Made by a program: the position numbers and the translations under genes
Source of the DNA: Tridacna crocea
Lineage: Eukaryota > Mollusca > Bivalvia > Cardiida > Cardiidae
Direction: 5' to 3'
Assembly (NCBI GenBank): GCA_943736015.1
Contig: OX031060.1
Location: 2,314,001 to 2,378,000, forward strand
Length of the DNA: 64,000 nt
The notes under the pieces: generated by a model
The model's input: only the letters and a program-made list of their open reading frames with translations
What the model was told of the DNA's origin: nothing
Database searches by the model: none
In this document: positions 1 through 64,000 of the stretch, one piece after another
Position numbering within the stretch: position 1 is the stretch's first letter
Layout: each line of letters opens with the position of its first letter

Positions 1-70
1 AAGATTAAATTTTTTGTCTGCAGATGCTTTAAATTTGGTCGAGTCCAAAACATTTTTGTGTTTGGCAGAT
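1..70 (-). repeat. TTAA-A fragment, outer part
   Basis: The TTGTCTGCAGATGCTTT motif and GTCGAGTCCAAAA identify the non-GGGATTG end of the MITE in minus orientation. The copy is cut by the window edge. Confidence 0.55.
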
Positions 71-404
71 TTAACTCTTTACCAAATGACAAAATTTTAG
101 ACTTGTCCAAAATTGAAAGCATTTGCAGATGACAAATTTAATTGAAAAATTGAAATTTGGTATAGGAAGGGTAAAAACATTGCTGGTTACCATTTTCTCC
201 TTTTTCCTAAAATGTTTTCAGAAGGCTTTTGAAACATTTTTGGAAAAGGAGAAAATGCTGATAACCAGCATTTTCTCCTTTTTCAAAAAATGTTATCTAC
301 TTCATCAAAAAATGATTGCACTATTTGAGCCACATTGAAATTGTCATCTGCAAATGTTTTCAATTTGGACAAGGCTTAAATTTTGTTGTCTGGTAAAGAG
401 TCAA
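71..404. repeat. composite TTAA-A element (plus half joined to minus half)
   Basis: It begins TTAACTCTTTACC with the plus-orientation AGCATTTGCAGATGAC motif and runs through a first hairpin arm to about 235. A minus-oriented copy then supplies a second GGAGAAAATGCTG hairpin and ends TGGTAAAGAGTCAA. Both outer ends are therefore the same (GCATTTGCAGA) end. Confidence 0.65.
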
Positions 405-879
405 ACATGTTTTGTCAGAACATGATTCATACATTCTTACATACATTTTGGCACATGTCAAACTTTAATGTACTGAGTCGTGTCTTGTGGTCATTTACCA
501 CAGTATGCCTTCTTGCAATATGCCTCCAGCATTTTGTTGATCATTGAAACATTGCAGCAAAAGGAAAATTGCTTTTGGATGCTTGAGAATTTTATTGTTT
601 GATATAGAGATAACTCACAAATTAGTCAAGCCCACATTTTTGTTGTGTGGTAAAGGGTTAAACAAATTGAAAAACAAAGAGGGAAATGAAGCAAAACCTG
701 CAAGGGTTATTTTTGAATATTTTTCTTCACACTGAGGCACAAAATACATAAGAGTTTTAAATATTAATTTTTGAGTTGCTCTGATGCAGTCCATCGTTAT
801 AAAGATATTTCTATTAAGAACATTGTGACAGATGCAGTTATTTATTTCTTAGCTCAATATTCTGCTTTTTTCAAACATG
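405..879. other. no gene seen; weak MITE trace
   Basis: AT-rich sequence. Only a short minus-type MITE end (TGTGGTAAAGGGTTAA, about 646-661) is recognisable. Confidence 0.4.
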
Positions 880-1105
880 AACCCTTTACCTCATTACAAA
901 ATTTTGTACTGGACCAAACTAAAAACATTTGAGGTCAACAATTAAAATGTAACTCAAATATGATTTCTGTCTTTAATAGGATAGAAAACATGGTGGGAAA
1001 AGGAGAAAATGCTAGTTACCAGCATTTTCTCCTTTTCCCACAATGTTTTCAAAAGCCTTCCTTGCGAGAGTTATGAAAACCAGGGATTGTTTGATAAAGG
1101 GTTAA
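880..1105 (+). repeat. TTAA-A MITE, diverged full-length
   Basis: It runs from AACCCTTTACC to AAAGGGTTAA, with the central hairpin GGAGAAAATGCTAGTTACCAGCATT. The hairpin has a mismatch near its tip. Confidence 0.75.
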
Positions 1106-1732
1106 TGCCAACAAATACTTCGATCGTTTCTCTAGATGTTCTCTTATTCCTTCTCACATAATTCCCTGGTGATAGTGAAAAGGGTTGAAACATCTAATTA
1201 TTTTTGCCAGTCTATCTCCTGTTTTCTATTACATAAGTTAGACCATCATCATGCATTCTGGGTAGAAAGATGGAATTTATGTTGTTTGCGGTCTTTTGAA
1301 AAGACATGTGAATGCATCCTGTAAACTAAATGTTTCTTCAAGCTTTCTTTTCTTGCTGGAGTGCATGAGCAATTAATGTTTTGTATATTTGAGAAGGTTT
1401 AGAGGGATGGATTAATTTTCTTTGGTGGATTAAGTGAATGGCGCTGGATGATTTAAAAGATTTTGCCAGTTTTCAGTGAAAGTTAATTGATGAATTGATG
1501 AGGTGATGGCTCTTTTTAGTTTACTTTTTTCTTGCAGTATATCACTAAAGAAACTTTTTTGCCAGATGGTATCAGTTTTGACTTGACCATTTTTCGGAAG
1601 TGTAGGCTGTTTAGTGGGGCTCACTGAGCTCTTTCATTTCCAAATAAATAAATTGTATTTTCTTGAAGGCAAGAAATACAGTTGTGATGCAAGATCAAGA
1701 GAAGGTTTGGTCATTGTCTGTAATAAATCAAT
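1106..1732. other. no feature recognised
   Basis: AT-rich sequence without splice-framed conserved coding or repeat signatures. It is presumed to be an intron upstream of the first recognised NAV exon. Confidence 0.4.
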
Positions 1733-1796
1733 GGACAGTGTAGATCTGAGATCAGACTGCATGTTCTATGCAGTCTGATCTAAATCTACACTGTCC
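1733..1796. repeat. 64-bp hairpin repeat (GGACAGTGTAGAT ends)
   Basis: GGACAGTGTAGATCTGAGAT pairs with ATCTAAATCTACACTGTCC around the tip GCATGTTCTATGC. Single-arm versions of the same motif (CAGTCTGATCTTGGAT) occur at 28078-28110 and 38796-38830, so this is a palindromic member of an interspersed repeat. Confidence 0.65.
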
Positions 1797-2109
1797 ACAA
1801 CAGCTGCTGGTATTGTCAATGACCAGTGTGAAAAGAGTTAAGGGTTAAGCTGTAGCCAATACTAAGAATTCCTTCTGCAGCCCTGATTGAATTTATGTAG
1901 AATCCTAAGGTTGAAAATGAAGATGATTTATTCAGCTGCAAATTTTAAGAAATTATCCTGCAAGTAGAGCAGAGATATGAAATTATATCTAATTTGCCGT
2001 TTTATCTTTTCTTAGACCTCAAGACTTCAATCTTCACTAAAGATTGAGATCAGACCATCATCCCATCAGACAAAATAAAATTTTTTACATTTGCTTTGCA
2101 CCCCAATAT

Positions 2110-2860
2110 TAACTTATTCAGACTCATTCCTTAGTTGCAAAATTTTCCTTTTTGCTTACATGTTGCTTACATCCCTTCACAAGCTTATTTAGACTGCTTT
2201 CCAATACGTTACATACAAAATTTTTCATGTTGCTTGTATCTCTACATAAATTTGTTTAACTCATTACCAAACAACAATATTTTAGGCTTGTCAAAATCGA
2301 AAGCACTTGCAGACCTCAAAATAAAAGTGACAGAAAATTTGAAATTTGTTTTGTGAAGGATAGAAAAACTTGTGGGAAAAGGAGAAAATGCTGGTTACCA
2401 GCATTTTCTCCTTTTCCCACAATGTTTTCTATAGGCTTCTTTCTCAGGGGCGTCAAAAGTAGGGATTGTGTGGTAATGGGTTAAACTGCCTCCTCATACA
2501 ACAAGAAAAAAATTTCATGTTGCTTGCATCTCTATCATCATGAAGTTGTTCCTCATACAACATACAAATGCTGCTTACATCCCTTAATATGCTTATCTAG
2601 ACTGCTTTCCAATACATCATACAAAGTTTTTCATGTTGCTAACAGTTGCTAGCATCTCTACATAAATTTGTTTAAACTGCTTCCTCGTACAACAATAAAA
2701 TACTTTCATGTTGCTTGCATCTCAACATGAAGTTGTTCAAACTGGTTCCTCATACAACATAGTACAAATTTTATCATGTTGCTTGCATGCCTTCATAATT
2801 TGTTTAAACTGCTTCCTCATACACCAAATAGAATTTTTCATGTATTCATATTTTTCATAC
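2110..2860. repeat. degenerate tandem repeat, unit roughly 70-80 bp, interrupted by a MITE
   Basis: Units share CATGTTGCTTGCATCTCTAC, AAATTTGTTTAAACTGC and TTCCTCATACAACAT. The TTAA-A element at 2256-2484 splits one unit exactly at the TTAA of TTTGTTTAAACTGC. Confidence 0.65.
2256..2484 (+). mobile_element. TTAA-A MITE, full-length, with readable empty site
   Basis: 229 bp including TTAA at both ends, a GTAATGGG right end, and a perfect hairpin core. It interrupts a tandem unit, and sister units at about 2661 and 2793 keep the uninterrupted TTTGTTTAAACTGC. This shows that TTAA was duplicated on insertion. Confidence 0.88.
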
Positions 2861-2934
2861 AACCAACTACCAACAGCCTTCACTTTCGGAAAAAGTGACC
2901 TGTTAGGGGAGCATAATCCATCTATGAGGCTCGT

Positions 2935-3252
2935 ATTATACCCCAACAATGAAGTGGAGGGGGCTAGACTGGAATCGCCAAGCGATGGCTGTCTGTCTGT
3001 CCATCTGCCTGCTGTCTGTCTGTAGACAGCAATATTCCATCTGTTCTTCACATACTGAATTCAAATTTACACACAGGGCGCCTACATATATATATATAAA
3101 GATGTGCATGTGCAGTTTTCATGACTGCTGCGATTTGTTACAGAATTATCTCCCCTTTAACTTTTTCAACTCATACTTTTTTACTAAACCATACTGCATT
3201 CTGTGACAAAGACGTGTTTTTGTGGCAAGGAGCTGGTGCAGGGTATAGTCTC
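2935..3252. repeat. interspersed repeat with GGGGGTATA-type ends (copy 1)
   Basis: Diverged ends (TTATACCCCAACAATG and GGTGCAGGGTATA) enclose TAGACTGGAATCGCC, a CTGTCTGT-rich stretch and AATTATCTCCCCTTTAACTT. The same order of blocks occurs at 22069-22337. I remember this repeat type as common in bivalves. Confidence 0.6.
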
Positions 3253-3509
3253 GTTTAGTGATAGCTCTAACTTGCATAAGTCTGTTTTGACTGTGTTAAT
3301 GCACAACAAAGTTTTTCAAGTTCACAAGCTTTTGTAGACTCTACTTTTGTGTGAGTGAAATCTGTGGTTTGGTACCGGTGAAAAGAAACACCAAAAACAC
3401 ATGGACAGGTGTGTTTGCCATTGGAATAATACTGTTGACCCATAACATGTTAAATAAGGAATCTTGATCTTAACTGTCTGTAAAAGGTCCTTGAGTCACC
3501 TTCAACAGC
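3253..3509. other. no feature recognised
   Basis: AT-rich spacer between repeats; nothing conserved seen. Confidence 0.35.
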
Positions 3510-3738
3510 TTAACTCTTTACCACACATTCCCGACTTTTAACGACCCTGTAAACGAAAGCTTTGAAAAACATTCGTGGGAAAGGAGAAAATGCTGATAAC
3601 CAGCATTTTCTCCTTTTCCCATAATGTTTTTCTACCCTTCCCGATACAAATTTCTAATTTTAAGTCACTTTTATTTTGATGTCTGCAAATGCTTTCAATT
3701 TGGACAAGTTTAAAATTTTGTCTTTTTGTAAAGAGTTT
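3510..3738 (-). repeat. TTAA-A MITE, full-length
   Basis: TTAACTCTTTACCACACATT at the left; the hairpin GGAGAAAATGCTGATAACCAG has a tip mismatch; the right end is GTAAAGAGTTTA, with TTAA decayed to TTTA. Confidence 0.75.
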
Positions 3739-4018
3739 ATATTGTCAAAATGAAATAAAACAGGAAATTTCCATTCATTAATGGCAGGGGTAAACTTGCA
3801 GAAGAATAATGTCTTTCTATTAAAAAAAATGAAAAGTTTTTGATGAGAGTTTTGATGAGAGATTGAAAAGGATAGGAAGTTTTCTGGAATGTTAAGCAAT
3901 GGTGGGCCTGGGGTGCAGACTTCAATGCTTGCAAGGATTTTTATCTAGAAAACATATCTACTTTGCTATCTCTCTTGATGTTCTCCAAGTTTAATCCTTT
4001 TCCATACATTCTCATGGT

Positions 4019-4221
4019 TCACTCTTTACCAAATGATAAAATTTTAGACTTGTCCAATTTGAAAGCATTTGCAGACGACAAAATAAATGTGACTAAAAAA
4101 TTAAAAGTTGACTTTAGAAGAGTAGAAAACATTGTGGGAAAAAGAGAAAATGCTGGTTACAATTGTTGTCTGCAAATGTTTTGAACTTGGAATATTCTAA
4201 GATTTTGGTTTTTGGTAAATT
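4019..4221. repeat. TTAA-A copy with rearranged hairpin
   Basis: The plus-orientation left half is complete up to GGAGAAAATGCTGGTTACAA territory (AAGAGAAAATGCTGG). The sequence then jumps to TTGTCTGCAAATGTTTTG of a minus-orientation outer half. The right arm of the hairpin is missing. Confidence 0.6.
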
Positions 4222-4264
4222 TACAATAGTTAAAGACCAGAAGGGAGGCTCTTTGGAGCGTGAT

Positions 4265-4406
4265 GCACAAGAATTTTCTTCTTTCTCTCAATGTTTTCTA
4301 ACATTAAACTTTTCAAAGATGAAAATAACCTGTTTGAGCTGCATTTGATTTCTCGTCTGTTAATGCTTTCAATCTGGTCAAATGTAAAATTTTGTCCGTT
4401 TGTAGA
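4265..4406 (-). repeat. degenerate TTAA-A fragment
   Basis: It keeps TCTCAATGTTTTCTAA, CGTCTGTTAATGCTTTCAAT and AAATTTTGTCCGTTTG in minus order. The hairpin and GGGATTG end are lost. Confidence 0.5.
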
Positions 4407-4478
4407 AATTGAACCTGCCTAATAGCAGAATGTTTGCCAAGGTTTTCTGCTTTTCTGCCAATATTTTCCAATGGTTAG

Positions 4479-4692
4479 TTTAACTCATTTTAGGTTTATG
4501 CAGATGGCAAAATAAAAGTGAATGAAAATTTGAAATTTGGCATGTGAAGGGTAGAAAGCATTGTGGGAAAAGGAGAAAATGCTGGTTACCATCATTTTCT
4601 CCTATTCCCACAGTATTTTCAAAAGTTCTGTTTCTCAAGGTTGTCAAAAGTCGGCATTGAGACACCTTAATTTTGTTATCTGTATGGGTTAG
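4479..4692 (+). repeat. TTAA-A MITE, decayed left end
   Basis: The internal block AAAATAAAAGTGAATGAAAA and the hairpin GGAGAAAATGCTGGTTACCA/TCATTTTCTCC are present. About 25 bp of the left outer segment are missing and the right end is eroded. Confidence 0.65.
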
Positions 4693-4825
4693 TCTAAAAT
4701 TTAAGCTGCAAGTGGTAATATTTGTTTGATACAGAAAACTATAAAGATGAAACATGGTCGAAAACAACATTAAATACCCAGCAAAAGTCATAAATAGGGA
4801 ACAAAAAAAACAGGTTGACTCTAAA

Positions 4826-5000
4826 CCAGATCAAAAATGTTTAGACTTGTCAAAATTGAAATCATTTTTCAGACAACAAATTTGATGTTGCTCAAATTAT
4901 GGAAATTTCTTTTGCCAAGGTAGAATTAAATAATTGGTAAATAATTGGTAAGAGAGAAAATACTGGTTCTTCTTCAGGGTTGTTAAAACTTAATTGGTAA
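4826..5000 (+). repeat. degenerate TTAA-A copy without hairpin
   Basis: TTTAGACTTGTCAAAATTGA and a decayed TTGCAGACAAC block are recognisable. The palindrome is gone. Confidence 0.45.
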
Positions 5001-5346
5001 GTTTACAACTGATATTTACAGGTTTTCTTGGAATGTTGTTTTAAATGGAAATATTGTCTTCTGATCCAGAATGTATTTACAAATTGTCGATTAAACACTA
5101 GATGATGTTTATTTAATGCTTTGAATTTGTTTCCAAAATTTGTTTGGGCCTTTGCCTAGTGTACAATTTTTAAGAAGCTTGTTTAGAATTGTTTTAAATT
5201 TTATGAAGGCTTTATGACTAAGTTGTCTGAATGTTAGGTTTCTTTCTTGTCAGGAGAATTTGGATTCAATTGAGTAGAAAATTATGTAACAAGAGAAACT
5301 GCTGTTTTCTCCTTTTTCCCATCATATTCACAAAAGGCTTGGTTCT

Positions 5347-5575
5347 TTAACTCTACACCGAACGATAAATGTACAGACTGGCCCAAATTGAAAGCATTTG
5401 GGGATGATAAAATAAATGTGACTGAAGAATTGAAATGTGATTTGGGAAGGGTATTAAACATTGTGGGAAATGGAGAAAATGCTGGTAACCAGCATTTTCT
5501 CCTTTTCCCACAATGTTTTCAAAAGGCTTCCACCTCACGATGGTCAAAAGTTGTCATTGTGTGGTAAAAGGTCAA
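5347..5575 (+). repeat. TTAA-A MITE, full-length
   Basis: TTAACTCTACACCGAACGAT at the left and GTGGTAAAAGGTCAA at the right. The hairpin arms GGAGAAAATGCTGG/CCAGCATTTTCTCC are intact. Confidence 0.8.
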
Positions 5576-5755
5576 GGCACCTTTACACAATGACAAATTG
5601 AAGAAATGTACCAGGAAGAAATTCCATAACTCAAATACATACTAATATACATAAATATGCATGAAAACCCAGCACATTTGAACACATTAAAACTTGAAAC
5701 AAACATTAATTGAAACAAGAGCAGGTGAATACTGTACATGTATGTGAACTGGGAA

Positions 5756-5756
<1 letters not shown>

Positions 5757-5786
<30 letters not shown>
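5757..5786. repeat. (CATA)n microsatellite
   Basis: About seven tandem CATA units. It opens the spurious Tyr/Met/Cys reading frame on the minus strand. Confidence 0.85.
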
Positions 5787-6008
5787 CTTTATTGCGTTGA
5801 ATATGTACATAATCATAGCATTATGATTGATACAACAAATTTAGGAACAAAAGTAAAACAGAACAGAACAGTAAGTACCAAGCAGTGTCAAAGATAACCT
5901 GTTATAGTGTGCAGGACAATTGTTTATGTCATTATGTAAGTGTTAAAATCAAGATATTTTAACAAATAAAATAGGAATGGATTGTTTGTGGATGATAGAT
6001 AATTGTTT

Positions 6009-6098
6009 ACCACACCTGTACCAAACAATCCCTGGTTTTTACAAAGCTGAAATAGAAGCCTTTTGAAAACATTATGAGAAAATACTGGTAACAACAAA
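6009..6098 (-). repeat. TTAA-family fragment
   Basis: ACCAAACAATCCCTGGTTTT, AGAAGCCTTTTGAAAACATT and GAGAAAATACTGGTAAC match the GGGATTG-end half of the MITE in minus orientation. The other half is missing. Confidence 0.5.
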
Positions 6099-6109
6099 GT
6101 AGAGCATGG

Positions 6110-6724
6110 AAGCAGCAAAGTTCTCCTCCTCATGTAAAAGCATTTGCTTCGAAATCTGTTGACAAGACCGTTTCTTCTTCAGATGTAAAAGTTTAGAAGT
6201 CAATCTTACCACCTGTCGAGAAATGAGGAGGTCATATGTCAAAACTGATTGTCAAATTTCTTTGTGTGATTTTTAAAAAAAATGACTTTTAAAAAAAAAA
6301 GATTTTCTTTTGTACAGTTTTCATTAGGATTAGGAAAGAGTTAAATTTATGGTTCAGATTTTTCAAAAATATTTTTTTTATCATGAGTAAGACATGTGGC
6401 AAATAATGGGCACTCAAAAAATTATGTGCATTATGTTCTTTTTCAGTTGCCATGGTATCATTTTAAGTTATATGATTCCAGAAGGTACTATGGGCAATGG
6501 TGAATACTATGCTCAGATTATCAAATCGAATCTGACAGAAGCTACTCGTAAAAACAATCTGTTCTCATTAGGAGGAATTATATTCTGCACCAGGATAATG
6601 TGCCAGTACACTTGGCTTAGCTTGTTCAAGACAATCATTGTAAGCATTGCCAAACCCTCCTTGTAGTCCAGATTTGGCCCCATGTCTTTTCTGTGATTCT
6701 CTTCATCAATTGCATTATGATAAC
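6110..6724. other. no feature recognised
   Basis: AT-rich intronic or upstream DNA with poly-A tracts near 6280-6300. Open frames here lack splice context or recognisable domains. Confidence 0.35.
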
Positions 6725-6924
6725 AGGGCCTGTATTCACCAACCATTCTTGAGAATATTCTTAGTCTTATTTTCCAAGGTTTTCTATATTTGTAAGTAAC
6801 ACAACTTCTAATTGGCTAAACCGAATGGTTTAGCCAATCAGAAGTTGTGTTACTTACAAATATAGAAAATACTGGAGAAATTAAGACAAAGAACATTCTT
6901 ATGAATGGTTGGTGAACATGGGCC
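6725..6924. mobile_element. palindromic MITE family D, copy 1
   Basis: The ends GGGCCTGTATTCACCAACCA and TGGTTGGTGAACATGGGCC are inverted. The centre is CTAATTGGCTAAACC/GGTTTAGCCAATCAGAAG, so the whole element is close to one 200-bp palindrome. Copies 2-4 lie at 8676, 25497 and 35410. Confidence 0.8.
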
Positions 6925-7530
6925 AAGATATCTCTCATCAAACAGATCACTAGCTAGCATGCCAAGTATTGGGCTAGTGCATAGGATTAACAACAACATA
7001 CTCAAAAATACTTTGACAAACTCATACAATGAACTAGCAGCAAATGCCAGCCGATGCCAAAATACTTCTATGCCCTCACATACACTGGATCATTTTGTGA
7101 TGCAGTAAAGGTAGCTGGTGGGCCGTAAAAATATGGGGTCTTATGTATCGGAACAAGTTTGCTTGATCTGCCAGTTTAACCTTTAACTGCTGGAACAATG
7201 ACCTTTAGGTACACAGTAATTGATAATTATAATCTCAATTAGTGATGACATTCAGTATATTAATCTGCTCTTTCATTATCATGGTACATGTGGTTTGGTA
7301 TCAAACAGTTTTGTGTTTTGATGATACAGATTAGAAATTGTTGCCGAGGTTTGCCACTCAGACAGCAACGCTAAAAATGTTCTAGGTCCTTTGTACAATG
7401 AGGAGCAGAAATAACACTTTGCAGGAAAGACAATTTCTTGGTGTAAGTATAATGTAGGCATGGGTGCTTCAAACGGGCTACCTATACGGTCCAAGCTTTA
7501 TAATTGGATTCATGTTTCATTTGTTTTCTT
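6925..7530. other. no feature recognised
   Basis: AT-rich presumed intron; no conserved exon or repeat identified. Confidence 0.35.
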
Positions 7531-7592
7531 CAACTTCTTTAAATTTGGACTTGTCTAAAATTTCGTCATTTGGTGAAGAGTAAATGTATAAC

Positions 7593-7825
7593 TTAACCCA
7601 TTACCACACAATCCCTATTTATGACGCTCTTGAGAAAGAAGCCTTTAGAAAACATTGTTGGAAAAGGAGAAAATGCTGGTAACCACAAAACAAATGTCAA
7701 ATTTTCCGTCTCTTATTTTGTCGTCTGCAAATGTATTCAATTTGGACCAGTCTAAAATAACTTGTCGTCTGCAAGTGGTTTCGATTTGGACTAACTTAAA
7801 ATTTTGTCGTTTGGTATGGAGTTAA
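7593..7825 (-). repeat. TTAA-A MITE lacking one hairpin arm
   Basis: TTAACCCATTACCACACAAT at the left; one arm GGAGAAAATGCTGGTAACCA is followed directly by the distal part. The distal TTGTCGTCTGCAA block is duplicated. It ends TATGGAGTTAA. A short GGACTTGTCTAAAATTT fragment flanks it on each side (7541-7590 and 7826-7865). Confidence 0.7.
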
Positions 7826-7921
7826 ATTTGGACTTGTCTAAAATTTCATCATTTGGTGAAGAAATAATGTAGAACTTAACTGAAACTGAGAACTAACATG
7901 TAACATTCCTGTATATTTCAG

Positions 7922-8057
7922 GACTCAGAACTCAATGAATTAAGAGCCACAATAGAAGCTTTGAAGAGGCAGAGTGGACTGAGTCTACAGGAAGCAGTGG
8001 GAAATGCAAACAACAACAACACTGGCGGGAGGCGCCACACTACCCCTGGAGTGCTGG
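7922..8057 (+). CDS. NAV: NAV exon a (coiled-coil segment)
   Basis: The acceptor ATATTTCAG lies at 7913-7921 and the donor is GGTAAGG. The exon is read in phase 0 and gives a Leu/Glu-rich helical start (DSELNELRATIEALKRQ) followed by an Asn-run linker (NANNNNTGG). It ends one base into a codon. This is the first recognisable exon in the window. Confidence 0.85.
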
Positions 8058-11000
8058 GTAAGGATTTGAATGCCCATCACGTTCAAGGAGGCAGGGTATT
8101 TCACACCTTGCCAATGCCCACTGGTAAACTCTTTTTCAACTATTCTTCCATCTTTCTATCACTTCTGTACCTTGCACCTTTACTCCATTGTGTGTGGGCT
8201 ACTATCAGTTCCTTATCGTACACATTGAAACTCCATGTGTCTGTGTTTTAGGAGGTATCATCTGTCTGGTACATTTAACCCATTACGAAATGACAAAATT
8301 TTAGACTGGTCCAAATTGAAAGCATTTGCAGACGACTAAATAAAAGTAACTGAAAATTTGAAATTTGTTTTGTGAAGGGTAGAAAACATTGTGGGAAAAG
8401 GAGAAAATGCTGTTTATCAGCATTTTCTCCTTTTCCCACAATGTTTTCAAAAGTCTTCTTTCTCAGGGGCGTCAAAAGTAGGGATTGTGTGGTAATGGGC
8501 TAAAGTTGTTTGAGTGCATGATGATTTAAAGATTCATTCAGAAACATCTTGGTTTTCCTGAATTAGATATTTTACAAAGATGTTTTCAAGGTTTCTGCTG
8601 CCCATTTGCCAAGGTAAGGGGCAAAAAACAAACATGCTGGAGTAAAATTCCCTAGTTTAGAACCTTATAGATCAGAGTCCGTATTCACCAACCATTCTTG
8701 AGAACGTTCTTTGTCTTATTCTTCAGAATTTCATTGATGTGAAAGTAACAGAACTTCTGATTGGCTAAACCATTTGGTTTAGCCAATCAGAGGTTCTCTT
8801 ACTTTCACAGTCAGAAAATCTTGAAGAATAAGACTAAGAATGTTCTAAAGAATGGTTGGTGAATGTGGACCCTTGCAGTACTCACCTTTTGTCTGTACCT
8901 AGTTATTTACTTACTGTATTGTCTCTTATTACTGCTTCCCCCATAATTGATGCTTCCCCATCTTCTTTCTGACCAAAGCTTGGCTTACCAGATGACAAAT
9001 CCATTTGGCTAAAGTAGAAATAAATCGGCAGGAATAAACTTCTGGCATCAATATAATCCTAAGTATTTCACAAATCAGCTATCTGAATATAGGACACTTC
9101 TGATAACATTATAAACTTCTGGTGAAACCAAATTTGTCAACTAACTTTGAAAAACCTTTAAGACTTTGAAAGTGCAAAAGACCATTATTGTCTTACATAA
9201 ATGATGAGTGCTATTTAATCCTTTCCCTCATGACAAATTTTAGACTGTCCCAAACTCAAAGTGTTTGCAGATGACAATTTTGAATTGCATGAGAATAGCA
9301 GAAAGTTTTCTGCTAGGCTAGAAAACACTGTGGGAAAAGGAGAAATTGCTCGTTACGAGCAATTTCTCCTTTTCCCACAGTGTTTTCTAAATTGTACTGC
9401 AGACACGTTAAAACCAGGGCTTGTTTGGGAAAGAGTTAATGTCCAGATGAATCAGGACTTGCAATAAAATCAATATTCTGCATTAATACAGTGAGTTTCT
9501 CAAATGGTAATCACTGCATAGTTGGTACTAGAAGGCCAACTGTAATGTCATCATAGAAATTTCTATGTTGATTCGGTGTTAATCTTCCCACTTTTGGAAA
9601 ATGTTATGCCCCTGGAGCTATTAAAAAGAGACAGTACGGTAATTAGTATGTTAGCTCCTTGTATTGCGGGGGATATTTTGATAGACGACTTACTACAGAA
9701 CTCCAGATAAGAAGAAATGATGATATTCTAAATCCATTATTTCTCTTCCAAACCCTATGTTGTGGGTATTCATTAGAATCGTCTCAATGAGACGATTCTA
9801 ATGAGCACCCATAACATAGGGTTTAGTTGAGAATTATTTGTATTTTCAACTTTGAAATCAAAATCACTTCCTCTATCTGGAGCTCTGTAACTAGCACAAA
9901 AATGAAGCATCCATTTTGTTTTACACTTTACAGGACAATAACATGTTGTTCTGGTCCAAGTTGAAAGCGTTTGCAGATGACATGTTGAATGTGTCGCAAA
10001 AGTTGGGATTTGCCCCAAAAGAATGGAAAACTTTGTATTGGAAAACATGAAATGCTGTCACTGATCGTGATGTTTATTTATAAAGGGTTGATTGTGAGTC
10101 TTGTCCTTATCGTAGTCTAGTTTCTCGTACCAGAACAGCAGAATTAGAGGCGGTAGTAGAAGTAATAGTTGCTATTGTTAAAAAAATACATCCTTTTCCT
10201 TCATATTCACACACTTGTCATGAAATCAACTAAATTTTGAAAGCGTAATGACATTGATACTTCTCTGGAGTCATTAATATTTTCATGGTTATATAATTGA
10301 CAATACCATGTTTGTTTTCGTTCCTGAAAGTGTCAAACTTGTAATTGTTGAACAGTGACTGTACTTGTTCACGGAAAGAAACTTCATGTTTGGCGCTCGT
10401 GGCTCTGATGAGAAAAGAATTTCAAAGACATAAGAACATATAATTACAAAAAAATGACAAGCTTACCTGTTTTTCGGTTGTTTTTGAGCCAATACTTTCT
10501 GAAATGGACGACTAACATTACAGTGTCTTGTCAGAGCCATTGGCTCTGAATACAAAGGTCCCTATCTTTGTGTCTACGACCTACCAAAACATACATGAAT
10601 TACTCGAATAATTAGACTGCTATGCAAAGAAGGACTAGAGACTGAATATTCATATCATTACCTATACATACAACATGAAAACCCTGTATACAGTAAATGT
10701 CAGTACCATAGTCAAGCTTTTGATTGGACTGCATAGAAAGTGCATCACGGTCATCAAGTGAAGCACCAGAGTTTTTGGAAACATTTTTTTTCTTTGTGTA
10801 TGGTTGTTACATGCAATGTCATTGTTTTGGCCAGATTTGTTGTCTGCAAATGCTTTCTATTTGGACCAGTCTGAAATTTAGTCATTTGGTAAAGAGTTAA
10901 CGCTTTAGCACACAATCTAGAGTTTTAACAACCTTGACAGAAAAAGCTTTTTGAAAACTTCGTGTGTAAAGGGGAAAACTATAATGTTTTCTTGTACCCT

Positions 11001-14000
11001 TTCGGACATACATTCCATTGTTTTGGTCACATGTAAGTTGTAGTCTTCAAATCCTTTGAGTAAGTCTAAAATTTTGTCAATTAGTAAAGCTTTGACTCTT
11101 TACCACACAATCCTGGGTTGTAACGACCCTTGGGAAGAAGCCTTTTGAAATCATCATGGGAAAAGGAGAAAATGCTGGTTACCAGCATTTTCTCCTTTTC
11201 CCACAATGTTTTCTGAAGGCTTCTTTCTCAGGGTCGTTGAAAGTCGGGATTGTGTGGTAATGGGTTAATGCAGTACTGCACTAGCTAATATCTAGCATGT
11301 AAATATAGCATCTAGAGATCCTTCAAAGCACAACATGACTCACTGGTTACTGTATCTTTTTGATCGGAAAAGAAGAGTTTGCAAAAAACTGTAACTAAGC
11401 AAATATTTAATATGAAATTTGATGGGTTAATCTAGTGCCAAAGATCTATCTGTTAATGTCTAGATTTGGATGCAAGTGTATTGATTGGTAATGCATGTAC
11501 AGTTATGTCGAGATCGCTTGCCTTTATTATCTTGTATCAGTTAATTCTTGCTAAAATTATCATTGATCATCTTACTTCTGTCTAATGATAAATAAAAATT
11601 TAAAGTATTGCAAACATGAATGGTTCTAGTCTTGAATTTACTAACCATTTAACTTTTTACCAAACGACAAAATTATAGATAATTATAGACTTGTCGAAAT
11701 TGAAAGCTCATGTAGACGAGAAAATAGGTGTGGCAAAAAAATTGAAAATTGTTTTGGGAAGGGTAGAAAACATCATGCTTGCAGAAGGCTTCTTCCCCAG
11801 GGTCGTCAAAAGTTGGGATTGTGTGGTAAAGGGTTTTTAAACCAACACATTGCCAAGTTTAAACAATATGATGGAAGAAGACTTCTGAAAGTTGTTGGAA
11901 AAAGGAGAAAATGCTGGTAACCATAGGGTTAAGCCAATCAGAAATTATGTTACTGTAATAATCTTGAGGGTTAAATTTTTTTTTTTATTGTTTGTCAATA
12001 CAACCCTGGTCGAGACGAATAACTTTGATTTCATGCTTGGAGAAAGTTGTACTTCCGAGGCTGTTATGTTCCTATGTTTTTCTATTTCAGAAGGGAACCG
12101 TATAGCCCGGCAAATATCTTCAGACTCTATGTCAAGTATTAACAGTATGTCCAGTGCATGTAGCTTTACCAGCCAGCAGTCGGCTGCTACAGATGGTGAC
12201 CCCAAAAAGAAGAAGAAAAAGGGCTGGGTAGGTGATTCTTTGTGACATCACGAAGCAAACTTCTTGGTGTGATTTCATACCGACTCTCTATTTAACCCAT
12301 TACCACACAATCCCTACTTTTGACGACCCTGAGAAAGAAGGCTTTAGAAAACATTGTGGGAAAAGGAGAAAATGCTGGTAACCAGCATTTTCTCCTTTTC
12401 CCACAATGTTTTCTACCCTTCATCAAATAAATTTCAAATTTTCTGTCACTTTTATTTTGTCGTCTGCAAATGCTTTCAATTTGGACAAGCGTAAAATATT
12501 GTCGTTTGGTAATGAGTTAACTCAAATAGGAGTTTCATTATTGAATCACATTGAATTATCATCTGGAAATGCTTCCAATTTCGGCCGTTCTAAAATTTTG
12601 TCATGTGGTGAAGCGTTAATGCCAGGAGAGGTTTGGGGGCCCTTGATGGACCTCTTATTATGTCTTTTATAAAGAATTCTTATGATATAAAGAAACAGCA
12701 AAACATGGATCTGAAGACATCCATCTATCAAATCTGCTCTTGCAATACCTGGGAAAGTATTTTGTGAGAAGAAAAACACATGCATGAAACATGCACCCTG
12801 GGAGTTCAGAAGATAAACATTGTCAAAAAAATGTATCTTCATTAGCCCTCTACCATACAAGAACATTATTTGTTTGTATAATTATACCCTCACAATGTTT
12901 TCAAAAGGCTTCTTTCCCAGGGTCATTAAAAGTTGGAATTATGTGTAGAGTTAATCAGTTGGTAGCAAAAGAAAGAGTAAATGTTAATATTAGTCGTGGC
13001 AGATATTTTGTCTGTACCATTTGTAACCAATGTTGAGGGAAATGCTACATAGTAAGATATCTATCTTCTGTCTTGATTTTTTCAGTTACGGAGTTCATTT
13101 AGCCGAGCATTCAACAACAAAAAGAAGAACAAGAATGGTTCCCTGTCAGACTGTGAGATGGATACCAACAGTTTACGATCAACTGTATCTGTACCAAATT
13201 CGCCACTCTTACAAGTTCACACACTGAATGGACAGCATTTGATAAAGGGCAGTCACTCCTCTGGGGCGTAAGTAGTGCTTTAATTCTCATCTCTTTACAG
13301 AAAAACAAACTCATCGACTGGTCCAAATTACCTAAGTTTTCTTCTTCATCAGTAATTGTTAGAAGACACAAAATATGAATGTAATATTATCTTTAACTCA
13401 TTACCAAACGACAATATTATAGACTTGTCCACATTGAAAGTATTTGCAGACGACAAAATAAAAGTGACTGAAAATTTGAAATTTCTTTTGTGAAGGATAG
13501 AAAACATTGTAGGAAATGAAGAAAATGCTGGTTACCAGCATTTTCTCCTTTTCCCACATTGTTTTCTAAAGGCTTTTTTCTTAGGGGCGTCAAAAGTAGG
13601 GATTGTGTGTTAATGGGTTAATGTTGAATTTTAACTAGCTTGTTTATTTTCTTGCAAAGGTTGTTTGAAATGCTATGATGATGATAAATCAAATCTGTGA
13701 ACAAAATATTTTGAAAAAGGTTTTAGACACAGAACAACAGTTGAGCCTGTCTCAAATTGTGAGGGGAAAAAAATTGAACACTACACTGGGTCAGACTCTG
13801 AAATTTATTTGAATAAAATTAGGTCAGGGAAAACTGTTTATCAGATTCTGTCTTTGGATAGGTTATTGGCAGGAAACAGTTTAGTGTGGATAGATTGTCT
13901 AGAGCATGTGTTGGCTGTCTTTAAAATGCATCATCATTATCTTATCAAGTTCCTAAAATAGTTTAACCCTTAGAGTGCCAAATTAAACCTAACTGAGCGT

Positions 14001-17000
14001 TCTTGGTCTAGAAATAAGACCCAAGTTATTGCAAAATCAAGGTTGCTGTTATCTGGAATGTCTAAGTAAATCAGTGTTGATCAAAGATGGGACTGAAGGT
14101 TTTGTGCCATCTCAGCTACACTGGCCACTAAAATTTTGCAAGGTGCTCTTTCATATGAGAAAAATTCAGACTTTTCCAAATTGAAAGCATTTGCAGACGT
14201 GAATTAAAATTTGGCTCAAATGATGGGATTCTTAGGGTAGAAAATATTTTGTAAAAGGAGAAAATCGTGGTTTCCAGCATTTTCTCTTTTTCCCACAAGG
14301 CTTTCAAAAGGCTTCTTTATCAGGGTCGTTAACACTTCGGTTTGTATGGTAAAGAGTTGTGAGTAAACTTGAAATTTTGAACTGCCAAAGCATCGGCAAA
14401 GAATTTGAAGCTACAATCCCTTCCATGAAATGCAATTTTATACACATTATCATACATCTTCTGAATGTGATGTTTTACACACTATCTTCTGTAGACGACC
14501 TTTCATTTTACAGCAGACAGATTTGCTAACCTTATCTCTTTACCAAACGACAAAATTTTGGACTAGTCCAAATTGAAAGCATTTGCAGATGAGTCAATAA
14601 TTTTGAATCAGAAGTTGAAATTTGATTTGGAAAGGGTAGAAAAACATTGGAAAAATGATAAAATGCTTTACACCAGTATTTTCACCTTTTCCCACAACGT
14701 TTTCAAAAGGTTTCTTTCTCAGGGTCGTTAAAAGCCGGGACTGTATAGGAAAGAGTTATACCATGGTTTACTCACAATGTTTCTACCTTTTTTAAAGTCA
14801 AACCTTTTAATTTGAGCTGTGTTTTAATCTATCAAATACAAGTTCTTTCAATTGTAACATGTCTGAAATTTTGTAGTTGGGTATAGACTTTAATCCTTCA
14901 CCACACAATCCTGACTTTAAACGACCCTATGAAAAAAAAAATCCTTTGAAAACATTGTTGGAAAAGGAGAAAATGCTGGTAACCAGCATTTTCTCCTTTT
15001 CCCACAATGTTTTCAATCTATCTTAAAACAAATTCCAATTTTCATTTTCATTTATTTTGTTGTCTGCAAATGCATTCAGTTTGGATAGGTCTCAGATTTT
15101 GTTGGATGGTAGAGTCAAATGGCAATTAAATGTCATTCAAAGGAACTATTTATAGTTGCTTCTGTCAGTCTTGTTTTGTTTCCACATCTTTTATTGACTT
15201 TGGATTGAATAAAATTTTGATACAATTATGACATGGAGAAAATTGCTGAAGTTACTCCTCTTGTCGTAATGTTTTTATAAAAAAACCATCTGCCCTTGTT
15301 GATGCAACAAACAGATTATATGTGAAATTGTTTGTTTATTTGCTTCTTTCTCACTTGTAGGTTATCAGAAGGCGAAGAATCAGTTACAATTATGGAACTA
15401 CGGAAACAGTTACGCGAAAAGGACATGAAACTCACAGACATACGACTAGAGGCACTGTCATCTGCTCATCAGCTTGAACAACTCCGTGAAGCCATGAATA
15501 AAATGAAGGTAAAAAAACTTAACCCTTTACTCTGCAATTCTACATTTAACCCATTACCAGGCAATCCCTGAGAAAGAACCCTTTTGAAAACGTTGTGGGA
15601 AAAGGAGAAAATGCAGGTAACCAGCATTTTCTCCTTTTCCCTCAATGTTTTCTACTCTTAAATTAAAATATTGTTTAACCCTTTACCACACAATGACGAC
15701 TTTTGATGAACCTGAAAAAGAAGCCTTTTTGAAAACATTGATGTAAAAGGAGATGATGCTGGTAACCAGCATTTTCTCCGTTTTCCACAAAGTTTTCTAC
15801 CATATCAAAGAAAAATTGCACCAGTTTAGCCATTTTGAAATTGTCGTCTGCAAATGCTTCTAATTTGAATAGGTATAAAACTGGTGTTGTAGAGGGATAA
15901 TTATGAATCACTTTCTGTTTCAGAATGAAATGTGTGCCTTAAAATCAGATAATGATCGACTTGCTCGTATGATCCACTCATCCAACTCCCTAAATACATC
16001 ACAGGGGTCCCTCGTACATCACAATCGAACCAGCAGTGAATCTCTGGAGAGAACAACCAGTCTCACAGAAACACATAGCCTAGGTAATTATATATCCATG
16101 GTATTATCTGAATTTTGTTTTACAATTCAGAAATATTTAATGTTCAAGAGAGTCAAAAAAATATATAGGATCTAACATGAGTTGATGAGCGTAATAACAT
16201 ATTTTCTTGACAAGTTTTTTAAAATTTCATCTTACATGGCACTGAATGTCAGATTGTTTTTATCACATAACAATATTTCACAAATTATAGATCAGTAGAT
16301 GCAAAAGCATCTATAGAAGCACCTGTGGCTAATTATGTAAAACCTGTTCACGTCTATGAAAAATGTTATAAATGACATCAGAAATGACATCACACAAATG
16401 TGATATTACACATGTATAAAGTAAGAAAATTTGAAATGGGTATATTACACTGAAAACAAATGAGGTTATGTGATAAAAAATAATGCCATAGAAGTTGAAA
16501 AAGTGTTTTAAATGTTGTTGGAAACATTGTGGGAAACAGACTTTGTGTCTGCCTCAAGCTTTTGCTCTGTTTCCCAAAATGTTTTCAGGTGTCTGCCACT
16601 TGAGAGAGTAGAAAGATGTATTTTCATGGTACCAAGTTAAGAGCCAATTATGAAAATGATGACAAATCTTTATTATTTTCAAACCTGATTACTGAAAGTA
16701 AAGCCATATTAATCAAATAAATTTAGTGTATGCTCTTAACCTATTACCACACAATCCCTACTTTTGACGCCCCTGAGAAAGAAGCCTCTTGAAAACACTG
16801 TTGGAAAAGGAGAAAATGCTGGTAACCAGCATTTTCTCCTTTTCCCACAGTGTTTTCTACCCTTCCAAAACTAAATTTCAATTTTTCAGTCACCTTTATT
16901 TTGTCGTCTGCAAATGTTTTTAATTTGGACCAGTCTAAAATTTTCTTGTGTGGTAAAGAGTTAAAATAGTTCCCCATATTTTAGGGACAAAATGACAAAT

Positions 17001-20000
17001 CGAGGGTTCAACGCAAGACTGTAGTAACTACCTTTTTTTCCGAAATTCATGTTTTTACAGTTTTGTACATCTTAATGCACAATACATGTCCTGTAAAAAT
17101 ATTAGCCCCCAAATCAAACAATTTTAGGGGATATTTTATAATTGCCATATAGTAGTAAGTCAAATTAACAAATTTTGTCATTGCAAGACTGTAGTATCTC
17201 TAATTACTACAGTCTTGCAAATTAAAAACATGTGATATTATACTGTTAAGTTTATGCAATAACGTAGTATCTCAATAAAATGCATTGAAATGACATCATC
17301 TCTTCATGATAGCATCAATTATGACATCACACTATCTGTTAGAAATCACAAGAAGCACAAACAACAGACACAGGATAAGCATTTAAAATATATATCGCCT
17401 TCGAAATCAAGCTATATTTATTATTGTTCGCATGTATGTGAAAAAGTAAAATACATAAGAAATAGTGCCCCTCCCTCCTTGAGGAAGAAAGCTCTTGAAA
17501 ACACTGTGGAAAAAGAACAAAATGCTGGTACCCTGCATTTTCTTTTTTTTTTCCATTTTGGTTTCTACCCCTTCAGAGTGATCTTTGTTGCTTTGTATGT
17601 CTGCAAAAGCTAACTGTCAGGTCTGCCATGACAAGGGCTAGATTTTAGATAGTTCTTAGCTGAAAGTATTTGAATAAGACAAACTGAAATGAAGGTGGCC
17701 AAAATGACAAAAGTTGTTCTTGATAGGATAGAAAATACTGTGGGAAAAGGGAGAAATGCTGGTTACAGGATTTTCTCCTGTACTGCATTGTTTTCAAAAT
17801 TCTTCCTCCTCAGGATTCTTGAAAGTTTGAATTACATGTATGTGGTTAAAAGTTAAGAATTATTCTTGTCATAAAGTTAGACAAAATTTATAAAATAAGC
17901 TAATTGCAGGTTTTTAATAATGATCAATCACTTAATCAAATCATACACAAAAAATGCTCTGTTTTCTTAAATTATAATCAAATAGGCTGGCTTTTTTATT
18001 GAAGGTTGAACCATGGCCCTAAAAGTCTGTCAAGGAAACACTACATTCAAAGGTTAACCGTTGACCACACAGTCCCTACTTTTAACGATCCAAAGGAAAA
18101 AAACTTTTGAAAACATGAATGCAACAGTTTATACTTTTTCTATAATAGTCGCCATCCTTTCTGAGCTAAATCCTATCAATTGTGCAACAATACAATTTGT
18201 CATCTGCAAATGCTTTCAATTTGGACCAGTCTTATATTTCTGTCTTTCAGTAAAGAGTGTGAAAAGCAGTGCCTTTCCACTTCTACTGCTACAATAAAAT
18301 ACTCCATTAAAGGTAGTTGATTGACTTAGGATTCCACAATTCCTTGTCACTATCTTACAAACTATTGACAGTCTTCATCAGCACTGGTGTTTTATACCTG
18401 TCTTCTGCAAACTAACTACATTGCAAATGATATTACTTACTTTGAAAACCACCTCTATGGATAAATGACTTTAGCAGAAACAGTTATAAATGTCATTTTG
18501 TAAGCTTGATGATGCATTTCATACTTTATCTAATGGGTCAAAGGAAGATGCTTATACATTTACCATGGGATGCAAGAAACGATATTCTAGTGCCATCATA
18601 AAACACTCTGGCTCTTATTTCTTTTCGATTCTCATAGCAGAAATAATGATGGTTTTGTTGCACCTGATGGTAAGGTAACAATGGCAAAGCAGACCATTAT
18701 AAAACTGCTTTGTAATTTTACGAGAAACTTGCATTTTGATTAAGTCTACATGGCAGCACTGTCTTTGAACTTGCCAGATCAGGGATCTTATGTCCATCTT
18801 ATATCCCTGTCCAGATATATACACATTACACAAACTCATGAGTCTGATGATTCTGAAAGTGAACTGAAAAACCTCTGAAAGTGAACTGACTGGTTTTTCA
18901 ACAGCAAGTGAGGGTGATTATACATGCAGTTTAATCTGTAATTAAAGTAGAGTTGTTATATAGGTTGAGATCAAAAGATGTCCAACCTCTGCCTCAAAAC
19001 ATTAAATTAAAATATATTGCATTGGTTGGTTTCACACTAAGCATAGAAAAATATCATGATTTCCTCTATTTATGTCAAAAAGGTACTTGTATTATCCGTA
19101 GAGTTTATCATTCATTCTTTGTCTTATTGCCATATCAGTAATATAGTCAAAGTGACTGAGGTCTTGCTGTTCTCTAATCAAACATCTTGTATGTCATAGT
19201 AACCAATAATTTCATTCTTTAACTGATTAGGACAATAATTTCAGTTACAATGTCATTGCATTCTGATAATTTATGTTCCCTTTTTTTTTTAAATAGTGGA
19301 AATAAGGAAACCCTTTTCCTATTAAATAAAAGTATTTATGACCAATGTATTCACGAACAAAAACATTTATTCTAACTGATCTCAGGTTACATTTACAGTA
19401 AAGCCCTGTTCTCTTGTGAATTGATTAATGCTGTAATATACTGTGCATTTTTATTTCGCAATAATTGTGTTTCAGAATAACAAAATGTAGGTATAATACT
19501 GTAAGTTTTAATAATACCCACAAATGATATAAAAAATATCCATGATCACACAGTTTGAAATAAGACTCATTTAAAATGAAATGGCCATTCTGGTCCTGTA
19601 CACATAGAAGAGACACATTGTGATATGGATTTGTTATAAAACAATATTGAAAACCAAAATTATTATTACCTATATACCCAGTTTATATAATACAGCCAGC
19701 TTAGTGTGAATGGAGAGATTGGCTGTCATATATTGCTTATTTATTTGGGCATACAGGAATATAAATTCATTTCATATAACATTTTTTCTTCTCAATGAAA
19801 TAATATTCTGTCACTTCATATAGCCAAAGTCTCTGACAATGAAATATAATTTAAAAAGTAACTTATAAGTTATTATTGAGGTGAATGACAGAGCCAATTT
19901 TGGGGGTCCAAGAATGAACTGTATCTTGTTGCCAGTTTTGTTACCTGTGTACAATAAATTCTGCAATATTTGATGTGTGCGGAAATGGTTCTAGCAATAG

Positions 20001-23000
20001 CTGATAAGATTATAAAATATGTATAACATGAGTATTCACTAAAAATTACACTCATACATGAATGTCATTCTCTCTACTACTGTTGACATTAGGAAAATGG
20101 GAGAAGACCCGACAATAAAAATTTTAGCGATTCATGGATACTGAAAATACATGTATGAAAGGGAGTCTGAATTAATATCATGCAGCTATTTATAAGCACA
20201 AAACCAAATTGTTTCAGTCATTCTTTATCTTTATACAAAGTTCAAAATTTGAATTATTCAGATTAATATGGCTTTGTCAGAACATAATTATGTAAACCTT
20301 TACAGAGCAATCAAAATTTAAATAATACGAAAACACTGAGCTTTTGAAAACATTTTGGTGAAAAGAATGCTGGTAATTATAATTTTCTTTTCTCCACACA
20401 ATACCCTTCTATACTTTCTAATACAAATTCCACAATTTTTAACAACTTGTCAATTTGAAATGCTTTCAATTTGGACAAGTCTCAGATTTTGTTGTCAGAA
20501 AAAAAGTTTCCACTTTTCTGAAGATTAATGCCTGTCAGTGCTTTGAAATTAGCTCAAATTCATTAAATATTGCTCCTGTGTGTATTTTTGCATAGTGATG
20601 TCCTGGAAAAAAAGAACTGTAATGCAGACATGGAACATAAGTATGTGATGTCATTAGAGATTAGTGAACGAACTAACATAATTTCAAATGTTAAGGTTTT
20701 AATGAAAGTCTGTCATTGGTATTCAGTGTTGGATAAATAAAATGATGTTAATTTGCCCCATTTAGAGATTGCTTTTTGCAGTAGTTAATAATGAGTTACT
20801 ATTCCTTGTAACTGTCTTTTATATTTGGGTTTTCTTTCTGATCATTAGTGTTTCAGAATGACCCTCTAGCCACCACTTCAAGTTTTGTCAATGCGGTATT
20901 TATCCCATTTTTTGTGGATCACAATTTGGGATCAATCATAAAGATGTGCTGTAGTCATTTTGCAGGCAGATCATGACCTACTTGTATCATTTGAAGTTTA
21001 ATTTCAAGGTCATGAAATACGAGACTAGTATGACCATTCGATATTTGGAAGTAATGGTTTTATGGTTTATAGTAGGGCAAGGGTTAAAAAAAAACAAGTC
21101 TGAAGTTCATCTATTGCTAATCATAAAGAATACAAGTTATTTGACTATGTTATACCAATTTCATCTGTTGAAATTAACTTTTACTACATTATTGCAAAAG
21201 TACTTTTCCCCTAGATGTATGACTTTCGATATGTAAGACTGTAGTAACTCAAGTTACTACAGTCTTGCACTATTTTTTTTCTGAAAAATATTACAATTCC
21301 AGTGCAATACAGTAGTAACTCATATATGTCCATGTATCTCATAAAATACAACATGTTTCCTATTTCTTTTGTTTTCTGTAGCCTTTGTATGTAAAAATAA
21401 GAGTATGTTGAAATTTTGTTCTTTCAAATATCGAAAATGATAAAAAGAGAACGTTTTTTCCCTCTCCTGTAAAATTTTCTGAAACAGACTTACTACAGTC
21501 CTGCGTTGAACCCTCGAAATGACTGTGGTAAAATTAAGATGACTCTCAAACGAGAAAAAAAAACATGATGGAGCAGTATCATCATGTATAATGCCACTGC
21601 TTCACCAAACGACAAAATTGTAGACTGGCCAAAATTGAAAGCATTTGCAGTCGACAAAATAATATTTTAATGTGACTGAAAAAATTAAACTTGGTTTGGC
21701 AAGCATAGAAAACATTGTGGGAAAAGGAGAAGATGCTGGTTTACCAGCATTTTCTCCTTTTCCCAAATTTTTTTCAAAATACTTCTTTCTCAGAGTAGTC
21801 AAGTCGGGATTGTGTGGTAATGGGTTAGAGAGACATCAAATGTACGGTTGAAGAGAAAAGATGTGCCACAATTGTTTGATTTCAAGCATTATTTATTCTT
21901 GCATTATAACAATTTTTCTGTACAAACAAAAAGGATAGTAAAACTTTGCTGATGAGCTAATTTAGTCCTGGAGACCACATTTTCTGTCCTGTACACTTAG
22001 ATCCGTATTGAAAAAATTGAGGGAAAAGGAGGAACAACTTGTAATAAGCTATTCCTTTGGTCACCATGTTTATACCCCTGCATATGTTTTCGGGGGTATA
22101 CTGGAATCAGCCTGTGTGTCTGTCCGTCCATGTGTCCGTCTGTGTACAAAATACCAGTAATTTTGTGTCGCGAACTCCTCCTACAGTTTTCCTTCAATTG
22201 TTTTGAAACTGCATATATACTGATCATATATTGAAGATTTGCAATAGGCAATTTCCAAGTGTCAGCTCTTCTTGGTTGAGGAATTATCTCCCCTTCAACT
22301 TCACACTTTTTTCTGTCAAAGTGCTGGCGGGGGTATAACTCTTTACCACACAATCCTACTTTTAACAATCCTGAAAAAGAAGCCTTTTGAAAACATTGTG
22401 GGAAAAGGAGAAAATGTTGGGAAGCCAACATTTTCTCCTTATCTCACAATGTTTTCTATCCTTTCTAAACTAAATTTCATTTTTTTCAGTCACATTTATT
22501 TTGTCGTCTGCAGATGCTTTGAATTTGACCAGACTGAAATTTAGTCATTTGGTAAAGAGTTAAGTCGCATTCAGTGAAAGCTCTAGTTTCATCTGTGCTC
22601 TTTTTAGAAAAATAAGACAGCTTTGATTTACCGTGTTGTATAAAGTTTTCAGTGTTGTATACTGCTAAGTTGTTGTGGATTTATGAGAAAATAAATTTTA
22701 CACTTTGTTACAGCTGATTTGTTGATACAAGAACCTCCAGATAGAGAAGGTAGAAGAGTACCTATTACAGTATGTTTGGGCTCCAATCCTGACCCCAACA
22801 GAGCCCGTGTAGATGTAAGTGCAGTTATGTTTTTGTTCATTCTAGGGATGGCAACGGTTAGTAAATTTGCTAACCGGTTAACCGTTCAATCTTTCGATCG
22901 GTTAACCGGTTAACCGAACGACCATGTAAAAACATTTAAGATGAAGGTACCTGCACGATATGTCAACATTGACAACCGGTGCGTGAGTAATGCATTACCG

Positions 23001-26000
23001 TGATGTTTACTATTTCTGTAATTTAGTGCAAAAGACGGCCAATCTATTGACGATCTCTCACTCTCTCGGCAATAAAATAATTTTCCCACAATAATTTCTA
23101 TAGAGGACTAGAAATTACCAGGCTATTTCAGTGTTTCCACAACGCAAATTACTGCGTAAATCACCTATTAGAACTGAAATTCACGTAAAAAAAGGTTTGG
23201 TTTCACGTCAGACCTCACGTTGGAAAGAAAAAAAAACAGTATCTGCTTAACTTGTGTAAAATACCAGGATTTGAAGTTACTTGCTACCCATTTTGATGAA
23301 TTATTGTCAAATCAGGCGGAAATGCCTATCCATAAATTAAAAAAATGCTCGATGCAAGAAACACGGAAACCCATGACATAACAAAATGTTCCTTTCGACA
23401 TTGTCCGATCAGAGTCACTTTAGATCGTCTTTTCAGCTTTTTAATGATTTTAAGCAGTAAATTTCCATAGGTATATTAATAACAGACTTTAGTGCTGCAT
23501 CAAAAGAAAAAATTAGTGGGATCACTGCTATTTACAACTTCAAAAAATATACAAACAGAATCATACAGATGATGGTATGGTTATTGATCGTCAAAAAAAG
23601 TAGCTATCGCTAAGTGATCGGGTGTTAGCCATCGCCCAAACGACAGGTTCAAATTTTAGACTCTCCCAAATTCAAAGCCTCTGCACTATACTATGATTTT
23701 CGAAGATACTTATCGAAGTGAAAATGAAGAACGAAGAGAAACTGCTATGCCTGCTAGAACACAGAATGATTGACTTTATAAATTTCAATCCCTCTTACGC
23801 TAATTGGTCAATCCATGCATATATTTGATTAGGGGCGGGTACTTAATGAAATAATCCAAGCAAATCAATTAGGATAAGCAAGTGCCTTTGATCCAAAGAG
23901 GACACGTGTTTGACTGTTTATTATCGGAGACTGGGGACTAATTAGCGAATTAACAATGTTTAATATTGCAAAGACATGTCAAACTGTATATCACACCTTC
24001 GCCGGGTCTTGGTGACATTGTATGTGCGTATGACGCAGTTTTGGTTGTCAGAACCGGCAAAGTTAACTTCGTATTTTTTTCATTATAATGATTATTTGGG
24101 TAAAATTTTGATAATATAGGCTTATATTTGTTTCTGGTTAACCGGTTACCAATTTCCTAACCGGTTAATCGGTCATTCAATCGGTTGACCGGTTAACCGT
24201 TGCCATCCCTAGTTCATTCTAATTTTTGAAGATACATGTAGGTGATAGAATGGATTTTGGTTAGAGTAAAGAGAATTCATTGTATTGCCCATGTTGAGAG
24301 TGTTGTAGGTGACAGATGTGGCTGGAATGAAGTTATATGTCTGTAACAGGGTAGGGAGCAATGTAGAAAATTAAGAAAATGCTGGTTACTAGTTATATTT
24401 TTTTCAAAGCCTTCTTATATAGGGTTGTTGATACACGAGATTGGTTGCAAAAGGGTCTTATAAAGAATGTAAAAAATAGATAAGCAGTTTGATTCATGTC
24501 ATAAACAAAATGCTTGTTTTTTTTTTCTGAAATTCAAATTTTATTTCTCTAAAATTCAAATTTGTATATCATTCCTTAACTATGTACTTAACAACAAATT
24601 TTGGACTGGAGCAATTTGAAAGCATTTGCAGACAACAAATTAAATGTAGCTAAAATGATGATTCTTCCCTTTAATCCATTACCACTCAATCTTTTGACGC
24701 CCTTGAGAAAGAAGCCTTTTGAAAACACTGTTGGAAAAGGAGAAAATGCTGGTAACCAGCATTTTCTCCTTTTCCAACAGTGTTTTTCTACCCTTCCCAG
24801 AAAAAAATTCTATTTTTCAGTCACCTTTATTTTGTCGTCTGCAAATGCTTTCAATTTGGACCAGTCCAAAATTTTCTCGTGTGGTAATGAGTTAAAAGGG
24901 TAAAAACATTGTGGGGGGAAAGGAGAAAATGCTGGTTACCGGTATTTTCTCCTTTCCCCATGATGTTTCCAGATGCTTTCTGTGTCATGAGATGTGAAAA
25001 CAAGAAATTGGATGGTAAAGGGTTAATTCATACCCGCCAGGGGAGAAAATTACAGCAGATGACTTGAAAAACATCCATCTGGAATATGCAAAATCTATTA
25101 GATTTTATCAATGTAAAGGCATTGTTGCAAAAAAAAAAACCAACAGTTTCTCATGCAGGGCATTTAATCTCTTTGCCATGTGTATTATAATGATATAGTG
25201 TAATGACATTTTAGCCAAATCATTTTGTGACTCGTACATTCTTGCCATTTTGTAATGTACGATGTTGTATTGATGTTTCATCCAAAGTATGTCTTGGCTC
25301 AAACATTTTTGTCCCATACAATTCTGTCAGGTATAACGCTGTGGGCAGAAATGAAAATGATTTCTTTTTACGTAAGTGAATTAATTATATTTGTTTACAG
25401 AAGTGTGCAGAAGTACCAATTGGTTCACTGGCTGTGAGTGGAAAAACTAAATGGGATATACTGGATAACATTATCCGTAAAATATTTAAGGTAAGTGAGG
25501 CTTATTCTTCAGAATTTTGTCAATGTGAAAGTAACAGAACTTCTGATTGGCTAAACCAGATGGTTTAGCCAATCAGAAGTTCTGTTACTTTCACAGTCAG
25601 AAAATCTTGAAGATTGAGACAAAGAATGCCCTTAAGAATGGCTGGTGAATACAGACCCAGGTATTAAAATTACTTACATTACAGCACTGCCTGACCTACA
25701 GATACACAAAGGACAAATATGAAACTTTATAGGAAACATTGATATTAGCTGTGAAAAACCATAATGGAAAAAGGAGAAATAACTTGTGCAAAACATGGTT
25801 CCATATTTTCCACAATGTTTTTTCAAGCCCAACTACTGCCTGGGCATATAGGGTTACAATTGTATAGAATTATAATGGATGAATGCATGTTACATTTAGG
25901 GTCCTTAACTGTACATTGTGCTTTAGCATTGCATTTTATTACAAAAAAATGTGAAAATGTTCTTTTTTAAACATGTTTTAAAAAACCCTTACAAATATAA

Positions 26001-29000
26001 CCTAATGTGTTATCCCATTGAAGATTTCTCCCCCTTAACCCATTACCACACGAAAACATTTTGGACTGGTCCCAATTGAAAGCATTTGCAGACGAGAAAA
26101 TAAAGGTGACTGAAAAATAGAAATTTGTTCTGGGAAGGGTAGAAAACACTGTGGGAAAAGGAGAAAATGCTGGTTACCAGCATTTTCTCCTTTTCCCACA
26201 GTGTTTTCAAAAGGCTTCTTTCTCAGGGGCGTCAAAAGTAGGGATTGAGTGGTAATGGGTTAACTCTTTGCCACACAAGAACATTTTAGACTGGTCCAAA
26301 TTGAAAGCATTTGCAGATGACAAAATAAATGTGACTGAAAAATTGAAATTTAGTTAGGGAAGGGTAGAAAATATTGTCGGAAAAGGAGAAAATGCTGGTT
26401 ACCAGTATTTTCTCCTTTACCCACAATGTTTTCAAAAGGCTTCTCTCTCAGGGTCGTTAAAAGTAGGGATTGTGTGGTAAAGAGTTAATACAATGTTGCC
26501 AATTTTATGTCTTGATTTAATTGCATTGATTGCTGAAAGCTTTAAAAGGTATGATAGGCTTGTTACTTATGTAAATGACTTGAATCAAGCATCTTGTTCA
26601 TAGGTATTAAAACGTGAATTTATGTTTTAAAAAGAAAAGCATTTTTTTTTTTCAATTATCTACTGCAAAATGCTTAGTGAACTCTACCAAACTACAGAGA
26701 CTATACTAAATTTAAAGCATTTTGCAAACGACAAAATGAACATGAATCAAAAATTGAAATTTGATTTGGAAAGGGTAGAAAGCATTATGGGAAAAGGAGA
26801 AAATGCTGGTTTCTAGCATTTTCTCATTTTCCCGCAATGTCTTCAAAGCCTTTCTTTCTAAGGGTTGTTAAAAGTCGGAATTGCGTGGTAAAGACTTAAA
26901 AGTAGACGTAACTTTTCATTCCAGGAATATGTACTGCGAATTGACCCGGTGACAAATCTTGGTTTGAGTGCAGAAAGTGTTTTCTCATACCATATTGGTG
27001 ATATCGTACGTACCAAAGATGCAGAGGTCCCCGAACTTCTTCCTATTGGCTATCTGGTAGGGGACACCATGCAGATAGGGATCTGTTTAAAAGGTAGGAA
27101 ATACTCTTTGTAGATGAATGCTGCCCAAACCGAACATTCGGAGGGCTTGTCAAAATTTCAAAACTTGTGCAACTAGAAATTCCACACATTCTGACCTTGG
27201 ATATACACTCTTTTATGTTTTGTGTATACTGTATGATTTATATTTTGGCCTAAAACAGCTGTAACTCTTTACAAAATGACAAAATTAAAGACTTGTCCAA
27301 CTTGAAAGTATTTGCAAGTGACAAAATAGGTGTGACAATTTCAAAGATTGTTTTGGGAAGGGTAGAAAACATGGGGGGAAAAGGAGAAAATGCTGGCAAA
27401 GAGCATTTTCTCCTTTGCCCACAGTGTTTTCAAAAGGCTTCTTTTTCAGGGTTGTTAAAAGCAGGGATTGTTTAGGAAAGGGTTTAATTAAAGCTGTAGT
27501 TGGATTTTTTTTCCTCCTTACATAACATGATTGTTTTTTTGAGGGGATTTTTGTGAACATTGTGGGAAAAAGAGAATTTCAATTTTTGAGTTACATGTAT
27601 TTTGTTGTCTGCAAATGCTTTCAATTTGGACCAGTCTAAATTCTTGTTTCATGAAGAGTCAATAAGTGTCAGATATCTACAACCTGTCTTAGAAAAGAAT
27701 CAAGATACCATTATTATTTATCCCAGGTACCAAACAAAACAGTGTAGACTCTCTTGCGTTTGAGACTCTGATCCCCAAGTCCATCGTACAGAGGTACATT
27801 TCCCTGCTGATGGAACATCGTAGAATTATACTGTGTGGTCCAAGTGGGACTGGAAAAACATACCTTGCTCAAAAATTGGCCGAACATCTTGTGTTGAGGT
27901 AAGGATTTCAATAACCCTTAAGCTTTTATGTGCGACTCACTGACCACATTGTGTGGTCCAAGTTGGACTGGAAAAATATACCTTGCTCAAAAGTTGGCCG
28001 AACATCTTGTGTTGAGGTAAGGATATCATTAACCCTTTGGCTGCTAAGCACGACTCACTGACCTTTTGCGGACAGTGCAGTCTGATCTTGGATCTACACT
28101 GTCCAATAAGGAGATACTAATCCCCATATCATACCTCTGTCATAACATTATTTCAGTTCTACTATAATATGAATATTTTTATTCCAGTTGATTAGCAGGA
28201 ATGTGGAGAAATTTCTTGTTTGATTCCCTAACTCTTTACCACAAAATCCGGACTTTTAACGACCCTGGAAAAGAAAGCCTTTAAAAACATTTTGGGAAAA
28301 GGAGAAAATGCTGGTAACCAGCATTTTCTCCTTTTCCCACAATGTTTTCTGCTCTTTACAGAACAAATTTCAAATTTTCAGTCACTTTCATTTTTTCTTC
28401 TGCAAATGCTCTCGATTTGGACAAGCCTAAAATATTGTTTGGTAATGAGTTAAGATGTTTCTTATTTGATTTCCTCAGGTACAGGGAGTAGCCGTAGATA
28501 TTTCATCAAGATCCAAATTCCATTGGACTTAGATATGTTTTTTAGTGTGCAAGAAAATTAATTACTCTGCCACTGATTATTAGATCATAAGAAAAGCTGT
28601 ACTGGTAGAAAGTGGGGTTATAGGAGCTATATACCCTAGATCTAATTTGCTATTAGTGTTTATGACCGGACATCAAAGTTGTAGAGCTCAAAAACTAGCC
28701 TTATAATATCTGTTAAGTGTTGGCATGGTTGCTATAGACTATAAAGTTGAAAATCTGTTCTTTGAAAATATTGATCACTTTTTCAACACATCACTTTTTC
28801 ATATGGATCATATTACATTATAGTTGGTAAATAAATATTTATTTGCAAAATTAAATTTTCTTTTTTTTTTCGTGCAAGTTTTCATAACTACATTGTATAG
28901 CTTCATCATTTAAGTTGTCAGTTTGGTTCTGAAGGCAACATGAAATTAAAATAAATTCTTAAAGTGCTTTTCACAACTATTACTATTGCATTGTAGCCAG

Positions 29001-32000
29001 TTTAGTTCAAAGATCAGACAGCATATTGTGATCTTTGATCTACGCTTTCCACTTTACTGCAACATTCTAGAAAAAAGTAACTTTGAAATTGCAATTTCAG
29101 AAATAACCTTTTTTCTATCATGGTTTATCATTCAATAAACCACAGGTGTGAGTTATGAGGCAATATATAGCCCAAGAGGTTTATTCATTGCAACTCATAA
29201 CTCACTACATATTATATGGAAAGATAAACCATGATAGAAGATTATTTTGATTTTAACATTACCAACTCTGAATGAAAAGGAAAACAAGTTCATATTTAGA
29301 GTAAATAAAAAAGCAGATGGAGATTATGCTCCATTGAATAACTTACTTTATACAGAATGATGTCACTTTATACAGAATGGTGTAAATCTTATCACGATTT
29401 CTTTGCACTGCGTTTATACAGCCAAATACATGTGTTATGTTAAAATTTAACCCTTTACTTCATAGATGCTCATTTCTACGCATTGCTTGTAGGAGCCTTT
29501 GGAAAACATTGTGGCAAAAGGTGAAATTGCTCGTCACGAGCAATTCCACCTTTTGCCACAATGTTTTTTATGCTATCAAAAGGTGTCATATACACATAAG
29601 AAACAGCTTCATCTTTGCTGTTATTTAGGGTGAATTAGAAATACCATAGAAATGCCTCATGGGGTAAAGGGTTAAGTTAGCAAGTTGTCAGATGCATTAA
29701 GTAAGTGCTTAGGAGAAAATTCTGTTGACTAGCAATTTTCCTAGAATGTTTTCTAAAGCTTTCTTTCATAGGGTCATTTAAACTAAGGATTGTTATACAG
29801 GCATGATTCATGTATTATTTCAGATCAGGGAAGGAGTTGACAGCTGGCTCTGTGGCTACATTCAACGTGGATCACAAGACCGCCAAAGAATTACGCCAAT
29901 ATCTTGCGAACATTGCAGAACAGTGTGAGAACACAAGCATCGGAGAGCTTCCGAGTGTGATCATCTTGGACAATTTACATCATGTAGGGTCCTTGGGAGA
30001 AGTGTTCAATGGGTTCCTTAGTGTGAAATACCAGAAATGGTAAGATAGATATATATAGGATTTGACATAAGTTGGCTTTTGAGATAAGATTTTATTAACT
30101 CGTTACCAAACGACAATATTTTAGGCTTGTCAGAATCGAAAGTATTTGCAGACTACAAAATAAAAGTGACTAAAAATTTGAAATTTGTTTTGTGAAGAGT
30201 AAGAAAAGATTGTTGGAAAAGGAGAAAATGCTGGTTACTAGCATTTTCTCCTTTTCATACAATGTTTTCGAAAGGCTTCTTTCACAGGGTGGTCGAAAGT
30301 AGGGATTGTGTGGTAATGGTTTAACTCTTTACCACACGACAAAAGTTTAGACTAGTTCAAATTTGAAGCATTTGCAGACGACAAAATAAAAGTGACTAAA
30401 AATCTGAAATTTGTTTTGTGAAGGGTAGAAAACATTGTGGGAAAAGGAGAAAATGCTGGTTACCAGCATTTTCTCCTTTTCTCACAATGGTTTCTAAAGG
30501 CTTCTTTCTCAGAGGCGTCAAAAGTAGGGATTGAGTGGTAATGGGTTAAAGAAGTCTATTTTGTCGTCTGCAAATGCTTTCAATTTTGACAAACTTAAAA
30601 TTTTGTTGTTTGGTAATGAGTTAACCTTGCTTTAACGGCTCATATTACAGTAGCCAGTCTACCTACCTACACTTGTATTTCCTGGCTTTCTCACAACAGA
30701 AATAGCACAGCTTAATTTCCAAGTCTCTTGCTACTATTTTTCATTATTTGTAGGCAGGGTATTGCAGACAAAACCTTGTTAGCATGTTATGATAGATTTA
30801 CAGCACTAGAGGGTTCATTAGGGTTTGGTAATTAAAGTTACAATTGACTGGTACTTGTTTTCATTATGGTTATTGTTTTCATGACATTTCTCATTTCAGT
30901 CCTTACATTATCGGAACCATGAACCAGGCCACTTGCTCAACAACCAATCTACAACTCCATCATAATTTCAGGTTGGTTTGAAACTTTTTCTTTAACCTTT
31001 CAGGACACAATCCGTAGTTTTAACAGTGCTGTGAAAGAAAACTTTGAGAACATGTGAGCCACATTTGATTTGTTGTTGGCAGACAGTTTCAATTTGGTTG
31101 TATCTAAAATTTTGTTATTAATTTTGAAGTTATGTTCTCAGTTGAAAAAGAAACGTGGGGTTTTGTTTTCTCGGGCTGTAACTTTCTCATAAAGTGGAAT
31201 CCCTGAATAATGCTGCTGTAGTCTGGAGCCATGTTTGGCAACAGCATTATATCTGGGGTTGAAAATATAATACTGATTCCCCTCCCCCACCACTACTAGC
31301 AAATGATTCACTGATGAGTGCCCGAACTATAGCATTAACTCTTTACCACACAATCCCGACTTTTAACGACCCTTGGAAAGAAGCCTTTTGAAAACATTGA
31401 GGGAAAAGGAGAAAATGCTGGTAACCAGCATTTTCTCCTTTTCCCACAATGTTTTCTATCCTTCCAAAAAAAAAATTCAATGTTTGATTCACATTTACTT
31501 TGTCGTCTGAAAATGGTTTCAGTTTCGACCAGTCCAACATTTTGTCATGTGGTAAAGGGTTAACTCATTACCAAATGACAATATTTTAGACCGGTCCAGA
31601 TTGAAAGCATTTGCAGACGACAAAATGAAAGTGACTGGAAATTTGAAATTAGTTTTGTGAAGGGTAGAAAACATTGTGGGAAAAAGTGAAAATGCTGGTT
31701 ACCAGCATTTTCTCCTTTTCCCACAATGTTTTCAAAAGGCTTCTTTTCCAGGGGCGTCAAAAGTAGGGATTGTGTGGTAATGGGTTAATTAATTACTGTT
31801 GTTTTCCAATATATTTGGACAAAGGTAAATAATCCCCCCAAAAAAACAATTTTCTGAAAATTCTGGAAGTTAGGATCTTGAATTCTGGGTAAATGAAATG
31901 GTAAGTTTCAGGAGTGTGTCTAAAAGGATAAAGATAAACTCTTGCAAACTTATGCATACTAGCAGTCGATTTAGATCTAGCCCAAATACCAAGACAAAGA

Positions 32001-35000
32001 GATGCCTAAAAAATTTACAAACTTAATTTTTTACGAAGTTATCTTGGAAATATAAAGATTACATGTAATATTGTTCATTGTTTTCCACAGATGGGTGCTA
32101 TGTGCCAATCATATGGAACCAGTCAAAGGTTTTCTTGGTCGATATTTACGGAGAAGACTAGTGGAAGCAGAAGTAATGACCAGTCTAAGAAACAATGACT
32201 TGAATAAGATAATAGACTGGGTACCCAAAGTTTGGTTGCACTTGAACAAGTTTTTGGAAACTCACAGCTCATCAGATGTCACAATAGGTAAGTATAAGTT
32301 GCGGTCCAGTTCAAAGCTTTACTACAAAGACCCGAGTTTTAACCCATATCTTACTTAACCCATTACCAAACAACAATATTTTAGACTGGTCCAAATTGAG
32401 AGCATTTGCAGACGACAAAATAAAAGTAACTGAAAATTCGAAATTTGTTTTGTGGAGGGTAGAAAACATTGTGGGAAAAGGAGAAAATGCTGGTTACCAG
32501 CATTTTCTCCTTTTCCCACAATGTTTTCTAAAGGCTTCTTTCTCAGGGGCGTCAAAAGTAGGGATTGTGTGGTAATGGGTTAATTAATAAGTGAAATGAA
32601 ATTTCTAACCTATTGTAAAAAACACAAATTTTTGTGTCTCACAGAAATTTCGTGGGGAAAAAAAAAGATTTAGTCTTAACCCTTTACCACACAATTCTGA
32701 ACTTAACAATCCTGGGAGAGTAGCTTGCGGAAAACATTGTGGGAAAAGGAGAAAATGCTGGAAACCAGCATTTTCTCCTTTTCCAACTATATTTACTACC
32801 CTATCAAAAAAGAATTTGCGCCATTTGAACCACATTGAAATTGTCATCTGCAAATGCTTTGAATTTGGACATGACTAAAATTTTGTATCTTGTGAGCAGT
32901 CTGATCTTGATCTACAAAGTCTACAGGTCCTTGAGTTGCACTCGGCATCCTTAGGGTTAACAGCCCTCAGGAAGAAGGGTTTTGAACACATTGCAGTAAA
33001 TTGAAAAGATACCAGTAACAAGCATCTTCCTCTCTCCAGTTATGTTTTCTCTGCAAAAAGACAAATTCAAACAGTTTGGCAACACTGTTTTATGTTATAT
33101 GCAAATTCTTTAAATTTGACAGGACGGATAAAATACAGTACATGGAAATATGAAAGACAGGATCATGATAAGTGTGTTGAAGTTTCAGTTAGAGGATGTG
33201 CAAGTTTGATATTATTGAACTACAGAAATTATGTAGAGATTTTGCTTGGACTAAGATTGTTCCTCAAGCTCTCTTTGAAGTTGAAAATGTGCCATATTCT
33301 GGCCACTAAGGTTTGCTTGTACTTCAACATTCCCTGATTATGTTTCAGGTCCCAGATTGTTTCTATCTGCACCAATGGATATCGCTTCATGTAAAATCTG
33401 GTTTACTGATTTGTGGAACTATTCTATTGTACCATATTTACTGGAGGCGGTCAGAGAGGGCCTGCAGGTAGGTCATATTTACTGTCTATATATCTGTCTG
33501 TGTTTCTCAGTTCTGTTCTCAAAAAATCTTTTTTGAGTCATAAATCGTATTACTTATATCATATTGTTTAACCCTTTACTACACAATCCCGACTTCTAAC
33601 ACCTCTGTGAAAGAAGCCTTTTGAAAACATTGTGGGCAAAGGAGAAAATGCTGGTAACCAGCATTTCCTCCTTTTCCCACAATGTTTTCTTCCCTTCCTA
33701 AAACAAATTTCAATTGTTTAGTCACATTAATTTTGTAGTCTGCAAATGCTTTCAATTTGGATAGTCTAAAATTTTGTCGTTTGGTTAAGAGTTAAGGTTC
33801 AATACCCAGTTGAGGCAAACTTCCTTTCTGGTGATTTTTTCGCCTCTCACGTCTGATGCGTGTGAGAAAGTAATCATTGACTTGAAAAGATAGTTATGTC
33901 TGTACTGGTGTGAGAAACCAAGAAAACACGTGCTGGATGTATTTCCCTCATTCTTTGGACCCTAAAAATATCTCTTTTTAACTCTTTCCCAAACAAGCCC
34001 TTGTTTTTACGTGTCTTCAGTACAAGTCTTTTGAAAACACTGTGGGAAAAGGAGAAATTGCTCGCAACGAGCAGTTTCTCCTTTTCCCACAATGTTTTCT
34101 ACCCATTTGGACAACTTTCTGCCATTTTTATCAAATTTGAAATTGTCGTCTGCAAACTCTTTCAGCTTCGAAGAGTCTACAATTTGTCGTTTGGGAAAGG
34201 GTTGATTAAATCCCTGCAAAAGGAATGTTTGCTGGGGTATATATACTTCAAGTCGTTACCACACAATCCCTACTTTTGATGACCCTGAGAAAGAAGCCTT
34301 TAGAAAACATCGTGGAAAAAGGAGAAAACGTTGGTTACCAGCATTTTCTCCTTATCCCACAATGCTTTCTACTCTACAGAAACAAATTTCAAATTTTCAA
34401 TCAGGTTTATTTTGTTGTTTGCAAATGCTTTGAGTTTGGACAAGCCTTTTGTCGTTTGGTAAAGAGTTAATTAAATCCCCGAATTTTTTGCTGGGGTATA
34501 TATATTTTAACTCATTAACACACAATCAATCCATACTTTTGATGACCCTGAGAAAGAAGCCTTTAGAAAGCATTGTGGGAAAAGGAGGAAATGCTGGTTA
34601 CCAGCATTTTCTCCTTTTCCCACAATGCTTTCTACTCTTCACAAACAAATTTCAAATTTTCAGTCACGTATGTCTCTGTGTGCATCTGTGTGTCTGTCTG
34701 TGTACAAATAATTGCCTGTTTCTGTCAAAGCGCTGGCGGGGGTATTATGTTACATTCACTGACCACTCTAGTTTTACATGTATTACTTTTGTTCCTAGGT
34801 TTATGGAAGAAGAGCACAGTGGGAGGATCCTTCTGATTGGGTAATGGAAACATTCCCATGGACTTCTGGGAAAGATGGTGAACAGGTGCTCTTAAAGATA
34901 AGACAAGAAGATGTGGGATATGACTCTATAGGACTGTCGTCTTCAGAGAACAGCAGTCCAAAAATACAGACTAAAAATAAGGAAGAGATTACTGTGAATG

Positions 35001-35035
35001 ACTCCGAGAGTGACTCGTTAGTCAGTGATGTATGA
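7922..35035 (+). CDS. NAV: neuron navigator (NAV/UNC-53/Sickie-like), 3' part, 14 exons
   Basis: Join 7922-8057, 12091-12227, 13086-13267, 15361-15508, 15924-16083, 22714-22814, 25401-25490, 26925-27093, 27727-27898, 29824-30039, 30900-30971, 32091-32287, 33349-33467, 34799-35035. Every intron is GT-AG, and the phases (1,0,2,0,1,0,0,1,2,2,2,1,0) chain without a stop into 711 codons plus TGA. In the joined protein, coiled-coil segments lie at about residues 1-16 and 155-215, a basic KKKKKK linker at about 83-90, Walker A GPSGTGKT at 412-419, a Walker B-like VIILDN at 477-482, and a short acidic Ser-rich tail ends the protein. Neuron navigators are cytoskeleton-associated proteins, linked to microtubules and actin, that guide axon growth and cell migration. 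Vertebrate paralogs are about 2,400 residues, so the N-terminal CH and Ser-rich parts should lie upstream. Asn follows the Walker B Asp, as I remember for this family. Introns are dominated by MITEs. An unseen alternative exon, especially in the 6.6-kb intron after 16083, is possible. Confidence 0.93.
8275..8503 (+). mobile_element. TTAA-A MITE, full-length
   Basis: 229 bp. TTAACCCATTACGAAATGAC at the left and GGTAATGGGCTAA at the right. Hairpin tip GCTGTTTATCAGC, with a matched change in both arms (CTG-TTTAT-CAG). Confidence 0.85.
8676..8872. mobile_element. palindromic MITE family D, copy 2
   Basis: GTCCGTATTCACCAACCATT pairs with GAATGGTTGGTGAATGTGGAC. The centre is GATTGGCTAAACCATTTGG/TTTAGCCAATC. 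It is near-palindromic throughout. Confidence 0.82.
8873..9214. other. no feature recognised
   Basis: Presumed NAV intron; nothing conserved seen. Confidence 0.35.
9215..9439 (+). mobile_element. TTAA-B MITE
   Basis: TTAATCCTTTCCCTCATGAC at the left, TTGTTTGGGAAAGAGTTAA at the right. Core GGAGAAATTGCTCGTTACGAG is perfectly paired with CGAGCAATTTCTCC. Subfamily B ends in TTTCCC rather than TTTACC and has CAGACACGTTAAAACCAGGG in place of the A-type GTCAAAAGTAGGGATTG. Confidence 0.85.
9695..9889. mobile_element. palindromic MITE family E, copy 1
   Basis: ACAGAACTCCAGATAAG and CTATCTGGAGCTCTGT are inverted ends. The centre is a perfect ATTAGAATCGTCTC/GAGACGATTCTAAT palindrome flanked by AACCCTATG/CATAGGGTT. 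A second copy lies at 42249-42435. Confidence 0.78.
9905..10836. other. no gene seen; faint MITE trace at about 9950-10070
   Basis: GGTCCAAGTTGAAAGCGTTT and GAAAACTTTGTATTGGAAAA suggest a decayed TTAA-family left half at 9950-10070. The rest has no recognisable content. Confidence 0.35.
10837..10900 (-). repeat. TTAA-A outer-end fragment
   Basis: TTGTCTGCAAATGCTTTCTA to GGTAAAGAGTTAA, only the GCATTTGCAGA end of a minus-oriented copy. It shares its TTAA with the next copy. Confidence 0.65.
10897..11092 (-). repeat. degenerate TTAA-A MITE without hairpin
   Basis: TTAACGCTTTAGCACACAAT at the left; the right end is AATTAGTAAAGC. The palindromic core is reduced to AAAGGGGAAAACTATAATG. Confidence 0.6.
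11091..11268. repeat. snapback TTAA-A element with two identical ends
   Basis: Left CTCTTTACCACACAATCCTG and right GATTGTGTGGTAATGGG are both the GGGATTG end. The whole ~178-bp copy is therefore one long palindrome (arms of about 85 bp) around GCTGGTTACCAGC. The GCATTTGCAGA end is absent. Confidence 0.8.
11649..11840 (+). repeat. TTAA-A MITE with hairpin deleted
   Basis: Both outer parts are present (TTAACTTTTTACCAAACGAC to GGGATTGTGTGGTAAAGGG). The sequence jumps from GTAGAAAACATCATG to CTTGCAGAAGGCTTC, a precise loss of the palindromic core. Confidence 0.72.
11882..11968. repeat. mixed fragment of TTAA-A and family D
   Basis: AAAAGGAGAAAATGCTGGTAACCA from the MITE hairpin (positions 11898-11921) is fused to AAGCCAATCAGAAATTATGT, a family D arm. 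Confidence 0.5.
12091..12227 (+). CDS. NAV: NAV exon b (Ser-rich segment with Lys run)
   Basis: The acceptor is TCTATTTCAG and the donor GGTAGG. It encodes RQISSDSMSSINSMSS and then DPKKKKKKGW. Both the Ser-rich motif and the Lys run are hallmarks of NAV proteins just upstream of the RSSF.KAF motif. Confidence 0.92.
12292..12520 (-). mobile_element. TTAA-A MITE, full-length
   Basis: 229 bp, TTAACCCATTACCACACAAT to TTTGGTAATGAGTTAA with a perfect hairpin. It is inserted 64 nt after NAV exon b. Confidence 0.9.
12557..12619 (-). repeat. TTAA-family outer-end fragment
   Basis: TTGAATTATCATCTGGAAAT to GTGGTGAAGCGTTAA; only the GCATTTGCAGA end remains. Confidence 0.5.
12884..12956 (+). repeat. 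TTAA-A GGGATTG-end fragment
   Basis: CCTCACAATGTTTTCAAAAG, GGCTTCTTTCCCAGGGTC and GGAATTATGTGTAGAGTTAA; a right-end remnant only. Confidence 0.55.
13086..13267 (+). CDS. NAV: NAV exon c (LRSSFSRAF basic motif)
   Basis: The acceptor is TTTTTTCAG and the donor CGTAAGT. It starts LRSSFSRAFNNKKKNKNG and continues into an acidic, Ser-rich linker (SDCEMDTNSLRSTVSVPNSP). The RSSF-x-x-AF motif followed by basic residues is typical of NAV2/NAV3. Confidence 0.92.
13393..13621 (+). mobile_element. TTAA-A MITE, full-length
   Basis: 229 bp, TTAACTCATTACCAAACGAC to GTTAATGGGTTAA. The hairpin left arm carries GGAAATGAAG against the right arm CTCCTTTTCC, so it is no longer perfect. Confidence 0.85.
13622..14142. 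other. no feature recognised
   Basis: NAV intron between exons c and d; no conserved element seen. Confidence 0.35.
14143..14357 (+). repeat. diverged TTAA-A MITE
   Basis: TTTCCAAATTGAAAGCATTT and GGTCGTTAACACTTCGG mark the two halves. The hairpin is imperfect (AAAATCGTGGTTTCCAGCAT). Confidence 0.65.
14533..14759 (+). repeat. diverged TTAA-A MITE
   Basis: CTCTTTACCAAACGACAAAA to GTATAGGAAAGAGTTA. The core is decayed (GATAAAATGCTTTACACCAG). Confidence 0.7.
14776..14888 (-). repeat. degenerate TTAA-A half
   Basis: CACAATGTTTCTACCTTTTT, CAAGTTCTTTCAATTGTAAC and AAATTTTGTAGTTGGGTA are remnants of a minus-oriented outer half. Confidence 0.45.
14889..15118 (-). repeat. TTAA-A MITE, full-length
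   Basis: TTAATCCTTCACCACACAAT to TGGTAGAGTCAA. The hairpin GGAGAAAATGCTGG/CCAGCATTTTCTCC is perfect; a run of ten A lies in the right half. Confidence 0.8.
15361..15508 (+). CDS. NAV: NAV exon d (coiled coil)
   Basis: The acceptor is CTTGTAG and the donor GGTAAAA. It encodes ELRKQLREKDMKLTDIRLEA followed by LSSAHQLEQLREAMNKMK, a strong heptad pattern and one of the best-conserved NAV segments. It is probably a dimerisation or cytoskeleton-binding coil. Confidence 0.95.
15546..15677 (-). repeat. truncated TTAA-A MITE
   Basis: TTAACCCATTACCAGGCAAT and the hairpin GAAAATGCAGGTAACCAGCA. The distal third is missing, and it runs into the next copy at TTTAA. Confidence 0.65.
15675..15897 (-). repeat. 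TTAA-A MITE adjacent to NAV exon e
   Basis: TTAACCCTTTACCACACAAT to TGTTGTAGAGGGATAA. The hairpin is diverged. It ends 26 nt upstream of the exon at 15924, so it lies against the acceptor's polypyrimidine region. Confidence 0.72.
15924..16083 (+). CDS. NAV: NAV exon e (end of coiled coil, Ser-rich linker)
   Basis: The acceptor is TGTTTCAG and the donor GGTAATT. It encodes NEMCALKSDNDRLARMI, which continues the coil, followed by a Ser/Thr-rich linker. A degenerate TTAA-family copy ends about 26 bases before the exon, so the acceptor region lies directly against MITE sequence. Confidence 0.93.
16500..16610. repeat. degenerate TTAA-family hairpin
   Basis: GGAAACATTGTGGGAAACAG pairs with CTGTTTCCCAAAATGTTTTC, but the tip is replaced by unrelated sequence and the outer segments are unrecognisable. 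Confidence 0.45.
16736..16964 (-). mobile_element. TTAA-A MITE, full-length (CACTG variant)
   Basis: 229 bp, TTAACCTATTACCACACAAT to GTGTGGTAAAGAGTTAA. The left arm starts AAACACTGTTGG and the right arm ends CCCACAGTGTTTT; the CACTG/CAGTG change is matched. Confidence 0.9.
17001..17225 (+). repeat. left terminal region of the 4.5-kb element, with hairpin
   Basis: It contains the outer inverted repeat and, near 17184-17219, TTGCAAGACTGTAGTA facing TACTACAGTCTTGCAA. The CAAGACTGTAGTA motif of the tip repeats the outer end. Confidence 0.7.
17464..17612 (-). repeat. degenerate TTAA-A fragment inside the 4.5-kb element
   Basis: CTTGAGGAAGAAAGCTCTTG, AAAACACTGTGGAAAAAG and GTATGTCTGCAAAAGCTA; both ends are lost. 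Confidence 0.55.
17650..17850 (+). repeat. degenerate TTAA-A copy inside the 4.5-kb element
   Basis: GATAGAAAATACTGTGGGAA, GAGAAATGCTGGTTACAGGA and ACATGTATGTGGTTAAA. The hairpin is broken. Confidence 0.55.
18054..18262 (-). repeat. degenerate TTAA-A copy inside the 4.5-kb element
   Basis: TTAACCGTTGACCACACAGT at the left and TTTGTCATCTGCAAATGCTT near the right. The core palindrome is replaced. Confidence 0.6.
18263..20294. other. interior of the 4.5-kb element, no content recognised
   Basis: AT-rich sequence without a transposase-like frame longer than about 75 codons and without repeats recognised elsewhere in the window. Confidence 0.4.
20295..20505 (-). repeat. degenerate TTAA-A copy inside the 4.5-kb element
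   Basis: AACCTTTACAGAGCAATCAA, GCTTTTGAAAACATTTTGG and AATGCTTTCAATTTGGACAA in minus order. The hairpin is lost. Confidence 0.55.
21230..21516 (-). repeat. right terminal region of the 4.5-kb element, with hairpin
   Basis: TAAGACTGTAGTAACT faces AGTTACTACAGTCTTG around 21233-21268. The outer end is GACTTACTACAGTCCTGCGT followed by TGAACCCTCG. Confidence 0.7.
21600..21828 (+). repeat. TTAA-A MITE, nearly full-length
   Basis: TTCACCAAACGACAAAATTG to GTGTGGTAATGGGTTA. The hairpin is GGAGAAGATGCTGGTTTACC with minor mismatches. Confidence 0.75.
22069..22337. repeat. interspersed repeat with GGGGGTATA ends (copy 2, best preserved)
   Basis: It starts TTTATACCCCTGCATATG and TTTTCGGGGGTATACTGGAA, with a GTGTCTGTCCGTCC stretch and AATTATCTCCCCTTCAACTT, and ends AGTGCTGGCGGGGGTATA. 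A TTAA-A element abuts its right end directly. Confidence 0.7.
22335..22563 (-). repeat. TTAA-A MITE with altered hairpin tip
   Basis: CTCTTTACCACACAATCCTA to TTTGGTAAAGAGTTAA. The hairpin is AAAATGTTGG-GAAG-CCAACATTTT: both arms differ from the family consensus (GCTGG/CCAGC) in a compensating way. Confidence 0.85.
22714..22814 (+). CDS. NAV: NAV exon f (ADLLIQEPPD segment)
   Basis: The acceptor is TTGTTACAG and the donor TGTAAGT. It encodes ADLLIQEPPDREGRRVPI followed by TVCLGSNPDPNRARVD, the start of the conserved C-terminal NAV region. A hAT-like element is inserted 28 nt downstream of this exon. Confidence 0.9.
22843..24211. mobile_element. hAT-like non-autonomous element, 1369 bp
   Basis: Inverted ends TAGGGATGGCAACGGTTA and TAACCGTTGCCATCCCTA are flanked by a perfect 8-bp duplication GTTCATTC (22835-22842 and 24212-24219). 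Subterminal arrays of GGTTAACCGGTTAACC lie inside both ends. An 8-bp duplication and CAGGGATGG-like ends are typical of the hAT superfamily. No transposase frame is visible. It inserted 28 nt downstream of NAV exon f without touching the donor. Confidence 0.88.
23638..23700 (+). repeat. TTAA-B-like fragment inside the hAT-like element
   Basis: CCAAACGACAGGTTCAAATT, TTAGACTCTCCCAAATTCAA and AGCCTCTGCACTATA resemble the left outer segment of subfamily B. Confidence 0.4.
24350..24460 (+). repeat. degenerate TTAA-A fragment
   Basis: AAGAAAATGCTGGTTACTAG, TTCAAAGCCTTCTTATATAG and GAGATTGGTTGCAAAAGGGT resemble the right half. Confidence 0.45.
24585..24672 (+). repeat. TTAA-A left-end fragment
   Basis: TTGGACTGGAGCAATTTGAA, AGCATTTGCAGACAACAAAT and TTAAATGTAGCTAAAATGAT; cut by the next insertion. 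Confidence 0.55.
24671..24895 (-). mobile_element. TTAA-A MITE, full-length (matched CTGTTGG variant)
   Basis: TTAATCCATTACCACTCAAT to GTGTGGTAATGAGTTAA. The hairpin reads AACACTGTTGGAAAAGGAG on one arm and CTCCTTTTCCAACAGTGTT on the other, a doubly compensated variant of the GTGGG/CCCAC consensus. Confidence 0.9.
24896..25026 (+). repeat. TTAA-family right half
   Basis: GTAAAAACATTGTGGGGGGA, hairpin GAAAATGCTGGTTACCGGTA, and GGATGGTAAAGGGTTAA. The outer left segment is missing, and it directly follows the previous copy. Confidence 0.65.
25401..25490 (+). CDS. NAV: NAV exon g
   Basis: The acceptor is TTGTTTACAG and the donor GGTAAGT. The exon is 90 nt and in phase 0 at both ends, so it could be skipped without a frameshift. 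It encodes KCAEVPIGSLAVSGKTKWDI and then LDNIIRKIFK. A family D palindromic element begins within about 10 nt of the donor. Confidence 0.93.
25497..25661. repeat. palindromic MITE family D, copy 3, left-truncated
   Basis: CTTATTCTTCAGAATTTTGT to GGCTGGTGAATACAGACCC, with the perfect centre TTCTGATTGGCTAAACC/GGTTTAGCCAATCAGAA. About 35 bp of the left end are missing exactly where NAV exon g's donor (25491) begins. Confidence 0.78.
25730..25830 (+). repeat. degenerate TTAA-family hairpin fragment
   Basis: AAACCATAATGGAAAAAGGA and CCATATTTTCCACAATGTTT could be decayed hairpin arms; the outer parts are not seen. Confidence 0.35.
26035..26263 (+). mobile_element. TTAA-A MITE, full-length (CACTG variant)
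   Basis: 229 bp, TTAACCCATTACCACACGAA to GAGTGGTAATGGGTTAA. The hairpin is perfect with AACACTGTGGG/CCCACAGTGTT. It shares its right TTAA with the next copy. Confidence 0.92.
26260..26488 (+). mobile_element. TTAA-A MITE, full-length, abutting
   Basis: TTAACTCTTTGCCACACAAG to TGTGGTAAAGAGTTAA. It is head-to-tail with the previous copy, with one TTAA between them. Confidence 0.88.
26680..26899 (+). repeat. diverged TTAA-A MITE next to NAV exon h
   Basis: CTCTACCAAACTACAGAGAC to GCGTGGTAAAGACTTAA; the hairpin tip is GCTGGTTTCTAGC. It ends 25 nt before exon h. Confidence 0.75.
26925..27093 (+). CDS. NAV: NAV exon h (SVFSYHIGDI region)
   Basis: The acceptor is TTTTCATTCCAG and the donor GGTAGG. 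It encodes EYVLRIDPVTNLGLSAESVF and then GDIVRTKDAEVPELLPIGYL, a conserved NAV segment just before the ATPase core. A TTAA-family MITE ends at 26899, 25 nt before the exon, so the branch point may lie within or next to MITE sequence. Confidence 0.93.
27262..27487 (+). repeat. TTAA-A MITE, diverged full-length
   Basis: TAACTCTTTACAAAATGACA to TTTAGGAAAGGGTTTAA. The hairpin tip is changed to GCTGGCAAAGAGC. Confidence 0.75.
27551..27662 (-). repeat. TTAA-A fragment lacking the hairpin
   Basis: TTTTGTGAACATTGTGGGAA jumps to TTTCAATTTTTGAGTTACAT and TTGTTGTCTGCAAATGCTTT. The core is deleted and the GGGATTG end missing. Confidence 0.6.
27727..27898 (+). CDS. NAV: NAV exon i (Walker A / P-loop)
   Basis: The acceptor is TTTATCCCAG and the donor GGTAAGG. 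It encodes LIPKSIVQRYISLLMEHRRI and then CGPSGTGKTYLAQKLAEHLV, the nucleotide-binding loop of the AAA+ domain. The last 66 nt plus the donor are repeated downstream by a 118-bp tandem duplication. Confidence 0.95.
27951..28068 (+). pseudogene. partial tandem duplicate of the P-loop exon end
   Basis: This is the second unit of a 118-bp direct tandem repeat; the first unit is 27833-27950. It repeats the last 66 nt of the P-loop exon, its donor GGTAAGG and the following intron bases. Two substitutions would change GPSGTGKT to GPSWTGKI, and no acceptor with a pyrimidine tract precedes it. It is therefore read as a non-functional exon relic, although its donor is intact and could compete with the true one. 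Confidence 0.8.
28228..28453 (-). mobile_element. TTAA-A MITE, full-length
   Basis: CTAACTCTTTACCACAAAAT to TTTGGTAATGAGTTAA with perfect hairpin arms. The left TTAA has become CTAA. Confidence 0.85.
28454..29107. other. no gene seen; short shared motif only
   Basis: NAV intron. TTCAAAGATCAGACAGCATA and GTGATCTTTGATCTACGCTT near 29007-29048 resemble the 64-bp hairpin repeat at 1733. Confidence 0.35.
29108..29247. repeat. palindromic element (TATCATGGTTTATC arms)
   Basis: CTATCATGGTTTATCATTCA faces GATAAACCATGATAG, and GTGAGTTATGAGGCAA faces TTGCAACTCATAACTCAC. The two stems are nested, giving one imperfect ~140-bp palindrome. It is single-copy in this window. Confidence 0.65.
29447..29675 (-). 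mobile_element. TTAA-C MITE, full-length
   Basis: 229 bp, TTAACCCTTTACTTCATAGA to CATGGGGTAAAGGGTTAA. Core GTGGCAAAAGGTGAAATTGC pairs with CACCTTTTGCCAC around GCTCGTCACGAGC. It shares only ends and hairpin layout with subfamily A. Confidence 0.88.
29700..29803 (+). repeat. degenerate TTAA-A right half near NAV exon j
   Basis: GGAGAAAATTCTGTTGACTA, TTTTCTAAAGCTTTCTTTCA and GTCATTTAAACTAAGGATTG; it ends about 20 nt before exon j. Confidence 0.5.
29824..30039 (+). CDS. NAV: NAV exon j (Walker B-like VIILDN)
   Basis: The acceptor is TTATTTCAG and the donor GGTAAGA. It encodes AKELRQYLANIAEQC followed by LPSVIILDNLHHVGSLGEVF. The hydrophobic run ending in Asp is the Walker B strand; the next residue is Asn rather than Glu, which suggests reduced or atypical ATP hydrolysis. 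Confidence 0.95.
30095..30324 (+). mobile_element. TTAA-A MITE, full-length
   Basis: TTAACTCGTTACCAAACGAC to GTGTGGTAATGGTTTAA; the hairpin tip is GCTGGTTACTAGC. It shares TTAA with the next copy. Confidence 0.87.
30321..30549 (+). mobile_element. TTAA-A MITE, full-length, abutting
   Basis: TTAACTCTTTACCACACGAC to GAGTGGTAATGGGTTAA with a near-perfect hairpin. Same orientation as its neighbour. Confidence 0.88.
30556..30624 (-). repeat. TTAA-A outer-end fragment
   Basis: TTTTGTCGTCTGCAAATGCT to TTTGGTAATGAGTTAA; only the GCATTTGCAGA end. Confidence 0.65.
30900..30971 (+). CDS. NAV: NAV exon k (YIIGTMNQAT)
   Basis: A short 72-nt exon with acceptor TCATTTCAG and donor GGTTGG. It encodes PYIIGTMNQATCSTTNLQLH and ends in HNFR, corresponding to the sensor-1 strand of AAA+ folds. 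Confidence 0.93.
30992..31115 (-). repeat. degenerate TTAA-A copy without hairpin
   Basis: AACCTTTCAGGACACAATCC, GCTGTGAAAGAAAACTTTGA and AGACAGTTTCAATTTGG. The palindrome is deleted. Confidence 0.5.
31335..31563 (-). mobile_element. TTAA-A MITE, full-length
   Basis: 229 bp, TTAACTCTTTACCACACAAT to CATGTGGTAAAGGGTTAA. The hairpin has one mismatch (TTGAGGG against CCCACAA). It shares TTAA with the next copy, which is in opposite orientation. Confidence 0.88.
31560..31788 (+). mobile_element. TTAA-A MITE, full-length, abutting
   Basis: TTAACTCATTACCAAATGAC to GTGTGGTAATGGGTTAA. With the previous copy it forms a 454-bp inverted pair. Confidence 0.88.
32091..32287 (+). CDS. NAV: NAV exon l (GFLGRYLRRRL)
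   Basis: The acceptor is TTTTCCACAG and the donor GGTAAGT. It encodes WVLCANHMEPVKGFLGRYLR, then IIDWVPKVWLHLNKFLETHS and SSDVTI, which is highly conserved in NAVs. A complete TTAA-A element sits 68 nt after the exon. Confidence 0.95.
32355..32583 (+). mobile_element. TTAA-A MITE, full-length
   Basis: 229 bp, TTAACCCATTACCAAACAAC to GTGTGGTAATGGGTTAA with a perfect hairpin, 68 nt downstream of NAV exon l. A good reference copy for the family. Confidence 0.92.
32676..32896 (-). repeat. TTAA-A MITE, right end eroded
   Basis: TTAACCCTTTACCACACAAT at the left, hairpin GGAGAAAATGCTGGAAACCA, and the end decayed after GGACATGACTAAAATTTTG. Confidence 0.75.
32950..33127 (-). repeat. degenerate TTAA-family copy
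   Basis: CCTTAGGGTTAACAGCCCTC, AAGATACCAGTAACAAGCAT and ATATGCAAATTCTTTAAATT in minus order. Confidence 0.45.
33349..33467 (+). CDS. NAV: NAV exon m (GPRLFLSAPMD)
   Basis: The acceptor is ATGTTTCAG and the donor GGTAGG. It encodes GPRLFLSAPMDIASCKIWFT and then DLWNYSIVPYLLEAVREGLQ, the C-terminal helical part of the ATPase-like domain. Confidence 0.95.
33568..33795 (-). mobile_element. TTAA-A MITE, full-length
   Basis: TTAACCCTTTACTACACAAT to TTGGTTAAGAGTTAA; the hairpin has one mismatch in each arm. Confidence 0.86.
33793..33967 (+). mobile_element. tRNA-derived SINE, 5'-truncated copy
   Basis: It begins at the B-box-like GGTTCAATACCC and follows the same order as 39186-39425: AGTTGAGGCAAACTTCC, CTGGTGATTTTTTCGCC, GTACTGGTGTGAGAAACC. 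The A-box half is missing. Confidence 0.6.
33978..34205 (-). mobile_element. TTAA-B MITE, full-length
   Basis: TTAACTCTTTCCCAAACAAG to GTTTGGGAAAGGGTTGA. Core GGAGAAATTGCTCGCAACGAG pairs with the right arm except one base (CAGTTT). Confidence 0.85.
34249..34470 (-). repeat. TTAA-A MITE
   Basis: GTCGTTACCACACAATCCCT to TTTGGTAAAGAGTTAA; hairpin with mismatches (AAAACGTTGGTTACCAGCAT). The right outer segment is slightly shortened. Confidence 0.78.
34507..34668 (-). repeat. TTAA-A MITE, right-truncated
   Basis: TTAACTCATTAACACACAAT with an AATC duplication, a good hairpin, and then an abrupt stop at TTTTCAGTCAC. The adjoining sequence is the GGGGGTATA repeat fragment. Confidence 0.72.
34669..34748. 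repeat. GGGGGTATA-end interspersed repeat, fragment (copy 3)
   Basis: CTGTGTGTCTGTCTGTGTAC to CAAAGCGCTGGCGGGGGTAT. It ends about 50 nt before NAV's last exon. Confidence 0.6.
34799..35035 (+). CDS. NAV: NAV last coding exon and stop
   Basis: The acceptor is TTGTTCCTAG. It encodes VYGRRAQWEDPSDWVMETFP, a Lys/Gln-rich stretch, and an acidic Ser-rich tail (NDSESDSLVSDV) before TGA at 35033-35035. The polyadenylation site cannot be placed; no convincing AATAAA appears soon after the stop outside MITE sequence. Confidence 0.93.
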   Translation, partial: VYGRRAQWEDPSDWVMETFPWTSGKDGEQVLLKIRQEDVGYDSIGLSSSENSSPKIQTKNKEEITVNDSESDSLVSDV

Positions 35036-35087
35036 TAGTTACCGTGACAACTATTTAAATGTGGTGATTATCACGTAGTGTTTATAG

Positions 35088-35305
35088 ATTAAGTCTTTAC
35101 TTAGTAATTTATGTTTCTTGGATCCTATGTATGCATTTGCAAAAACTTGTAGAAAACGAGAAAATGCTGGTCACCAGCTTTTCTCCATATCTTTCTTTGT
35201 TTTCCATCTTTATAAGGATGATTTTCATAACCTGCACCATGTTTGGTTTGTCTACAAATCCTTTCAGTTTGGACAAGTCCAAAATTTTGTTGTCTAGTAA
35301 GACTT
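35088..35305 (-). repeat. degenerate TTAA-A MITE after the NAV stop codon
   Basis: AAGTCTTTACTTAGTAATTT, GAGAAAATGCTGGTCACCAG and GTCCAAAATTTTGTTGTCTA. It may lie in the 3' UTR. Confidence 0.6.
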
Positions 35306-35409
35306 AATTATTATTATCATACAGTGTTTTTATAGTTAAATGGTTAGAGATGTGATAATTTGTATTTAAAGATACCATTTTATTCATGCATGTACGTATA
35401 AAGATCACA

Positions 35410-35833
35410 GGCTCTTAAATTCACCAACCATTCTTAAAAATTGTCTTAGTCTTATTCACGAGAACTTTCAAAATTTCAAAGTCCAACACAAATTCTAATT
35501 GGCTAAACCCTTTGGTTTAGCCAATCAGAAGTTGTGTTTAACCCTTTCCCAACCAAGCCCTGGTTTTTACGTGTCTGCAGTAAAAGTCTTTTGAAAACAC
35601 TGTGGGAAAAGGAGAAATTGCTCGTAACGAGCAATTTCTCCTTTTCCCACAGTGTTTTCTACCCTTTTTTAGAACTTTCTGGGATTTTTCCCCAAAGGTA
35701 AAATTGTCGTCTGCGGACTCTTTTGGTTTGAAGAGTCCAAAATTTGTCGTTTGGGAAACTGTTAATTGTAAATTTATAAATCTCCAGTATAAAGACAAAG
35801 AATATTCAGAGAATGGTTGGTGAATACAGACCC
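35410..35833. mobile_element. palindromic MITE family D, copy 4, host of a nested TTAA-B
   Basis: GGCTCTTAAATTCACCAACC at the left, TAATTGGCTAAACC/GGTTTAGCCAATCAGAAG at the centre, and GAATGGTTGGTGAATACAGA at the right. The element at 35538-35765 interrupts its right arm after AGAAGTTGTGT. Confidence 0.85.
35538..35765 (-). mobile_element. TTAA-B MITE nested in family D
   Basis: TTAACCCTTTCCCAACCAAG to GTTTGGGAAACTGTTAA. The perfect core is GGAGAAATTGCTCGTAACGAG. TTAA flanks both sides inside the D arm, so this element is younger than the D copy. Confidence 0.9.
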
Positions 35834-35915
35834 AGATTTTTCCATTTTTCATTAGTGTATATATTTTTGTTTATAGACTATGAAGGCCATGCATGTCATC
35901 ATCCATTACTGTTGT

Positions 35916-36144
35916 TTAACTCATTACCACACGAGAAAATTTTGGACTGGTCCAAATTGAAAGTATTTGCAGACGACAAAATAAAGGCGACTGAAAAAAA
36001 GAAATTTGTTCTGGAAAGGGTAGAAAACACTGTGGGAAAAGGAGAAAATGCTGGTTACCAGCATTTTCTCCTTTTCCCACAGTGTTTTCAAAAGGCTTCT
36101 TTCTCAGGGGCGTCAAAAGTAGGGATTGAGTGGTAATGGGTTAA
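35916..36144 (+). mobile_element. TTAA-A MITE, full-length (CACTG variant)
   Basis: 229 bp, TTAACTCATTACCACACGAG to GAGTGGTAATGGGTTAA with perfect arms AACACTGTGGG/CCCACAGTGTT. It shares TTAA with the TTAA-B copy that follows. Confidence 0.92.
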
Positions 36145-36368
36145 CCCTTTCCTAAATGACAAATTTTAGACTGTCCCAAACTCAAAGCGTTTGCAGATGA
36201 CTATTTTGAATTTGATGAGAATGGCAGAAAGTTTACTGATAGGCTAGAAAACACTGTGGGAAAAGGAGAAATTGCTCGTTACGAGCAATTTCTCCTTTTC
36301 CAACAGTGTTTTCTAAAGACATGTACTGCAGACACGTTAAAACCAGGGCTTGTTTGGGAAAGAGTTAA
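36141..36368 (+). mobile_element. TTAA-B MITE, full-length, abutting
   Basis: TTAACCCTTTCCTAAATGAC to GTTTGGGAAAGAGTTAA. Core GGAGAAATTGCTCGTTACGAG, with one GGG/CAA mismatch. Confidence 0.9.
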
Positions 36369-36420
36369 GACTGTAGCAATCATCTATTTCTGCTGTTTGA
36401 TACAGCAGGACATTACTTTA

Positions 36421-36653
36421 GGTAACTCTATACCACACCAGAGAAATTTAGACTTGTCTAATTGAAAGTATTTGCAGACAACAATTTATATGTAACTCGG
36501 CCAAGGAAATTTGTCTTTGGAATGATAGAAAATATTGTGGGGGAAAAAGGGGGGGAAAATGCTGGTTACCAGCATTTTCTGCTTTTCCCATAGTGTTTTC
36601 AAAAGGCATTCCTAGTGGTCGTTAGAAGTCAGGATTGTGTGGTAAAGGTGTAA
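36421..36653 (+). repeat. TTAA-A MITE, diverged
   Basis: GTAACTCTATACCACACCAG to GTGTGGTAAAGGTGTAA. The left arm has an expanded GGGGGAAAAAGGGGGGGAAAA tract. Confidence 0.72.
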
Positions 36654-36685
36654 GGTGGTTGCTTTCTGAATTATTGGCACTCTTT

Positions 36686-36884
36686 TTAACCCGTTACCAC
36701 ACAATTCTAACTTCTAACTACCCTTAGAAAGAAACCTTCTTGGTAACAAGCAGATTCTCCTTTTGTCACCATGATTTTCTATCCCATCATAGACAAATCT
36801 GACCTTCCAGCAACATTTGATTTTTTGTCAGTAAATGTTTCCCTTTGAATCTGTCAAAAATTTTGTCTTGTCAAAAAGAGTTAA
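36686..36884 (-). repeat. TTAA-A MITE missing the left hairpin arm
   Basis: TTAACCCGTTACCACACAAT, then AGAAACCTTCTTGGTAACAA directly at the tip, with right arm GCAGATTCTCCTTTTGTCAC. The end is AAAAAGAGTTAA, shared with the next copy. Confidence 0.72.
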
Positions 36885-37109
36885 CTCTGTACCAAACGAC
36901 AAAATTTTAGACCTGTCCAAATTGAAAGCCTTTGCAGACGACAAAATAATTGTCACTCAACAATTGAAACATAACTTTTGAAGGAGTAGAAAACATTGTT
37001 GGCAAAGGAGAAAATGCTGGTTACCAGCATTTTCTCCTTTTCCCACTGTTTTCAAAAGGTTTTTTTTCCCTGGGTCTTTAAAAGTCTGGATTTTGAGATA
37101 TAGAATTAA
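36881..37109 (+). mobile_element. TTAA-A MITE, full-length, abutting
   Basis: TTAACTCTGTACCAAACGAC to a decayed right end GATATAGAATTAA; the hairpin is nearly perfect. Confidence 0.85.
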
Positions 37110-37181
37110 GGCCCCTTAATTAATCATATATTGTTGGTAGCTGTTCAATGTGTCCTGCAATATATATACTGTAGGTTTCAG

Positions 37182-37410
37182 TTAACCCTTTACCCCATAA
37201 GGCATTTCCATGGTATCTCTAATTGACCTTAAATAACAGCAAGGATGAAGCTGTTTCTTATGTGTATATGACACCTTTTGATAGCATAGAAAACATTGTG
37301 ACAAAAGGTGAAATTGCTTGTGACACGCAATTTCACCTTTTGTCACAATGTTTTCCAAAGGCCCCTACAAGCAGTGCATAGAAATGAGTATCTATGGAGT
37401 AAAGGGTTTA
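37182..37410 (+). mobile_element. TTAA-C MITE, full-length (matched GTGACA variant)
   Basis: TTAACCCTTTACCCCATAAG to GGAGTAAAGGGTTTA. The arms read GTGACAAAAGGTGAAATTGC and CACCTTTTGTCAC, a compensated change relative to the copy at 29447 (GTGGCA/TGCCAC). Confidence 0.88.
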
Positions 37411-37460
37411 GGAAAGGTGTTTTATGAGAACTCAGAATGTAATTGTTAGTGTCTATTTAC

Positions 37461-37639
37461 ATTAGTTCAACATTTACCAAACAATCACATTTTCATGAGC
37501 CAATAGAAGAGGCCTTTTAAAACAGTGGGAAAAGGAAAAATAATTCTGGTTACCAGCATTTTCTCCTTTTCCCACAATGTTTTCAAAAAGCTTCTTTCTC
37601 AGGGTGGTTAAAAGTCGGGATTGTTGGGTAAAGGGTTAA
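37461..37639. repeat. snapback TTAA-A element with two identical ends
   Basis: ACATTTACCAAACAATCACA at the left and GTCGGGATTGTTGGGTAAAG at the right are both the GGGATTG end, around GGTTACCAGCATTTTCTCC. It is the same architecture as 11091-11268. Confidence 0.65.
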
Positions 37640-37823
37640 GAGTTAAAAGATTTGTTTCATCTTATGTCACAATATTTTATGAAACATATCTTTTTCATGT
37701 TTTATCAATCACAATTCCATTCTCTTTTTTCACCAATATCTTAAATTTTGAACATCATAGACCTCTGAGAAATCCATATGTATACTAACTCTACTAATTC
37801 TGCAATACAGGCCTGAGTTCATG

Positions 37824-38051
37824 TTAACCCATTACCAGACAACAATATTATAGACTGGTCCAAATTGAAAGCATTTGCAGACGACAAAATAAAAGTGACT
37901 GAAAATTTGAAATTTGTTTTGTGAAGGGTAGAAAACATTGTGGGAAAAGGAAAAAATGCTGGTTACCAGCATTTTCTCCTTTTCCCCCAATGTTTTCTAA
38001 AGGCTTCTTTCTCAGGGGCGTCAAAAGTAGGATTGTGTGGTAATGGGTTAA
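37824..38051 (+). mobile_element. TTAA-A MITE, full-length
   Basis: TTAACCCATTACCAGACAAC to GTGTGGTAATGGGTTAA; hairpin with two single-base mismatches. Confidence 0.88.
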
Positions 38052-38057
38052 GATGGG

Positions 38058-38242
38058 TTAAGAAAGAAGGCTTCCAATTTTTTTAATCATTGTGGGAACA
38101 AGGGCTAAATACTGATAAACATTGTTTTCTTCCCAACCAGAGACAAGTACTGACATTTTAGATATATATGTATCTAGGTTGTTGTCTGCAAATTCCTTTA
38201 GTTTTGATGTGTCTAAAATTTTTGATGTCTGGTAAAAGGTTG
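38058..38242 (-). repeat. degenerate TTAA-A copy
   Basis: AGAAAGAAGGCTTCCAATTT, TTGTTGTCTGCAAATTCCTT and GTCTGGTAAAAGGTTGC. The hairpin is scrambled. Confidence 0.5.
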
Positions 38243-38267
38243 CACATTGTGACTATAGGGCTGTTTA

Positions 38268-38480
38268 TTCAACTCAACACCAAATGGCAAAATTTCAGAC
38301 TGCTCCAAATTGACGGCGTTTGCAGACGGCAATTCACATTTAGTTTAAATGATGAGTTTGATAGGATAGAAAAGCATTAGTTGGAAAGGGGAAGATACTG
38401 GTTACCAGAGTTTTCCTCTTTACAAACATGTTTTCAAAAGGCTTCTCTCTCAGGGTCATTAAAACTCTGAACTTTGAGAA
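38268..38480 (+). repeat. degenerate TTAA-A MITE
   Basis: AACTCAACACCAAATGGCAA, GGCGTTTGCAGACGGCAATT and GGCTTCTCTCTCAGGGTCAT; the right end is lost. Confidence 0.6.
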
Positions 38481-38533
38481 ATTGTCAGCGGAATGATTGG
38501 TTTATTTACTACACAGGCATAAAGAGCTCTTAC

Positions 38534-38762
38534 TTAACCCATTACCACACAATCCCTACTTTTGACGCCCCTGAGAAAGAAGCCATTAGAAAACATTGTG
38601 GGAAAAGGAAAAAATGCTGGTAACCAGCATTTTCTCCTTTTCCCACAATTTTTTCTACCCTTCACAAAACAAATTTCAAATTTTCATTCACTTTTATTTT
38701 GTCATCTGCAAATGCTTCCAATTTAGACCAGTCTAAAATTTTGTCGTTTGGTAATCAGTTAA
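38534..38762 (-). mobile_element. TTAA-A MITE, full-length
   Basis: 229 bp, TTAACCCATTACCACACAAT to TTTGGTAATCAGTTAA; hairpin nearly perfect. Confidence 0.9.
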
Positions 38763-38939
38763 GTCTTAGGCAGCTATGTGCCACTCACTGACCTTGTGCA
38801 CGTAGTGCGCAGTCTGATCTTGGATTTACACTATGGGATAGGATATATTTCCTCCAAAAATACCAGCAATATATCAGCTTGACAATTAGCAGGACAAGGG
38901 TTAATTTGTAATCGTGACCCTGACTATATTTCTCTAAGC

Positions 38940-39180
38940 CTACTGGTGTATCTTTTCAATATCATATTCATATCATATTTTACCGTATCTAACACCAAGT
39001 CTTTTAAGATTATTCATATCTTACTCTTTCTTTTTTTATCCATTTTATCTTTATTTTACTCTTTTTTATCGATTTCTCTATTTGGATCTACCTTGTCTCG
39101 TCCAATCTTGCCATTCATTTTATCGGAGATCAGTATTTGAGTCATTATTCCATCGTTTTACATAGTCTTTTCATTTCTTT
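38940..39180. repeat. pyrimidine-rich low-complexity tract
   Basis: Stretch dominated by T and C (CTTTCTTTTTTTATCC, TTTATTTTACTCTTTTTTAT). No coding or repeat-family signature. Confidence 0.5.
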
Positions 39181-39185
39181 TCCTG

Positions 39186-39425
39186 TAAGCCCATCTGGGT
39201 AGCGTGGTGGTTAACGTATGTGACTTTGGTACCTGGTGTGTGCGAGTTTGATACCTGATTGAGGCAAACATCCTTATTGCTGATTTTTCACCTGTCATAC
39301 TTGAGAGAAAAATATTCAGTGACCAGGAAAGAAGGTTGTGCAAGTACTGGTGTAAGAGAGCTGGGACACACATGCATAGGTACATTGACCGCCATTATGT
39401 AACCCAAGCTGTTTGAAATGGTGTT
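39186..39425 (+). mobile_element. tRNA-derived SINE, nearly full copy
   Basis: An A-box-like GGTAGCGTGGTGGTTAACG and a B-box-like GAGTTTGATACCTGATTG lie about 45 bases apart, as in RNA polymerase III tRNA promoters. A body shared with 33793-33967 follows (TTGAGGCAAACATCC, GTACTGGTGTAAGAGAGC). The tail runs into a TTAA-C element. Confidence 0.68.
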
Positions 39426-39652
39426 AACCCTTTACCCTAAAAGGCATTTCTATAGTATCTCTAATTGACCCTAAATAACAGCAAGGATGAAGCTGTTTCT
39501 TATGCGTATATGACACCTTTTGATAATATATAAAACATTGTTGCAAAAGATGAAATTGCTCGTCACGAGCAATTTCACCTTTTGCCACAATGTTTTCCAA
39601 AGGCTCCTACAAGCAATGCGTAAAAATGAGTATCTATGGAGTAAAGGGTTAA
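39424..39652 (+). mobile_element. TTAA-C MITE, full-length
   Basis: 229 bp, TTAACCCTTTACCCTAAAAG to GGAGTAAAGGGTTAA. The core GAAATTGCTCGTCACGAGCA is intact; the left arm carries two unmatched changes (GTTGCAAAAGATG). Confidence 0.88.
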
Positions 39653-39962
39653 ACTCAAATACAATCCTGTCTTTTCCCGTGAGGAAAATAAGTGCTAAAG
39701 GCACATTTAGTGCATAAGTAAAAAACTAATTCACTTTTTAAGGATGCCTCAATTTACCATATTACGGTAGCTTTGGAAACAAACTAGGCAGTAGAGAACT
39801 TTGAAGATGTTTTTGTAAATATGGATCATTTAATAATTATTTACTTAAAAATTAGTACGCGGAAAAATATCGAAGCAAAATGATTGGCTGCTTATTATTG
39901 GATTATCTGTGTTTGCTTCAATATGTTCATGTATGGTTTGCTGCTTGAAAGAAGGCAATCTG

Positions 39963-40080
39963 TTTACACTTTACCAATTGACAAAATTTGGGGCACTGGT
40001 CCCGATAGAAAGGATTTGCAGACGACAAGTTAAAGGATACCCAAATCGTGGGATTTGTGTTAGACAAGAAAGAAAGCATT
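39963..40080 (+). repeat. TTAA-A left half interrupted by palindromes
   Basis: CTTTACCAATTGACAAAATT, GCACTGGTCCCGATAGAAAG and TTGCAGACGACAAGTTAAAG. The copy stops where the 75-bp palindromes begin. Confidence 0.6.
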
Positions 40081-40082
40081 TC

Positions 40083-40233
40083 GATAGATGAGTGCAACAC
40101 TATTCTAAGTGTCTGTACATTGTACAGGCACTTAGAATAGTGTTGCATCCACCTATCGATAGGTGAGTGCAACACTATTCTAAGTGCCTGTACAATGTAC
40201 AGGCACTTAGAATAGTGTTGCACTCGCCTATCG
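40083..40233. mobile_element. two tandem 75-bp perfect-type palindromes
   Basis: Each unit (40083-40157 and 40159-40233) runs GATAG(A/G)TGAGTGCAACAC, CTATTCTAAGTG, CTGTACA(T/A)TGTACAG and back as the inverse. Both are almost complete palindromes, and the junction ACCTATCGATAGGT is itself palindromic. It may be a compact palindromic MITE present as a tandem dimer. Confidence 0.82.
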
Positions 40234-40234
40234 A

Positions 40235-40463
40235 TTTACTCTTTACCACACAATCACAACTTTTAATGACCTTGAGAAAAAAGCCTTTTGAAAACATTGT
40301 AGGAAAAGGAGAAAATGCTGGTAGCCAGCATTTTCTCCTATTCCCACAATGTTTTCTACCTTTCCCAAAGCAATCCCCAATTTATGAACCTTATCTATTT
40401 TGTTGTCTGCTAATGCTTTCAATTTGGACAAGTCTACAGTTTTGTTGTTTGGTACAGAGTTAA
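40235..40463 (-). repeat. TTAA-A MITE
   Basis: TTACTCTTTACCACACAATC to TTTGGTACAGAGTTAA; hairpin tip GCTGGTAGCCAGC with matched arms. Confidence 0.83.
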
Positions 40464-40494
40464 AGACATCTTTGAAAGTATTTCCTCCTTTTCT

Positions 40495-40611
40495 TAGATT
40501 GTTTGTTACTCTTGCAAAGACAATTTCATCATTCAAGCCATATCCCATGTTTATGCTGCAAATGCTTGAATTAAGAAAGCCCAAAATTTCGTAATCTTGT
40601 AAAGGGTTAGA
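40495..40611 (-). repeat. degenerate TTAA-family half
   Basis: TATGCTGCAAATGCTTGAAT, CCAAAATTTCGTAATCTTG and TAAAGGGTTAG; no hairpin. Confidence 0.45.
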
Positions 40612-40644
40612 AAAAAATCTCTTCATTTAGAAAAGCTTGACTTG

Positions 40645-40712
40645 GATATTTCAATTGTTATTTGCAAGTGCTTTAAAATTGGACAAGTCTAAAATTCTCT
40701 CGTCTACTGAAG
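40645..40712 (-). repeat. TTAA-family outer-end fragment
   Basis: TTTGCAAGTGCTTTAAAATT and GGACAAGTCTAAAATTCTCT; it runs into the next copy. Confidence 0.5.
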
Positions 40713-40918
40713 CCTTTCCCAAACGCCAAATTTTGGACCAGACCGAACTTAAAGCATTTTGCAGATGACAAATTGACAGTTGTTTAAAAGATGATTTTTC
40801 TATATGATAGGGTAGAAAACATTGTAGGAAAAGGAGAAAATGCTGGTTACCCACAATGTTTTCAAAAGGCTTCTATTCCTTACCTGTAAAAACCAGGGCT
40901 TGTTTGGGAAAGGGTTAA
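40709..40918 (+). repeat. TTAA A/B hybrid with half hairpin
   Basis: The left end CCTTTCCCAAACGCCAAATT is B-like, the arm GGAGAAAATGCTGGTTACCC is A-like, and the right end AACCAGGGCTTGTTTGGGAA is B-like. The right arm is deleted except CCACAATGTTTTC, which suggests recombination between subfamilies. Confidence 0.7.
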
Positions 40919-41164
40919 GAGTTAATCCAGATTGTTGTGTATTTAGGAGTTTTGACAATTTCTATATTTAACACTCTAGGGGATTTAATTTTATTTATTT
41001 ATAAGCAATAGTGATACATGTATTTTTGTTATTGGGGAAGCATATGGTTTTTGTTTCATTTTGAAGCATTCATCACCATTCATGTTACATCACCAGTTTT
41101 TGGTATTTTGTCTGGTCTTTCCTTCATTCATTGCAAGCAGGAAAGGTTCAGTGGTTGTGGCATC

Positions 41165-41396
41165 TTAACTCTTTACCAAAGGACAAAAATTTGGATTAGT
41201 CAAAATTGAAAGCATAAATGTTGTAGATGACATATTAAATGTGAATCAAAAATTGAAATTTGATTTGAGATGGTTTGAAAACGTTGAGGGAAAAGGAGAA
41301 AATGCTAGTTACCAGCATTTTCTCCTTTTCCCACAATGTTTTCTAAAGGCTACTTTCTTAGAGTCTTTAAGTCAGTATTGTGTGGTAAAGGATTAA
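41165..41396 (+). mobile_element. TTAA-A MITE, full-length
   Basis: TTAACTCTTTACCAAAGGAC to GTGTGGTAAAGGATTAA; hairpin tip GCTAGTTACCAGC. Confidence 0.82.
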
Positions 41397-42248
41397 ACCA
41401 ATAGCAGGAAGTGAAGGAAAGGCCCGACCAAGTTATGTAATCCCTAACATATTGCTTATAGTTTTCGTTCATTTTCTTTGCATATCCCTTGATCCACCGT
41501 AAGTTACATGTTACTAGCCAAACCATATCCAAGCAAACAAATATAAGTAGGAACAAAGAAAAAGGAAATATTGTGACAAATAGAAGTAATTACTTTGGAT
41601 GAGAAAATACTTCATTTGTTACATTGACTCCAGGAAGTTGTAAATACATGTATAAGGTGGATTATTTATGAGGGATAATTTTCGCATCATTAATTTGTGT
41701 TTCTAATCTACTCCTTATGCTAAGCAGGAGACATTTTTCACCTTGCAGCAATCCTCTTTTGAGAATATTATGGAAAAAGGAGAAATTTTTGGCATCATTT
41801 AATCGTTCATTTTCAATGTTTTCACTTGACATATCACAGACATTGTAAATCGTATTTTCTTTTAACGCATTTCAAATGAGCGTCATACAAGCTCATTTTA
41901 TAACTGCCAAGAACAAGTGCATATAAAAAAAAAGATATTTGCCATAATTATGAATCTGCTTAAAAGTTATTCTAGTCATTTTGTGTGTCATCATCATCAA
42001 GGGGACAGAGCTTTTTGAAATTTTGTTTAAAGATTTATTTGTTATTTATCACATTACCACACATGTTTTAAGCATACTATCTTTCAATCACAATAGTTCT
42101 TACACACATTTTATTCTAATTTTGAGATGTTCATTACAAATTTATTAATCATTATTTGTTTACATTTCTTTTATTATTGAACCATTAGATAAATAATCTT
42201 AGCAAAGAGCTCTTATTTTAATCAGTTTTACATGAAGTCACCTGTATT
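41397..42248. other. no gene seen; one faint MITE trace
   Basis: AT-rich. TTTTGAGAATATTATGGAAA and AAGGAGAAATTTTTGGCATC around 41755-41800 may be a decayed TTAA-family core. Nothing else is recognised. Confidence 0.35.
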
Positions 42249-42435
42249 CAGAGCTCTAGATAGAGGGAGCGATTTTGATTTTAAAATTAGAAATATTTGT
42301 TTTTCCTCCAAACTGTATTTTATGGGTACTCATTAGAATCGTCTCTATGAGACGATTCTAATGAGTACCCACAACATAGGATTTGAAAGAGATATAATGG
42401 GTTTAGATTAGCCCACCCCTTATCTGGAGCTCTGT
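42249..42435. mobile_element. palindromic MITE family E, copy 2
   Basis: CAGAGCTCTAGATAGAGGG and CCTTATCTGGAGCTCTG at the ends. The centre is GGGTACTCATTAGAATCGTC facing GACGATTCTAATGAGTACCC, a perfect 20-base arm. Confidence 0.82.
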
Positions 42436-42650
42436 GTTTATGTAGGGTTTTTGGGACTTCTTTCCTTCCCCCCCCATACACTTTTTATAAATTGAGTGGT
42501 TCTATTTTATTAAAATTTCTAAATGCACACGTTTTATATGTTTAATGAAGAACTTTCAAGACATAATGTGATTAAAAGATTCTGACATTGTTAGTGTTTG
42601 CTTTATCAAATTTGTTCAGAGATAAATGTTACAAAACCAGAAGCTTGTGA

Positions 42651-42886
42651 ACACTTTACCAAACAACAAAATCTTAAATAAGTCCAGTCTGAAAGTATTT
42701 ACAGACGACATTTTAAATGCAGCTCAAATCTTCGGATTTGATTTTGAATATGCAGAAAAACATTTTGGACAAAGCAGAAAATACTGATTACCAGCATTTT
42801 CTCCTTTTCCCTCAATAATTTCAAGAGGATTCTTCCTCAGCATTGTTAAAATTTGTGACAGTGTCAGATAGTGTGGTGAAGGTAAC
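42651..42886 (+). repeat. degenerate TTAA-A MITE in block 1
   Basis: CACTTTACCAAACAACAAAA, AGCAGAAAATACTGATTACC, GATAGTGTGGTGAAGGTAA. Its duplicate is at 56427-56663. Confidence 0.65.
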
Positions 42887-42905
42887 ACTTTTATAAGAGC
42901 CAGTG

Positions 42906-43131
42906 TTCTTTACCACATAATCCAGACTTTTAACAACCCTGAGACGCAGGCCTCTTCATTTTGAAAACATTGTTGGAAAAGGAAAAAATGCTGGTAACCA
43001 GCATTTTCTACTTTACCCACAATGTTTTCTACCCTTTCAAACAAAAATTTCCTATATTTTGCAACAAGTAGTTAGTTGTGTAGAATTTCTTTTCAATTTG
43101 AAACATATTTTGTTGTTTGGTAAAGAATTAC
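42906..43131 (-). repeat. degenerate TTAA-A MITE in block 1
   Basis: CTTTACCACATAATCCAGAC, hairpin AAAAAATGCTGGTAACCAGC, GTTTGGTAAAGAATTA. Its duplicate is at about 56934-57153. Confidence 0.7.
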
Positions 43132-43647
43132 AATAAGATGTGAATTTTTTATTCATTGTACCCCTTTGTAACCCATTACTGTGCCATGTATATAGGAAAA
43201 AGATATTTATATCCTGTACATATTGTGGCGAGTCAAAATGACTGACTACTATAAATAGTTTTACCTTTGTATTCATGAGCCTGTGCGGTAGCTTTCCTTT
43301 CTACCCTGTAAATTGAAACCATTTTGAGGGGAAAAAAAAAATGCTCCTATTGAGCGCTTTATCCAGTGGACATTTTCATTTTATTTCTGCACTTTTAGCT
43401 AGACTCCTAAAGTGTAGAAAAGTCTAAATCAACAATATGGGACAGTTGTTGTCTAATGACTATGTGAATGTAAAGTTGTTTCTACAAATACTCGTATATA
43501 GGTGTATGGTATGTTAGAGAAGTGTTGCTAAACTGTATGTGCAAGATGAGTTTTTCTATACTTAGAAAGTATGTCATTATAGAACATGTGTAAATCTAAT
43601 TCAAATTAAGATTACTAAGGAAAAAACAACAACACTTTTTTAGAGCA

Positions 43648-43877
43648 TTAACTTTTTACCACATGGCAAAATTTTAGATTAGTTCTAAAGTGAAAGCATT
43701 TGCATACTATGAATTAAATGTTGCTTAAATGACTGAATTTTGTCTTTGATAGGGAAGAAAACATTGTTGGAAAAGGAGAAAATGCTGGTTACAAGCAGTT
43801 TCTCCTTTTCCCACAATGTTTTCTGAAGCCTTCTTCAGGGTCTTTAAGATTCGGGATTGTGTGGTAAAGGGCTAAAC
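43648..43877 (+). repeat. TTAA-A MITE in block 1
   Basis: TTAACTTTTTACCACATGGC to TGTGGTAAAGGGCTAA, hairpin GGAGAAAATGCTGGTTACAA. Its duplicate is at about 57665-57895. Confidence 0.72.
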
Positions 43878-44056
43878 AAGGTTATCTCAGTTATTCATTG
43901 TTTACTAAACAATCCTATATTTTAACCATTCCAAGGAAGAAAACTTTTCTAACAGAGTTGCTGAAAGGAAAAAAAAATTATTACAAGTATTTTTTTCCTG
44001 TTCCCATAATGTTGTCTATCAGTTTGGGGGAAAATCTTACCATTTGAGCCAGATTT

Positions 44057-44130
44057 GATTTTTTAGCCCACCTGAGCATAACGAGCTCAAGGGAAGCTTT
44101 TAGGATCGATTTCGTTATATGTCTGGTCAC
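44057..44130. repeat. CCCACCTGAGCATAACGAGC repeat head in block 1
   Basis: TTTAGCCCACCTGAGCATAA and CGAGCTCAAGGGAAGCTTTT resemble the head of array 2 at 60031. The sequence after it does not continue as satellite. Confidence 0.5.
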
Positions 44131-44484
44131 TATTAACATCATTTATCTGTAAAAAGAACTTGTACAATTTTTGCTGCACATATGCACTTTGTTTCAGACA
44201 TTTCTTCTTAGTTTCATTTTCTTTATACTCATGTAGTTTTAACAACTGTATGTTTAGTACTGAATGGGTTACTAGATCTCATTTTTTGTGTGAATTTTTT
44301 TTGTAAACATCTAAAAAATTGTAAATCTTGTAACAAATGAGCCCTGTGAAAAGGGAGCTTAATGCATCTGCAAATAGTATTGACCCATGTCAGCCCGGGC
44401 ATCAGCACAGGCCAACATGGATCGAAACTTTCTGCTATTTGTCAATTTTCTGAATGTCACAGGACCATTATGGACTCAATTTTA

Positions 44485-44550
44485 TGTGATGTCTTGCTTG
44501 ATGTAAATGCATTGAAATTATGTGATGTCTTGCTTGATGTAAATGCATCA
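44485..44550 (+). repeat. 36-bp direct repeat in block 1
   Basis: TGTGATGTCTTGCTTGATGT followed by AAATGCAT occurs at 44485 and again at 44521. The pair is repeated in block 2 at 58853 and 58889. Confidence 0.8.
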
Positions 44551-44741
44551 CGCTATTGTATAAGCTCCTCTTTGTTGTAGCATGGCTCAAATACATTTTA
44601 AAAGTATTTCTTTAACCCTTTACCAAACAATCCCAAATTTTGACTACTCTTAGGAAAAGAGCTTTTAAAAACAGTGTTGGAAAAGAAATTTTGTCTTTTT
44701 CCTTCAAAGTTTTTCAACCCTGTGCAAGAGAAACCCCACTA

Positions 44742-44970
44742 TTTAGCTCTTTACCACAAACTCAGAGTTTTAATGACCCTGAGGATGAAAACCTTTAGAA
44801 AACATTGTCAGATAAAGGAGAAAATGTATGCAGCATTTTCTCCTTTTTCCCACAATGCTTTTTACCCTCTCTAAGACAATTTTCTCCATATGAGCCTCAT
44901 AAAAGAAAAACTTTATTTGTTTGCAACTGCTTTCAATTTTGATCAATTAAACATTTTGTTGTTTGGTGAA
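44742..44970 (-). repeat. TTAA-A MITE, shortened hairpin, block 1
   Basis: AGCTCTTTACCACAAACTCA to TTTGGTGAAGAG; core GGAGAAAATGTATGCAGCAT. The copy in block 2 starts near 59119. Confidence 0.65.
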
Positions 44971-46440
44971 GAGAATACATTTAATTTGTTTTCTTAAAGA
45001 TGCGTCTTAAATATTGTCATATGATATAATATTTAATAATGTTAGCTAATAATGAAACTCATCCTGTACATGTAGTTATTATATTATTACTGTGTTCAAC
45101 ATTTTTATCATGTCATCACAACAACTTCATAAAGTGTGGTGAATAAAAAAGGAATTCTCATTATAAAAAATGATTTTGTTTTATTTCAGTTGTCCATTTA
45201 AATAGTGGATTTTTTGTTTAATCAATCCTTTACCAAACAATCAAAGGTTTTATAGGCATAGTGGGAAAAGAGGATAAACGTCTCCTCCAAAACATTTGGG
45301 CCAATTTGGACCATACTTGGCAGGAATATTTCACGTGAGGTCCTCTTTAAAGATGTTCACAGAATTTTATTTCATCTGAAACTCTGGTTGCCATGGCAAT
45401 CAACTGGAATTTTCCAAGAAAATCTTCTCTGAAACCACTGGTCAGATTTTGAAATAATTCTGCAGATAGTTCCTTGGGTGATCCTTTTCAAAAATTGTTC
45501 CCGAAATTTTGATCCATCGAAATACATGGAAAGATAATTTCTTTGGGTGAGCCTTGTCAAAAGCTGTTCCCGAAATTTCGATCTCTCGAAAAACATGGCC
45601 GTAGTGGAGGGGGAGAAGCACTCTTTGCGTCTAGCTTTGTCAACAGTTCTTTAAACAGCTTCTCCTCCAAAGCAACTGGGCCAATTTGGACCAAACATGG
45701 CTGGAAAATATATCTTGCGAGGCCCTCTTTAAAGACTCTTCACAGAATTTGATTTCATCTAGGTCCCTGGTTGCCATGGCCACCAAATGGAATTTTCCAA
45801 GAATTTCTTTCTTCCTCTGAAACAACTGGGCCAATTTGAACCAAACTTGGCTGGAATATATACCCTGCGAGCTCCTCGTTAAAGACTCTTCACAGAATTT
45901 GATTTTATGTAAAACTTTGGTTGCCATTGCCACTAAATGGAATTTTCCAAGAAATTCTTAAAACTCTTCTCTGAAACCGCTGGTCAGATTTTGAAATAAT
46001 TTTACAGAAACTGCCTTGGGTGACCTTTTTCAAAATTTGTTCGCGAAATTTTGATCCATTCAATAACATGGCCTTGGTAAAAGGGGGCGGTCTTTGCATC
46101 CAGCGGTGTCAGCAATTCTTTAAAAATCTTCTCTAAAATGCCAGTCAGATTATGTAATAATTTCACATATAATTTCCTTTGGTGACCCTTTTCGAAAAGT
46201 GTACCCGAAATTTCGATCTCTCGAAAAACATGGCCGTGGTGGAGGGGGAGGAGGACTCTTTGCGTCCATTTGTGTCAACATTTCTTTAAACTTCTCCCCC
46301 AAAACAAATGGGCCAATTTGAACCAAAATTGCCTGGAATATTCCTTGCGAGGTCCTCTTTAAAGATTGTTCACAGAATTTGATTTCATCTGAAACTTTGG
46401 TTGCTATGGCAACCAAATGGAATTTTGCAACAAATTCTTT

Positions 46441-49000
46441 TAAAAATCTTCTCTGAAACCGCTGGCCAGATTTTGAAATAATTTTACCGATAGTTCCTTG
46501 GGTGATCCTTTTCAAAAATTGTTCCCGAAATTTTGATCAATCGAAAGACATGGCCCTGGTGAAGGGGGGTGGTGGTGGTGGGTGCGATCTTTGCATTTAA
46601 CAGTGTCAAGAATTCTTTAAACATCTTTTCCTCCTAAAGGTCTGGGCCAATTTGGACCAAACTTAGCTGGAATGCTCCTTTAAAGATTCCACGGCGGGGA
46701 ATCACGTGACACAACAACAACAACAATGACCGTTATTTGAAAAAATTCCCCGACTTCAGGTAAGAAAATCTTCAATAATTCCGTCAATACGTGACCGATT
46801 GGAATTTGGTTTGAAGCAGAGAAGGCGAAAGGAGTCCGGGGATTTGTTTGATGTGTTAGATTTTTTAAACAACACCCGATAAAAAAGTTATTGACGAGCA
46901 AACAAATTATCCAGGGTATATATTGTTTGCTCGTCAATAACTTTTTTATCAGGTGTTGTTTAAAAAATCTAACACATCAAGCAAATCCCTGGAGTCCTTC
47001 CGCCTTCTCTGCTTCAAATCAAATTCCAATCGGTCATGTATTAACGGAATTATTGAAGATTTTCTTACCTGAAGTCGGGGATTTTTTTCAAATAACGGTC
47101 ATTGTTGTTGTTGTTGTGTCACGTGATTCCCCGCCGTGGATTCTCCTTGCAAATTGTTCACAGAATCTGATTCGTTATTAGGGCTCTAGTTAGCATGGCA
47201 ACGAAATGGAATTTTTCAAGGAATTCTTTTTCAAAAACTTTTTTAAAACTGCCTGTCAGATTTTGTAACAATTTCACAGATGATTTCTTTGTGTGACCCT
47301 TTTCAAAAGCTGTTCCCGAAATTTCGATCTCTCAAAAAACATGGCCGTGGTGGAGAGGGAGCAGCACTCTTTGCGTCCAGCTGTGTCAACAGTTCTTTAA
47401 ACAGCTTCTCCTCCAAAACAACTGGGCCAATTTGGACCAAACATGGCTGGAATACATATCTTGCTAGGCCCCCTTTTAAGACTATTCACAGAATTTGATT
47501 TCATCTAGATCTCAGGTTGCCATGGCCACCAAATGGAATTTTCCATGAATTTCATTAAAAATATCCTCTGAAACCGTTGATCAGATTTTGAAATAATTTT
47601 ACTGATAAGTCCTTGGGTGACCCTTTTCAAAAATTGTTCCCGAAATTTTGATCCATCGAAAGACATGGCCCTGGTGAAGGGGGGTGGGGTGGTGGGGGCG
47701 ATCATTGCATCCAGCAGTGTCAAGAATTCTTTAAACATCTTCTCCTCCTAAAGGTCTTGGCCAATTTCGACCAAACTTAGCTGGAATGCTCCTTTGGAGG
47801 TTCTCTTTGCAAATTATTCAAAGAATCTGATTCTTTAATAAGACTCTAGTCAGCATGGCAACGAAATGGAATTTTTCAAGGAATTCTTTTTCAAAACTTC
47901 TTTAAAACTGCCTGTCAGATTTTGTAATAATTTCACAGATAATTTCTTTGGGTGACCCTTTTCAAAAGCTGTTCCCGAAATATCGATCTTTTGAAAAACA
48001 TGGCCAGGGTGGAGGGAGAGGAGCACTCTTTGCGTCCAGCTGTGTCGACATTTCTTTAAACATCTTCTCCTCCAAAACAACTTGGCCAATTTGGACCAAA
48101 CATGGCTGGAATACATGTATATACCTTGCGAGGCCCTCTTTAAAGACGGTTCACAGAATTTGATTTCATCTAGGTCTCTGGTTGCCATGGCCACCAAATG
48201 GAATTTTCCAAGAATTTCTTTAAAAATCTCCTCTGAACCGCTGATCAGATTTTGAAATAATTTTACAGATACATGTAGCTCCTTGGGTGACCCTTTTCAA
48301 AAACTGTTCCCGAAATTTCGATTTCTCGACAAACATGGCCTTGATAGAGGAGGAGGAGCACACTTTGCAGCCATCTATGTCAACATTTCTTTAAACATCT
48401 CCGCTAAAACAACTTGGCCAATATGAACCAAACTTGGCTGGAATATATACCTTGCGAGGTCCTCGTTAAAGACTCTTCACAGAATATGATTTCATCTAAA
48501 ACTTTGGTTGCCATAGCCACCAAACGGAATTTTCCAAGAAATTCTTAAAACTCTGAAGCTGCCGGTCAGATTTTGAAATAATTTTACAGAAACTGCTTTG
48601 GGTGACCTTTTTCAAAATTTGTTCCCGAAATTTCGATCCATTCAAAAACATGGCCTTGGTAAAAGGGGGCGGTCTTTTCATCCAGCGGTGTCAGCAATTC
48701 TTTAAACATCTTCTAAATGCCGGTGAGATTATGTAATAATTTCACATATACATGTAATTTCCTTGGGTGACTCTTTTCAGAAACTTTTCTCGAAATTTCG
48801 ATCTCTCGAAAAACATGGCCGTGCTGGAGGGGGAAGAGGACTTTGTGCGTCCACCTGTGTCGACATTTCTTTAAACATACGGTATTCTCCTCCAAAACAA
48901 CTCGGCCAATTTGAACCAAAATTGCCTGGAATATTCCTTGCGAGGTCCTCTTTAAAGATTGTTCACAGAATTTGATTTCATCTGAAACTCTTGTTACCAT
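46441..49000. repeat. higher-order repeat of array 1, copy 1
   Basis: It carries unit-specific variants that recur in the same order at 51350-54250: GGTGGTGGTGGGTGCGATCT (46568 and 51486), GAGAGGGAGCAGCACTCTTT, GGTGGGGGCGATCATTGCAT and AGGGGGAAGAGGACTTTGTG. Confidence 0.72.
46689..47139. mobile_element. 451-bp near-perfect palindrome inserted in the satellite
   Basis: Arms of about 217 bp from CCACGGCGGGGAATCACGTG to the inverse CACGTGATTCCCCGCCGTGG, around a short spacer near 46906-46922 (TTATCCAGGGTATATA). ATT flanks both sides (46686-46688 and 47140-47142), and the empty site AAAGATTCTCCTTGC is seen at 51593. It contains (AAC)n/(GTT)n tracts in opposite arms. Confidence 0.9.
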
Positions 49001-49248
49001 GGCAACTAAAATTAATGGAATTTTCCAAGAAATTCTTTAAAAATCTTCTCTGAAACCGTTGGTCAGATTTTAAAATAATTTTACAGATAGTTCCTTGGGT
49101 GATCCTTTTCAAAAATTGTTCCCGATATTTTGATCCATAAAAAAATATGGCCCTGGTGAAGGAAGTAAGGCGGTCTTTGCATCCAGCAGTGTTATCAATT
49201 CTTTAAACATCTTGTACTAAACATCTGGGCCAATTTGGACCAAACTTA

Positions 49249-50636
49249 AGGCCCGGTCACACTGCCCGAACTTTGCTGGAGCGTTCCTTGAGCGGTAAAA
49301 AATAATCATCACCGCTCGTAACCGTTCACCACCGTTTAACAAAAGTTGGCCCGTGTTAAAGCAACGCCGTATACGCTCGAGCACCGCTGATGTTTCTCGA
49401 GGGGCCCTCCTACCGCTCCGAAAGTTTTGAGCTGCACAAAATGTGTTCGAGCACCGCTGATGTTCCTCGAGGGGCCCTCCTACCGCTCCGAAAGTTTTGA
49501 GCTGCACAAAATATTGTGAGCAGTGAGGAGGGGGCAATTTTCCACCCCGGCAAAGTTCACACCCACTCCACCAATGCCCATTCAAAGTTTGGCACCGCCA
49601 GACGCAAGTTCGTGGACGATTGGGTCCGCTAGGCCAACGCAGAAATCTTGAACGCTGGACCACCGCTGCTTCGCCAGCGTTGCCTGGGCGGCGATTAAAC
49701 GTTGCACAAACTTCGGTGGAGCGGTTGTAAGCGTTTTACGAGTGGACACTGGATTGCTGGAACGGTGTCAGGCGTTAAAGCAGCGAGCCATGGCGGTGAT
49801 GAACTTTGGTTTGGCATTGGTATAGAGGTATCGGAGCAGGACCAGAATGTAGCTATAAATATGGGGAGAAATGGATTAGCTCATTTGGAATCAAGCTGCC
49901 GTTGAGTTCAGACCTGGTCTACATGTATATTGAAATTGCTTAAAGGTACAGTAAAACTGTATCACAATGGATGCTGAGAGACTTGCTATGATTGGTGCAC
50001 TAGTGCAGCAGCAGAATCAGAACCTCCTCAGATTGCAACAACCTGTTGGCAGAAGAAGAAGAGAGAGAAGGAGAGACATAGTTGGGTAAGACAGTGGATA
50101 CTGAGAAGGCCTGAACATAGACTGTATGAGCTGATGGTGGAGCTTAGGAATGAGGATCCACGAGCCTTCCAGCGCTTCATGATGATGCCACCAGCCATGT
50201 TTGATGAACTTGTACAGAGGCTGACCCCAGATTGACCAAGCAAGACACCAACTACCGTGCAAGCCTCGAATTTCAACTATCGACTTCTGTCAAAAATCTA
50301 TCAGAACTTGTATCAAAACGATCCGTTCAGCTCCGTGGTCACAAGCGGTATGCTGCTAAACCAACTTTATACCCCCACCGAGCCAAAGCTTGCATGCGCA
50401 GAACGCCGCTATACCAATGCTCGCGCCATCGCTAAACAAACGCTCGCTACAGCTCGCTGCCGCTAAACCAACGCTAAAGCAACGCCTGCTTCAGCAGTGC
50501 ACCGCCAAGCCTATGCCCATGTTTTCTATTTTTTTACCCATTTTGTTCGCGGTGATGAGCGTTGTCGAAATTCGGCCCCCCACCCCTACCGTTCAAGGAT
50601 CGCTGCAGCAAAGTTCGGGCGGTGTGACCGGGGCCT
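49249..50636. mobile_element. PIF/Harbinger-type derivative, 1388 bp
   Basis: Ends AGGCCCGGTCACACTGCCCG and TCGGGCGGTGTGACCGGGGC are inverted. TTA flanks both sides (49246-49248 and 50637-50639). Removing the element restores the satellite sequence CCAAACTTAGCTG. A 3-bp TTA duplication and the transposase remnant inside both point to PIF/Harbinger. It also contains a direct ~69-bp repeat (GAGCACCGCTGATGTTCCTC) at about 49378-49513. Confidence 0.88.
49967..50300 (+). pseudogene. Harbinger transposase N-terminal remnant, frameshifted
   Basis: It starts MDAERLAMIGALVQQQNQN with an Arg-rich stretch. After a frameshift near 50085 the frame reads WVRQWILRRPEHRLYELMVE and then MFDELVQRLTP. A second shift near 50231 leads to RLTKQDTNYRASLE. 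The WVR-W order followed by TKQDTNYR is typical of HARBI1-like transposases before their DDE domain. The catalytic part is absent, so this is a non-coding relic in an internally deleted element. Confidence 0.75.
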
Positions 50637-51349
50637 TTAGCTGAAATGCTCCTTTGGAGCTTCTCTTTGAAAACTGTTCACAGAAATTGATTCCATGATA
50701 AATTCTTGTTACCATGGCAACCAAATGGAAATTTGCAAGGAATTCTTTTTCAAAACTTCTCTAACACTGCCGGACAGATTTTTTAATATTTCAACAGATA
50801 ATTTCCTTAGATGACCCTTTTCAAAAAGTGTTCCCGAAATTTTGATCCATCAAAAAACATGGAAACATGGCAGTCTTTGTGTGTAGCGGTGACAACAATT
50901 CTTTATACATCTTCTTCTTCTAAACGTCTTGGCCAATTTGGACCAAACTTAGCTGGAATGCTCCTTTGGAACTTCTCTTTGAAAACTGTTCACGGAATTT
51001 GATTCTATCATAAACTTGAGTTACCATGGCAAGCAAATGGAATTTTTCATGGAATTCTTTTTCAAAAACTTCTCTAAAACTGCAAGTCAGATTTTGTACT
51101 AATTTCACAGAAATTTCGATCTGTCTAAAAACATGGCTGTGGTGGTGGTGGGGGGGGGGAAGGAGCACTCTATGCGTCCAGCTCTGTCGACATTTCTTTA
51201 AACATCTTCTCCTCCAAAACATTTGGGCCAATTTGGACAAAACACGGCTGGAATATTTCTCGCGTGTTCCTCTTTTAAAATGTTCACAGGACTTTATTTC
51301 ATCTGAAACTCTAGTTGCCACGGCAATTCAATGGAATTTTCCAAGAAAT

Positions 51350-54250
51350 TCTTTAAAAATCTTCTCTGAAACCGCTGGTCAGATTTTGAAATAATTTTAC
51401 CGATAGTTCCTTGGATGATCCTTTTCAAAAATCGTTCCCGAAATTTTGATCCAAAGAAAAGCATGGCCCTGGTGAAGGGGGGTGGTGGTGGTGGGTGCGA
51501 TCTTTGCATTTAGCAGTGTCAAGAATTCTTTAAACATCTTCACCTAAACTTCTGGGCCAATTTGGACCAAACTTAGCTGGAATGCTCCTTTAAAGATTCT
51601 CCTTGCAAATTGTTCACAGAATCTGATTCATTAATAAAACTCTAGTTACCATGGCAAGAAAATAGAATTTTTCAAGGAATTCTTTTTCAAAAACTTTTTT
51701 AAAACTGCCTGTCAGATTTTGTAACAATTTCACAGATGATTTCTTTGTGTGACCCTTTTCAAAAGCTGTTCCCGAAATTTCGATCTCTCAAAAAACATGG
51801 CCGTGGTGGAGAGGGAGCAGCACTCTTTGCGTCCAGCTGTGTCAACAGTTCTTTAAACAGCTTCTCCTCCAAAACAACTGGGCCAATTTGGACCAAACAT
51901 GGCTGGAATACATATCTTGCTAGGCCCTCTTTAAAGACTATTCACAGAATTTGATTTCATCTAGATCTCAGGTTGCCATGGCCACCAAATGGAATTTTCC
52001 ATGAATTTCATTAAAAATATCCTCTGAAACCGTTGATCAGATTTTGAAATAATTTTACAGATAGTTCCTTGGGTGACCCTTTTCAAAAACTGTTCCCGAA
52101 ATTTCGATCTCTCGACAAACAGGGCCTTGATAGAGGAGGAGGAGCACACTTTGCAGCCATCTGTGTCAACATTTCTTTAAATATCTCCTCCTCCAAAACA
52201 ACTGGGCCAATTTGAACCAAACTTGGCTGGAATATATACATTGCGAGGTCCTCGTTAAAGACTCTTCAAAGAATTTGATTTCATCTAAAACTTTGGTTGC
52301 CAAGGCCACCAAATGGAATTTTCCAAGAAATTTTTTAAACTCTTCTCTGAAACCGCTGGTCAGATTTTGAAATAATTTTACAGAAACTGCCTTGGGTGAC
52401 CTTTTCTGATCCATTGAAAAACATGGTCTTGGTAAAAGGGGGGTGGTCTTTGCATCCAGCGGTGTCAGCAATTCATTAAACATTTTCTCCTAAATGCCGG
52501 TCAGATTATGTAATAACTTCACATATAATTTCCTTGGGTGACCCTTTTCAAAAACGTCCCGAATTTCGATCTTTCGAAAAACATGGCTGTGATGGAGGGG
52601 GAGGAGGACTCTTTGCGTCCAGCTGTGTCGACATTTCTTTAAACATCTCCTCCAAAACAAATGGGCCAATTTGAACCAAAATTGCCTGGAATATTCCTTG
52701 GGATGTCCTTTTTAAAGATTGTTCACAGAATTTGATTTCATCTGAAACTCTGGTTGCCATGACAATTCAATGGAATTTTGCAAGAAATTCTTTAAAAATC
52801 TTCTCTGAAACCGCTGGTCACATTTTGAAATAATTTTACTGATAAGTCCTTGGGTGACCCTTTTCAAAAATTGTTCCCGAAATTTTGATCCATCGAAAGA
52901 CATGGCCCTGGTGAAGGGGGGTGGGGTGGTGGGGGCGATCATTGCATCCAGCAGTGTCAAGAATTCTTTAAACATCTTCTCCTCCTAAAGGTCTTGGCCA
53001 ATTTCGACCAAACTTAGCTGGAATGCTCCTTTGGAGGTTCTCTTTGCAAATTATTCAAAGAATCTGATTCTTTAATAAGACTCTAGTCAGCATGGCAACG
53101 AAATGGAATTTTTCAAGGAATTCTTTTTCAAAACTTCTTTAAAACTGCCTGTCAGATTTTGTAATAATTTCACAGATAATTTCTTTGGGTGACCATTTTC
53201 AAAAGCTGTTCCCGAAATATCGATCTTTTGAAAAACATGGCCAGGGTGGAGGGAGAGGAGCACTCTTTGCGTCCAGCTGTGTCGACATTTCTTTAAACAT
53301 CTTCTCCTCCAAAACAATTTGGCCAATTTGGACCAAACATGGCTGGAATACATGTATATACCTTGCGAGGCCCTCTTTAAAGACGGTTCACAGAATTTGA
53401 TTTCATCTAGGTCTCTGGTTGCCATGGCCACCAAATGGAATTTTCCAAGAATTTCTCTTACAAATCTTCTCTGAAACCGCTGATCAGATTTTGAAATAAT
53501 TTTACAGATAGGTCCTTGGGTGACCCTTTTCAAAAACTGTTCCCGAAATTTCGATTTCTCGACAAACATGGCCTGGATGGAGGGGGAGGAGCACACTTTA
53601 CAGCCATCTGTGTCAACATTTCTTTAAACATCTCCTCCTCCAAAACAACTGGGCTAATTTGAACCAAATTTGGCTGGAATATATACATTGCGAGGTCCTC
53701 GTTAAAGACTCTTCACAGAATATGATTTCATCTAAAACTTTGGTTGCCAAGGCCACCAAATGGAATTTTCCAAAAAATTTTTAAACTCTTCTCTGAAACT
53801 ACTGGTCAGATTTTGAAATAATTTTACAGAAACTGCCTTGGGTGACCTTTTCCAAAATTTGTTCCCGAAATTTCGATCCATTCAAAAACATGGCCTTGGT
53901 AAAAGGGGGCGGTCTTTTCATCCAGCGGTGTCAGCAATTCTTTAAACATCTTCTAAATGCCGGTGAGATTATGTAATAATTTCACATATACATGTAATTT
54001 CCTTGGGTGACTCTTTTCAGAAACTTTTCTCGAAATTTCGATCTCTCGAAAAACATGGCCGTGCTGGAGGGGGAAGAGGACTTTGTGCGTCCACCTGTGT
54101 CGACATTTCTTTGAACTTTTCCTCCAAAACAATTGGGCCAATTTGAACCAAAATTACCTGGAATATTCCTTGCGAGGTCCTCTTTAACGATTGTTCACAG
54201 AATTTGATTTCATCCGAAACTCTGGTTGCCATGGCAACCAAATGGAATTT
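51350..54250. repeat. higher-order repeat of array 1, copy 2
   Basis: Same variant order as 46441-49000 but without the 451-bp palindrome. It has roughly 800 bp of additional units between 52000 and 52880. Confidence 0.72.
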
Positions 54251-54268
54251 TCCAAGAAATTCTTTAAA

Positions 54269-54806
54269 GGTGGGTATTTAAAATTTTCACATCAAATCAA
54301 ATTAAAAATTGTATATGTCACTGAAATTTACATGAAAAAAACAATACAAATCATCAGTAATTAAGAATCATAAATTTACAAAAAAAAAAATGGTGATATT
54401 CCCTTAACAGGCTACGTAGCCTCTTAAGCTATTTTTAGAATTCCCGCAAAAATAAAAAAAAGCATTGTGGGAATGTTAAATGCCTTGCACGTGACTAATG
54501 ACTATTAAATTCCATAACATAACAAACATGTAATTATTTTCCATAATGTCTAGAACTTCAGATGCTACGTTTGAAGCTTCGTCTGTATATTTCCAGTATG
54601 TAAATGAGCGGGTTCCTCATGTAAAAATAGACTGTTTCCCTTCAGTGTCGACCTGGGCTGTAGTAAATCTCTAATTTATCTAGTTGTTGGATGGTTTTCA
54701 ACTACCGGGGTTTAATAAATGAAAATTATAAGGCTTTGGGAGTATAAGGATGTTGTTTTTTTTTGTATTTTTGTAGGATTTTTGTTCCAAAATCTGAAGG
54801 GACGCC
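54269..54806. mobile_element. 538-bp insertion with TTTAAA duplication
   Basis: TTTAAA at 54263-54268 and 54807-54812 flanks unrelated AT-rich DNA that breaks GAAATTCTTTAAAAATCTTC of the satellite. The outermost bases AGGTGGGTA and GGGACGCCT are only weakly inverted, so the class is uncertain. Confidence 0.65.
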
Positions 54807-56426
54807 TTTAAAAATCTTCTCTGAAACCGCTGATCAGATTTTGAAATAATTTTACAGATAGTTCCTTGGGTGACCCTTTTCAAAAATTGTTCCCGAAATT
54901 TTGATCCATCGAAAAACATGGCCCGGGTGAAGGGGATAGGGCGGTCTTTGCGTCCAGCAGTGTCAACAATTCTTTATACATCTCCTACTAAACGTATGGG
55001 CCAATTTGGACTAAACTTAGCTGAAATGCTCCTTTGGAGCTTCTCTTTGAAAACTGTTCACAGAATTTGATTCCATCATAAATTCTAGTTACCATGGCAA
55101 CCAAATGGAAACTTTCAAGGAATTCTTTTTCAAAACTTCTCTAAAACTGCCGGTCAGATTTTGTAATAATTTCACAGATAATTTCCTTGGGTGACTCTTT
55201 TCAAAAACTGTTCCCGAAATTTTAATCCATCGAAAAACGTGGAAACATGGCGGTCTTTGCGTCCACCGGTGTCAACAATTCTTCAAACATCTTCTTCTTC
55301 TTCTAAACGTCTTGACCAATTTGGACCAAACTTAGCTTGAATGCTCCTTTGGAACTTCTCTTTGAAAACTGTTCACGGAATTTGATTCCATCATAAACTC
55401 TAGTTACCATGGCAACCAAATGGAATTTTTCAAGTAATTCTTTTTCTATAAACTGCCAGTCAGATTCTGTAATAATTTCACAGAATTTTTTATCTTTCGA
55501 AAAATATGGCTGTGGTGGAGGGAGAGGAGCACTCTTTGCGTCCAGCTGTGTCGACATTTCTTTAAACATCTTCTCCTCCAAAACAATTAGGCCAATTTGG
55601 ACCAAACTTGGCTGGAATATTTCACGCGAGGTCCTGTTTAAAGATGTTCACAGATTTTTTTTTTCATTTCATCTGAAACTCTGGCTGCCATGGCAGTTCA
55701 ATGGAATTTTCCAAGAAATTCTTTAAAAATATTCTCTGAAACCGCTGATAAGACTTTGAAATGATTTTACAGATAGTTCCTTGGGTGATCCTTTACAAAA
55801 ATTGTTCCCGAAATTTTGATCCATCGAAAAGCATGGCCCTGGTGAAGGGGGTGGGGGTTGTAGAGGCGGTCTTTGCATCCAGCAGCGTCAAGAATTCTTT
55901 AAACATCTTCTCCTCCTAAACGTCTGAGCCAATTTGGACCAAACTTAGCTTGAATGCTCCTTTGGAGGTTCTCTTTGTAAATTGTTCACAGAATCTGATT
56001 CATTAATAAGACTCTAGTTAGCATGGCAACGAAATGGAATTCTTCAAGGAATTTTTTTTCAAAACTTCTTTAAAACTGCTCGTCAGATTTTGTAATAATT
56101 TCACAGATAATTTCTTTGTGTGACCCTTTTCAAAAGCTGTTCCCGAAATATCGATCTTTTGAAAAACATGGCCAGGGTGGAGGGAGAGGAGCACTCTTTG
56201 CGTCCAGCTGTGTCGACATTTCTTTAAACATCTCCTCCAAAACAACTGGGCCAATTTGGACCAAACATGGCTGGAATATATACCTTGCGAGGCTCTCTTT
56301 AAAGACTGTTCACAGAATTTGATTTCACCTAGGTCTCTGGTTGCCACGGCCACCAAATGGAATTTTCCAAGAATTTCTTTAAAAATCTCCTCTGAAACCG
56401 CTGATCAGATTTTGAAATAATTTGTG

Positions 56427-56663
56427 AACTCTTTACCAAACGATAAAATCTTAAATAAGTCCAGTCTGAAAGCATTTGCTGATGACATTTTAAATGTTGC
56501 TCAAATCTTAGGATTTGTTTTTTTAATATGCAGAAAAACATTGTGGACAAAGCAGAAAATACTGGTTATCAACATTTTCTCCTTTTCCCTCAATATTTTC
56601 CAGATGCTTCTTCCTCGGCATTGTTGAAATTTGTGATTGTGTCAGACAATGTGGTGAATGTAA
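56427..56663 (+). repeat. degenerate TTAA-A MITE in block 2
   Basis: CTCTTTACCAAACGATAAAA to GTGGTGAATGTAA. It is the duplicate of 42651-42886 and keeps the sharper terminal sequence. Confidence 0.65.
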
Positions 56664-56679
56664 CACTTTTATAAGAGCC

Positions 56680-56930
56680 GTGCTATATATTAAAGGGGCT
56701 TCATGCATCTACGAAAATTATCAACATATGTCAGCGTGTGAAGTCCACCTCAGGTTGACCAGGGCCACTTATTGGAACTCGGAATTTTTTCTGGACAATT
56801 TCATGAGGATATCAATCAAATGAGTACCCTTAAGATAGGTATTAGCCACAGTTTTGTGATGTTTTTAATTACCTAGTGTCTACTCTTTTCTATCTGTGGG
56901 TTTATGAAAGTCTTGGGGACCCCATCCTCT
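56680..56930. other. segment present only in block 2
   Basis: GTGCTATATATTAAAGGGGC to CCCCATCCTCTTTACGG has no equivalent at 42900. It is either an insertion in block 2 or a deletion in block 1. Its GCTTCATGCATCTACGAAAA resembles GCTTAATGCATCTGCAAATA at 44357. Confidence 0.5.
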
Positions 56931-56933
56931 TTA

Positions 56934-57153
56934 CGGTTACCACATAATCAGGACTTTTAACAACCCTGAGACGGAGGCCTCTTCATTTTGAAAATAGTGT
57001 GGGAAAAGGAGAAAATGCTGGTAGCATTTTTTCTCCTTTTTCTGCAATGTTTTAGACCATATCAAACAAAAATTTCCTATATTTTGCAACAAGTAGCTAA
57101 TTGTGTAGAATTGCTTTCCAATTTGAAACATATTTTGTTGTTTGGTAAAGAAT
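56934..57153 (-). repeat. TTAA-A MITE in block 2
   Basis: GGTTACCACATAATCAGGAC, hairpin GGAGAAAATGCTGGTAGCAT (tip shortened), GTTTGGTAAAGAATTAA. It is the duplicate of 42906-43131. Confidence 0.68.
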
Positions 57154-57664
57154 TAACAGTAAGATGTGAATTTTTTATTCATTGTACCCCTTTGTAACCC
57201 ATTACTGTGCCATGTATATAGGAATGAGATATTTATATCCTGTGCATATTGTGGTGAGTCAAAATGACTGACTACTTTAAATAGTTTTACCTTTGTATTC
57301 ATGAGCCTGTGCGGTAGCTTTCCTTTCTACCCTGTAAATTGAAACCATTTTGATGGGGAAAAAAATGCTCCTATTGAGCACTTTTTCCATTAGACATTTT
57401 CATTTTATTTCTGCACTTTTAGATAGAATCCTAAAGTTCAGAAGAGTCTAAATCAACAATATGGGGCAGTTGTCTAATGGCTATTTGAATGTAAAGTTGT
57501 TTCTACAAATACTGGTATATAGGTGTATGGTATGTTAGAGAAGTGTTGCTAAACTGTATGTGCAAGATGAGTTTTTCTATAATTAGAAAATATGTCATTA
57601 TAGAACATGACCCAATTCAAATGAAGATTGATAGGGAAAAAACAACAACACTTTTTTAAGAGCA

Positions 57665-57895
57665 TTAACTTTTTACCACATGGCAAAATTTTAGATTAGT
57701 TTGAAAGTGAAAGCATTTGCATACTATGAATTAAATGTTGCTTAAATGAATGAATTTTGTCTTTGATAGGGAAGAAAACATTGTTGGAAAAGGAGAAAAT
57801 GCTAGTTACTAGCAGTATCTCCTTTTCCCACAATGTTTTCTGAAGCTTTCTTCTTCAGGGTCGTTTAGACTCGGGATTGTGTGGTAAAGGGCTAA
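57665..57895 (+). repeat. TTAA-A MITE in block 2
   Basis: TTAACTTTTTACCACATGGC to TGTGGTAAAGGGCTAA. It is the duplicate of 43648-43877. Confidence 0.72.
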
Positions 57896-57958
57896 ACAAG
57901 GTTATCTCAGTTATTCATTGTTTACTAAACAATCCTGTATTTTAACCATTCCAAGGAA

Positions 57959-58311
57959 ATAGAGGATAATCAACTGGTTGTTTTTGATATGAAAAATATC
58001 TCACGAGGATGCGTTGTTAGACGTTGAAAAAACGAGTGCTTAGCACGAGTTTTTTTAACGCCTTACGACGCGTCCGAGTGAAATATTTTTCATATCAAAA
58101 ATAACCAGTTGATTATCCTATTTATTATATGCCTTATTAACATCACTATTTGTAATTTTGCGTTTGAAAGTCGAAAAAAATGTAGTCAAAAAAAAAAGTA
58201 GTTCCCAAATTACGTCAGGAAGTGAAAGTGAAAGTTGATAACGTCACTAGTGATGATATCAAAATTTATTACACTGGGAAATTCCAGGATTTCACTGCTA
58301 GGTATATAATA
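57959..58311. mobile_element. palindrome-bearing insertion specific to block 2
   Basis: Block 1 reads CCAAGGAAGAAAACTTTT without interruption at 43931. Here about 353 bp separate CCAAGGA and AGAAAAC. Its left part is an imperfect palindrome: GATAATCAACTGGTTGTTTT faces AATAACCAGTTGATTATC (about 57965-58118), with an inner AAAAACGAGTGCTTAGCACGAG. The terminal duplication is ambiguous. Confidence 0.75.
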
Positions 58312-58435
58312 AGAAAACTTTTCTAACAGAGTTGCTGAAAGGAAAAAAAATATTACAAGTATTTTTTTCTGTTCCCATAATGTTGTCTATCAGTTTGGGG
58401 GAAAATCTTACCATTTGAGTCAGATTTGATTTTAT

Positions 58436-58510
58436 AGCCCACCTGAGCACAACGAGCTCAAGGGAAGCTTTTAGGATCAATTTCGTTATATGTCTGATCA
58501 CTATTAACAT
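58436..58510. repeat. CCCACCTGAGCACAACGAGC repeat head in block 2
   Basis: ATAGCCCACCTGAGCACAAC and GAGCTCAAGGGAAGCTTTT. It is the duplicate of 44057 and related to the head of array 2. Confidence 0.5.
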
Positions 58511-59118
58511 CGTTTATCTGTAAAAGAACTTCTACAATGTTTACTGCACATATGAACGTTTGTTGACATTTCTTCTTAGTTTCATTTTCTCTATATTCAT
58601 GTAGTTTTAACAACTGTATGCTTAGTACTGAATGGGTTACTAGATCTCATTTTTTGTGTGAATTTTTTTTGTAAACATCTAAAAAATTGTAAATCTTGTA
58701 ACAAATGAGCCCTGTGAAAAGGGAGCTTAATGCATCTGCAAATAGTATTGACCCATGTCAGCCCGGGCATTAGCACAGGCCAACATGGATCGAAACTTTC
58801 TGCTATTTGTCAATTTTCTGAATGTCACAGGACCATTATGGACTCAATTTTATGTGATGTCTTGCTTGATGTAAATGCATTGAAATTATGTGATGTCTTG
58901 CTTGATGTAAATGCATTATAGTGGTGTATTAAGCCCCCCCCCCTTTGTCGTAGCTTGGCTCAAATACAATTTAAAAGTATTTCTTTCACCTTTTACTAAA
59001 TAATCCTAAATTTTTATTTCTCTTACGAAAAGAGCTTTTGAAAACATAGTTGGAAAAGAAATTTTGTCCTTTTCCTTCAAAGTTTTCCAACCCTGTGCAA
59101 GAGAAATCTCACCATTTA

Positions 59119-59340
59119 GCTCTTTACAACAAACTTTGGAGTTTTAATGACCCTGAAGATGAAAACCTGTAGAAAACATTGTGGGAAAAAGGAGAAAATG
59201 TATGCAGCATTTTCTCATTTTTCCCACAATGCTTTCTACCCTGTCTAAGACATTTTTCTCCATATGAGCCTCATAAAAGAAAAACTTTGTTTGCAACTGC
59301 TTTCAATTTTGATCAGTTAAACATTTTGTTGTTTGGTGAA
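59119..59340 (-). repeat. TTAA-A MITE, shortened hairpin, block 2
   Basis: AGCTCTTTACAACAAACTTT to TTTGGTGAAGAAATG. It is the duplicate of 44742-44970. Confidence 0.62.
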
Positions 59341-59660
59341 GAAATGACATTTAATCTGTTTTCTAAAAGAATAGATGCGTCTTAAACATTGTCATATGAC
59401 AAAAGATTTAATAATGTTAGCTAATAATGAAACTCATCCTGTACATTTAGTTATTATATTATTACTGTGTTCAACATTTTTATCATGTCATCACAACAAC
59501 TTCATAAAGTGTGGTGAATAAAAAAGGAATTATCATTATAAAAAGTGCTTCTGTTTTATTCTAATTGTCCAGTTTGATAGTGGATATTATTTTTAATCCT
59601 TTACCAAACATTCAACGGTTTTGTTTGTGGATAATGTTTGTAAACAGTAATATCTCTTTT

Positions 59661-59812
59661 TTTTGACAACAATATGCTTTCAATCTTTTCAAAGAGTAAT
59701 CTCATATAAATCTTTTAAAAGATAAATCTCATGATTTTTTGACAACAATATGCTTTCAGTCTTTTCAAAGAGTAATCTCATATAAATCTTTTAAAAGATA
59801 AATCTCATGATT
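59661..59812 (+). repeat. 76-bp direct tandem duplication
   Basis: GACAACAATATGCTTTCAAT to GATAAATCTCATGAT occurs twice with a 76-base offset (GACAAC at 59665 and 59741). The copies differ by only about two bases. Confidence 0.85.
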
Positions 59813-59829
59813 TTATGACCAATCTGACT

Positions 59830-60030
59830 GTTGGTTTGTCTGTCCGTCTGCCTGTCTGATAGTCCTCCTGTCTGTCAGTCCATCACCGTTAATCTATGTG
59901 GCTGTCCAGCTGTCTGCCAGCCAGTCAATCTGTCTGTCTGTCTATTGGTATATCTGTCTGTACCTCTGTCTCTGTTTTTCGGCATGTTTGTCAGTCAATC
60001 TATCTGTCCCTCCTTCTCTCTGTCTGGCTT
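59830..60030. repeat. imperfect CTGT/CTGTC low-complexity tract
   Basis: Repeated GTCTGTCTG and CTGTCTGCC blocks; it generates the Cys/Leu/Ser-rich frames here. Confidence 0.75.
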
Positions 60031-63000
60031 TTTAGCTCACCTGAGCACAACATGCTCAAGGAGAGCTCAAGGGATCATGTTGTGTCAGTCTGACGTCATC
60101 CGTCATGCAGCATCAACAATTCTTGAAACGTCTCCTTGACTGATTTGGACCAAACTTTGCTGGCTGGAATGTTCCTTGGGAGATCCTTTTTAAAAATTGA
60201 ATTTGATTCCATCAAAAACTCTGGTTGACTTGGCAACCAAATGAAATTTTTCCAAGAATTTTTTTAATATTTTCTCCTCTGAATCAACTAGTCAGATTTT
60301 GAAATGATTTCATAGATATGTTCCCTTGGGTGATCCTTTTCGAAAATATTCGCAAAATTTTAGTCCGTTGAAAAACATGGCCTGGGGGTTGGGGCGGTCT
60401 TTTTGTCCAGCGGGGTCAACGATTCTTTAACCATGTTCTCCTAAACGTCTTGGCCAATTTGGACAAAACTTAGCTAGAATGCTCCTTTGGGGGTTCTCTT
60501 TGAAAATTGTTCAAAGAATTTGATTCTCTCATAAACTCTTGTTACCATGGCAACCAAATGGAGTTTTTCAAGCAATTCTTTTTCAGAAACTTACCTAAAA
60601 CTTCCGGTCGGATTATGTAACAGTTTCACGTATAATTTCCCTGGGTGACCCTTTTAAAAATCTGTTCGCGAAATTTTGATCTGTTGAAAAACATGGCCGT
60701 GATGGAGGGGGAGGAGGACTCTTTGTATCCAGCTCTGTCAACATTTCTTTAAACATATTCTCCTCCAAAACAACTGAGCCAGTTTGGACCAAACATGGTT
60801 GGAATATATACCTTGCGAGGCCCTCTTTAAAGGCTGTCCACAGAATTTGATTTCATCTGGGTCTCTGGTTGCCATGGCCACCAAATGGAAATTTCCAAGA
60901 ATTTCTTTAAAAATCTTTTCTGAAACCGTTGGTCAGATTTTGAAATAATTTTACAGATAGTTTCTTGGGTGACCCTTTTCAAAAAATTGTTCTCGAAATT
61001 TTGATCCGTCGAAAAACATGGCCCTGGTGAAGGGGGAGGAGGACTCTTTACAGCTAGCTGTGTCAACATTTCTTTAAACATCTCCTCCAAAACAACTGGG
61101 CCAATTTGAACCAAACCTGGCTGGAATAAATACCTTACGAGGTCCTCGTTAGGGACTCCTCACAGAATTTGATTTCATCTAAAACTCTGGTTGCCATGGC
61201 CACCAAAGGGAATTTTCTAAGAAATTCTTAAAACTCTTCTTTGAAAATGCTGGTCAGATTTTTTAATAATTTAACAGAAACTGCCTTGGGTGACCTTTTT
61301 CAAAATTTGTTCCCGAAATTTTGATCCATTCAAAAACATGGCTTTGGTAAAAGGGGGGGCGGTCTTTGCATCCAGCGGTGTCAGCAATTCTTTAAACACC
61401 TTCTCCTCCTGTATGCCGGTCAGATTATGTAATAATATCACATATAATTTCCTTGGGTGACCCTTTTAAAAAATATCCCGAAATTTCGAAAAACATGGCC
61501 GTTGTGGAGGGGAAGGAGGACTCTGCGTCCAGCTGTGTCAACATTCCTTTAAACATCTCCTCCAACATCTGAACCAAAATTGCCTGGAATATACCTTGCG
61601 AGGTCTTCTTTTAAGTTTTTTTTTACAGAATTTGATTTCATCTGAAACTCTGGTTGCCATGGAAACCAAATGGAATTTTCCAAGAAATTCTTTAAAAGTC
61701 TTCTCTGAAACTGTTGGTCAGATTTTGAAATAATTTTACAGAAACTACCTTGGGTGACCCCTCCTACTAAATGTCTGGGCCAATTTTGACCAAACTTAGC
61801 AGGAATGCTCCTTTGGAGGTTCTCTTTGAAAATTGTTCAAAGAATTTGATTCCGTCATAAAATCCTGTTACCATGGCAACCAAATGGAAATTTTCAAGGA
61901 ATCTTTTTTCAAAACTTCTCTAAAACTGCCGGTCAGATTTTTTAATAATTTCACAGATAATTTCCTTGGGTGACCCTTTCAAAAACTGTTCCCGAAATTC
62001 AGCGGTGTCAACAATTCTTTAAACATCTTCTCCTAAACGTCTTGGCCAATTTGGACCAAACTTAGCTGGAATGCTCCCATGGAACTTCTACTTGAAAACT
62101 GTTCACGGAATTTGATTCCATAATAAACTTTAGTTACTATGGCAACCGAATTGAATTTTTCAAGCTATCCTTTTTAAAAACTTCTCTAAAAACTGATTTT
62201 GTCTGATTTTGTAATAGTTTCACAGAAATTTCCATCTGTCAATAAACATGGCTGTGGTGGAGGGGGAGGAGCACTCTTTGCGTCCAGCTGTGTTTAGGAG
62301 AAGAAGATGTTTAACAAATTGTTGACACCGCTGTACGCAAAGACCGCCATGTTTCCATGTTTTCGATGGATCAAAATTTCAGGAACAATTTTTGAAAAGG
62401 GTCACCAGAGGAAATTATCTGTGAAATTATTGCAAAATCTGACCGACAGTTTTAGAGAAGTTTTGAAAAAGAATTCCTTGAAAATTTCCATTTGGTTGCC
62501 ATGGTAACAGGATTTTATGACGGAATCAAATTCTTTGAACAATTTTCAAAGAGAACCTCCAAAGGGGCATTCCTGCTAAGTTTGGTCAAAACTGGCCCAG
62601 ACATTTAGTAGGAGGGGTCACCCAAGGTAGTTTCTGTAAAATTATTTCAAAATCTGACCAGCGGTTTCAGAGAAGAGTTTTAAGAATTTCTTGGAAAATT
62701 CCATTTGGTGGCCATGGCAACCAAAGTTTTAGATGAAATCAAATTCTGTGAAGAGTCTTGCAAGGTATATATTCCAGCCAAGTTTGGTTCAAATTGGCCC
62801 AGTTGTTTTGGAGGAGGAGATGTTTAAAGAAATGTTGACACAGCTGGCTGTAAAGAGTTCTTTCGCCCTCCATCCAGGCCAGGTTTTTCGAGAATCGAAA
62901 TTTCGGGAACAGTTTTTGAAAAGGGTCACCCAAGGAACTATCTGTAAAATTATTTCACAATCTGATCAGCGGTTTCAGAGGAGATTTATAAAGAAATTCT

Positions 63001-64000
63001 TGGAAAATTCCATTTGGTGGCCATGGCAACCAGAGACCTATATGAAATCAAATTCTGTGAAATCTCTAAATAGGGCCTCGCAAGGTATATATTCCAGCCA
63101 TGTTTGGTCCAGATTGGCCCAGTTGTTTTGGAGGAGATGTTAAAAGAACTGTTGACACAGCTGGACGCAAAGAGTGCTCCTCCCTCTCCACCACGGCCAT
63201 GTTTTTCGAGAGATCGAAATTTCGGGAACAGATTTTGAAAAAGGTCACACAAAGAAATTATCTGTGAATTATTACAAAATCTGACGTGCAGTTTTAAGAA
63301 GTTTTTGAAAAAGAATTCCTTGAAAAATTCCATTTTGTAGCCATGGTTACTAGAGTTTTAATAACTAATCAGATTCTGTGATCAATTTTCAAAGAGAACC
63401 TCCAAAGGAGTATTCCAGCCAAGTTTGGTCCAAATTGGCCCAGAATTTTGGAAGGAGAAGATGTTTAAAGAATTCTTGACACTGCCACCCCCACCACCCT
63501 TCACCAGGGCCATGTTTTTAGATGGATCAAGATCTCGGGAACACTTTTTGAAAAGGGTCACCAAAGGAACAATCTGTAAAATTATTTCAAAATCTGACCA
63601 GCGGTTTCAGAGAAAATTTTTAAAGAATTTCTTGGAAAATTCCTTTTGATTGCCATGGCAACCAGAGTTTAAGATAAAATAAAATTCTGTTAACATCTTT
63701 CAAGAGGACCTCGCGAGAAAATTCCAGCCAAGTTTGGTCCAAATTTGCCTAATTGTTTTGGAGGAGAAGATGTTAAAAGAAATGTCCACACAGCTGGACG
63801 CAAAGAGTGCTTCTCCCCCTCCAACACAGCTATGTTTTTCGACAGATGGAAATTTCTGTGAAATTATTACAAACTTTAAAAAGGACCTCGCAAGGTATAT
63901 ATTCCAGCCATGTTTGGTCCAAATTGGCCCAGTTGTTTTGGAAGAGATGTTGAAAGAAATGTCGACACAGCTGGACGCAAAGAGTGCTCCTCCCTCTCCA
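60031..64000. repeat. satellite array 2 with head TAGCTCACCTGAGC and internal inversion
   Basis: It opens TAGCTCACCTGAGCACAACA, then units like array 1 in the same orientation to about 62290, then units in reverse orientation to the window end. I remember the TAGCTCACCTGAGC head as the start of a common bivalve repeat whose body has CTGGGCCAATTTGAACCAAA and GGTTGCCATGGCAACC. Confidence 0.85.
61720..62660. repeat. inverted repeat at the array 2 orientation switch
   Basis: The unusual junction ACCTTGGGTGACCCCTCCTA at 61749 occurs inverted at about 62609-62628 (TAGGAGGGGTCACCCAAGGT). The flanking units GCAGGAATGCTCCTTTGGAG and CTCCAAAGGGGCATTCCTGC also mirror each other. The spacer is about 62038-62290. 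Confidence 0.82.

Follow-up and report, generated by a model that had tools for sequence, protein, structure and literature searches.

PiggyBac-like MITEs are short elements with a TTAA target, terminal inverted repeats starting with CC and a high copy number. The hairpin elements in a 64,000-nucleotide stretch of Tridacna crocea DNA (the window; contig OX031060.1, positions 2,314,001 to 2,378,000) have these properties in common with them, and differ in carrying a strong central hairpin that evolves more slowly than its flanks.

Template switching at palindromes is already known from reporters and gene comparisons. For Saccharomyces cerevisiae, PMC8604942 describes quasipalindrome template switching in which inverted repeats recurrently had their arms homogenized and their spacers flipped, the flips being reversible; spacer inversion occurred mostly without arm conversion, and the two were combined in 1 of 10 events. 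PMC8794818 reports that template switching creates and maintains RNA hairpins, a single replication event explaining both compensatory double changes and loop inversions. The hairpin MITEs resemble both systems: the former in apparent arm homogenization and spacer flips, the latter in compensatory double changes and loop inversions of the kind one replication event can produce. The quasipalindromes lie in protein-coding genes (39 proteins), with arms at least 7 bp long, and the RNA hairpins belong to genes under selection, whereas the MITEs offer one 33-bp palindrome with a 1-nt spacer in a very large transposon family, as inserted copies presumably under little selection. Among the titles and abstract openings listed in literature searches, none dealt with MITE hairpins in which arms covary or spacers flip.

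General features of the hairpin elements

The element is approximately 225 bp long, inserts at TTAA and contains a central, near-perfect 33-bp hairpin with a 1-nt spacer. These elements are taken to be non-autonomous DNA transposons; they are short, have terminal inverted repeats and a high copy number, as MITEs do (226-bp model), and their length suggests that they are non-coding, with transposase supplied elsewhere. The TTAA target duplication of piggyBac-like elements was found as well, TTAA being present near the left end in 69, near the right end in 63 and near both ends in 48 of the 92 window and random copies. Random stretches hold 113 full-length copies per 200 kb, which by extrapolation puts the family at about half a million copies. 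A scan of the whole window against Rfam at gathering thresholds gave no match, one 22-nt arm stretch had no exact counterpart in viral contigs, and one exon-like stretch in the window had no PDB match.

Before counting, full-length copies were cut from 291 to 254 and non-overlapping copies from 356 to 284, and locus L001, a duplicate of the window, was dropped. Pooled tests omit pairs 3, 8 and 26, and the flank tree comprises 147 columns. Copies in the BLAST-fetched loci L002-L030 were selected in part because they resemble one C/G copy; arm-versus-flank ratios including them were not relied on, and tree counts were redone without them.

The following copies in the window are referred to below:

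22334-22559, reverse strand: full copy in which pair 5 has a matched C>T (GTTGG/CCAAC); arms 22389-22420 and 22425-22456, 3 other pairs mismatched
24670-24891, reverse strand: full copy of the C/G form in which pair 22 has a matched G>T (CTGTTGG/CCAACAG); arms 24722-24753 and 24755-24786, no mismatches
26039-26264, forward strand: full copy of the main family, C/G at pair 26; arms 26142-26174 and 26176-26208, spacer 26175, no arm mismatches
29442-29676, reverse strand: C-family copy, GTGGCA/TGCCAC; arms 29503-29534 and 29536-29567, spacer G in family orientation
32359-32584, forward strand: full copy of the T/A form; no arm mismatches, TTAA at each end
34247-34466, reverse strand: copy with spacer A relative to its flanks (inverted); 18% of pairs mismatched
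35537-35761, reverse strand: TTGCTCG-subfamily copy, matched at pairs 3, 8 and 26; arms 35593-35625 and 35627-35659, no mismatches
35920-36145, forward strand: full copy of the main family, C/G at pair 26; arms 36023-36055 and 36057-36089, no arm mismatches
36145-36369, forward strand: TTGCTCG-subfamily copy, matched at pairs 3, 8 and 26; adjoins the 35920-36145 copy, 3% of pairs mismatched
37181-37415, forward strand: C-family copy with matched GTGACA/TGTCAC; arms 37289-37321 and 37323-37355, spacer G in family orientation
39423-39657, forward strand: C-family copy, spacer C in family orientation

Independent decay of the two arms

After insertion, the two arms of a hairpin mostly decay independently. 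The first-pass annotation had cited several of these copies as differing from the consensus in both arms at once; the hairpins and their matched changes are indeed present, but some of the copies carry mismatches too (three pairs in 22334-22559; 6% and 3% of pairs in the two cited C-family copies), and the sites were hand-picked rather than typical. Between 22390 and 37350, the 24 usable copies contain 16 matched non-consensus pairs versus 81 mismatched ones; in the whole window, where 56 of the 75 copies found were usable, the numbers are 31 and 230, and seven of the 56 are free of mismatches. The two C-family copies stand outside these counts because their flanks are too unlike the main model. 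The annotation's premise that independent mutation would leave mismatches was correct, and mismatches abound: among 8395 pairs from 284 copies (without pairs 3, 8 and 26) we counted 1059 one-sided, 53 unmatched double and 70 matched double changes. Own-arm mismatch amounts to 0.064, versus a difference of 0.050 between the same arms of flank-close copies (20 disjoint pairs, window and random); the two arms of a copy thus resemble each other no more closely than either resembles its counterpart in near relatives, so there is no bulk correction.

Outside CpG-type sites, the arms diverge about half as fast as the flanks (0.027 versus 0.055, P 0.0025; 19 disjoint pairs, window and random), and a constraint on the arms in mobile lineages is possible, its link to pairing being putative. 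Selection for pairing, by which the need of mobile copies for a hairpin or dsRNA would drive compensatory changes in source elements, is in our view a possible but doubtful explanation for the matched changes. It is consistent with the slower arms and with the hairpin plan of the C family, which is kept although the flanks, as in copy 29442-29676, differ from those of the main family; the slower arms could, however, stem from sequence constraint rather than from pairing. The hairpin did not prove better conserved than the terminal repeats in every class: in the closest one (11 pairs, window and random) the terminal repeats differ by 0.018 and the arms by 0.041.

Pair 26 is an inherited lineage marker

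The most conspicuous matched change, at pair 26 (CACTG/CAGTG), also shows the strongest covariation, with an odds ratio of approximately 102 among 43,943 exact 61-nt hairpins; one-sided forms number 1525 and 1841. This matched difference marks a lineage and is inherited: on the flank-only tree, 17 C/G and 83 T/A window and random copies need 4 changes (shuffled mean 16.0, range 11-17). A wider count of 49 C/G and 137 T/A copies, including 89 rows from L002-L030 and the ten copies fetched for pair 22, also gave 4 changes. The first-pass annotation had proposed to measure arm covariation against the flanks, and to abandon its reading where paired substitutions follow the subfamily phylogeny; by that criterion the reading is refuted for pair 26, while elsewhere matched doubles exceed arm-swap controls about 1.8-fold.

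Confinement of the pair 26 states to flank clades also bears on ectopic gene conversion between copies, which would move whole hairpins and so bring matched states into unrelated flank lineages. Perfect cores with flanks 17-26% from consensus, seen in 6 of the 10 fetched copies, would fit such transfer, but hairpin exchange would scramble the states that need 4 changes in 100 copies, and we consider it very improbable.

The same marker, together with the abundant one-sided changes, would also be accounted for by a rival reading with subfamily phylogeny and independent mutation only and no arm-to-arm process. Among all single columns, the one to which pair 26 is most tightly tied is its own partner (mutual information 0.360 versus 0.214), which the one-column view of phylogeny leaves unexplained and which counts against the explanation that we prefer. 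An independent-pairs test on the flank tree gave only 2 supported pairs.

Residual coupling between the arms

Matched doubles number 70 in the 284 copies, versus 39.5 +- 5.4 with arms swapped (0 of 2000 swaps reach 70), an excess of approximately 1.8-fold, whereas unmatched doubles are not in excess (53 versus 55.7). Window and random copies alone gave 51 versus 26.2. The 33 occurrences of matched doubles on the flank tree require 32 changes (24 and 24 for window and random copies only), indicating nearly all separate origins, and in 45 of 55 cases the matched double is absent from the three flank-nearest copies, i.e. mostly private. Overall, arm changes are matched beyond chance and phylogeny, as template switching predicts, though in the youngest copies (flank identity at least 0.8) the excess falls short of significance (13 versus 9.3, with 216 of 2000 swaps reaching 13). 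No gradient with distance from the tip was seen (inner pairs 14 versus 8.5, outer pairs 47 versus 28.2).

At pair 22, matched G>T occurs 295 times genome-wide versus about 50 expected (1137*1389/31466, from one-sided forms of 1137 and 1389), and an off-partner control lies at expectation (64 versus 66.5). The first ten both-T copies listed have a mean pairwise flank distance of 0.268; when five sampled copies are added to these ten, the resulting 15 rows require 14 changes, with a shuffled mean of 14.7. The both-T copies could nevertheless include small unresolved lineages. In the window, the three sampled copies flank-nearest to 24670-24891 are all G/G at this pair. Pair 6, a neutral pair, gave only 7 versus 3.2 (P ~0.04); the apparent rate differs more than ten-fold between pairs 22 and 6. 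Apparent matched indels (identical pairs missing from both arms in two copies, a matched A/T insertion in a third) were not counted as evidence; on inspection, L025 has a deletion across the centre, L045 a disrupted arm, and the window copy 59115-59343 an insertion in an A run.

Phylogeny with independent mutation only, which would accommodate the non-significant excess in the youngest copies, does not predict matched doubles above load-matched arm swaps without an unmatched excess, their separate origins, or the numbers at pair 22 beside their control; we judge it unlikely. As for pairing, the abundant one-sided forms at pairs 22 and 26 suggest that mismatched hairpins spread too, and selection acting on so many single inserted copies is implausible. 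Selection for pairing, offered by the first-pass annotation, is not required for the private changes.

An inversion footprint at the spacer

A footprint of spacer inversion, a further expectation of template switching, was found in two families. In the main family, T>A at the spacer occurs in 11 of 165 copies versus 1.07% in arm A/T columns (P 3.6e-6), a 6-fold elevation, whereas T>C (5 of 165 versus 2.8%) and T>G are not significantly elevated; window and random copies alone gave 8 of 92 (P 4e-5). The 15 rows with a central A need 15 changes on the flank tree, all separate origins, which again stands against phylogeny alone. The C-family spacer is C in 9, G in 6 and T in 1, with C/G transversions in the arms at only 5 of 413; it needs 4 changes versus a shuffled mean of 5.0 (range 3-6), so lineages may explain part of this variation. 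Copies with an inverted spacer did not have fewer arm mismatches and were not enriched for matched doubles (P 0.80; few cases), the two footprints not being seen together. Centre flips in old, poorly oriented copies (flank identity 0.6-0.7; centre A in 14 of 51) were set aside as probably inflated by wrong orientation.

Probable rare template switching and its significance

We consider it probable that the matched arms reflect independent decay of inherited hairpins combined with rare template switching between the arms, a known mechanism. The residual excess of matched doubles, their separate origins and the spacer inversion favour arm-to-arm copying at a low rate; the correction in replication or repair suggested by the first-pass annotation is retained in this form and not as bulk correction. 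To judge from these footprints, a polymerase replicating or repairing the palindrome may occasionally take the opposite arm as template, which would copy a change from arm to arm, invert the single-nucleotide spacer (T to A, C to G), or both. Expressed as excess matched doubles per one-sided change, arm copying would be of the order of 0.6% at pair 6, ~3% pooled and ~10% at pair 22, and switching would be much too infrequent for the arms to stay matched. A switch in a mobile copy could putatively give rise to another matched subfamily.

It seems quite unlikely that the spacer is inverted and the arms are copied mainly in the transposition cycle, in the extruded or single-stranded palindrome of the excised element; if true, each jump could flip or perfect the hairpin, single events would found matched subfamilies, and the near-even C:G spacer of the C family would record the number of jumps.

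The family is also a caution: where MITE subfamilies differ by matched arm changes, neither selection nor correction can be concluded from that alone. With its huge copy number, alignable flanks and a single palindrome around a 1-nt spacer, it is a natural mutation-accumulation experiment, which would allow rates of conversion and flipping to be determined for each pair and position within a large eukaryote genome.

Abundance and organization of the element

The window is densely filled with copies of a ~225-bp element sited at TTAA; its central hairpin has two 33-bp arms (pairs 1-33) around a 1-nt spacer. A profile search returned 61 full-length copies from the window; 200 kb of random stretches of the same assembly (1.05 Gb, 31 contigs) gave 113, a density that by extrapolation means roughly half a million copies genome-wide. 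Queries A and B proved by profile convergence to be one family in opposite orientations; the labels A, B and C of the first-pass annotation lack a definition. The C family (e.g. 29442..29676 and 37181..37415) has flanks that differ from those of the main family, and an identical hairpin plan. Of 182 pairs of neighbouring copies across the window and random loci, 16 abut (at most 8 nt apart); several apparently have one TTAA in common, and the TTAA of a pre-existing copy seems to serve as a target for insertion. Features of the window are:

26264, 30325, 31559-31564, 36145 and 36880-36885: abutting copies, also present at random loci L031-L048
22843-24211: 1.37-kb element, presumably hAT-like, bounded by terminal inverted repeats (TAGGGATGGCAACGG) and flanked on each side by an 8-bp duplication (GTTCATTC)
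6770-6879, 25501-25618 and ~35480-35540: second palindromic family (..TTGGCTAAACC / GGTTTAGCCAA..), a near-perfect fold-back whose arms lie a few nt apart

Inherited covariation

Every matched arm change cited by the first-pass annotation was found in the sequence. Among 152 window and random-stretch copies, the mutual information of partner positions was 0.24 at pair 3, 0.25 at pair 8 and 0.36 at pair 26, and at most 0.08 at every other pair. Exact 61-nt hairpins genome-wide carry T/A (31466), C/G (9111), C/A (1525) or T/G (1841) at pair 26, with an odds ratio of ~102. On a flank-only tree (220 rows, 147 columns), the 17 C/G and 83 T/A copies from the window and random stretches need 4 changes at this pair, where shuffling gives 16.0 on average (range 11-17), and again 4 (shuffled 42.7) when similarity-selected copies are added (49 C/G, 127 T/A); coded as four states the pair needs 12 changes with 8 one-sided copies, or about one extra change per one-sided copy. 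The large covariation at pair 26 is inherited, the outcome that the first-pass annotation had itself named as refuting its reading. Counting against a purely inherited view, the mutual information of pair 26 is higher with its own partner (0.360) than with any other single column (0.214). The tree holds no copy in the matched TTGCTCG states (the subfamily matched at pairs 3, 8 and 26), copies under the flank threshold being excluded, and pairs 3 and 8 were not placed.

Decay and rate of evolution of the arms

The arms had been said to change together, and the cited matched pairs exist, but the 24 usable copies between 22390 and 37350 hold 81 mismatched against 16 matched non-consensus pairs. 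Within-copy mismatch affects 11.5% of pairs in the window (n = 50 copies) and 14.8% in random stretches (n = 102), and since it climbs from ~5% to 22% as flank divergence grows, the arms decay. Frequent correction predicts that a copy's own arms mismatch less than the same arm differs between close relatives. Own-arm mismatch was 0.064 against 0.050 for the same arm in flank-close copies (20 disjoint window and random pairs), and 0.049 against 0.043 when similarity-selected copies were included (48 pairs); bulk arm-to-arm correction is excluded, own arms being no more alike than the same arm of close relatives.

With CpG-type sites excluded, the arms of close relatives differ half as much as the flanks (0.027 versus 0.055, P 0.0025; 19 disjoint window and random pairs). 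When the window and random copies are grouped into five distance classes, the terminal repeats are more divergent than the arms in four and less divergent in the closest. The main-family central hairpin (model columns 103-169) thus evolves about half as fast as the flanks, and more slowly than the terminal repeats in most, not all, comparisons. The strongest constraint would be expected at element ends. The slow arms could reflect constraint in mobile lineages, and are no demonstration of selection on pairing itself.

Residual coupling between the arms

Outside pairs 3, 8 and 26, 8395 pairs in 284 copies comprise 1059 one-sided changes, 70 matched doubles (both arms changed, pairing kept) and 53 unmatched doubles. 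When right arms were exchanged between copies matched for mutation load and close in flank identity, 39.5±5.4 matched doubles were expected, and 70 was reached in none of 2000 swaps; unmatched doubles showed no excess (55.7 expected). The excess persists in window and random copies only (51 versus 26.2), without pair 22 (61 versus 34.0) and at a flank identity of 0.72 or more (37 versus 24.9, reached in 5 of 2000 swaps); at identity of at least 0.8 it is not significant (13 versus 9.3, reached in 216 of 2000). Placed on the flank tree, 33 matched doubles require 32 changes, and the 24 among them from window and random copies require 24; at the tree's available resolution they are not shared lineages, and the residual coupling is not inherited. 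An independent-pairs test on this short tree yielded too few supported pairs.

Pair 22, the CTGTTGG example of the first-pass annotation, was tallied genome-wide on the T/A form: G>T occurred on the left only in 1137 copies, the right only in 1389, both in 295 and neither in 31466, with 50 doubles expected under independence. An off-partner control, in which left 22 was combined with right 26, gave 64 against 66.5 expected, so the excess is not produced by age differences. The first ten listed of the 295 both-T copies derive from several lineages (flank mean pairwise distance 0.268), and when five sampled both-T copies are added, the 15 rows need 14 flank-tree changes (14.7 on average after shuffling). 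Six of the fetched copies (L052-L055, L057, L059) have a perfect 61-nt core with flanks 17-26% off consensus, and may be young members of diverged subfamilies in which the hairpin was retained. Pair 6, picked since the sample had no excess there, gave genome-wide 288 left, 349 right and 7 double changes (3.2 expected). Coupling differs strongly among positions, from ~0.6% to ~10% of one-sided changes. One-sided G>T at pair 22 outnumbers one-sided G>A at pair 6 about four-fold (1137 + 1389 versus 288 + 349; 31466 unchanged), which may reflect a mutable site or old one-sided lineages; pair 22 is possibly a slippage-type hot spot yielding TTGTTG.

Probable spacer inversion

A template switch within a palindrome can leave the spacer inverted, which for a single nucleotide reads as T>A or C>G. 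At a flank identity of 0.8 or more (165 copies), the spacer is A in 11, C in 5 and G in 2; matching rates in arm A/T columns are 1.07% (T>A), 2.8% (T>C) and 0.6% (T>G). Spacer T>A is raised about six-fold (P 3.6e-6), and in the same copies neither T>C (P 0.63) nor T>G (P 0.24) reaches significance. When this set is restricted to its 92 window and random copies, the counts are A 8, C 3 and G 2 (T>A P 4e-5). The centre-A rows on the flank tree are 15 of 15 separate changes. Sixteen C-family copies, oriented by that family's own left flank, have a spacer of C (9 copies), G (6) or T (1), against 5 of 413 C/G transversions in C-family arms; on the C-family flank tree it needs 4 changes (shuffled mean 5.0, range 3-6). 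With this second family, inversion becomes a stronger reading than on the arm data alone. Against template switching, inverted-spacer copies do not have fewer arm mismatches than others, nor are their matched doubles enriched (P 0.80). A yeast study likewise describes quasipalindrome spacer inversions mostly without arm conversion, the two being combined in 1 of 10 events (PMC8604942); these hairpins are alike in that respect.

Probable origin of the matched arms

Inherited matched subfamilies and independent decay explain most of the pattern first described. The remaining coupling is best explained by template switching between the arms at a low rate, a mechanism already known (PMC8794818, PMC8604942). 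An occasional switch between arms would copy a change across, invert the 1-nt spacer, or both. Of the two options first proposed, arm-to-arm correction in replication or repair agrees in kind with the 70 matched doubles against 39.5 and the six-fold spacer T>A, but not in weight, own-arm mismatch (0.064 versus 0.050) giving no sign of bulk correction; such switching would act on these hairpins at a low rate.
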